Shown: positions 1 to 48,785 of the stretch, piece after piece | Layout: each line of letters opens with the position of its first letter | How positions within the stretch are numbered: position 1 is the stretch's first letter | Origin: Scenedesmus sp. ARA3 | Lineage: Eukaryota; Chlorophyta; Chlorophyceae; Sphaeropleales; Scenedesmaceae | Direction: 5' to 3' | DNA: 48,785 bases | Assembly (NCBI GenBank): GCA_004335835.1 | Contig: RWJK01000933.1 | Location: forward strand, 1 to 48,785 | Notes under the pieces: generated by a model | The model's database searches: none | Told to the model about the DNA's origin: nothing | Seen by the model: only the letters and a program-made list of their open reading frames with translations | Position numbers and translations under genes: made by a program

Positions 1-186
1 GCAGCAGCAGCAGCACACACCACCACAGCGCCCTGATCCCTTGCCTGTAGTCAACACAGCTGCCGCTGCACCAGCAGCAGCTGCAGCTCCTGCTGCCAGC
101 CTTAGTGCCGGCAGCAATGAAGCAGGCAGCAGCCGTCACACTGCTTCTCCTCCAACAGGCTCTCCTCAAATGAACCAGCAGCCGGA

Positions 187-225
<39 letters not shown>

Positions 226-301
226 TGCGGGGGCACCAAAGAAGCCACCAGGTCCAGCGACACATCAGCGGGCAGCAGCAGAGGCTACAGAGCTGCTGCC
301 C

Positions 302-348
<47 letters not shown>

Positions 349-2444
349 GCTGCCGGGCCCTGGCCAGCTTGTGAGGGCTGGCAGCATTGCACTCAGCAGG
401 CCCCGCAGGCAGATCAAGCGCACTGCTGCTGCGCTGTATGCTGCTGCTGCTGAAGCTGACAGCGAAGATGATGCAGACCAACTGCCACAGCTGCGTGGCA
501 GCAGCAGCAAGAACCTAGCCGGCAGCGGCGGCAAGCGCCGCGCTCCTGCTGCGACTGGCACAGGCAGCAAGGCAGCAGGGCTTGTACTCGACAGTGATGC
601 AGAATCTGCACTGGGCAGTGATGCAGGGGCAGATGAGGATTCAGAAGATCCTTCTGACTTTGATTCTGACGATCTGAGTGACGATGATGACGCATCCGGC
701 CGCAGCAACGGCCGCCGCAGGGCAAAGAAGCGCCGCACTGCAGCAAACGCGCGGCAGCGCAACAATAACAAGGCAGCCGCAGCAGGTGCAGCAGGTGGCG
801 CAGCAGGTGGCGCAGCTGCTGGCAGCAGGGGTGGCAAGAAGCTGTCTCCAGATTCATCTCCGGGCTCAGTGGGCCCTGCCGGCAGTGCTGGTGGCGGCGC
901 AAATGGTGGTGGTGCAGGGAGCAAGCCGGTGTTTGAGGACACGCGCTCGCAGTACAGGGGCGTGACGCGGCACAGGCGCAGCGGGCGTTGGGAGGCACAC
1001 ATCTGGGTGAAGGATCTGGGCAGGTGCGGCATGATTGCATTTCTGGCGTGCCATGTATGCATGTGTGTCTTTCCTGAAAGTGACGAACTGCGTTCCTGCA
1101 CATTCATCCATTACAATGTCGCATGCATTTGTCTGCTGGGTGACAGATCTGGGCAGGTACAACTGGGAGTCACTGACTGGCAAGAGTGGTTTCAGTGCAA
1201 CAATTTGTAGAATGATGGCATGTGGCTGGGATTTCCTGCTTGGCATCATGTCATTTCTGCTACAGCAGGCTGTCTGGTGGTAGCATGACCCCTTCTAGCA
1301 GAGAGAACTGGGGATTGTGTTGAATAGACTGAGCGTGTCGTACAAGCTGCTGCTCCGCTAGTAAAGCCTTGCAATCCAGTTGCATGCATGTCTGCTTGTT
1401 TAGTCTGCCGACTGTTCAACGTGGCTGAAGTCTAGCTCTCAAAAGCTCTTTGCGTATCACTCCATGCTGCTGCTGCTGCTGCTGCTGCTGCAGGCAGGTG
1501 TACCTTGGCGGCTACGAGCTGGAGGAGGCAGCAGCAGAGGCATACGACATGGTGAGGGGGGCAGCGCTGCACTGTGGTGCGTGATTGCCAGTCTACTATA
1601 GCACACACTGTTATCTATCAAGTGCTGCACTCTGGGCTGCACCAGCACTTCAACTGTGGCCGGCACTTACAGTCACTGCTTGGCATGGCGCCATTGGTTG
1701 ATCATCTATATCTGCCTGCTGCCGCAACAGGCTGAGCTCAAGTGCAAGGGCCCCGGCTGCGCCACCAACTCCCCTTGCGAGCGGCTACGTCACACGCCCC
1801 ACCTGCACATGACATGAAGTCACCCACATCTCACTGCATTGCTGCCCTGCCTGCCTGCTGGATCGCAGGTTGAGCTCAAGTGCAAGGGCCCCGGCTGCGC
1901 CACCAACTCCCTTGCGAGCGCTCACTATATGACCCGTCTGCACCTGATTCAACACATGTCACTGCATTGCTGCTGCCTGCCTGCTCCACCGCAGGCTGCG
2001 CTCAAGTGCAAGGGCGCTGGGTGTGCCACCAACTTCCCCTGCGAGCGCTACGCTGACCTGGCTGGCAGCTTGAGCACCATGAGCTTGGAAGAGCTCATCA
2101 TGGCGGTGCGGCGCCAGAGCCAGGTAGGCTTGAGTGTAGTGTTTGAGTGGCTTTTCTGGTTGTGTGGCACAGGCACAGGCGAGGCAGTTCTCTTCTGCTT
2201 ATTTTGTGTCACCAGGGTTGGCCTCTTCAACCACCCCTCGCAGCTGCAACAGCGACACCCACTTGCAGAGCAGGCTGTTGACCATCGGCATGGGCAATGC
2301 TGCTGCTGCTGCTGCTGTTGCTGCCAGGGCTTCTCCCGTGGCTCCAGCAACTACCGGGGCGTGACTGCGCACCCCTCAGGGCGCTGGGAGAGCCGCATCG
2401 GCATCCCAGGCTCGCGCCACGTGTACCTGGGTGAGCGAGGGGCT

Positions 2445-2487
<43 letters not shown>

Positions 2488-3862
2488 TTGTGCATGCTCC
2501 CTTGCCAGCACAGGCCAGGCCAGCTACATCCCAGGCTCACGCCACGCGTACCTGGGTGAGCGAGGGGCTGACTGCTGCTGCTGATGTTTAGTGTATCCCT
2601 ATACCAGCTCAGCATCGTGCCAGGGCACTCATATTCCAAGCTCTCGCGCCACGCGTAACACGTGCTACCTGAGTGAGTGACGGGCTGTAGGTGCATGCTG
2701 TTGTCCATGGTATCACCCTGGGTGATTGCGGTGCCCATTTTAACAAGCATCGCCTGAGAACACCTTGACGTGTGCATCGGTTGCCAGGTGTACACACACT
2801 ACATGTGGGCTGCTGAAGGGCAGTTTGATATAAACCAGCTGGCTTAAAGGGAAAACCTTGCTTAATGCACCCTGCAGGCTTGTTCTCTGAGGAGCAGGAG
2901 GCAGCGCGCGCGTATGATGCTGCGCTGGTGCGCCTCAAGGGTATGGGGGCTGCCACCAACTACTCGCTGGCCTGCTACCAGCAGCAGCTGGCGGAGCACT
3001 ACCAGCTCAAGATGGTGGGTCATCTAAACATGCATGTACACGCTGTCATGTGTTGCTTTTGCTGCCTTCCTTCTTGATGGTGTATATGCCAATTTGGCGG
3101 AGCACTGCCAGCTCAAGATGGTGAGCCAAATGTCCATCTAGCCACACATGCGAGTGTGCAGATTTTCATGTGATTTTGACCTTTCAAACGCACAGAACAT
3201 GACAGCTGGCGGAGCACTGACAGTGCAAGATGGAGAGCAGGCCACAGTAGACACGTATAGTTACGTCACCGCACAATGCGTTGGTACAAAGCGTGCTATG
3301 ATGATGGTGTCACACCCAAGTTGGGCAAGCACCAGTTTAAAAGGCTAGCCCTGTGCCGCAGCCGTTTTCCCCCCGAAAACTGCCTCGGCTTGTTCTTAAG
3401 TACCGTGGTTGGGTGTCTGTGCAGCCAACATGTGTCTAGGTGCTCATCTGAAGCTGCAAGCCTTTAAAGGCTGCAGCAGCCTTTAGTTGACGCACCGGCA
3501 GAGGGTGATGTGCTTCCTGCCGCTGTGTCTGCAGTTCTGACTGCTGCTTTTGCCGTGTCCTGCTGCACTTGCAGTCTGCTGAGGAGGGCCTAGTGTCCGC
3601 TGAGCTGTTCAAGCGCCACGCAGGGCCAGACTTTGAGCAGTGGATCAAGCAGGGGCTGCCAGCGCTGGGGCTGGAAGTGTCACCCGCTGCACTTGACATG
3701 GCACGCAGCGACACCACAGGGGCCGCTGCTGCGGCTGCTGTGACAATGGCAGGGGGGGGAGGAGCAGCAGCAGCAAGTGGTGGTGGTGGTGGTGGTGGTG
3801 GAGTAGCTGGTGGTGAGGTGGCGGGCGCTGGTGTGCTGCTGCGCTCCAACTTGATGAGATGA
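1..3862 (+). CDS. Double-AP2 (AP2/ANT-like) transcription factor, 5' partial
   Basis: Sequence-specific DNA-binding regulator acting in the nucleus (family knowledge). Exons: 2-1023, 1494-1551, 1995-2123, 2328-2430, 2878-3014, 3575-3862. All phases agree, giving 578 codons plus a TGA stop. The reading frame is open to the window edge, so the true start lies outside. The N-terminal ~310 residues are Ala/Gln/Gly/Ser-rich with acidic stretches and basic KKRR-type clusters that could be nuclear localisation signals. The first AP2 domain (~316-383) has [15 protein letters not shown] and VYLGGY, and ends in [11 protein letters not shown]. The second (~409-468) has [21 protein letters not shown] and [12 protein letters not shown]. 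Two AP2 repeats joined by a short linker place it in the AP2 rather than the ERF class. The C-terminus is a Gly/Ala-rich tail. Introns 1-5 contain decayed copies of the neighbouring exon ends. Target genes cannot be inferred. Confidence 0.9.
1731..1922 (+). repeat. Two decayed copies of AP2 exon 3 start
   Basis: Positions 1731-1796 and about 1869-1922 repeat the first ~55 nt of the exon at 1995, each preceded by its own CAG acceptor-like end and a pyrimidine-rich tract. Both would encode a [15 protein letters not shown] peptide but soon run into stops or lose frame. Only the third copy at 1995 continues into the conserved domain and keeps phase with exons 2 and 4. Spacing is about 130 nt. Confidence 0.85.
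2527..2682 (+). repeat. Two copies of AP2 exon 4 end with donor site
   Basis: Positions ~2527-2565 and ~2632-2685 repeat the 3' end of exon 4 (CCAGGCTCGCGCCACGTGTA...) together with the following GTGAGCGAGGGGCTG intron start. The second copy carries an insertion and is more diverged. They lie in intron 4 in the same orientation as the exon. Confidence 0.8.
3093..3236 (+). repeat. Two copies of AP2 exon 5 end with donor site
   Basis: Positions ~3096-3123 and ~3205-3235 repeat the last ~22 nt of exon 5 (GGCGGAGCACTACCAGCTCA...) and the GTG donor context. In the second copy the donor GT is changed. Spacing is ~110 nt. Confidence 0.8.
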
Positions 3863-3934
3863 TCGCCAGATGATTTTAGGGAGGCTTTGAGACGCACGCG
3901 GCAGCTGTGTCCTACACAGCAGTGCTGTGCTATG

Positions 3935-3939
3935 TGTAA
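3935..3939 (+). promoter_or_regulatory. TGTAA polyadenylation signal of the AP2 gene
   Basis: TGTAA lies 73 nt after the stop codon. TGTAA is the established polyadenylation signal in chlorophyte green algae. Assignment to this gene is by position only. Confidence 0.5.
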
Positions 3940-4026
3940 TATGACAGGTTTATGTGCATGTGTTTTATGTGCATTGGTTATGCTCGTGTTGTTGCCTTGA
4001 CAGAACTCCTCTGATATGCATGCCTG

Positions 4027-4400
4027 AGTTCGAGCAGTGGATCAAGCAGGGCCTGCCAGCGCTAGGGCTGGAGGTACCTGACTAACAGCCAAGGTTCTTG
4101 TGCTGTTGATCAGTGTGTGGCGCTTGTGCTGCACATTGAAAGTTTTCGAGGGGGAGAAGGGTCTTTTGGTTTGGTTGGTCAGGGCTGACATATGATGCGA
4201 GCTTCCTGTCGACAGGGAGACAGCTGTTTGTTGCTGCGCTGTATGTGATGTATTGCTTTTGCTTGTCTAGACCAGCACTGTCCCACAGCCGATGTACTGT
4301 TGATCAGTGTGTGGCACTTGCGCTGTACAGCATAGATCTCAGACTTCGGATGGTTCTTTTGGTGTGATCTATCAGGGACGATGTGATGTTCTGCTGTCAC
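4027..4400 (+). repeat. Downstream echo of AP2 last exon plus ~190-bp duplication
   Basis: Positions 4027-4076 repeat an internal piece of the last AP2 exon (TTCGAGCAGTGGATCAAGCA...), followed by GTACCTG. This lies beyond the TGTAA signal. Positions ~4098-4210 and ~4285-4400 are a diverged ~190-nt-spaced duplication sharing TGTTGATCAGTGTGTGGC and GGTTCTTTTGGT-like blocks. No open frame or domain is recognisable. Confidence 0.6.
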
Positions 4401-4940
4401 TGCTGATCAACCGAGTGGATCGATGCAGATATGTCTGGCGACATGTACGGCTGTGTACTTGCAGCAACATGACACTTACTGGGGTGACCCCAACCTGTTC
4501 ATGTCCTGCAGTGGTGTGGCAATGTCTTCAAGCTGCGGGGATCCCACATCGATGTGCTCAAGTCCAGGATTGTTACAATGCAAGCGGACCTGGCATAGCT
4601 GACGCAGCTAGTCTACTGGTGCCAGCTGCAGTGTGTGACGAGAACCCATATACGAGACCCATCTTAAACGGCTTCTCACTCCACCGCGCCCTGACCACCC
4701 AAAGATAGTACTAGTGCTTGGCCTGAAACCCAGAAAAGCCGCAACTGTCGCTGATGATCAATACCAAAACAGGTGATCAAGGCAGCATGCAAGCATGCTG
4801 TAGGTGACACATACAAGCAGGCGGCGCGTGCCATAAGACAGCGCAAGTGACCTGCTCACACAGCTTCACACAGCGTCCGCACATCTCGTATGCATGCAGA
4901 TGTGGTAGGGCAGCCAGCAACAAATGGAAGTATGCAAAAG

Positions 4941-5040
4941 CTCCTAGTATGCATGTACGGATGCAGCAGACTGCCTCAGCAAACCTGGAGCTCCTAGTAT
5001 GCATGTACGGATGCAGCAGCCTGCCCCAGCAAACCTGGAG
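4941..5040. repeat. 50-bp tandem duplication
   Basis: Two nearly identical 50-nt units starting at 4941 and 4991 (CTCCTAGTATGCATGTACGG...), differing at about two positions. Confidence 0.9.
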
Positions 5041-5455
5041 ATTTGACAAGCATGCTGTCGCAGACAACAATTGCAAGTGCAGCACACTCGGCGCAAGCAG
5101 CGGCTGCCTGGAAAGCAGTCAACACAGTGCATCTGCTGTAGCGCACAGTACTTGCGGAAGGCAAGATACATGGGCAGGAAAAAGAAAGACGTCCCGCCCT
5201 GCCCCTGAAAGGTGCCCACAGGGCAACAACTGCAGCAGGTGCTGCTGGCTGCATGCAAAACCATCAAAGAAAAGAGGTGCACCATTGCCCTCAACGCTCA
5301 GTGTGTTCTGCTTCACACTTTGGCATGGCGCGCCGTATGAAGGAGAGAATGCCAACAGCAACACGGGGCAGGAGTACCCCATGGCTGAGTGCAATGATAC
5401 CGAGCAGTTGTTGCTCCTGCAGCTGTGCTGCAAGCAGCCGCCACGTATCATCTGT

Positions 5456-5767
5456 TGTGCACGAATGCAAATGCGCCCTGCAAGATGCCACGCCCGGGGT
5501 TTCAATGCTGCAACTGCAGCATAACCACAGACATACAGCATATGTATGAGCAACGTAACCAAGGAACAGATCCAAGTGTGGGCTAGCAGCAAAAGCTCTG
5601 CAAAGTGTGCACGAATGCAAATGCGCCCTGCTCAAAGCCACGCCCGGAGTTCGACGCTGCAACTGCAGCATAACCACAGACACATAGCATACGTATGATG
5701 AGCAACATAACCAAGGAAAAGATCCAAGTGTGGGTTAGCAGCGAAAGCTCTGCAAAGTGTGCACAAC
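5456..5767. repeat. ~150-bp tandem repeat, two copies and a partial third
   Basis: Units begin with TGTGCACGAATGCAAATGCG at 5456 and 5606. A truncated third start (TGTGCACAACGAG) lies at 5758. Unit length is 150-152 nt with a few substitutions and small indels. Confidence 0.88.
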
Positions 5768-8010
5768 GAGCGGACAGCAACAGCAGCAGCAGCAGCAGCA
5801 GCAGAAACTGCTGCGTGTGGCGCCAGAAACGCGCGCTGTGCGGTGCTGCGCACACCCCAATAGCTCAAGAGCGTCAACGCACTCTTGCTGCTCTACTGCA
5901 ATGCGAAACAATTAAGCTACCATTCGTGAGGGATGTTATCAAAGAAACCTTTGATGTCAGCGTCCATCCTCCACATGGGGCGATACATACTCCCAAATAG
6001 CTAGTGCAACAATGTCTGCACGTCTTTAGTGGAGCGACCAGTTCGGGTCATTACGGCTGGCAAGGCACGCCAAAAACAGCACGGCATACTTCGCACGCAG
6101 AAATATAGTAAGCTGCAGCACCAGAACTAGCTGAATGCTATCTTATCGAGGAAACAATAACATCTTTGTGTGCAGCTGCGCACCAATGCAATGCAAGCTC
6201 AATGCACCGCAAACACACCACAAGACACCAGTACAGAAAAAGGTTGGCGATCCGATCACCTCAAAACATGGCCAGTCAGCATTGTCTGCAGACAGCGCCG
6301 CTCATACGTGTTCACAGGCACAGTAGGAAGCCGGCACAATGGCACAACTACGTGCTGCAGCCAAGATGAACTGGCAGGAAACCAGCCACACAGCGTAACA
6401 GCAGGCCGCACACGCATGCTGGAGAGCACCTACACATACACAATGCAGTGCCAAGCGCGGTGCGCCTAAAAACAACCCGATGCTACGGATGCCTTGATGG
6501 CTGGGGGAAAAAGAAAAGAAAAAGAAGCTTGCGCAGCTAACGGGGTAGCGCGCTAACCATGCGGTGACTGTCCAGACAGCTGGCATTGCTAAGCAGGCCA
6601 TGCATTTGATCCAGGCGCAACCCGCTGCCGCCTGCGTATCGAGATGCGCAAGCGCAAGCAGCGCCTGTCTCAGCATATACAAGCTTCCACACAGCAGACG
6701 CAACAAGCTGTTGATTGGAACGTTGAGCTTTGTTTCGGAGCCGCATTGCATCGATCACACACACTGAGCAATGTGACAGTATCCAAACACACAACCCACA
6801 ATAGACAAACGTGCCCCTTCCAAAGATCCCATCCACGCATAATCAACCAGCAGCACACACCATGACCGTGGCCAGCAGCATTTCCAACTGCTGCTTCAGG
6901 CCCCACAGCAACCTGCTGCCACAGCAGTAGCCTCAGACTGACCAGCACGGCAACTTTTGGCTGCAGCACACTGCCAAGCACCACACTCAACTCTTGATGG
7001 CTGCTGCAGCTGCCAAGCTGCACCCTCCTGCAGCAAGAGATGGGCAACCAACAACCTTCAAACCCGGCAGCAGCTGGACCATAGAAGTTGTGTGCAATGC
7101 CGATGGCCCGCACACCCTCCACCACTGCATGCGGAAAGCAGCTGCAGTGGCAGCCTGCCGCCACACACCCCGCTGCCGAAACCAATACTCGCAACCCGCT
7201 GGCAATCATGCAGCATCCTTCAAAACCACCGTCACTGGCAGATCCGATGCAGGCTGTCGAATCGCAAACATCAACCAATGCATACTGTCAAACCGCACAC
7301 ATCAAGCACGCACTGCACGCCATGCAGACACGTGCCGCGCATCCCATGTTGCCTGTCGACCACACCACATGTATAAGCTCAAATCAGCACACCACATGTA
7401 CCTGTGCACAAGCTCACACCGGCACACCACGCATACCTCTGCAGAAGCACAAACCTAAGCACTTCACTCCAAGCCAGCCAGCCAACAAGCAAAGCAAGCC
7501 AGCAGGCAAAGCCAGCGGGCAAGCCAGCAAGCAAGCGGGCAAGCCAGCCAGCCAGCCAGCAAGCGGGCAGCATCCCGCCCGGCCAACAGCACGAGCAACA
7601 AGCTGTGCGCACAGCACCCCCGTCCCACCGGCTTGCCCACAAGCATGCACAATACACAGCCGAAGGCCTCCCCACCACATCATACGCAACTACACCCCCA
7701 CCCGGCAGCATGCATTTCCAAGTGCTGCAATGTAGAAAAGACACCACCAGCCACCAACAACACCCCAGCCACCACGGTTTGAGAAGAGTTTGGGCTGACA
7801 CCAAAGGGTCAGTGCGATACCTACACCCACACAACTGCAGGTGGCTGGATACCGCCCCACCTAATGCCTGCTACCCACACCACACACGACACAAACACCA
7901 CATGCAAGCTCACTTGCATGCGGCTGATGCCACAACCGGCACAAAACAGCGTCAGCGCCGGCAGCAATCAACAGTGCGGCACAACGCCAACTCCCAGCAT
8001 GCACCCACCA

Positions 8011-8237
8011 TTACACAAACCCCGTCCCTGCAATCACATTCGAACGCCCCGGACGCGCCATGACAGAGGCACCACAAGGCAGCGCAGCGCAGCCGGCACA
8101 ATGCTGCGCTGGCAAAACCAGCAGCTCTTTACCCCCGACATGTGCATGGCTCACGCAGTAATGCCACCTCGGAAACGACCACCCACAGCTTCAGCTAGCA
8201 ACCCCGCTGCTTGTGTAACAAGCCGCAGCTGTTTACA
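8011..8237 (-). promoter_or_regulatory. Candidate TGTAA polyadenylation signals of the F-box/LRR gene
   Basis: On the minus strand TGTAA occurs at 8237-8233 (about 47 nt after the stop) and at 8015-8011 (about 269 nt after the stop). Either could end the transcript. Choice between them needs RNA data. Confidence 0.4.
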
Positions 8238-8283
8238 CAAGCTCAAACTCAGACTCGCAACCTCCGACTCCCCAGACGCGTGC

Positions 8284-11200
8284 TCAGAACTCCAGGCTCG
8301 CGAGCGTTGTGAGCGGCGCCAGCGCCAGCAAGCCCGCGTCAGTCACTCTCGGGCACTGCGCGAGGCTCAGCGTGCTCAGCCTACTCAGCCTGCTGAGCTG
8401 GCACACCCCAACATCGCTCACATTGGGGCAGCGGCTGATTCTGAGGCTTGTCAGCCCAGTGAGGCGAGTCAGGCAGCCCAGCCCCAGGTCTGTTATTTGC
8501 ACGCAGCGGTCCAGGTGCAGCGTGAGCAGGCTGGGGATGCCGCAGACCTCGGAGACGCCCAGGTCTGTCACGCGCACGCAGCCGTTGAGCTTGAGCGTGG
8601 CGAGCTGGTGCATGGCGGCTGCGATGGCTGCCATGGCTGCGTCGCCTACGCGGATGCACAGCGCCAGGTCCAAGCCTGCAGGAGGATGGGCAGGGGGCAG
8701 AGGAGGCAGCAAACAGCATCAGTAATAGGAAGTACATCAACCAATGGTTTTAGGGCACTGGCAGCAGCGCAACTAATGCGATGCCAAGCTACCATGCGGC
8801 ACACCACAGCTGGTGCGCGCTGTCTTGTGCCGCACTGCTGCCACCGCTACTGCTGCTGGTCGACACACAAAACATCAAGCTCCTGTACGTCCAACCAAAC
8901 CAGCTGCATCCCATGTACCACACCAACCCCCCTGCTAACCCTGGTGTGAAGCTAACAAAAAACAAAACGCAGCAGCGCAGCACCCACCAGTCAGCTCAGC
9001 CAGCCCCCGCAGGTAGCCCACACCCACATCAGTGATGAGCTGGCAGTTGCTCAGGTCAAGCTTGGTCAAACTAACAATGCGCCCGATCGCGCGCAGGCCG
9101 CCGTCGTTAAGGCTGGCACAGCCGTTCAGCGACAGCGTGGCCATGCTGCGGCAGCCGCCAAAGGTGGCGAAGCCACTGCCAGTGACGCGCTCGCACAGCG
9201 AGAGGTCCAGCACCTGCATGTAGCATACCAAACAATAAGCATAGGTGAGAAAAGGCAACACAGGGGGAGATCACACGAAGCCACATCACAACATTGGAAC
9301 AAGTGGCAACGCATTTGCACAGCGAGAGGTCCACAACATGCGTTGTATGCAGCAACACGTCAGGCGCAGGCAAGACACAACACAAGGACACAAGAAATGA
9401 GCAAACAAGCGCAACAACGCGCAACCAAATGCCTGCAGTTGGCATAAGCCGCGCAGCGCATGAGGCCCAGCAAGCAGCGGCAGATACATGCATGCCGCGC
9501 CACCGCACGACACCATAAAAAACGCTGCGCATGCACACGCGCAGCTCTGCCTGCGCCACGCACACCATGTACAGCACTCAACAGCCACTTTGCTGCTGTG
9601 CACAGCTCCTTTTGTTGATAATATCCTATCACCTCACCCACCTGCAGCTTGGTCAGCCGCCCCAGCAGTGCCACCCCCGCATCTGTCACATCTCTGCACT
9701 GCTGCGCCAGCAGGTGCGTCAGGCTCTGCAGCTTTGTCACTGCCGCCAGCCCCGTGTCCGTCACTCTGCTGCAGGTGCCGATGTTCAGCGTGTGCAAGTT
9801 GCTGAGCCCTGTGATGTGTTGCAGCGCAGCATCATCTATCTGGCAGCAGCGGCTCAGGTGTAGGGATTGCAGCGTGCTGATCTGCCCGACAGCTTGCAGG
9901 AGCGTTGCATTCGCGTGCTGGCTGCCCTGAAGGTCCAGGTGCTGCAGCTGGCTCATGCGGGAAAGCATGCTGCAGGTCTCAGGGCCAAAGCGGCCAGTGA
10001 AGAAGGCGATGGACAGCACCAGCAGGTGCTGGGAGGCTGCCAGAGGCACCAGGCAGGTGTCGCTGGCGCTTGCGTTTGCCTAGGTGTGGAGTAGTAGAGG
10101 GCAGAGCCAGGACAGGAGCAGTGGACACATAGGGGTGAGTGCTCGGGCGACAGCGACAGCTGACGTGACGCAGCGCGTGGCTTTCAGGAAGTTGGTCAGA
10201 GACGGTCCCGTTTGCACTGCAGCATGCACTCGGCTGGCGCAGCATACTGCGCTGCTCATAGAGCGTGCACGTCACACGCTGCCGCTAAACATGCAAACAC
10301 GCGCTGGCCTGCACTGCATCCTTGCCAATGCCCTCCTGTCCTGCACAAACACACACAAGGCCTGCCCAGCTGCAGCCCAACAGCCCAACAGGCACACCGC
10401 ACAGCAAAAGATGTATGAAAAACCTGCTGTGCAGACGTATTCAAACATAATATAACGCAAGAAATAACACAACATTTCTCACCTGGAAGTTGCCCAGGCC
10501 CAGGATCTGCAGGTTGGGCAGCTTGGCGAGGCTGGCAAGGCACGCGTCATCCATCTCCAGCCGGCTGTTATGTAACAAGCACAGGTCAGTCAGCCCGGTC
10601 AGCGCTGAGAGGTGCTTCAGGCAGCCGCTGCTCACACGCGCGCAGCCGCGCAGGTTCAGCGCCTGTGTGCACGGAGAGGCAAGCGGAAGAAGAAGGAGCA
10701 GCGGAAGTGGCAAAACGAGTTAAGTTGAAGGAGGGTGGATTTTGAGGCATGCAGCGCACATACACCAGGTACATCTGCAGGAGCAAATAAACCTCAACAT
10801 GCGAAGCGCAACTGAGCTTCTAACACAGCAGAGCAGGTAGACAACAACAGCTGACAACACAAGGATGTTGGTGACACTGCAGCTTGCACAGGTGTTGCAA
10901 AAGCAACAGCTCAGTAGCAGCAGCAGCAGCGCAGCAGCAGCAGCAGCAGCAGCAGAAGATGGAAGCCGGAAAGCAGCGCCCCGCACCTGCAGCTTGCTCA
11001 GCTGGCTGAGCTGCGCCACGCCTGCATCGCTGATGTCCAGCGACATCAGCCTCAGCTGCGTCAGCTCCCTGTGGCTCGCCGCAATGCGCCGCATGCTGTC
11101 ATCTGTCACCAGCTTGTTGCTCAGCTGCATGCTGCCCAGGTTCAGGCTGCGCAGCTTGGTCAAACCTGACAGTCGCTCCAGCGCTGAGTCTGTCACGCAG

Positions 11201-14029
11201 ACCTTGCTGTAACCCATGTTGAGCAAGCTGAGCCACTCCAGGTTTGTGAAAGCTGACAGGCACACCACTCCCTGCTCTGTGACGAGCTGGCAGCCGCTGA
11301 TGTTGAGGTTAGCCAGCTTTGTGAGCGGCGTGAGGGCCTTGATGCCGATGTTTGTGACCTTGACGCACCAGGGCATGTCCAGGCTGGTCAGGTTTGTGAG
11401 CTGCGCAACCAGCATCACGCCTAGATCGGTCACGGCAACACAACCGGAAATGTTTAGCGAGCGCAGCCCACTGAGGTACACCAGCGACATGAGCCCTACA
11501 GGCGCACACACACCAAGGGAACACAAAACAAAACAAACTGAGAGAAACACACGCCTGGGGTGCATGAGAAGCAGCAAGGCAGAAGCGGCTTGAGCAATAC
11601 ACTCATGCAACTCTGGGGTGTGTATGCCATGTGGAGCAGCAACCACATACGACATCACACCCCAGAGCTGCATGAGTGGCAGCGATAGGCAGCCTGCGAC
11701 AACATGCTATCCAACCGACCAGCACAGCGAAGGTGGTGTGGAGCAGAGTGCAAGCAGCAGCACAGAAGGCGACGATATTGCCATAGGCCACCAACCACAC
11801 CCTGCAAAGCAACAAGCAGCCCTGACTCTGCAATTGCACTAATTGCTGCCCTTTGCTCACCTCCGTCGCCCACATGCACGCACTGGCTCAGGTTCAAGCT
11901 GCTCAGGCTGGTGAGCACCACCAGCTCAGCGATGCAGGCATCTGTGATGGTGCTGGCAATCAGCCTGTGGTGGCAGCCCAGGGTGAGGTCCTGCAGCCCT
12001 GGCAGCGCCCGCAGGTGGCGCAGCTTTGCTGGCGTGATGTCCTGCAAGGCAAAATTGCAAGCACAGATTGTTGATGATGTGCAGCCCAGGGTGAGGTCCT
12101 GCAGGCCCGGCAGCGCCCGCAGGTGGCGCAGCTTAGCGGGCGTGATGTCCTGCAAGCGCAGCAACGCAAGCACAGATTGTTGATGATGTGCAGGAGCAGG
12201 TGAGGTCCTGCAGGCCCGGCAGCGCCCGCAGGTGGCACAGCTTGGCCGGCGTGATGTCCTGCAAGCACAGCAATGCAAGCACAGATTGTTGATGATGTGC
12301 AAGAGATGGTGAGGTCCCCGCAGGCAGCGCAGCTTGGCTGGCGTGATGTCCTGCAAGAGGATCAAGCAGCGCACACACATTTACTTACGACAAACATTTG
12401 AATCTCCTGACAAGCGGCCATGCAGTTTGAAGTAACAATATACTGGCTGCTGAGGCAAGCGGCGCAGGTTGCGCATCGGCAAAAGGTTTGCAGCCCAGGA
12501 ACAGCATTGCATGTGCAAGGCAGGCAGTGCTTTCGGCAAGCAATCCTGAGATGAGCAACACTGCGCAGCAGTGCCGCCCACCTTGGTGCAGCCAGACAGG
12601 TCGAGGCTCTTGAGGCTGGGGAAGCACCAGGACACGTTCTGCACGGGGAACTGTCGCGGCCGCAGCCGCGTGATTGTCCGCTTGCCGGCATCAGCCCAGT
12701 GCGTGCACACCGCGCGCATGGCCCTGAAGATACGGATGAGGAGATAACGCAGTGCAGCAAGCTAGGTCAGTGCAGTGCAGAGACAGTGGCATAGCATCGC
12801 GCCAGGCCAGGCAGAGGGAATGCAAGACAGGGAGCGCGCACTGGAACGCTGTCGTGTGTGCGCCGCACCTGCCCAAACGATGCAGCTGCATGCTGCGCAA
12901 TGCAGCACACAAAATGGCTGTGCTGCATACGGACAACTGGAGCTGCTCGGCTGCACGGTGCACCTGCCCATCGCCAGCTTGCTGGCTGCTGCTGGCACCA
13001 GCAGCAGCACAACCCACCCCCAAACAGCTGCAAGCTCACAACACCAAAGCAACAGCTTTGCTGCTTCATCATGCGGCCAAAACCCATCTGCTTCTTCTGC
13101 ATCAGCGCACTGCTGCTTGCGTGACTCACCCCTGCGCTGCAGGTGGCAGCCTGTTGTACACGTCCACAAACACTGCATCCGGCAGCATGCGCCACACTTC
13201 TTCCTCATCATCATCACCATCACAAGCTGCTGAGCCGGCTTCTGCTGCTGGGCCTGCTTGCAGAAGCTCTGGCTCCAGCTGCAAGATGATGCTGCCTTTG
13301 CTGCCGCTGCTGCCGTGCTGCCCGTACTCGTTGATGCGGGCTTGCAGCAGCTGCAGTGCATGCGCATGCTGCTTGGGCCATGCCTGGTCCCGCGCAGCAC
13401 ATGTGGCTGCAGATATGGCTGCACCAGCAGCTGCACGAGTTGCTGCACCTAGCTCTGGGTGCTGTGTATCATTGGCTTGCTCAAGCTGCTCCTGCCGCTG
13501 CTGCTCCTGCAGCTCAGGCTGCTGCAGCTGGGGCTGCTGCCTGCAAACGCACAGCATGCTGGTTTGTTAGTACACACGAGGTTCAAACGCAAATGCAACC
13601 AAGCATATGATCGAGCCGTGCATGCGATCAGGCCTGCTGCACAGTGCACAGCAGTACCCACCTGAGCTGATTCTTGATGAATTCGAAGACGATGACGCCT
13701 CCAAGCACCATCAGCACCGCCTCGAAGGCTCCTAGACTGTATAATTGGCCAGCCTGCAGCAGATACCGACACCGTGAGTGAGCTAGAGCTGCTCAGGCAA
13801 GAGCTGCCTTGCGTCCAAGGCACTGCGCACAAGCCCTGCTCCTCCAGACTCTCACCTGGCTCGCCGAAAGGCTCAAACCATTTTCCGTGCTGACATGGAA
13901 CAGCACCGTGAGATAGAAGAGCGCGACTGCGAAGCCACTTGGTCGTCCGAGAAGCCTGCCCAAGCAGTAGCCGGACGCAACTGCTCCCAAGAGGAACAAC
14001 AATACGGCCGTATCTGCAAGTGGATCCAT
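8284..14029 (-). CDS. F-box-like, cysteine-type LRR protein with hydrophobic N-terminus
   Basis: Ten exons on the minus strand: 14029-13856, 13753-13662, 13540-13130, 12723-12582, 12041-11861, 11495-10987, 10662-10483, 10079-9642, 9213-8988, 8675-8284. Phases agree and the sum is 2745 nt (914 aa). Residues ~6-24, ~33-47 and ~64-80 are hydrophobic and look like membrane segments. A Gln/Ala-rich linker follows, then an F-box-like stretch at ~201-240 (WRMLPDAVFVDVYNRLPPAA, then VCTHWADA). From ~255 to the end run LRRs of the cysteine-containing type (L..L.L..C..VTD.GL). In FBXL proteins, F-box plus LRR form an SCF ubiquitin-ligase substrate receptor. A membrane-tethered version is inference. The start is the first ATG in this exon, but an acceptor-like CAG just upstream leaves room for more N-terminal exons. 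Alternative reading: a membrane LRR protein whose F-box resemblance is fortuitous. Confidence 0.85.
9270..9336 (-). repeat. Echo of LRR exon 9 start
   Basis: Read on the minus strand, ~9336-9270 repeats the start of the exon at 9213, with GTGGACCTCTCGCTGTGCAA matching GTGCTGGACCTCTCGCTGTG. It lies in the preceding intron. The acceptor-like end is degraded (ATG instead of CAG) and the frame decays after ~20 codons. Confidence 0.75.
10914..10955. repeat. CAG/CTG triplet tract in F-box/LRR intron 6
   Basis: Interrupted (CAG)n on the plus strand, which is (CTG)n on the sense strand of the gene, located shortly after the donor of the exon ending at 10987. Confidence 0.85.
11601..11677. repeat. 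Intronic inverted repeat (hairpin)
   Basis: Arms 11601-11634 and 11643-11677 are inverted copies with an 8-nt loop. The outer 22 positions match at 21, the innermost 6 match exactly, and the middle carries a few mismatches and one bulge. It lies in the intron between exons 11495-10987 and 12041-11861 and would fold in either strand's RNA. No target-site duplication is evident. Confidence 0.8.
12085..12357 (-). repeat. Three extra tandem copies of LRR exon 5 start
   Basis: The 5' part of exon 12041-11861 with its CCTTGCAG acceptor recurs upstream in the intron. The shared GGCGTGATGTCCTGCAA block (plus strand) sits at 12031 (the real exon), 12139, 12249 and 12340. Copies 2 and 3 cover roughly 60 nt of exon, encoding DITPAKL and LRALPGLQDLT. 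The fourth is shortened. Each is separated by a similar intron piece containing GATTGTTGATGATGTGCA. Confidence 0.88.
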
Positions 14030-14159
14030 TGCCCTGCTAGCAGGGCAGTGCTGAGCAGGCACGCTCCTCCACTCAAGCAGCGCCTCTCAGTCTACGCTGA
14101 TTATGCTCGATCAGTCATTCGAAGAGCAATACAAAACCCAAGGTCTGCGTAGAGGACTA

Positions 14160-15320
14160 GACACGAAGAGTCCGCACATGTGCAGCCTGTTGTCGGACTG
14201 TCGACAGCCGCATAGACTGCTGCAGCTAAAAGAACTGTACCGATATCAAACAGGGCATTGGTGAGCATGTGCCACACAGAGGACGCACGGGCATGTGCGT
14301 CATCAGCTGTGGCGGGTTCACAGGTGTTGCTCTGTAGCTTACACTGACCGCTGCATTTGGGTACGGTTGCAGCAGTAAAAGCTATTGCAAATATTGAAAG
14401 TTATTTTCCAGTGACAGATGTCAGCGTAGCGGGCGTGTACCGTGTTGTAGAAGTAGCCAACCAGCCTGGCGACCAGTCGCTTGATGACCACAAGCAGCTT
14501 GACCTGTTAGCACAAGTGCCGCAATAGTAGGACATCGAGAGCTACTTACATGCGTCATTCGGTTGCACAATAGCAGTTGGATGTTTGGCAGTACAAGCAA
14601 GTACAAGCCAACTCCCACAGTAGACGCACCCTCGCCAATTCAACAGAACATCGCAATACCTGATGTCTCCTTTGAGACTCTGTGTAGCTTTGCCACAAGC
14701 TGATGCGTTCCAAGCGGCAGGGCATTGCCTAGCCCAGTGCGATCAGCTCCAACCAGCCTGGCTGATCAGCCACTGCTACGTGGCGAACAGCCACTGCCAG
14801 CATCATGCACTTGATAACCAGTGCATGCCAGATAGCGGCAGCTTCAGCATGCCAATTCTGACACATGCCCAACGACGGGCTCCTGTTCCGGGGGAACTCA
14901 CTGCGCAATTAGGTGCTGTTGTGTAACAACAGAAACTCCCAGCTGGAGCTGCCAGCTCCAACATTGGTCAACCTCGGCCAACCCGTCATCAGTAGGCTCC
15001 TGTAGGGACAAAGGCAGCAACATTGTCTGCTTTCCATAGCAGCGGCACGGGTTTGCTCTCTACAGCACGTGACCACAGACAGCATGAAGCCCAGAACATT
15101 CCTGCTGCCGCGGCCGTCACTGAAGGCAGTGGTGACCACTGCTGCTGCCGCTGCTGCTGCTGTTCTGCTACTCAGTTCCGCACACATGGTATCCCTCTTA
15201 GCTGAGGTCTCAGGAACCTGAGCTGGACTAAGAGTAGTATTTTGTTGTTCAGAAACCACCACAAAAAAAGAGAGCAAGTTGATCTCAGAGCTGGTCCGGC
15301 AGGACTGGGCCACGGCCGTT
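14160..15320 (-). CDS. Candidate membrane-protein exons, product unknown
   Basis: I do not recognise this protein. Several minus-strand segments look like exons. One lies at 14503-14441 (CAG acceptor, in-phase GTACAC donor, 21 codons with VVIKRLVARLVGYFY). One begins at 14331 after CTACAG and encodes SVWHMLTNALFDIG followed by a hydrophobic LLAAAVYAAV. A hydrophobic LYLLVLPNIQLLL stretch ends at a GTAAGT donor at 14549. Around 14889-14781 another run includes IWHALVIKCMMLAVAV. Further up, ~15230-15060, an Ala-rich frame ends in FMLSVVTCC. Joins 14550 to 14503 and 14441 to 14331 keep phase. Other joins do not resolve; one would need an implausible 51-nt intron. These pieces could be a separate gene, or extra N-terminal exons of the F-box/LRR gene that starts at 14029. 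Confidence 0.3.
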
Positions 15321-16325
15321 GATCAGCCGTGGCAGCAACACAGGGTAACAAGAAACATGGCGGTGCAGGTAGCCACATGGGGGTACCGATGGCCAACTGC
15401 CTATGGCTCAACTTGTAACAACCATAATCATCATGAAGGTGCAGGCGCTGGGATGCATACAATGCACACACAAAGTTACGTTTGTTGCAAAAAGCATCTG
15501 CTGTCCTGGCTGGGTGTATATTAGCAGAATGTGCCCCTCGCCGGGTTAATTGTACCCAAAAGCAATATCTGTGAACGTGAGCTGTACGGTACAGGTGCAC
15601 AGCGTGCACGCAGGAACTGCAGCTGGCATTGGCCACCAGTCAGTAAATTATTTAGTGAAGTTCACATCCGTTCACGGCCAACAAGCGCACAATCCGGTGC
15701 TAACGGCAGGCTGCACAGCCCTGTTTTGGGGCCACTGGAGGCAGCCTCAGCCCAATGGTGGGTATTTGATGAGTGATAGTGTGGAGCAACACAGCACATC
15801 AATAGTGTGTCAGCTGAACATGCAGAGACTCCGGTCAGACCAGCAAACAAAGGCAGTGAGAGCTCAGCCTTGAGCTGGCTGGCTGCAGCAACGAATATGG
15901 CTTTGAGGTGCTGCCAGTAGACCCCTTCCCCTCCTCCCGTGCCCACATGCGGAAATGCACCCCTGGCTGCGTCAGCGTATCACAGTCATGACTGTCACGT
16001 GTCATGTTACCATAGGACTCAATGACAACAGCACATCAAAAGCATTGTTGAGCTTCACTGTAGTCAAACTGCAGTACTCTTAGTGTCCGTTGCCTGGTCC
16101 CTTCTTATAGTCCTCTGCACTGCAGTGCAAGGTCTGTGTATTGCATACCACTGTGTGGTGACGCTGTGAACACACCGCTGCCGAGTAACTTGCACAGGCT
16201 GCAGAACATGGGCTTTAAATAGACATATACAACGTTCGTTTATCGGGGAGTACGGGCGTGCTACTCTGCACAGCAAGAGAAAGCAGAAAGCGAGCATTTC
16301 TCTGTCAGCAGCAGATTACGTTGGC
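15321..16325. other. Upstream region of the DA1-like gene
   Basis: About 1 kb with no convincing gene. A short ATG-started minus-strand frame near 15951 (37 codons) is too weak to call. Close to the DA1 start the sequence CTTTAAATAGA at 16213-16223 is a TATA-like box about 105 nt before the ATG, which suggests the promoter of the plus-strand gene. Confidence 0.4.
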
Positions 16326-19300
16326 ATGGCAAACCGGCATTACTATGCTACAAGCGATCAAGAAGAAGAATTGGCGCTGAAGCTGGCTTTGGAAGCGTCT
16401 CTTGCTGATGCAGGTAGCTGGCTGGGTACTGCAGCAGCTGCTGCTGCTGTTCACACTGCTACAACCGCCAGCTACCATGCATGCATGCAGCCTGTTTTTG
16501 AAGACTGCAGACTCTTGCAGGTTCTGGCCAGCTTGTGGTTGGCTGCTTTGTGGCTGGAGCAACAGATTTTCACAGCCTGTCAATTTTATTGGCCTTGTTG
16601 TTCCATCTGCAGCAGCACAGCAGCACAGTATCCATGTACAGCGCACACAGGGTGCCCCCAGTGCCTGCATGCATTACTTATGAAGGCGCACTGTGGTGAC
16701 ACCTTATTTGCATGTTGTTTAAGTTCTCTGCATTAAGGGCAGCCCTTTTCAACATTTGGAGCACGCACAGCCCAGCACAGGCACTGTTCTTGCTCCCAAC
16801 ACAAACTCGATTGCTACCTGCGCGTGCAGGAAACACAGCAGCAGCACGCGGCACCAGCGGCAGCTCACAGCAGCAACCACCTGCACTCAGCAACAACAGC
16901 CATCCAGCAGGGCCAGCACCGTACAGCAGCAGCGGCAATGGAGCAGTGCAGCAGCCCCCTTATGGGTACCCCAGGCTGCCTGAGCAGCAGCAACAGCAGC
17001 AGCAGCACTTGCCAGGTCTCCCGCAGCAGCCACAGCAGCAGCAACCGCAGCAGCATCAGCAGCAAGCACCAAGCAGACCGCAGCAGCAGCAAACCACACA
17101 ACAGCCGCAGCAAGGCAGCAGCAGCAACAGTGGTACTGCCAAGCAGCCGCTATGGCAGAAGCCACTGAAGCTGCTAGATTCTGCTATGCAGAAGATGGCA
17201 GCAGAGACAGGCAGCCAGTGCGGTGGCTGCGGCAAGTGGCTGGGGCTGGCACCTGGCTACACTGTACGGGCGCTGGGGCAGCAGTGGCACCCTGAGTGCT
17301 TCAGGTGCGGCTGCGCTGCTGCAGTGTAGCAGTGCAATGCAGCAGCACTTAATACCACAATGCAGGCTGCTGGCTTGACTGATACGTCTGCTCTGTGGAT
17401 ATACACCTGTCACAGCACTGCAACTTGAATGTGTCTCTCACTCATGCTCAGTTTGTCACTGAACAGTTCCATGCTGTCGCATGTTGCGCTGCAGGTGTGC
17501 CGGCTGCCAGCAGCCGCTGACTCTCAATGGCGGCGCCAACACCTTTGCAGTGGGCCACGACCAGCAGCCGTACCATGAGGCGTGCCACAAGCAGCTGTTC
17601 CACCCGGTGTGCAGCGTGTGCAAGCAGTACATACCAGAGGGGCCCTCAGGGCAGACAGGTGGGGTAGGGTTTATTGTTCTGTGGTCAGGCTGGAAGCCTG
17701 CTAGCAAGTGCTGGCAGCTTTGCTTGCAGCAGTAGGAGCAGCAGGCTGTGGGAGTCTGCAGCACGGGTGGCAGCAGCCATCTGACGTCTGCACGCTATGT
17801 AGCTCACTGCATTGAGATTTGATTTCTGCACGTCTAGCATCGCATTGACATCGCCTGCAGCGGTCCGTGTTGAACTAGCAACGTCGTTGTCTTCACTAGT
17901 GTTGGACACAACCATACTGCAACCTCACATCCCAGACCATGTGTTGCTGCTGCTGCAGAGTGGCGCGAGCACCCCTTCTGGCGGCTGAAGCAGTGCCCCA
18001 GCCACTACGCGGATGGCAGCGTCTCCTGCTGCAGCTGCGGGCGGCTGCAGCCGCTTGCCGATGAGTGGGCGTCGCTGCAGGTGGGCCTGCTGCTCACGGC
18101 TGCTGCCTTGAGGGTTTGAGGCATACGCATCTTTGGAGATTTGTACGGGCGTATTGCATGCACACGCCGTGCACAGGCTGATGATGTGTGCGCGAGTGGG
18201 CCTCGCTGCAGGTGGGCCTGTGCTGCGTTGTGAGCCTGCAGCTGCTGCCTTTCAAGTGCTTTCATGCACAGGCAGATCGCATGCACATCTCCTGCATGTG
18301 CATGCAGTTGGTCTAGCCCTTCTGGAAGGTAAGGCACAGAAACCAGGAGGGCATTATTGAATAGCGTTGCCGCTCGTCATTTGGTGCTGAAGGGTGTGCA
18401 GTGTGTTGTACGGCGCTCACTCTCCTTTTCTGGTCTCAGACCTGTGTTCAACCTGTTGTGGCTCATACCATCCAAGATGGTGCCAGGACCCACATGTAAC
18501 TATCCTCTCTCAACATTTGCGCTGCCATCATGTTTGCAACACCGGTTGCGGTCAATGCTGCTATTGCTGCGGCATACAGTCACAGCTTTGTCCCCTGGGG
18601 TGCCTATTCTGCCTTGCAGGACGGCCGCCACCTGTGCCTGGAGTGCCTGGACACGCTAGTGGTGGACACCAAGGATGCCCAGCCCCTGTACGATGAGGTG
18701 AGCAGACCTTGCCACTATCCTAACCCTTAATCCCAACTTTGATCGCTGCTGGTGATGCACTACATCTCTTTTGTGCCATTGCGCCACCCCAGCACAACCC
18801 TCTGCTCGGCTGACGTCTAGGGAGTATTTTGCATCATTGCATGCCGAAGGCATAAGGGTTGCTTTTTGCTTCGTTACATTATGCAGCCAACACTCCTGCC
18901 TGCTGCAGATCTTGGGCTTCTTTGCGCACATGGGCATGCCGCACCCCTACAAGGCGCCGCTGCTGCTGGTGGAGGGCCCGGTGCTGGACGAGTACGCGCA
19001 CAAGGAGGGGCGGCGCCAGGACGCAGCGCACGCGCCCATGTTCAGCGTGCGGGGACTCTGTGTGGCCCACGTGTACACGTGAGTGCTGTGTTACGGCTCC
19101 TTTGGCCCCTTTGGTTGGGTCGCGTTCTCCGCTTTTGTTGCTCTGCAGCAGCAAAGTTTTGGATGACGTGTGGTGGGGACACATTGGTCCTGCAAGCAGC
19201 AGGCTGTTCAGTGTGCGGGGGTGGCTGCTGGAGACACACTGTTCTTCCAAGCAGCAGGCTGTTCAGTGTGCGGGGGTGGCTGCTGGAGACACACTGTTCT

Positions 19301-21290
19301 TCCAAGCAGCAGGCTGTTCAGTGTGCGGGGGTGGCTGCTGGAGACACACTGTTCTTCCAAGCAGCAGGCTGTTCAGTGTGCGGGGGTGGCTGCTGGAGAC
19401 ACACTGTTCTTCCAAGCAGCAGGCTGTTCAGTGTGCGCGGGCTCTGCGCGGCGCACGTGTACACATGAGTGCTGTGTTGGTTTTTTCTTTGGACCTTCTG
19501 GAGTGGGTTCGCATTCTTTTTTATCGAGTCGAGTTGTTGCAGCAGCAAACTTTGGGATGTCGCGAGTTGTGCTGGTGGGGCTGCTGGTGCTTCAGCTGGG
19601 GCCACACACACAGACACCTGCACAGACATGACACACATGCACTGCTGCTGTGTCTTCCCCCTTGGTTGCTGCTTGCAGGACGATCCCCTCTGTGGTGCGT
19701 GCAGTAGGCCAGGGCCTAGGGTTCGGCGCAGCGCCGGTCAGCAGCATCGCCACGCGCATGGCGCCGCTGCAGCAGCACTGCAGCGTTAGTGCGCTGCTGG
19801 TGATGTATGGGCTGCCGCGGCTGCTGCTGGGCAGCATTGTGGCGCACGAGCTGATGCACGCGTACCTGCGCATGCGGCACGTGACGGGGCTGCCGCTGCA
19901 GGTGGGTGACTGAGGATAGTAAAAGGTGACTGGTGGCAGCGTGAGCTTGCTGTCTCCGTGTGCATGAGGCATGTATGTGTCCATGTAGTGTGGTGGGCCT
20001 TGTATCTACATGGGGTTTTTCCCCTTGGTGCTGTTGGTCATGGTGATGTATCGGCTGCCGCGGCTGCTGCTGGGCAGCATCGCGGCGCATGCGCTGATGC
20101 TTGCGTACCTGACAATGCTGCACGCGACGGGGCTACCGCTGCAGGTGGGCAAAGGGTGATTGGCGGCAGCATGATTGGCTGCGTACAGGAGGCATGTGTG
20201 TCGGCATGTGTTGCGGCTGGTATGCAAACACGGTGCTGTTGTGCTGTGCGTCATGTCAAGGTGTAGGTGTCTGATTGGCACAATGCTGCTGCTTACACTG
20301 AACGAGATTCATGCCCCAGAGGCATGCCTGCGCAGCACTGTGTTTGTGCCGTGTGCGTTCCTGTGACTGTTATCTGAGGACGCCCAAGCGCTCTGCTGTA
20401 CTGCTGGTGCTGCTGCTGGTTATGCTATTTGTGCCTCGCTGCTGCTGCCGCCCCAGGTTGAGTAGGGTCTGTGCCAGCTGGTGGCCATGCTGTGGCTGGA
20501 CCTTAGCAAATCCTGCACTGGTGCTGCGTTGAGCCGCGTGCTACTGATGCTGTGCCTTACTGCTGTGGCTTGCTGCTGCCCTGTCAGGTTGAGGAGGGTC
20601 TGTGCCAGCTGGTGGCTATGCTGTGGCTGGACAGCCAGGACCTCTGGGCCAAGCAGCAGCAGGGCGGCTACCAGGAGCGGCTGCTGTCATACCTGGGCTA
20701 CCAGGTGGGTGCTGCTGCCGCCTGCCTGCATGCATGCATGCATGCATGCATGCATGCATGCGGAGACATCCTGCATTATGACTTGAGGCTTCTACATGCC
20801 AGTTTGACAGAGAGATTGCTGTGTTAAACCCCGCTGGCACTAGCAGCAGCGGCTGCTGTCGTACCTGGGCTACCAGGTGGGAGCTGCTGCTGGAGGAGCC
20901 TGCCTGCAGAAATGACGAGAAATGTTTGTCTTTGCGCATGCCAGTACTGTGCTGAGTTCTACCAGCAGCACCAAGTGGCCTGCACATCCACATGCCTCCT
21001 CACGAGCTGCCAGCCGCTTGCAGGGTGCGTTGCGCCGGCTGGCAAAAGCTGTCAGTCTGCTAGTTAAAAAAATGTGGCGTGGAGCCAATTGCTGGCACGC
21101 GCTGTCACCATGCTGCCAGTAGTCAACTCTAATGCTACTCCGTGACTGCTGTGTGCAGATCCGCACCGACACCAGCGAGGTGTATGGCGATGGCTTCAGG
21201 ATAGCCATGGAGAAGTTCCAGATGCGGGGGCTGAAGGCGTTGGTGGAGCATGTTATTGCGCACGGCCAATGGCCAAACTGGAGCGCATGA
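16326..21290 (+). CDS. DA1-type ubiquitin-interacting LIM metallopeptidase
   Basis: Nine exons: 16326-16413, 16830-17304, 17495-17658, 17959-18080, 18620-18697, 18909-19078, 19679-19901, 20588-20704, 21159-21290. Phases agree, 522 aa. Residues ~11-27 form a ubiquitin-interacting motif ([16 protein letters not shown]). A Gln/Ser/Pro-rich linker follows. A LIM domain at ~159-215 has CGGC, HPECF and CAGC, and a second zinc-binding region has [24 protein letters not shown] and CLECLD. The C-terminal peptidase carries HELMH at 422-426 and a downstream VEEG, the probable third zinc ligand at 442/443. In Arabidopsis, DA1 is activated by ubiquitination and cleaves growth regulators to limit organ size. 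The algal role and substrates are unknown. Arabidopsis DA1 has a UIM pair; I see one here. The first in-frame ATG gives the UIM at the N-terminus, as in the family. Confidence 0.93.
18186..18217 (+). repeat. Echo of DA1 exon 4 end with donor
   Basis: Repeats GAGTGGGCGTCGCTGCAG followed by GTGGGCCTG from the end of exon 4 (18063-18089), with one substitution (GCG to GCC). Located ~125 nt downstream in the intron. Confidence 0.8.
19201..19470 (+). repeat. 55-bp minisatellite inside an echo of DA1 exon 6 end
   Basis: Four units of exactly 55 nt start at 19201, 19256, 19311 and 19366 with no visible differences (AGGCTGTTCAGTGTGCGGGG...). A fifth partial unit at 19421 continues as a copy of the exon 6 end (TTCAGCGTGCGGGGACTCTG... 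reads here with C/G changes, encoding [14 protein letters not shown]) to 19466. The donor GT of exon 6 (19079) is AT in the copy (19467). The flanking GAGTGCTGTGTT and GCAGCAAA blocks are also shared with the intron after the real exon. Confidence 0.92.
20036..20155 (+). repeat. Decayed echo of the DA1 catalytic exon end
   Basis: Positions ~20039-20143 repeat the last ~105 nt of exon 7, including its GTGGGC-type donor. It would read [20 protein letters not shown], so the zinc-binding HELMH of the exon has become HALML. It lies in the intron after the functional copy. Confidence 0.9.
20450..20510 (+). repeat. Echo of DA1 exon 8 start with in-frame stop
   Basis: After a CCCCAG acceptor-like end, positions ~20458-20505 repeat exon 8 (GTTGAGGAGGGTCTGTGCCA) but with GAG changed to TAG at the third codon. 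It precedes the real exon by ~130 nt. Confidence 0.88.
20727..20762. repeat. (GCAT)n microsatellite in DA1 intron 8
   Basis: About eight GCAT units, self-complementary, a few bases after the exon 8 donor. Confidence 0.95.
20846..20890 (+). repeat. Echo of DA1 exon 8 end with donor
   Basis: Repeats CGGCTGCTGTCATACCTGGG and CTACCAG followed by GTGGGAGCTGCTGC, matching the end of exon 8 and the start of intron 8 with few changes. Confidence 0.85.
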
Positions 21291-22006
21291 GCGCCAGCAT
21301 TAGCCACTTAGCAATGTACACAAGCAGTAGCTGTTAGGGCGGTCTGGGCCGGTGCAGCTCGCTGTGCCCTATCCTGTGCACCAAGCTGCCAGCTTTCTGC
21401 AGGACAGTTGGCAGGTGGGCTGTGAGGGTAACACTGTTCCAGTATCAATCTAAAAGTGTTACAAAGTGTTGCTGTCAGCAATTTGGGCTTTCTGCAGACA
21501 GCAGTATTCGATGATCATGGCTGTGCATGTACACGGGTGTGGTACATGTGTGAGGTTGAGCATTACTGCCACCAGGCCAAGCCAGCTGTGTTAGGGTTAT
21601 TCATGCTCTGGCATCTGTCTGAGAGATTGAACACTTTTATGGTGCGTTATGCTTGGTTTCTGCTCATCCAGCTTCGCAGATATAGCCCTTCATGCTTGGT
21701 ATCTGCCCCAGCTGATCAAGCACCTCCACAACCCTAGTTTGGCAGCCGTCCCTTAGCATGGCACTACAGCAACAAATGTAATTAGGTTTTATGCGTGGTG
21801 GTCTGAGCGCTACTTGTGTCGTTGCTGGCGTGCAATCTATCGACCCGTCTGTACTTTTCGTATGTGATGCGGTCAATTGGTAGCGCATGCGGAAACACAG
21901 GGCTGACGCATGTACGTATTGAAATGAATTCAAGTTGCTTACTCATTAGCAGGCTGCGACTCATGATGTAGAGCCGGCAAGGAAGCACACAGTCGTGCTG
22001 CAGCTG
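21291..22006. other. DA1 3' flank and kinesin upstream region
   Basis: No coding feature seen. TGTAA at 21777-21781, 487 nt after the DA1 stop, is the likely polyadenylation signal. The remaining ~225 nt before the kinesin start would hold its promoter. I see no clear TATA box. Confidence 0.5.
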
Positions 22007-25000
22007 ATGGTACACATGGCTGGAAATGACGAGCTAGAGGCTGGAAGCCGAATCCAGGTACTTAAACCAGGCTCCATATGCACATGCTTGCTGTATGCGA
22101 GGTGCACAGCCCCAGAGCAGCACAGCACTCATGCCATGTGCGGCATACACTGTGCAAGCCGCATGCTTGTGGCACATGATGGGGCATGCTGCATGTTGCT
22201 GGGGAGCATGAGCCCTTCCTCACTCGCAACTGGTGCAGGTGGTGGTAAGGGTTCGCCCTGTGCTGCCTCATGAGGCTTCAGAGCCAGTGGCAGTGGCATG
22301 CGCAGCAGATGGGCGCAAGGTGCAGGTGGGTGTCTCCATTAGAGACAGCAGGTGGATGTATATAAATATGTCGTATTGCATGTGTGTGCACTGCAGCTCT
22401 AGCTAAATAGCGTTGGCTGTGTGCACCATGAGCCATGGCAGCAGGTGCTATGCCGGACACAGTGAATACAATTGTCAGGCATACAGGTCTCCTGCAGGCT
22501 GCGTGAACGAAGCATCTACGTGGATGCTGGTGGTTCATGGTCCAGTGATCGCCCAAGCAGCTTCACAAAGCAACGGGAAACAGGTGATGCTCTTACTGTG
22601 CAACATGAAGCCACAGATAGATAACACTCCACTTGTTGTGTGGCTGCTAGGTGGCGCTGGCCGAGCGGGAAACCAGCAAGCCAGCTCTTGCTGCTTCAAC
22701 CAGGCCGGACGCCAAGGCGTATACTTTTGACGCATGCCTGACAGGCAGCACAACACAGGTGAGCAGGGAAAAATGGCCCGCACTCACTCACACACAACGC
22801 TGGTGTTGTGTGTCAGCTGGCTAGTATGCTAGCAAGCACCTGACGTGCACGCAGCAGCAGATGCGGAGCTCTACCTAGTATTCTGGCACCTTTTCAGTGC
22901 AACCAAGCATCATCTCGAAGGTTCCACCTGCCACGCTCATCTATGCTGTGCAATTGGTGCTGCAGGCCCAGCTGTTTGGCACCTGCGGCATTGATGAACT
23001 GGTGAGCTCCTGAGCAGTAGACGTTTGGTTCGACCAGGAGTTCCACTCACCATTGTCCATGAGGTGGCGTTGACTGCAGCGCCAGCAGCATTGGGGCATG
23101 TGGGCAATGCCAAATCTTGCAAGTTCATTTGCCACGGCAGCAGCAGCAGCAGCAGCAGCATGAAAATCAGGGCTTTTGTCAGCAGCCCCGCAGCTTGAGC
23201 TGTGCCCTGCTGGCAGCAGCTGCCCACCAACATGCACCACCTGCTGCGGCCCCTGACTTTTCATTTCTTCCTGCAGGTTGAGGCAGCTGTTGATGGCTAC
23301 TGCTGCACAGTGTTTGCATTTGGGCAAACAGGCAGCGGCAAAACATATACAATCATTGGACCCAGCATGGCTGGATTCCAGGAAACAGCCTTGTCAGCAG
23401 CAGGCAGCAGCAGGTCAACACCAGTGCCGCAAACGCCGCTGACACCCTCCTCAGCAGCAGCACATCGAGCAGATGCCATTGCGGCAAGCATGCAAGCTGA
23501 TCAGCCGCAGCTTGGCAGTGTCAGTGGCAACAGCAGCAGGCCTGACAGCAGCGGCACAGCAGCGGCTCCAGCAGGGGTTGCAGCGCCTAGCTTGCAGGAA
23601 GATGAGGGCCTGCTTGCGCGTTGTGTGGCACACCTGTACAGCATTATCAACGCGCGGCAGCAGCACTGCTCCTGGCGTGTGCAGGCGTCATGCTGCGAGA
23701 TATACAATGAGGCAGTCACAGACCTGTTAGCCCGCAACAAGTCCCAGCAGCTGCAGGTAAGCAGAGGCCTGGATGGACTCGCTGCCTCTGCGGCAAAGCT
23801 GACGCACAGCAGCATCTGCTGGTAGCAAGACTGAGCATGGGATCAGCTGAGCAGGACTTTGCGTTGATTGATCACTGTGCAGCCGCTGGCAGCCCACTTC
23901 ACAGTCAGCTGCTTCGAGAGCCAGGGACGCACACGGCACACATTTGCACATCAACAGCCAATATGTGGTGCAGGCATCCCATAATTTCGTACAGATCTCA
24001 GCCCATGCTGGTGTGCAATCAACTAGCGGTATGCTGGGTGTACCACATGCAGGTGCGTCAAGGTGCAGATGAGGCCTTCTATGTGGATGGCCTTACGCAG
24101 CGCGAGGCGCCAGATGCAGCTCGGGCGCTGCTGCTGATGGCAGACGCGCTGAGCTACAGGCACACACGCGCGCACCAGCTCAACAGCCTGAGCAGCCGCA
24201 GCCACTGCCTCATCACCTTCAACATCGCCTCGCAGGAGCTGCTGCCTGGTGCGCAGCAACAGGGTTCACGAGGCGGCGTGCGCAGGTGAGCTGCCCCACT
24301 GAACTGGAGTGGCTGTGCGCTGTCTGCAGATGTCAGCAGGAAAGCAGCGTGCAGCACGTCACGTGCATGAGTCATTCAGCAACAGGTCGGCATTGGCTCT
24401 GGTGGATGAAGTTCTTAGCACCAAGAATGACAGCTGCACCACGTACAACATGTTGTGCCTACAGCAGACATTTTTCATTGTAGTACTGACACTGCTGAGT
24501 GATTGTGTGCGTGCTGCTGCAGGGTCGGCAAGCTGGTGCTGGTTGACCTTGCTGGCAGTGAGCGGCTGCGAGACACAGGCAGCAGCGCACGCGAGGCGGT
24601 GCGGGAGACTGGCCACATCAACAAAAGCCTGTTCACGCTGGGACAGGTGGGGTGCAGCAGATGCGCGGGCGTTGCCTGGCACCATAAATTGATGCAACGG
24701 ATGCTGTGAATGGCTTCGCTGTGCTGGTACTGGGTTGCACAGCTTAGGCATTTGTGCTGCCGCATGTACCACACCTGTACGTGCTGCTGCTGCTGTTGCG
24801 TCATGGCAGGTGCTTGCAGCGCTGAGTGTCCGCGGTGGCTGCGGCGTAACAGGCCATGTGCCATATCGGGACAGCCGCCTTACGCAGCTGCTGTGGGACG
24901 GCCTGCGAGGTACGGCAAATGTACAGTGCCTGTCTTCCATATGAAAACCCAGCTGCTTGTCAGGCTGAGTGTACAGCACTGATAAAGTCAATTGGGCATG

Positions 25001-25435
25001 GGCAGAAACTTCATCTGCAGAGGTCATGCACAGTTGCGAAGCAGACTGGCGTGTGCGGCATACTTGCATTGGCTGCTGGCGTGACTTGATGCAGGCGGCG
25101 GCCGTGCGCTGATGCTGGCGTGCCTGAGCCCGCTCAAGGCGCATGCCGAGGAGAGCTTCAACACGCTGCACTTTGCCAGCATGGCGCTGCGCATCAAGAG
25201 CCAGCCGGTGATCATGATGGACCCGCAGGTGCGGCTGCACGCAGCTGATCTACTTCTGAGAGCAATTATCGCAGCTAAAAGCGACAGTTGCGCAAAGTAC
25301 ATCACAGCAAGCCATCAGGGGAGGTTTGCAGGATTAAGAGTGGCTGCCTTCGTGTCCCGCACACAGACAGGCAGTACTCAACTGGCAGACCGACTGAACA
25401 TGTGGCATTGTGTGCAGCAGATGCTGACCTCGGCC

Positions 25436-25466
<31 letters not shown>

Positions 25467-28400
25467 GCTGCCGCAGGACCAGATGGTGCTTGAGATGCGC
25501 GACATGATCAAGGCGCTGCAGGAGGACTGCCGCTCACTGGCGGGTGCCATCACGCAGCTGACCAGCCCAGGCGCTGACGTGGGCGCAGTGCTACAGGCGC
25601 TGCCGCCGACACTGGTGCAGGTGTGTTATTGCGCTCAACTTGTCTGCTCCCTGCATGCATGCAACATGCAGCAGCACGCCAGCTGCTAGGTTGCAACGAA
25701 TGTGGCAGTGTAGTACGGCGCACAGGCTGCCTGCGATGCAGGGGGAGGGAATGCACATTCGGTCCTTGTCACAGCTCAGCTTGACAAAGGGCAAGTGCAT
25801 GCGACTTATGTGCAGGATGCGCTGCGCTACGGCTCCAGCAGTGCACCTGCCGCAGAGCAGCGCGGCAGCCGCTCCAGCAGCATGAAGGGCGGCAGGCTGC
25901 GCGCCAGCAGTGGGGAGCAAGGCAAGGTGGGTGGCATGGCAACCAACACGACACTATTTGATCTTGAGTTCACTGCCAGCACATGCAGGAGCACGTTGGT
26001 GGAGTGACCAGCACAGCAGGACGCTAGTTTGTGCAGCACAGTGATATGCTTGTTGGCTTGGAGGAATGTTGTTCCTACAAGCGGATGGGCCTGCTGCAAT
26101 GAAAAATTGCAATTCAGTGCCGCAAAAAAGCATGCAGTGTTGCTGTATGTGTGTGGCAATGACTGTTGGTAGGGCCTCCATGAACGTTTGTTTGTGGCTT
26201 TGCCGTTCGCTGTGTATGCACGCAGGGTGGTGGCCGCATGATCAAACCCAGCTCAGCAGATGCACTGCTGCGCCACAGCCTGCCAGCATTGCTCAGCCAC
26301 CCACACGGCAGCAGCAGCCCTAGCAAGGGCAGCAGGGCGGGCAGCAAGCCCAGGCAGCAGCAGCAGCAGAACTGGAATACCTCAACATGTCTGAACAGTA
26401 TACGTGCAGGTGCTAGCCCTCCAGCTGGCACGCAGCTGCTGAACAAGATGGCTGCCTCACTGCCAGCCTTCCCAGGGGCCAGCAGCAGCCGCAGCAGCTG
26501 GCCAGCTTTTGTTACACCACCTCGCACCGGGGCCTCACGTGCTGGTGCCGGCCCAGGGCCAATGCACATGAGCCCTGTGTATTGTGGGGCAGCAGCAGCA
26601 GCAGCAGCAGCAGCAAGATTGGGCGGTAGCAGCGGCGGCTCGCCCTCATGGCTTGGCAGCAGCAGCAAGTTTCCAACGGCTGCAGGCAGGCCTGGTGCTG
26701 CTGCTGCTGCTGCTGCTGGTATTGGCAGCAGCGCAGGGAGCAGCCTCAGCCCTAGTAGCTACTACAGGGCAGCTGGGGCTGTGGGACCATCAGGGTATGG
26801 CGGTGTTGGTGTTGGGGGCAGCTACGTACAGCAGCAGCAACAGCAGCAGCAGCTTGGTGGGGTGGATGACTTCCCTGAGCTGGCAGCCATGGAGCAGCAG
26901 TTCCAGCAGCTGCTGCAGCAGCAGGGCCCGGAGTATAACGCCACCATGCATGCAGATGCCATGGCTGCAGCTGGCGTCTTCCCACCTGGGATGGCAACAA
27001 ACAGCGCAGCGGCAGCAGCAGCAGCAGCAGCAGCAGCAGGTGGCGCGCCTGCAGATGCTGTGCACTATGAAGGCACTGGTGCTGCAGGCATGCTGATGCC
27101 CAGTGGCCTGCCAGCGTCCATCAACCAGCCTCGTACGCTGGTCCCTGTGCGCATGAGTGTCACAGACATTGAGACGCTAGGCACCAGCCCTGGCGCAAGC
27201 CCAGTCATGGTTGCAATTGCAGCCGCTGACACGCATGTGCGGCCGCTGGCGGTGCCGCTGCGGCCAGCTGATGCTGCGGATGCAAAACAGCAGGGCGGTG
27301 CAGTATCACCGTCAGCAGCAGCAGAGGGTGCACCGGAGCCCAAGGCATTGAGCTGGGCGGAGCGTAACAGCTGGTTCGGCTCGGATACAGAGATGACTCA
27401 GCTGGCATACCAGGTGAGCTTGCAGCATTGCCGTACGTACAGGCTCCTTGCATTGCGTTAACTGGTTCTTTCTGATCCTATGGAGCTGCCGCTATGCTGA
27501 GCGGCATATTGATCAAAAACCATGCTATGTAGTATATGCATGAGCAGCGGTGCTGTGTGGCTGTTGCAGGTGCATGACGGGCTGGTGGAGCAGGGCATCG
27601 ACCCCGCATCTGATGCTTACTATGATGCGATTGAGCAGCAAGTGGCAGCAGCCTTCCCTGACAAGTGGGCCCAGCACCTGGCCATGTTAACAGCGTTAGG
27701 TGAGGCTCTCATGCTGCTGGGCTGTTGGCATGGAAGGCAGATGCATGGTGGTGTGTCATGGGGCATCTGACGAGACATAGCAGCTGCATGCAAAGACAGG
27801 TGCTGTGTGACCCAGCATGCATTACAGCGCGGTTGTGTAGCTTGTTCTGCTTCTTGATGTGTGAGCTGGGTTGCTGCCGGTTGAAGAAGCTGGTTGCTTA
27901 TGCTTGCTTGTGTGCAGGTGCTAAGTCAACAGGTGCCAGGGGCAGGCAGCAGCAGCAGCAAGGGTCACAATACACCAGCTACAAGATATCCCTGAAGCCA
28001 AGTGTTGCTGCCATTAGGGGCACAAGCACTGCGGGTGGAGTCAGCGCCAGCAACAGCGCAACGCAGCTACACCAGCAGCAGCATAACATGCAAGGGCATG
28101 TGCCAGGTCAGCGCAACTCAGCAACACTTAGTCAGCTGCTGCAGCACCCACAGTTGGCGCAGCAGCAGCAGCAGCAGATGTGGCAGGCTGCTGCTGCTGG
28201 CAGTACACAGCTGCCTGGCAGGGCATTTGCTGAGCAGATGCTGCAACTGTATAACCAGCAAAGCACTGGCACTGCAGAAGTGTCATCTCAGCAGCAGCAG
28301 CAGCAGCAGCAGCAGCTGCAACACGCTCCTGGCACCACACAGCTAGCACCCCAATTTGCTGCTGGTCTGCCAGCACTGCAAATGTGTTCATCACCGGTCC

Positions 28401-28510
28401 CTGGTGCAGACTCACCAAGCAGCTGCAGCAACCAGCAAATCGGGCCACACACTGGCGGCCTGGACAGCTTGAGCAGCAGCATACAGGGTTTGCAGGGCAT
28501 GCAAACAGCA

Positions 28511-28541
<31 letters not shown>

Positions 28542-29414
28542 GCCGCAGGAGCTTGAGCCCTGGTGCAGCCAGCATGCCTCTGCCTGGCAGGCTGCCTGGC
28601 GGCATGACAGCAGCAGCCGGGCAGCTGCTGGCCAGCAATGCAGCCAGCTACTACAACGGCACTGGGCCGCTGACTGGCGGCGCCAAGCAGGGCTGGAGCA
28701 CTGGCAAGTATGGCCAGGGCATGGAGGCTGGCAAGTGCCTGGCAGAGGTGAGGCTGCTGCTGCGCCTGAGTGCTTGCGGTTGAGGGGCAGCGCCGCTGCA
28801 AGTTTTGACTTCCGCATCATGAGGTTGATCTGTGGGGGTTGCAGCTGAACACAGACAGTGCGCACTGCGCACCAGCCGCTATCGCTGCTTCAATGCACCA
28901 GAGATGAGCCCAGTGCCTCTATGGCACTACTGCTACACCATACTGCCTGACACCCCCATTCACACTGTGTTGCTGCTGTGCTGCTTGTACCCTACTACAA
29001 ACATACTGTGGTGGTGTTGTTGGGGCTCGGGTTTGGGGTTGGCGAGCCCCGTTTGCAAATGTAACAATTATTTCTGATGCAGCAAGGCGCAAGTATAAAC
29101 AGACACATGCTGCGCTCCGGCGCGTGCCCCGGCAACAAGCGCCTCGCCGAGGTGCATGCGAACCACAGCATTACACAGTCGCTTACCCTGCACTGCTGCT
29201 GTGCTCCCTGTACCTGACCACAAACACATAGGTGCTGCGCTCAGGCGCGTGCCCTGGCAACAAGAGCCTTGCCGAGCTGCAGGCGGACTACAGGGCGGCA
29301 CGGGCGCTGGTGCTGGACCAGCTGCGGCGGCAGAAGGAGGACGCGGAGGCGCAGCGCAAGCGCATCCTGATGCAGATCGGGCGCGCCATAAACAGCAGCA
29401 ATTGGAGGGCCTGA
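22007..29414 (+). CDS. Kinesin-like protein, N-terminal motor
   Basis: Microtubule motor ATPase. Fifteen exons: 22007-22057, 22239-22325, 22651-22758, 22966-23001, 23277-23756, 24053-24285, 24523-24646, 24810-24909, 25095-25228, 25477-25620, 25816-25926, 26226-27413, 27570-27699, 27918-28747, 29232-29414. Phases agree, 1312 aa. The motor opens with IQVVVRVRPVLPHE, followed by FAFGQTGSGKTYT (P-loop ~110-117), NSLSSRSH (switch I ~298-305), VDLAGSE (switch II ~340-346) and HVPYRDSRLTQLL. An insert of roughly 80 Ser/Ala/Pro-rich residues follows the P-loop region. After the motor come a short helical segment (DQMVLEMRDMIKAL) and long Ala/Gln/Ser-rich tracts. Next is a conserved-looking block near 915-970 (ERNSWFGSDTEMTQLAYQ, then VHDGLVEQG and YYDAIEQQ). 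The C-terminus is helical and charged. The start at 22007 (or the ATG at 22016) is the only in-phase ATG exon found. I cannot assign a kinesin family. Confidence 0.92.
23134..23160. repeat. (CAG)n tract in kinesin intron 4
   Basis: Eight CAG triplets on the sense strand. This is opposite to the usual pattern here, where introns carry CTG on the sense strand. Confidence 0.9.
29100..29156 (+). repeat. Echo of the last kinesin exon start
   Basis: Positions ~29108-29152 repeat CTGCGCTCAGGCGCGTGCCC and GGCAACAAGAGCCTTGCCGAG of the exon at 29232. Its flank (TGCTGCTGTG, ACCACAAACA) also resembles that of the real exon. The copy is followed by GTGCAT, which looks like a donor, where the real exon reads CTGCAG. 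Confidence 0.82.
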
Positions 29415-30604
29415 CGCCCTGTGGCGGCCGAGCCAAGCATGCTGAACATCAGGCTGAGCTGGAGCAGAGGCTGGACGAAAGATCTCCAGCAGTGCAGCTT
29501 GCCGGCACTCTATCGGTTGGGTGGCGGGCTGTGGCAGGAGTGGGGTCTCAGGTGCACAACGAGCGCTGCATCAATGCAAGAATAGTTTCAGCAGTGTTGC
29601 AAGGGCCTGCAGCTGTTGTCTGCTTTGTCACGGGTTGCCAACTGGCATGCCCAACCTGAGAGGGTTGACTTCATACTGTGCTCAATGCTGTTGTGCGGGG
29701 CCGTCACACATTGCGGTTTGTTTGAAGCCAAGCGACGGCCATGGTGTGACAAATGTATTTACCCTCATGAGCGGTAGATCGGCTCGCTGGGCTTGTGCCT
29801 GAGGTGGGTCAGTCCCATACTTTGGTATTGGTATTTCAAGATAAGAGCAGGGTGGTCTGCTCACCCTGCTCAGCGTTGTCTCGATAGCTGTTGTGAGAGT
29901 ATGTCCATGACACAAGTAGAAATGTGCAGCTTGTTACCTGGGGCTGAGAATTTGGCTGACCCGACGCGTATCTAGATACCTTGGCAGCACCATTGAAAAT
30001 GCTACAGAAGGGTAACATGATGATGATGATGCTACAGAATGGCCTGGACTATCATAGTTTCATGATGAGAACGCTCCTCAGCACTTCGTTTTGGCGGCCG
30101 CATACACAAAGAGCGCGCCTATCAGCCTCACGCACGGCAAGGCATGCGACAGCTATCATTGCAGCTTGGCAGCTGCAACTGAGACTGAGAGGACGACATC
30201 GACTAAGAATGACATGCAGCATACGGACAAGCTTACCAAGCAACATGAGACAAATGGCGCGGCAACAGCCGGCACATTGTCCTCCAACAAGCACAGTGAT
30301 AAGATCAACTAGTCAAGTTGAAGGCGATGGCAAACACAAGACATGACTGATAGACACAGATGAAGGCAGGGGTCAGGACGCACGAAGAACCACAGCCCCT
30401 TATGATGCACATGCACACACCATTCTGCAGCTGTTGCACACGCACAAGCCAATCCTGCAGACACACAGCTCAGCCATGTAGCACACGCGAGTTGGCAAAT
30501 TGCTTGCAAGCTGCTGCCAAGCATGAACACAGAACCCCACATCTCGGTTGCTCAGGCCAAACCTGAACTACTGGCAGACACAACACATGCTGCAGTGCAT
30601 CAGC
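29415..30604. other. Convergent intergenic region between kinesin and coiled-coil gene
   Basis: About 1.2 kb shared 3' flank. No domain-bearing frame recognised. A GATGATGATGATG microsatellite lies at 30018-30031. No clear TGTAA signal for the kinesin was found close to its stop. Confidence 0.5.
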
Positions 30605-31600
30605 CTACAGTTGCTGCGCTGCGGTACTGTTGCTGTCTATAACAGCTGCATCGCGTGCCGCAACAGCCACCTCCGCTTCTGTGCTGCTGCCATTCGCTTG
30701 CTGCGTGGCATCAGGTGCTGCTGCTGGTTCATCTGCTTCGCCGCCGCCTCTGCCTGACTCTGTGTTGTCACCATGAGCCGTGGGCAGCTGTTCAGCCCCC
30801 AGGCCTGCCTGTTGCTGGCTGCTGCCGCTGCTGCCTGTGTTGTTACTGCCACCGGACTGCTCATCTGCCGCTTCTACAGCTGCTGAGGGGGAGCAACAGG
30901 GCTGTTCCGCGCGAGCATTGCCCGCTTGGTGTTCTGAGTGATCCGGGTTAAGCCATCTGTCTGTGCTTTGGCCTAGCAGCTGCATGGTAGGCTTGTCTGC
31001 TGAAGACAGCGACGCCTCCAGTTGTGACAGCTGGGCATCCAGGCTGCAGGGCACCAAACAGCCAACGTCAGCAGCAGGAAAACAGGACTTCAAATGTTGA
31101 GGTGCCGGAATCGCACATGTGGATGCTCACGTGTAATTCAGAGCACATGTGTAGCAGCAACTTCTGCCAAGTGCGCCGCGATGCCAGGTGAGCCCAATGT
31201 GGAAACTGTCCTGCAAGATGCAGCTGCTTCACCCAGGAGCTATCTCAGGAGATACCATGCAGCAGTTCTTGCTATTGCAAGTATGTGCAACTGGCATGCG
31301 ACCAACACAAGCGGTGAGCAAGCTGCATCACGCTGCATGGTACACACTGGTCAGCCTGAGCTCTGCACACCTGTCAATCTGCTGTGCGATCTCCAGATCT
31401 GTCATAGCAGGTGCGCCGCCAGCCCCGTCCTCCGACACCTGCTGTATGAGGCGTGTCTGTTGCTGCAGCATGTCAAGCAAGCCACGGGCTTCAGCGTCCG
31501 GGCCACCTAAATCACTTTCAATGGTAGCCAGCTCTGCTTTGAGGAAATCTAGCAGCTGGTCAGATCCCAGCTGGAGGTCTGGCAGTGCTGATGAAGCCAT
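30605..31600 (-). CDS. Small coiled-coil protein of unknown function
   Basis: Two exons on the minus strand, 31600-31371 and 31043-30605, joined in phase 2 (222 aa). I do not recognise a family. The N-terminal ~95 residues are Leu/Gln/Glu-rich with heptad-like spacing (LLDFLKAELATIESDLGG, LLDMLQQQTRLIQQ), and the join restores a continuous helix (IAQQIDSLDAQLSQLEASL). The C-terminal ~110 residues are Ala/Ser/Gly/Gln/Glu-rich, acidic and probably disordered. The ATG at 31600 is the first in frame. It is divergent from the TM9SF gene, with a 597-nt shared upstream region. A small adaptor or complex subunit is a guess from shape alone. Confidence 0.6.
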
Positions 31601-32197
31601 GACACCTTCCCGGATGCAGGGACTGGGGCTGTGTGCAGAGCGTGCGGCTTAGGCACAACAGCAGGGGGGTGCAGGGGACGTGGACTCCACTGTAGAACTG
31701 AGGAGTTGTGCTGCTGTCCAGGCACAGAAGGTCATGCAACTGTCAAATGCCATGAAGCGACACGAAACTCTATGTACAAGCCTGCGTACAAGCTGCAGGC
31801 TTCGCGGTGCAAGGGATCAGTTTGAACGAATCGTTTGTGACACCCCAGTTGCAGAGGGAGGGGAAGAAGTGACTGCAGTTCAACATGTGATGAACGACAT
31901 AGGTTGATTGGCGTTACTGCAGCTCTCCGGGCTGTTCTGGACAGGGACACAGGTCCGCTCCTTTGACGTTGCAGCAGCACAGTTGGCCTCTGGCTGCCTC
32001 GATCGGCTGTTGTACATTTGAAACACCTCGGAAGATATACATTTAGATATAACTGAGGGTGCCAGACCGTGGCCAGCGGGCAGCACTCAACACAACTACC
32101 TTCTGGCAGCACCCAGACAGCCTTTTGCGGACGTCTAGGGAGGTCACAAGCAGCATAAACGCTGCAAGTTTAGCATCGTAGCTGCAGGCACGTCAGC
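31601..32197. promoter_or_regulatory. Divergent promoter region
   Basis: A 597-nt interval between two head-to-head starts (31600 on minus, 32198 on plus). An A/T-rich patch at 32032-32053 (GATATACATTTAGATATAAC) about 150 nt before the plus-strand ATG is TATA-like. No coding signal beyond short frames. Confidence 0.45.
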
Positions 32198-32586
32198 ATG
32201 GCGTGGCAGCAAGTACTAGCTCTGCTGCTGCTGGTGGGCTGCAGTGCCCAGGTAGCACAGAGCTTCTACCTGCCTGGAGTGGCCCCACAGGACTTCAAAA
32301 AGGGCGATGCCATATACCTGAAAGTGAACAAGGTGAGTATAGCACATATACATGCGTGCCGAGGACAAGAACCATGCGATTGTTGCCAGCAGTCGCAGGT
32401 CACGCTGCAGCAGCAGCATGCTTTGCCAGATACGTCCAGCGGCCGCGTCCCAACTGCCTAGGCCAATCACTCACTGCCAGTAGTCTGAAAGGGTCGCGGT
32501 ACAGCGGACAGCACATGCAACAGCTGGCAGGCTCTGGGCCTCTGTTGCTGCTGCTGTTGCTGATGTATTGACGTTGCAACCTGTTG

Positions 32587-32619
<33 letters not shown>

Positions 32620-35600
32620 ATGCCGTCACTTGCTGCAGCTTTCATCCATCAGGACGCAGCTGCCCTACCAGTACTATTCTCTGCCGTACTGCCGGCCGGA
32701 GAAGATTGTGCCGTTTGCAGAGAACCTGGGTGCGTGGCAGTGTGTCTGTCACTTCGTGCAGCAGCGCTGTACCCTTGCACATGCATCCCCATGTCATTTC
32801 ATCGCCTAAGCCAGGATCCCTGCTGGCATGTGCATGCATGCATGCACGCATGCAGCCGCAAAAGTGCGCACCTTGCTCCACACGTTCATGCCGTGCTCGC
32901 AGCTGCTGTGTCAACACTGCCGTGCTCATGTGCCAGCCGTCGTGCCGCTTGACCGCAGGTGCATGAATGTCCCCTGCTGTTGTTGTCACCACGCTGCCTG
33001 CGCTTCTGCTGCATCTGTTCTGCAGGCGAGGTGCTGCGCGGCGACAGGATAGAGAACTCGCTGTACCAGATACACATGCGCGTCGATGAGCAGTGCAAGG
33101 TGCTGTGCAGGATTGAGTCTTTGAGCGAGGCGCAGGCTGATGCGTTCATTGCAAAGGTGGATGATGACTATAAGGTCAACATGTGAGTGGGTTTTGTGCT
33201 GGTGGGTATGTTGGGGCGTCTGCAGCGCGTGTTAGGTGGGCTGCTGTACAGCTGTAGCAGTCGCTGGCAAAGATGTGGCGCAGACGACCGCAAGGCTGAT
33301 ATGTGGGTTGGTGTTGGGGCGGCTGTTGGCTGGCACGTAAGAAGCACCTGTTCAGCACGTTGGGTTGGTGCGCGGCCGCCACAATCTGGCACGGATGCGA
33401 CGAGGCAGTTACAGCCATGTAAGATGCGTTGCCTTTGCAACAGCTGCTCTTGACACGAGGGCTAACAACCGGCAAGGTCAAAAAACATGGCATGTGGAGA
33501 CTGGGCATGATAATGAGCAGCAAAGCGCGCACTGGGCGGTTCATGCAGGCTTAGCATGTCTGTACGCAGTGCGCCGGAGGCTGTGGCTGTCATGCAGTTG
33601 TGCAGGCAGGCACACCTGCCAGCACTTGCAGGAATGCCCACAGCCGTGCAGCACGCTGCACTTTCAATAGCGCCTGCCCCTGCCCAGGACATGCAGGACA
33701 GCAGCTCTCCTGTCGGTGCAGTGTCGGTGCAGCTCGTATCATCTATGTCTTAATGTGGCTTGTAGGTGGCTGATGTGTTTGAATGTTTATCAACATCTTG
33801 CAGGATCCTGGACAACCTGCCTGTGGCCATGGTCAAGATCCTCAAGGACGAGTCGGGCCGCCAGCTCAAGGCCTACGAGCGCGGCTTCATGACTTTGTGG
33901 CTTGGTTTATGCCTGCCTTTACCGCGTCTTTTGGTGATCATGCAGGATGCTGCGCAACCTGCCCAAGGCCACGTAAAGTTCATCACTCGGTTTCAATTTG
34001 GTTGATTTGTGTGGATCCCTTTTGTTATCGCAGGATCCTGGACAATCTGCCCGTGGCCATGGTCAAGATCCTCAAGGACGAGTCGGGCCGCCAGCTCAAG
34101 GCCTACGAGCGCGGCTTCTACGTGGGCTTCAAGGCCACCATCGAGGGCCAGAAGGACATCAAGTTCTTCCTGCACAACCACCTGCGCTTCAACATCCTGT
34201 ACAACAGGGACGCGGCGACAGACCTGAGCCGCATCGTTGGGTTCGAGGTGGAGGCCTTCAGCGTGAATCACCAGGTGGGGGCCTATTTAAATGGAGCCTA
34301 TTGACGTCAACATGCCGCATGTTTGTGTGAGCATTTGCTGTGGCAGCAATTTTAAGCAGCCTGGCAGTCCTTAGAACTGGAGAGACAGTTGCCGGCTTCA
34401 CTTGTAGCATGCAGTTGGAAGAGCCATGGCACCCCAAGCCACCTGCGCTGATTACCTGCAACGCAACTAACAGGTTGCTGCTGCTGCTGCTGCTGCTGCC
34501 TGCAGTACGAGAAGCCGTGGGACCCCAAGGCCCCCGTGCTCAAAACCTGCAACCCCAACCGCATGGTTGCCGTGTCACATACGCAGCCGCCACAGCCGGT
34601 TGAGACGGGTGCTGAGGTCATCTTCACTTATGATGTGAAGTTCACAGTGAGTTCCGTATAGTGTTTTGATTTCTGTACAGCTGAGCCTGTGTGTTATGCC
34701 AAGCTACGCGTGCAGCTCTGCGTTTTTTGCTGGTGGTCAAGTAGTAAGGCGAGATATGCATCAGCGGCACTGCACATGCATACACTTCGTTCAGCAGCTG
34801 CTGGCACCAGTTCACCACTCTTGCCTTGCCTTGTTGCTGACTGGAACTCCGCCGCATGTGGCTGCTGTCCCGTCCCTGCAGCAAAGCGAGATCCGCTGGG
34901 CGTCCCGTTGGGACACGTACCTGCAGATGACGGACGACCAGATTCACTGGTTCAGCATTGTGAACAGCGTGATGATCGTGCTGTTCCTCAGCGGCATGGT
35001 GGCCATGATCATGGTGCGCACGCTGTACAGGTGCGCAGGAACGAGGGGTTTTGTTGGCGTCTGGGTTTGTTCGACATCTGAGTTTGTTGTGTGGCATCTG
35101 GTGGGCATGGTGGCCATGATTATGGTGCGCACGTTGTACAGGTGAGCAGATACCAGTGGGTTTGGGCGTCTGCATTGTTCCTGCTTGACAAAGTGCAGAT
35201 CGTTGTCCTGGATCCTGTTAGGCATGGTGGCCATGATCATGGTGCGCACGCTGTACAGGTGAGCAGATACCAGTGGGTTTGGGCGCCTGCATTGTATCTG
35301 CTTGACATAGTGCAGATTGTTGTCCTGGATCCTGTCAGGCATGGTGGCCATGATCATGGTGCGCACGCTGTACAGGTGAGCCGCGGTTGTTGGCGGAAAC
35401 TCTGGTCGTGCGACTTCGCGAGCAAGGAAATGCAAGGTTCACATTTGCTTCTGTGTATGCTTGAGACAGTGCATGTGGCTGTTGAGTATGAGGATGAGGT
35501 CATTGAACAGCTGAAAAGCAAGCCAGGCATCGAAAGGAGATTCGTTTGGTGGGTATGTCGGCCAGTGGGGGTCGGCGCTCCTTTGGCACATCCTGCTTTG

Positions 35601-37443
35601 CAGCACACTAGCAAGCCGTCACCACATCACCCGCGTCTTTGGCTTGGCTTGACCTGCAACACGCAGTCTTGATCAGCAACGCTGCTTGCATGTGTGACAA
35701 TTTGCTGCACTGCTGCCGCAGGGATATTGCCAAGTACAATGCGCTGGAGGCTCAGGAGGAGGCTGCCGAAGAGACCGGCTGGAAGCTGGTGCACGGCGAC
35801 GTGTTCCGGCCCCCTGAAAACGCCAGCCTGCTGTCCACGTATGTGGGCGTGGGCGTGCAGATCTTCGGCATGCTGCTGGTGACCACCTTCTTCGCGCTGC
35901 TGGGCTTCCTGTCACCTTCCAACCGCGGCGGGCTGATGACGGCGATGGTGCTCATGTTTGTGTGCATGGGCGTGGTGGCGGGCTACAGGTGGGCTGCGAC
36001 TGAAGCGGGCTGGTGGGCTTAGTGGGCTGTGGCTGTGGGTGTGTGATCAAGTTCGTGTTGCTGAAGGGGTGTGGCGGGCTCAGTGGGCGGTGGCTGTGCG
36101 TGCGTGCTCATGTTTGTGTGCATGGGCGTGGTGGCGGGCTACAGGTGGGCTGCGGGGCTGTTGTTGCTTTGGGTGATAGCAAGCATGCCTGCTAGCAACG
36201 CAGCTGGTTTGGTGGGTTGAGCTGCTTTCCTGTGGGCGGAGCGTTTACGACACACCGCTCAGCACGTTTGTCTGTGGCTGCGCCCGCTCAGCTCTGCGCT
36301 CCATGCTGCAGCGTTGCGAGGCTGTGTAAGACCTCCCATGTATCTTTTTGCGCTGACCTGCCACCTGCCTGGTATAAGACCTCACGCTCCCAGCTGCTGC
36401 ACTCACTCATCACATGCTGTCGGCTGCTCTGCTGTGCCACTGCTTTGCTGTGCAGCGCTGCGCGGCTGTACAAGACCTTCCGCGGCGACCAGTGGAAGAA
36501 GATGACGATGCGCACCGCGCTGCTGTTCCCCGGCACCGTCTTCGGCGTCTTTTTTGTGCTGGACCTGGTCATCTGGGGCCAGAAGTCCTCGGGCGCTGTG
36601 CCTTTTGGCACGCTTGTGGCGCTGTGCTTCCTGTGGTTTGGCGTGTCTGTGCCCCTTGTCTTTGTCGGCTCATACTATGGCTTCAAGCAGCCGGCGGCTG
36701 AAGACCCCGTGAGGACGAACAAGATCCCCAGGCAGATCCCAGAGCAGCCGTGGTACATGCACCCCGTGTTTTCGTGCCTGGTGGGCGGCGTGCTGCCGTT
36801 TGGCGCGGTGTTCATTGAGCTGTTCTTCATCCTGACCAGTGTGTGGCTGCACCAGTTCTACTACCTGTTTGGCTTCCTGGCGCTGGTGTTTGTCATCCTG
36901 TGCCTCACCTGCGCGGAGATTACCATCGTGCTGTGCTACTTCCAGCTGTGCAGGTGGGTGCGGGTGTGGGAGTGGGTGCAGAGCAAGCAGGTGCAGGTGT
37001 AGGTGTGGCTGCTGCGGCCGTGGCGAGAGGTTCTTTGCAGAGACGGTAGAAACCATTGCAAGCAGCAGCAGCACTAGCATGGATGCTGTGCCTCGTCAGC
37101 GGTGTTGTGGCTGCTGTACAGGATTCAGTAAGCAGTAGTTGCAGCTGCAGACGGCCTTTGCGGGTGAAGCTTGCTCAGCTGCTGCACCTTCTAACGAGTG
37201 CTGCGGGTGCTCTGCTCAGCCTGCCTGCCATGGACGAGCTATGCCTGCAGCTGTCTCTGCAAGCTACTCAAGAGTTGCAGCTTGCAAGCAGACCAGCAAT
37301 GTGTGTGACTCGCTCCCTATTACCCATCAGGCATCTGCATAAATGCCGTACGCTAACACAGCACCCCGGCAGTTCCTTCAGGTGCACTTGCAGCTTGCTT
37401 TCACCTGATGTTCGTTTATTTCGATTACATCCAGTCTTACGCT

Positions 37444-37496
<53 letters not shown>

Positions 37497-38057
37497 CTAT
37501 CCTGCAGTGAGGACTACAACTGGTGGTGGCGCTCCTACTTCACCAGCGGCTCCTCTGCGCTGTACCTGTTCGCCTACAGCGCCTTCTACTTCTACAGCAA
37601 GCTGGACATCACCAAGGTGCGCGGGTGGCACATGTGTCAACCTAGTAACAGTAACCGGATGAGGTTGCATGCAAGCAAGCGGGCGACCACCCAAATGTGT
37701 GCTGCTGTATATGACCTACGTTGCCACCACCTTCTTCTGTCTGCTGTAACATCTGCTGTTACACCTGCGCTGCTTGCTTGTACGCGGTTCGTCGCAATGC
37801 TGCTGTACACCTACATGGCCACCATCTCTTGAGTAACATGATGATGATGGCCACCATCTCGTACGGCTTCTTCTGCCTGCTGTAACATCTGCTGTCACAT
37901 CTGCGATTCCCGTGCCCCGCAGTTCATCCCCATGCTGCTGTACTTCACCTACATGGCCACCATCTCGTACGGCTTCTTCTGCCTCACCGGCACCATCGGC
38001 TTCTACGCCTGCTACTGGTTCACACGCAAGATCTACGGAGCCATCAAGATCGACTAA
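32198..38057 (+). CDS. TM9SF/EMP70 (nonaspanin) transmembrane nine protein
   Basis: Endomembrane (Golgi/endosome) protein with a large lumenal domain and nine membrane spans. Ten exons: 32198-32332, 32639-32729, 33026-33182, 34034-34274, 34506-34646, 34882-35030, 35722-35988, 36456-36953, 37508-37616, 37923-38057. Phases agree, 640 aa, a usual length for the family. A signal peptide ([17 protein letters not shown]) precedes FYLPGVAP. Family landmarks are [58 protein letters not shown] and [13 protein letters not shown]. There are also [20 protein letters not shown] and [10 protein letters not shown]. The tail KIYGAIKID carries the KxD-type COPI-binding Golgi retention signal known for TM9SF proteins. 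Introns 3, 4, 6, 7 and 9 contain copies of adjoining exon ends. Confidence 0.96.
33804..33990 (+). repeat. Near-perfect decoy copy of TM9SF exon 4 start, plus a decayed copy
   Basis: Positions 33804-33892 match the first 89 nt of exon 4 (34034 onward) with about two silent differences and divergence only at the very end, and carry their own CTTGCAG acceptor. The reading frame then runs into the intron and stops at 34005. A third, strongly decayed copy follows a CATGCAG at about 33940-33985 (GATGCTGCGCAACCTGCCCA). Confidence 0.92.
34408..34470 (+). repeat. Echo of TM9SF exon 5 start
   Basis: After GCATGCAG, positions ~34412-34465 resemble exon 5 (TACGAGAAGCCGTGGGACCC). The copy reads GAAGAGCCATGGCACCCCAA, then CTGATTACCTGCAACGC, then a TAA. 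Confidence 0.72.
35105..35380 (+). repeat. Three tandem copies of TM9SF exon 6 end
   Basis: The final 37 nt of exon 6 (from GCATGGTGGCCATGATCATG to TACAG, 34994-35030) recur at 35105-35141, 35222-35258 and 35339-35375. Spacing is 111, 117 and 117 nt. Each copy is followed by GTGAGC, and the last two are preceded by CTGTTAG or CTGTCAG, so they have both an acceptor and a donor. The intervening intron pieces are also duplicated. Confidence 0.93.
36096..36160 (+). repeat. Echo of TM9SF exon 7 end
   Basis: Repeats GTGCTCATGTTTGTGTGCAT through GGCTACAG with the GTGGGCTGCG donor context, essentially identical to the end of exon 7 and intron start (35948-35997). Confidence 0.92.
36303..36390 (+). 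repeat. Echoes of TM9SF exon 8 start
   Basis: CTGCAGCGTTGCGAGGCTGT and GTAAGACCTCC at ~36305-36337 resemble the start of exon 8 (CAGCGCTGCGCGGCTGTACA, then AGACCTTCC). A shorter fragment GGTATAAGACCTCACGCTCC lies at ~36370-36389. Confidence 0.72.
37447..37495. repeat. (CTG)n tract next to TM9SF exon 9 acceptor
   Basis: About sixteen GCT/CTG triplets end ten bases before the CTGCAG acceptor at 37502-37507, taking the place of the polypyrimidine tract. Confidence 0.95.
37697..37890 (+). repeat. Three echoes of TM9SF exon 10 start
   Basis: Partial copies of ATGCTGCTGTACTTCACCTA and TCGTACGGCTTCTTCTGCCT occur at ~37701-37748, ~37797-37835 and ~37850-37884. The flank CTGCTGTAACATCTGCTGT is shared between the first and third. 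Confidence 0.85.
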
Positions 38058-40114
38058 GTTTCTAGGCAGCAGCAGCAGCAGCTAGCTACAGTTGATGAGG
38101 CCACATGTGCACAGTGGTTGTTGGTGCTTCACATGCAGACTGGCAAGTATGTTTGTGTCTGCGCTTGTGGCAGGGTCGGGGATAGCTGCAGCCGTGGGGC
38201 GTTGGTGAGCAAATGTAGTGCGGCTTTGCTAGAGTCCTGCGGCTTGGCTAGTGGAGTCGCTGCTTTTTGGATGGCGCTGGGGCGGATACACAGCGTCTAG
38301 ACCAGTACATTCAGGCTGCATGCATGTGCGTGGATTGCGGTGACAGCTCTCATGCTGTGTCACTTTTTTGATTTTTTGCAGCGGCAGCTTCAGCCCTACC
38401 ACCTTCCAGCCATGATGGGTGCTTTTTAGTGAGGCACAGTAGCAGCAAAGCTTGGATGTCGCAAAGTGTGCACTTTCGTGTGGTGTGTGCGCAGGCTAGG
38501 TGTCGCAGATGGTGTGAGTGCATATGCATGTTACGGCTGGCGTCTTGATGTCAGCTGCAGCTATCATCATCATCATCATCATGTTACTCATCAAGCCATA
38601 GCATCAGCTGCAGCTATGTCAGGTAACATGGTGACGATGATGAACGCCTGACTGGATATTGGTATCCACAAATGGATGCGTGCTATAATACATGCAGTAA
38701 TGCATCAGCCGTCAACTCCTATGCAACAGCTGCTGCTAGTCTTCCTGGCAGGAAGTCCCTGCACCTTTGCCTGATAAGCTCGTGAGTGGTTTGACCTTCA
38801 ACTGTAGCACCTTCAGCAGACGGGCTTTCCACCGCAATTCAGGCACTCAGCAGAATTCTTATACAATGCATGTTACGGCGACGTTCCATGCCGGGATGAT
38901 GACAATTCACCGTGGCATCATCAGCAAGCTTCACTGCTGCCTGTGCTGAAGAAGCCTGCAGTGTGCTTGCTTGCTGCCACATACCGCCGGCATGCGACGT
39001 GTATCAAGATATCGCTGTGGTCTCTATTGGTGCGTTTGATGGTGAATGCATCGCTCAAAGTCCAGATCACCTTCTGTTGACGTTCGGTGTCGCTACGCAT
39101 GTCCCAGCCAAGATTTTCAGAGCAGCCAACCTTTGACAGCCAGTACTAGCAAACAACATGACGAATCGTATCATCAGTACTTTGTGTGATGTTTGCGCGC
39201 ACATGAAGTCTCCGGCGAACCGCTAGAAACGCTTGCAATTGAGAAAGGCACGATCCATGTTGCTACACATCGTAAATGTTTGCTTCAGTATCGTTAAAAA
39301 CATATGTGATGGGCTAAACAGCTTGATCTAGTCAACATGAACAGCAATTGCTCTCCGCCTCGACACTGTGTGCACATGCGGCTCCGATGCATCGCTTGCA
39401 CGAAAGTGGAGGTAGATCTGCTCGAATACATGTTGGTCACGTCAGCGGCAGAGCCGACGCGGCCCTTGATGTCAACGAATACCCCAGCCAAGAACACCGA
39501 GACTGACTGGGTCTGTTGTGGTGGGCACCTCAGCTACAAGGAGCAGCCCAGCCGCCCGCACACCGTACTTTGCACTGTCACGATACGCACTATACAGATT
39601 CTTTGCTTTGTGGACGTCGTGAGCACGGCAGAGCCAAGACGCAAGCGCAGACTTTTGAGTATCGGCACGGCGCACGCTTTAAAGTAACAAGAAGTTGACC
39701 AATTGAGTTTTAGAGGTGGCAACAGGTGGGTGTATAGGCTAGCTTGTGCTAGCGGCCCTGTCGGGAGCTGCTCTCCACAACTGCAGCTTCAGGTCAAGCA
39801 GGCTGCTCAATTACTATAATGCGATCATAATAAATACCCCAAAGCAGCCACTATGCATGGCCACGCCGCGCCTGTTTGTTTGTGGACAGCGTCGGCATGG
39901 GGGCCTAGCGCGTCTGAATTGTGCGCTGTAAGTTATTTATACATATTATGTGGTTGTAGACGACCTTTGGCGCAGCCATGCGCTCTTCGCACCAAACTTG
40001 GTTGGAGGCGGTCTGGTCCAATTGATCTGTGTTGGATGGTTGTGTATGACGCTGCTGTGCTGACTTCCGTTCACTGTCCCTACTGTCACATTCTCGTAGA
40101 CTATTTTCACGCAC
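38058..40114. other. Intergenic region between TM9SF and GATA genes
   Basis: About 2 kb without a recognised gene. It contains a (CAT)n tract and possible hairpin at 38551-38645, and a less GC-rich segment from about 38900 to 39960. The only ATG frame above 100 codons is 39337-39687 (+, 116 aa), which has no recognisable motif and competes with open frames on the other strand. TGTAA occurs at 39927-39931. ATTTATACATATTA at 39934-39947 is TATA-like, about 170 nt before the GATA start. Confidence 0.5.
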
Positions 40115-42331
40115 ATGAAGCGCAGTCACAGCGACCTACAGACGCAACAACAAGCAGTGCACGCTATGGACGAGCCCATTTTCACAGCCCGCGGGGGCAG
40201 AGGGGGTGCCAGGGCACATGCCGCCCCGGATCCTACCGGAAAGATCAAGATGTGCATGCAGTGCGGCACAACCAGGTGTGCAGGGCCCCAAGCAGCCAGC
40301 CATGCAGCATGGAACTGCACACTGGTTGCTGGTGATCTGGCAGGATCTTGTGGCAGAGTTGCAATCGCAGCTGCATGCTTGATCAGACTTGCATTGACTC
40401 TAGCACCCTGATCTACCCTAGATTTATCAGCAAGTGATCTGGCTGGTTGACCTGAGCTCATGCTGCAGCAAGCGCTGCAGTGATCAGCTGCAACACATGC
40501 AAGATCGTGCAAGGGAACTGCATGCTGGTTGCTGTGCGACTCGCACACACTGACTCCTGGCTCCTTGCTGTGCTTACGGTGTCTGTGTCTGCCTACTATG
40601 CTTGCAGGACACCTCAGTGGAGGGAGGGCCCCTTGGGACCCAAGACACTCTGCAACGCATGCGGTGCGCTTGGATACTAGGCTTGATTCATACTCAAATT
40701 TCGGGCACAGCAGCAGGCAGCAGCCAGCAGTCTCCAGCAGCAGCCATCTTTGTGTGTCTCTGGTCGGTTGGATATATGCATGGCCTTCATCAACATCATC
40801 AGCAGCTGCTATATTGCAGAGGGCTTAACAGTGCTTTCACTGTTGCGTCATGGACACAGCATGTGACACCTGGCTATCTCCCGTGCTGCCTGCAGGTGTG
40901 AAGCGTGTGCGGGCGATGAAGGCACTGCAGCAAGGCAAAGGGGGCCACTCACCACACGGCAAGAAGGGCCACAGGCAGCCCTCAGGAGCAGCAGCGGCAG
41001 CAGCGGCGGCAGCAGCAGCAGCACGCACGGTGAGTCAGCTGCTGCAGCAGCATGCAGCGGAGATTGGCCATCCTTTGGTAGCAGTTGGCACGCACTCAAT
41101 GGCTTCTTTTTGCAGCCGGGCCACCGTACAGTTGAGCAGGATGATGCAGGTGATCTAAGTTGCTGGTGCTTATCTGCACTGACTGACTGCTACCCTGTGC
41201 CCTGCTTCTGCCTATGCCTTGTGTGCTTGCAGGAGTCTGTCGACCTGGCAGCCACCCTGCAGATGCTAGCAGGCCGCATGGATCCCTCAGCTCAGCCGCC
41301 AGCCAAGCGCCAGGCAGTAGCACCACGTGCAACACAAAGTGCTGGAGGCAGCAGCGGCCGATCCAAGCGCGCAAGCAGCCTGCTGGCAGCGGAGCAGCAG
41401 CTGCTGCAGCAGCAGGAAGGGGCGCTGGAGGCAGCGGCAGCAGCAGCTGGCGCGGCCGGTGCACTGCCGTCTGCAATGCACAAGGCGCTGGCAGCTATGG
41501 CTAAGGCCAGCATGGGTGGTGAAAGCAACCCAACAGATTCTGGGGAGGAGATAAGCTGGAGTCCTAATGATCACGAAGGAGCAGCAGCAGCAGGCGCTGC
41601 TTCTGGTGCGAGGGCAGAGGCGCGCCGGCAGCAGCGCGCAGCCGCAGTGCAGCTGCAACGCGCGGCAGCAGACGGCGCCGGCAATGCAGACATGCAGCAG
41701 CTGCTAGGGCAGCTGGGACTGCACCACCTGGCTGTGCCTGTTGAAGGAGATGCTGCTGCTGCTGCTGCGGTTGGCGGCCGGTGCCGCGGCGCTGAGTCAG
41801 CAATGGAAGCCGCAGAAGCAGATGCGGCTGCGAACCTGCTTTCCATGTCAGGAGCTGCGCAGCACGGCGGCGGCGGCGCAGCAGCGGCAGCAGCAGCGGC
41901 TGGCGGCCCTATGGGGAAAGCAGCAATGCGGGATCTGATTGCGCAGCTGGCGGCTGGCGGTGCTGCTGCTGGTGGCAGAGGAGGCAGGGGGCCCACGCCG
42001 CCTCCGAGGCATGTGGTGACGGTGCGGCAGCGCACGCCGCCACCTTTGAAGGAGGATGACCTGCTGTACCTCATGGGCCCTGGCATGCAGGTGAATTTCC
42101 TACTGTTTGTTGCAGCTGCAGATGAATATCAGTGAGCCCCAGCATGAAGGCGGTGTTGTGTTGGTTGCAGTTGCTGCAGCTAGCTGGGCGATGGAGTTTG
42201 TGAGCCCAGGGGTGCGCTACGTGGCAGGCTTTAAACAGCAGCTGACTCAATAATGGATGTGTATGCTTGCATTCACCATGCGTTCATCCACAACAGCAGC
42301 TTCATTTACAACAGTAGCTGACCTGCACGTC

Positions 42332-42379
<48 letters not shown>

Positions 42380-43170
42380 GTCAGGTGCTGGCGCGGCATG
42401 TTGCGCCTGATCAGATGCTGGAGGTGGTGCACCTGAATGAGGTGCTAGCAGAGGCGCAGCGCGGCGCAGCAGCAGCAGACGCAGCAGTGGCGGCTGTCGA
42501 CAAGATCCTGCGTGAGAAGAAGGCAGCAGCAGAAGCAGCCTCAGCAGCCGCCATCGCGGCAGCGCGGCACCTGCATGTGTACGTCAGCGACCTCAACGCA
42601 CAGCACATGCTGATGCAGCGCGCCGCACAGGCAGCAGCAGCGCAAGTGCTAGCGCAGCAGGCTGCGGCTGGTGCAGGCCAGCAGCAGCACCAGCCGCTGT
42701 TTGGCCAGCAGCCGCAGCAGCAGCAGCAGCGTGCGGCGCCTGCCAGGGCAAGCAAGAGCTCTCGCCAGCAGCAGCAGGCATACGAGCATGCGCTGCTGCT
42801 CCAGCAGCAGCAGCAGAAGCTGCAGCATGAGGTGCACGTGCCTGGCGTGGATCCGGAGATTGCTGCTGCTGCCGCTGCTGCTGCTGCTGCTGGCATTGGC
42901 AGCAGGGTGGGCTCGCAGCAGCAGCTGGATGCTATGCAGCATGCTGTTAAGGAAGAGCAGCTGGCAGCTGATGCTGACATGGCAGCAGCAGCAGCAGAGG
43001 ATGCTGCCGAGGCTGACGAAGCAGCAGCAGCAGCAGCAGCAGAGGATGCGAATGCAGAGGATCTGGAGGCTGCTGCACTGCTAGGCAGCTTGCACGACCT
43101 TGCTGCTGCTGCAGATGGCAGGCAGATGCGGCAGCTGTCTGGCACTGCTGATGGGCCAGTGGACATCTGA
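40115..43170 (+). CDS. GATA-type zinc-finger transcription factor
   Basis: Nuclear protein predicted to bind GATA motifs. Exons: 40115-40275, 40608-40663, 40896-41029, 41233-42090, 42385-43170, in phase, 664 aa. The zinc finger is split by introns: [26 protein letters not shown], then [10 protein letters not shown]. It is a CX2CX18CX2C finger (C47, C50, C69, C72), the spacing typical of plant-lineage GATA factors. The basic tail after the finger (KRVR, then HGKKGHRQ) probably contacts DNA. The remaining ~560 residues are Ala/Gln-rich with helical stretches ([30 protein letters not shown]) and an acidic Ala/Glu/Asp C-terminus. The join between 41029 and 41233 is uncertain: an extra exon from 41116, read through to 41232, would also keep the frame open. 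The start is the first ATG before the finger. Confidence 0.88.
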
Positions 43171-46100
43171 GTCGCTGAGCAGGTGGCTTGCAATGCATCA
43201 TGGGGTGCAGCAGCGCTGCCTATCTGATGGTGTTCGTTATGTTATGTTATATTATATTTTGTTATGTTTGTGGCGAGGGCCTGGATGTGCAGGTGGCGAG
43301 TAGCACTGCACCGGGTGGTGGTTGATCATAAACAGGAAGGATGGGGAAGGCAGAGGTGATGGCTGAATTGATGGCAGGCCTGGAGGTGGTGTGTTGCTGA
43401 AGGGGCCGGCAGGTGGTTGCGGTGGTGCTCGTGCACTGCTTTGCGATTGCGTGAATGGTTTGCGGCCCTTGTACCGGTATGTATGTGTTTGATTGTAGCG
43501 CATCAGCACCGCCAGAATGTGGCACAATCATGATGAGCAGAGCAGCTGCTGGGCGTGCTGATGCGTGTATGTATGCAAGGAGGCAGGCGTGTGCTCCTGC
43601 TGGTGTGATATTACTAGGCTCATATGCTTTGTGTTGCTTTGGGGTTGGACGAGGACGCTGTCTTGCAGGAAAGAGCTTGGAGGCTGTGTGGCAAGCAACC
43701 AGCAGCGGTTCTGTGTATTGTGCTTCTGGGTTGGAGTTTAGTGTACAGGATCAGCAGCAGCAGCACAGGGCCACAGCACATTCATTTGCAAGAAACAGCG
43801 GTGTGGGCAGCAGCAGCGTGTCAGCGGGTCGGCAGCCGGGTAGGTTGCTGTCAGTACATCTGCTGTACGCAACCGGGGCTGCACTGCAACGCATCATGCC
43901 TGCTGCAGCAGCATTGCTGGGCATTTGTTATCAGGCACAACAGCAGCTGCTTTCATGCTGACACTGAAAGTCTGTTTGTTATCTTCACTGCCATTGGTGT
44001 TAGACGCAAGGTGCCAGAAGTGCTGCGCTCCACGCGGCCTATGGCGTGCTTTGTCTGCTTCGGGGTTTGATCTGGATACCTTCTGTTCCTGTGTTCCTGC
44101 TCTCCTGTGCGCAACTTTGCATGTAGGCAGCTGTGGTATAGTGCCTGGTGCTGCACAGCAACAGGTGTGCAACTGCAAAGCCATTATCACGGCGCAACAT
44201 GTACGGCGGCTTTCAAGCTCTTGCTGTGTGGTCAAACATGGTCAAAGCTGGGTTGACTGGATCCCGAGCAGCTCTGCATTCTGTGTAGCCTGTCGCCTGG
44301 CATGGCTCAAGCTTTGCAGCCGTTAGCAGTGGCAGAGCACTAGCTGGCTCGCTGCAAGAGCAGCAGCCGGTCAAGGTTGAGCTGCTGACAGTGTGCGTGC
44401 AGCATCAGCTTCAGTTTTGTGTTGTGGCGTGTTGCATGTGTTTTGGAAGTTCAAAAGTTGATTGCGGCGGCTGGCGGCGGCTTTGCCTGGCGCCGCTGCT
44501 GCCGCTGCAGCGTGCAGGGTATTGCGGGTGGCGGCGTGCTTGCTGCGCCCATTGCATGTACGATAGAGATTGCTTGCGTGAATGGCATTGTGTTGGTTGG
44601 GTGGATACGGCGCTTGCGTGGATCCCTCGGCTGCTGCTGCTGCGCCAGGATTGTGAACAGCGGCGAGTTGCTGCTAATGGAAAGTGGTGAGCAGGGTGGC
44701 TGGGGACCTGCATTGTGCCTGCTGAGCTTTTGTGTTTGGTTTTTTGTGTGCAGTGCAGGGAAAGGAGTGAGAATACGAATATGCTTATGTTGTAGGCTCC
44801 GTAGCTTGGCAGGGTGCGGGTTGTGTGGACGATGCCCGGTTCCCAAAGGCGGCACACATGCTTGGTGCGGTTTAGAGCTTGCTACAAAGCCCTAAGCCCT
44901 GCCCTGCTTGTTTTTTGGCGAGTTTTACTGGACTGCATGGCCAGGTTTTGGAAGTGCGTGCGCATATCATGGATGCATTCGGTGTTGCTGGCTGGCTGGT
45001 GGCTGCTGTGGCCCTCGCAGACTAGGGCTGCTTGGCTGCCAGTAGGATGTTACATGACATGTTACATGACATGAGGAGGGAGTGCCACGTTTAGGGTTGG
45101 TGGAGGAGTGCTATCTTTTGAGGTATGAGGTTTCTTGCCATGCATGTAGTGCTTTGAGGTGTTCTTGCCATGTTTCAAGCTCAAGGTATTACATGCAGAG
45201 TTCAGCATGTGAGGAGGATGGCGTGTCAACAGGTTGCATGAGGCCGGTTCATCTGCAGTCCACATAGGCTCCTGACCTTGGTATGCACACATGTTTGTTT
45301 CTGCGCGCCTCAACATGCTCTGAACATTGGTATCTGATGTGTGCAGTTGCGCTGGTGCTGGTACGGCCAACGCGTTTTCTGCTCCATCTCATGTGTACCA
45401 ACAGCTACGAGTGCTGGGCTCACAGGGCTCAAACGTGTTGGCGATTGGCTAGCACTCTGTTGGGCGGTTGAGTGGGCTGCCAAGCCCTTTGTAAGCTAGG
45501 GTTTACGGTGCCAGGCTGTGGAGCTTGAACCCTACAACCAGGGGTTCAACAGCAAGCGCATGTGCCCTGGAACCTAAACCCAGTGAGAGATTTGCCTATT
45601 GCTGTTATACATGAGAGATATGTGTTCTGCCTTATGTGGCAAGAGAGGTGCTGGTAGCTGCCACAGTTATCACATGGTCAGTTCATAAGGCAAGAGGTGT
45701 GCGCGTGCACAGTAGCAAGGTCAAACCATGGGCGGTGCATTATGTGCGTAGCTGCAGTGTCTGCTGTAGGCCCAGCAGCTGCCATGTGCAACAGCACAGC
45801 ATGCAGCAGCGCCTACTGGTAATGCTCGCATTATGCACTTGCAACTGGCACTATGGAGTACATGCTGCATGCTGCATCACCTCTAGCTGGTGGCTGCTAT
45901 ATAGGCACCTCTTTTGCGCTTAGCATGGCGGCATGATATGACAAGGCTGTTGCAAGGCGGCCTTGGCTGCTTCGAGCTGCTTTGTGCTCAGCGGCAGTGG
46001 CAGCTTGGCGGCCTTACTGTCATGGGCAAAGAAATGGAGCAAGCCTCACCCGAGGGCTGCGTCGCCACTGAAACACCGGCTAATTCACTGACCGGGTTGC

Positions 46101-47990
46101 GTCAGTGCTGCGCCATTTTGGCCCTGCATTGGGCCTCGCTCACAGTGGCGTTGCAGGCTGTCTGAGGGGGCCGGTGTCATTTCCTGTTCCGGCTGATTTG
46201 CTGGATGGTTGACCTCCTGTTCAGCAGAGATTCTGCGTGCTTGCTTTCATGCACCGATCGATAGCTATGGCTGGTCATTCGAGTGCTAGCAGCTGTCAGG
46301 TGCCTTGGCATCACAGCTGAATGAGGCATGTGGCGGTTGGTTTTGGATTCTTTTGCGCACGCTGCCGGCTGCGGTGGGGCTCCGGTCTGCTGACAACATT
46401 CTGCAGGCTGGGAGTTTTGACATGGATTGTTGCTCTTAGTGCTGATGGTGCAGAGCCGGACAGGTTGAGGTGTGCTAATGTCTTGCGGGAAAGCGTGCCT
46501 GCCTGCTTTATCGATGTGCTAGGGCTGATGGTTGTTTCCTGTGAATGCTGCATTACTTCGGTGCTATCTGGGCAAGAGACTTGCTTGCTGCGCGACTCAA
46601 TGTTCCTGACACAGCCAGGCGCAGATAGCCTTTGCTGTTGCTGTTCTGGTCAATGCTTATCCACGTGTACACTACCCAGCAGAGCAGCAGGTGCCGCGAC
46701 ATGCTGTTGGAATTCCCTCAGCCACTGCTGCGGCTCCTGTTGCTGCTACGATCAGTTCTGGAATCAGCAACACACACAGCAGCCGGTGTCGAGGGCTTGC
46801 CACTGCAAGCCTGCACCCTTTTGGTGTTGCGGCCGGCTTTGTAATCAAAGCGCTCCCTGGCTCAGGAATGAGTTGGTGCGTTACTTGTGTTATGTTACAT
46901 GTGTTACATGCAGCCGCCAGAGTGCTGGCTCTGCTCTCTTTGTGTGTGCTGGTGAGCAAATGCTTGCGTGGAGGCGTGTGCTTTGACCTGACCTGAGATG
47001 CGGGGAGATGTCAGCACATTCGATGTGTGCTATGATGCAGGCAGTGCCAAATAGCAAACACCTTTTGCCTTGCACGTGCGCTGGGACTCTGGACTGTTTC
47101 AGCTTCTGTGAATGGCCGCAGCTGTTGAAATGTCAAGTGTGGTTGTGATGCCAGTGCTTGCTTGCCTGTTGAGGCGACTGCTTGTGTATTGTATGTGCAG
47201 GTTTGAAGCATGCATGCATGTTGGTTGTGTGCCTGTGTGTGCCTTTGCTTGTGGATGCTGGTGCAGTGGCAATGTGCCTGAGCTGATGATGTGCTGGCAC
47301 TTGCAGTGGCGGTGGTTGTGCGGGCTGGATGCTTTCGTGTATGCAGTTTGACGCGGCATGTTGAGGCGGTGTTTCGGTCTACTGCTTTGAGGCTAGTGCT
47401 TTAATTCAACTGTTTTGAAAGGTTACGGCGGGACTGCTTGATGTTGTGTTGCATGGGGAGGATGACACCTTGCAGCCGTGCAGATGTTACAACTGCGACA
47501 TGTGGTGATGTAAGGGCAGATGACAGATGGTGTTTTTGGTTGGTGCATCTTCTGTTGTGCTCATCACCCTGAGATCAAGACTGACTACTTCCAGACGCCG
47601 GTTTGTGTACATATTTGCGACAGGGAGGCAGTTTTCAAAAGCGCCTCTATGCATTCAACCTGCTTGCTTGATCAGGCTGCGCTGCGTTTTGGATTGTCCT
47701 TGCAATGTATGCTGCCAGCACAAGGGTGCTTAGCAGCTGGAAAGCGACCATAGTTGTAACGGTGCTGGGAGAACGGTGCTGGCCGAACTTGTTAAATCAT
47801 TTTGTGCCAAGGCATGGAGCAGCAGAGGGTGTGGCACGCTGCTTGTGACGCTGCCTACAGTTGAGTACTGTCACTATCAGCCAAGACGACCTGTCATTTG
47901 CGCGAGCTAGCGCAAATGGGTGCGTCATGACTGATCAGGGCATGCCAGTTGTTGGCAGAAAGTTAGCCATTGTATGCATGTGAGCAGGCT
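43171..47990. other. G/T-rich 3' flank of the GATA gene, no gene recognised
   Basis: Nearly 5 kb whose plus strand is visibly enriched in G and T, with many TGCTG, TGTGC and GTGTT words and short or low-complexity frames only. The first plus-strand TGTAA after the GATA stop that I found is at 45490-45494, about 2.3 kb downstream. A TTATG-rich patch lies at 43235-43270 and a GTTACATGACAT duplication at 45050-45074. The region may be a very long 3' UTR, a noncoding transcript or decayed sequence. Confidence 0.45.
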
Positions 47991-48000
47991 AGTGAGGTTG

Positions 48001-48094
48001 TGAGGCTGCAGGGCTGCGGGCATGCAAGCTTGCACAGGTTGGCTGTGTGAGGCTGCAGAACTGCAGGCATGCAAGCTCGCACACGTTGGCTGTC
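48001..48094. repeat. 47-bp tandem duplication
   Basis: Two units starting at 48001 and 48048 share TGAGGCTGCAG, GGCATGCAAGCT and GTTGGCTGT, with several substitutions. Confidence 0.85.
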
Positions 48095-48119
48095 GCTGTT
48101 CCTACATGCATGGCTGTAC

Positions 48120-48551
48120 CGTGTTGTCCAGCAGGGTGTTGGTGGAGCTGAACCCGTACTGGTGACTCATCCTGCAGATAGCCTGCCAAAGCATGCACAG
48201 CATAGTCAGCTCCTTTCAGTGCAGTGTTGTCGGTTTCGTTAGTGCTTCCTGCTGGAGGAGCAGCACATCAGAATATATGAAGTTGAAGATGTAGCACTGG
48301 ATTTGTTACCTTGTGACATTTGACGGCCACATCGTCTGCACACGCTTGACAGCGTTGCAACGTACTTCCTTTCTCTTCTTCACACATGCCAACTCACGGC
48401 CTTTCATACCATGTAGCTGTAACTGCTGACTCAGCATAACACTGTTATAACAGCTGAACCCAGAAGCGTAGTGCCTCAGGCTGACTCTTTCAATACAGCA
48501 GGCATACACACAGAAGCTGTAACACCTTGCCATCCTGAACTCACAACTCAC
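48120..48551 (-). CDS. Possible minus-strand partial gene, product unknown
   Basis: Two candidate exons on the minus strand join in phase. One ends at 48310 before GTAACA, with a frame open from about 48551 that contains VKKRKEVRCNAVKRVQTMWP. The other is 48171-48120, with a CTGCAG acceptor and a GTACAG donor, encoding MSHQYGFSSTNTLLDNT. The 5' boundary of the first and any further exons are not resolved. I do not recognise the protein. The frame could be chance, since it is short and the flanks look noncoding. Confidence 0.3.
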
Positions 48552-48785
48552 AGCATGCTGCGGCTGTAGCAGATCACACCACCAAGCTCACAGTGAACTC
48601 TATCAGTCAGCGTTGTGTGTAGCCTAGCCCTTCACCCCCTCCCAAAAGAGAAGACTGAGGCACAAGCAAGCCATCACAAGCCAACACTATCGCAAACCAA
48701 CCGACATGCAAAGCAAGCATAAACAAGCCTGCAACAAGCACAGAGCCACACCAACCAGGGACATGCAGATGCAGCACAGCGGTGG

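Follow-up and report, generated by a model that had tools for sequence, protein, structure and literature searches.

Introner elements, which are dispersed and similar to one another, remodel introns en masse in certain algae. In the potato RdRp gene, the available part of the report describes one tandem duplication that crossed a junction and produced a new intron via a cryptic donor (PMC4974935). The same text refers to intron gain by duplication of an AGGT-containing exon (Rogers; Hellsten et al. 2011, cited in PMC4974935), and the accessible portion of a Drosophila study describes novel introns that arose by sliding or tandem duplication, with exonic duplications tied to gain (PMC2891723). 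For Scenedesmus acutus, the splice variants of one gene include intron retention and exon skipping, and the excerpt available to us makes no mention of duplication (PMC12899622). In the open-access literature, as far as its accessible text goes, we found no report from Scenedesmaceae of arrays in which exon edges recur inside the neighboring intron (here called echoes); subscription papers lie outside this coverage.

The window analyzed here is an entire contig (C649; 48,785 nt) of the 87.27-Mb, 1567-contig assembly of Scenedesmus sp. ARA3. Exon sets were curated for five window genes (AP2, LRR, DA1, kinesin, and TM9SF) and for the CCT-alpha (L032) and CCT-epsilon (L033) genes on the basis of GT-AG ends, open frames, an ab initio model without retraining, and hand reading; a retrained ab initio gene finder was set aside, its model having drifted to CAG-rich sequence. 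All exons beyond the curated genes are ab initio predictions. By eye, the TM9SF gene comprises ten exons with an uninterrupted frame of 640 aa; its top database match, Tetradesmus obliquus (T. obliquus) A0A383W0F6, is identical at 640 of 640 residues and has 20 extra residues, which places the alga in T. obliquus or very near to it. The CCT-alpha product and a T. obliquus protein share 502 of 503 residues, and residues 150 to 522 of DA1 agree with a database protein at 99%. The AP2 and LRR domains reach the Pfam cut-offs. Of the “F-box/LRR gene” of the first-pass annotation, the LRR assignment stands, while the stretch scanned with Pfam revealed no F-box. The kinesin model is partial (it ends at 27700, where there is no GT), AP2 exon 1 is open at the window edge, and DA1 exon 2 starts at 16830, the model having used 16829, one base early. 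CCT-epsilon exon 6 starts at 5076 and has its donor after 5166 (L033); most statistics used 4986-5144.

The outer 60 nt of every exon was compared with the adjoining intron at a cut-off score of at least 16. Across the seven curated genes, a copy in the edge's own intron is present for 47 of the 116 exon edges (46 with the earlier CCT-epsilon exon 6 boundaries, 47 with the revised ones). In introns of other genes, drawn 20 times per edge, only 4 of 2320 comparisons matched, equivalent to 0.2 per 116, and the reverse-complement control gave 1 of 116 edges. The first-pass annotation had proposed setting introns and their flanking exons against shuffled introns; each edge was set against three dinucleotide shuffles, and none of the 116 reached a score of 16. 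Matches in the wrong-side intron amount to 6 of 102, all six in the two CCT genes, and may reflect short exons across which an echo of the other edge reaches. Between 34 (threshold 16) and 36 (threshold 13) of 58 introns carry an echo, with one to six copies per intron. Local direct repeats in masked sequence include 298 pairs with a score of at least 22, versus 0 in a cross-contig null. Within the five window genes alone, 18 of 76 edges and 16 of 38 introns carry echoes; the share in CCT-alpha and CCT-epsilon (29 of 40 edges) should not be read as genome-wide, because both genes were picked for echoes seen in a profile search. Exon-edge echoes are thus confirmed as real, well above chance, and present beyond the window as well.

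The window holds 25 edge-anchored copies at 18 exon edges (copies/edges: AP2, 6/4; LRR, 4/2; DA1, 5/5; kinesin, 1/1; TM9SF, 9/6). This bears out the earlier count of about twenty cases, the single kinesin case, the involvement of both 5' and 3' exon edges, and a range of identity from near-identical to barely visible, which starts at 100%. In AP2 (plus strand), exon 1 has a short 3'-edge echo with the donor at 1136..1158 (matching 1003-1025; 91%, offset 133), exon 3 (1995-2123) has two 5'-edge echoes with the acceptor at 1712..1922 (exon part 88%; at -126 and -264), exon 4 (2328-2430) has a 3'-edge echo at 2527..2555 (93%, offset 125; intron side 0.94 over 31 nt), and exon 5 (2878-3014) has two 3'-edge echoes at 3095..3238 (exon part 96% and 87%). 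In the LRR gene (minus strand), a weak 5'-edge echo of exon 8988-9213 lies at 9309..9341 (82% over 33 nt, offset 124), and three 5'-edge echoes of exon 11861-12041 with a period of about 108 occupy 12057..12365 (exon part 91 to 94%, intron part 0.89 to 0.93).

The remaining echoes of the window are on the plus strand. In DA1, exon 17959-18080 has a 3'-edge echo with the donor at 18194..18220 (96%, offset 131), exon 18909-19078 a 3'-edge echo at 19425..19569 (70% over 145 nt, offset 386), exon 19679-19901 a long 3'-edge echo at 20041..20216 (74% over 196 columns, exon part 87%, offset 243), and exon 20588-20704 both a 5'-edge echo at 20440..20501 (90%, offset 131) and a 3'-edge echo at 20840..20875 (92%, offset 172). 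Just upstream of the echo at 19425..19569, the DA1 intron sequence at 19174-19441 consists of a 55-nt unit in 4.9 copies (97%); by eye, part of this unit is similar to the end of the exon before it. The last kinesin exon (29232-29414) has a 5'-edge echo at 29097..29183 (78%, offset 125). In TM9SF, 5'-edge echoes occur for exon 4 (34034-34274) at 33767..33888 (exon part 83/85), with an older one at 33930-33985 taken from the repeat-pair list, for exon 5 at 34422..34462 (78%, offset 91), for exon 8 at 36307..36337 (84%, offset 144), and, interleaved, for exon 10 (37923-38057) at 37700..37904 (68 to 81%, offsets 106 to 233). Exon 6 (34882-35030) has three 3'-edge echoes at 35104..35381 (spacing 111, 117, and 117; exon part 95, 100, and 100%). 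The 3'-edge echo of exon 7 (35722-35988) at 36104..36154 is identical at 51 of 51 nt, 41 from the exon and 10 from the intron, and has sharp ends.

Similar pairs in the seven genes comprise 81 between an exon edge and an intron, 26 between echoes, 9 between an exon interior and an intron, 10 between exons (7 of them in the LRR gene), and 5 within introns only. The copies consist of an exon edge with its splice site in direct orientation, as in a tandem duplication crossing the junction. In 80 of the 81 exon-edge pairs, read by hand from the list, 3' edges echo downstream and 5' edges upstream; the lone exception is a weak DA1 pair. Neighboring copies are spaced at a median of 127 nt (quartiles, 111.5 to 146; 10th to 90th percentile, 106 to 183; n = 83), a wider range than the 90 to 130 nt first given, with a median exon part of 54 nt and a median inter-copy stretch of 76 nt. 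Spacing is a multiple of three in 22 of 83 cases, which indicates no preference, as in noncoding DNA. It is tighter within arrays than between them for the 55 spacings of at most 200 nt (1 of 10000 permutations equally tight), and the same test on all 57 array spacings gave 664 of 10000; the two spacings above 200 nt may each hide a lost copy. Orientation, polarity, and this constancy within arrays support the local tandem duplication that had been suggested. The accompanying statement that the copies are not a transposon also holds: a search of about 319 kb with the 81 inter-copy segments for a transposon or introner family gave only four matches outside a segment's own contig, each of 19 to 21 nt.

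Occurrence elsewhere was examined in an independent sample of 21 further stretches totaling 239 kb, namely one interior 50-kb block and the starts of 20 contigs, in which arrays were defined by a smallest offset of at most 300 nt. Array density is uneven, from 0 to 10 per 10 kb, with a variance 2.35 times the mean (30 pieces). Among the 78 arrays of window and sample, offsets of 100 to 149 occur in 46, of 50 to 99 in 7, and below 50 in none. Ordinary minisatellite slippage blind to gene structure, with exon edges special only through longer visibility, predicts placement independent of genes. In the sample, 34 of 60 arrays lie at ab initio exon edges, compared with 14.4 (s.d. 2.9) when exons are shifted, a number that 0 of 500 shifts reach; this excess includes the visibility bias, junction copies being overrepresented among the visible ones because exon-derived parts stay recognizable longer. 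The other 26 arrays lie off predicted edges and have similar periods, which favors slippage and, together with that bias, makes the earlier proposal that duplication is centered on junctions no more than a possibility. However, 81 exon-edge versus 5 intron-only pairs looks too lopsided for visibility alone, and we regard slippage as a rather unlikely explanation.

By-eye inspection of other gene families gave partial repeat matches on the expected side in 4 of 11 CCT contigs (14 matches), five expected-side partial repeats among 44 tRNA synthetase matches, and, for kinesins, one clear and three possible echo-like matches among the matches listed, of 151. Expression level as a cause was rejected: kinesin matches are few, yet only 4 of the 11 CCT contigs show any. 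In the last AP2 exon, an interior piece (3625-3678) has an 89% copy at 4022-4075, beyond the stop codon, and copying is therefore not limited to introns. Between the AP2 and LRR genes, tandem duplications are present at 5456-5764 (period about 152) and 4939-5040 (period about 50).

Introns with an echo have a median length of 606 nt (n = 34) versus 268 nt for those without (n = 24; p 7.5e-9), and in the window genes the values are 477 and 272 nt (p 2e-5). Copy number correlates with intron length (rho 0.84), in part unavoidably, because arrays need room. When the array span is subtracted, echo-bearing introns have a median of 276 nt, close to the echo-free value. Arrays thus account for the excess length, in line with the earlier suggestion that echoes may bear on how introns lengthen.

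Introns of the curated genes also show a strand skew, with G enriched downstream of donors and C upstream of acceptors. At echo-bearing donors the skew is 0.27, versus 0.09 at the others (p 0.018); in the window genes only, this difference is not significant. Telomere-like motifs were considered as a mark of break repair; they are clustered in CCT-alpha and rare elsewhere. Of 30 (TTTAGGG)2 matches with at most 2 mismatches in 319 kb, 21 lie in the 10-kb CCT-alpha region (L032), the shuffled total being 2, and 17 of 19 exact heptamers in curated introns are either G-strand copies within the 5' half or C-strand copies within the 3' half.

The two parts of an echo differ in how well they are preserved. 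Across the 83 edge-anchored echoes, exon-part differences at codon positions 1, 2, and 3 are 5.6, 4.7, and 16.9%, and codon changes in all echoes number 181 synonymous, 103 nonsynonymous, and 3 stop. Positional identity is about 0.9 across the exon part and splice core and drops within a few bases beyond. Intron sides are alike at only 0.64, and between echoes the exon part is at 0.88 and the flanks at 0.65 and 0.67. For 46 unit pairs whose intron parts have comparable lengths, 15 of them from one array, identity is 0.92 for the exon part and 0.75 to 0.79 for the intron part (0.68 for unrelated parts); the intron parts exceed the unrelated 95th percentile in 13 of the 46. The youngest copies reach 3 to 17 nt into the intron, and being nearest to the exon does not make an echo the youngest (9 higher and 8 lower among 20 arrays). 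Plain duplication with neutral decay fits badly with the uneven decay, the 3-to-17-nt ends, and the order of the echoes. Of the proposed duplication followed by decay, the duplication is supported; simple decay is an incomplete account, since the exon and intron parts of one copy decay at very different rates. The unevenness could reflect conversion from the exon limited to the part still similar, selection, or edge-only copying, in which an exon edge and its splice site would be copied into the intron without the remaining intron. The last option agrees with the sharp ends of young copies and with intron parts that are often unrelated, and appears improbable in view of the constant array-like spacing, the strict polarity, and some arrays with alike intron parts. 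Such parts are plain in the LRR gene, AP2 exon 4, copies 2 and 3 of TM9SF exon 6, and the 107-nt array of CCT-epsilon. In CCT-alpha, exon 5 (L032 3899-4029) encodes INCT, and its own echo (4092-4169) has the codon for the INCA of another T. obliquus protein.

Decoy splice sites are common, as first noted: 35 of 40 donor echoes retain GT, and 34 of 43 acceptor echoes retain AG. Donor scores are 3.83 for echoes, 4.79 for functional sites, and 0.34 for random GT, and acceptor scores are 4.53, 5.49, and 0.68 for random AG. The functional site exceeds its own echo in 22 donors versus 8 and in 21 acceptors versus 15. If echo sites were used in some transcripts, selection might hold the edge and the splice consensus while the intron drifts. 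Their near-functional scores, at an acceptor upstream tract only 0.50 identical to the functional one, would suit such use, as would an annotated CCT1 isoform that includes an echo. However, mutation at the exon-part rate would leave scores of 4.27 (donor) and 4.35 (acceptor), about those of the echoes. Selection on echo splice sites seemed strong when simulations placed all differences at random in the echo, but scores of much the same level follow from mutation at the exon-part rate, and indels depress position-by-position identity; such selection is no more than a possibility.

Coding constraint was assessed with singletons in multicopy arrays, chosen because the functional exon contributes synonymous change. 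These echo-private changes comprise 68 nonsynonymous, 3 stop, and 62 synonymous, and the nonsynonymous-to-stop ratio is that expected without selection, consistent with an absence of coding constraint. The synonymous share (62 of 133 versus 27% expected) is in excess, which change in the functional exon can explain and to which weak constraint may contribute. Retention of GT and AG and the singleton changes fit unconstrained copies. Complementary splice sites, which echoes acting as complete exons would need, are not enriched compared with matched intron windows, and a cassette-exon idea was dropped when an apparent depletion of donors downstream of acceptor echoes, relative to random intron windows, vanished with distance-matched windows (p 0.51). 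The DA1 database protein has no echo-derived sequence that we could see. Functional echoes are doubtful.

Two T. obliquus protein models appear to carry echo-derived peptides. The 20-aa insert of A0A383W0F6 corresponds to a TM9SF exon 6 echo read as an extra exon. For T. obliquus OEZ86_010546 (CCT1), two products are annotated, one of 547 aa and one of 556 aa with a second VLESGSVVP, and the 27 nt behind this repeat equal the end of the third exon 10 echo in the present assembly (L032 8824-8850), the only one of the four CCT-alpha exon 10 echoes preceded by AG, via a C-to-A change. That an isoform from another T. obliquus annotation, whose protein differs at 1 of 503 residues, matches an echo here argues against duplication by assembly error, as does a difference of at least 5% in the exon part of 60 of 83 copies; a few identical copies speak for such an error, which we nevertheless consider highly improbable.

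The repeat unit, its polarity, the array-like spacing, the intron lengthening, and the decoy splice sites are direct observations. We propose, with a probability of about 0.58, that they result from recurrent tandem duplication of units of about 100 to 180 nt across exon/intron borders, with splicing at the outermost site. Stretches of this size would be duplicated in tandem recurrently in this genome. When a unit crosses a border, the copy joined to the remaining exon would keep its function and the other would become an intron-side echo, containing an exon edge, the splice site, and 50 to 100 nt of intron. The spliceosome would normally ignore echoes, and with splicing held at the outermost site, the protein would therefore be unchanged and the intron longer by one unit. 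Repeated rounds would build arrays, and the exon part of an echo may be renewed from the functional exon, through gene conversion or unequal exchange. Duplication with conversion is favored because of the array-like spacing and the clear resemblance between intron parts in several arrays. A bolder version, which we hold only tentatively, is that exon edges and echoes evolve in concert: the exon would overwrite its decoys by short-tract gene conversion, splicing would keep to the outermost site and pass over near-perfect inner copies, introns would lengthen stepwise by about 127 nt, and now and then a mutation would turn an echo into an in-frame exon, the CCT1 isoform being a suggested example.

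Intron growth that is visible as stepwise exon-edge repeats becomes countable and roughly datable per gene. Echoes also mislead gene annotation, with one public protein model that appears to contain an echo and one annotated isoform, in another gene, that has one, and dozens of natural decoys beside true sites offer a ready test of how the spliceosome chooses its sites.

Compared with the systems described so far, the proposed recurrent border-crossing duplication in this alga draws on familiar elements. Introners are dispersed and alike, whereas each copy here matches only its own exon. A complete tandem exon duplication has both splice sites in the copy, which is not usual here, the two recruited cases (TM9SF and CCT1) apart. 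Intron gain of the AGGT type has in common with the alga a tandem duplication near splice signals; in the available description (PMC4974935), however, an exonic duplicate creates the intron, while in the alga the intron pre-exists and the unit crosses its border. The pattern left by that type, in which the intron start resembles the next exon's start and the intron end the previous exon's end, was absent by eye at TM9SF exons 6 and 7, the only place inspected for it. The Drosophila introns, in the accessible text (PMC2891723), likewise link partial exon duplication to intron change, but in few cases and with no echo arrays. The potato RdRp case, as far as the available report goes (PMC4974935), is a single event giving a new intron, in contrast to many events, at both edges, in multicopy arrays that mainly make introns longer. 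In the literature as available to us, the ingredients are known, and it is the scale, the regularity, and the uneven decay that are new.
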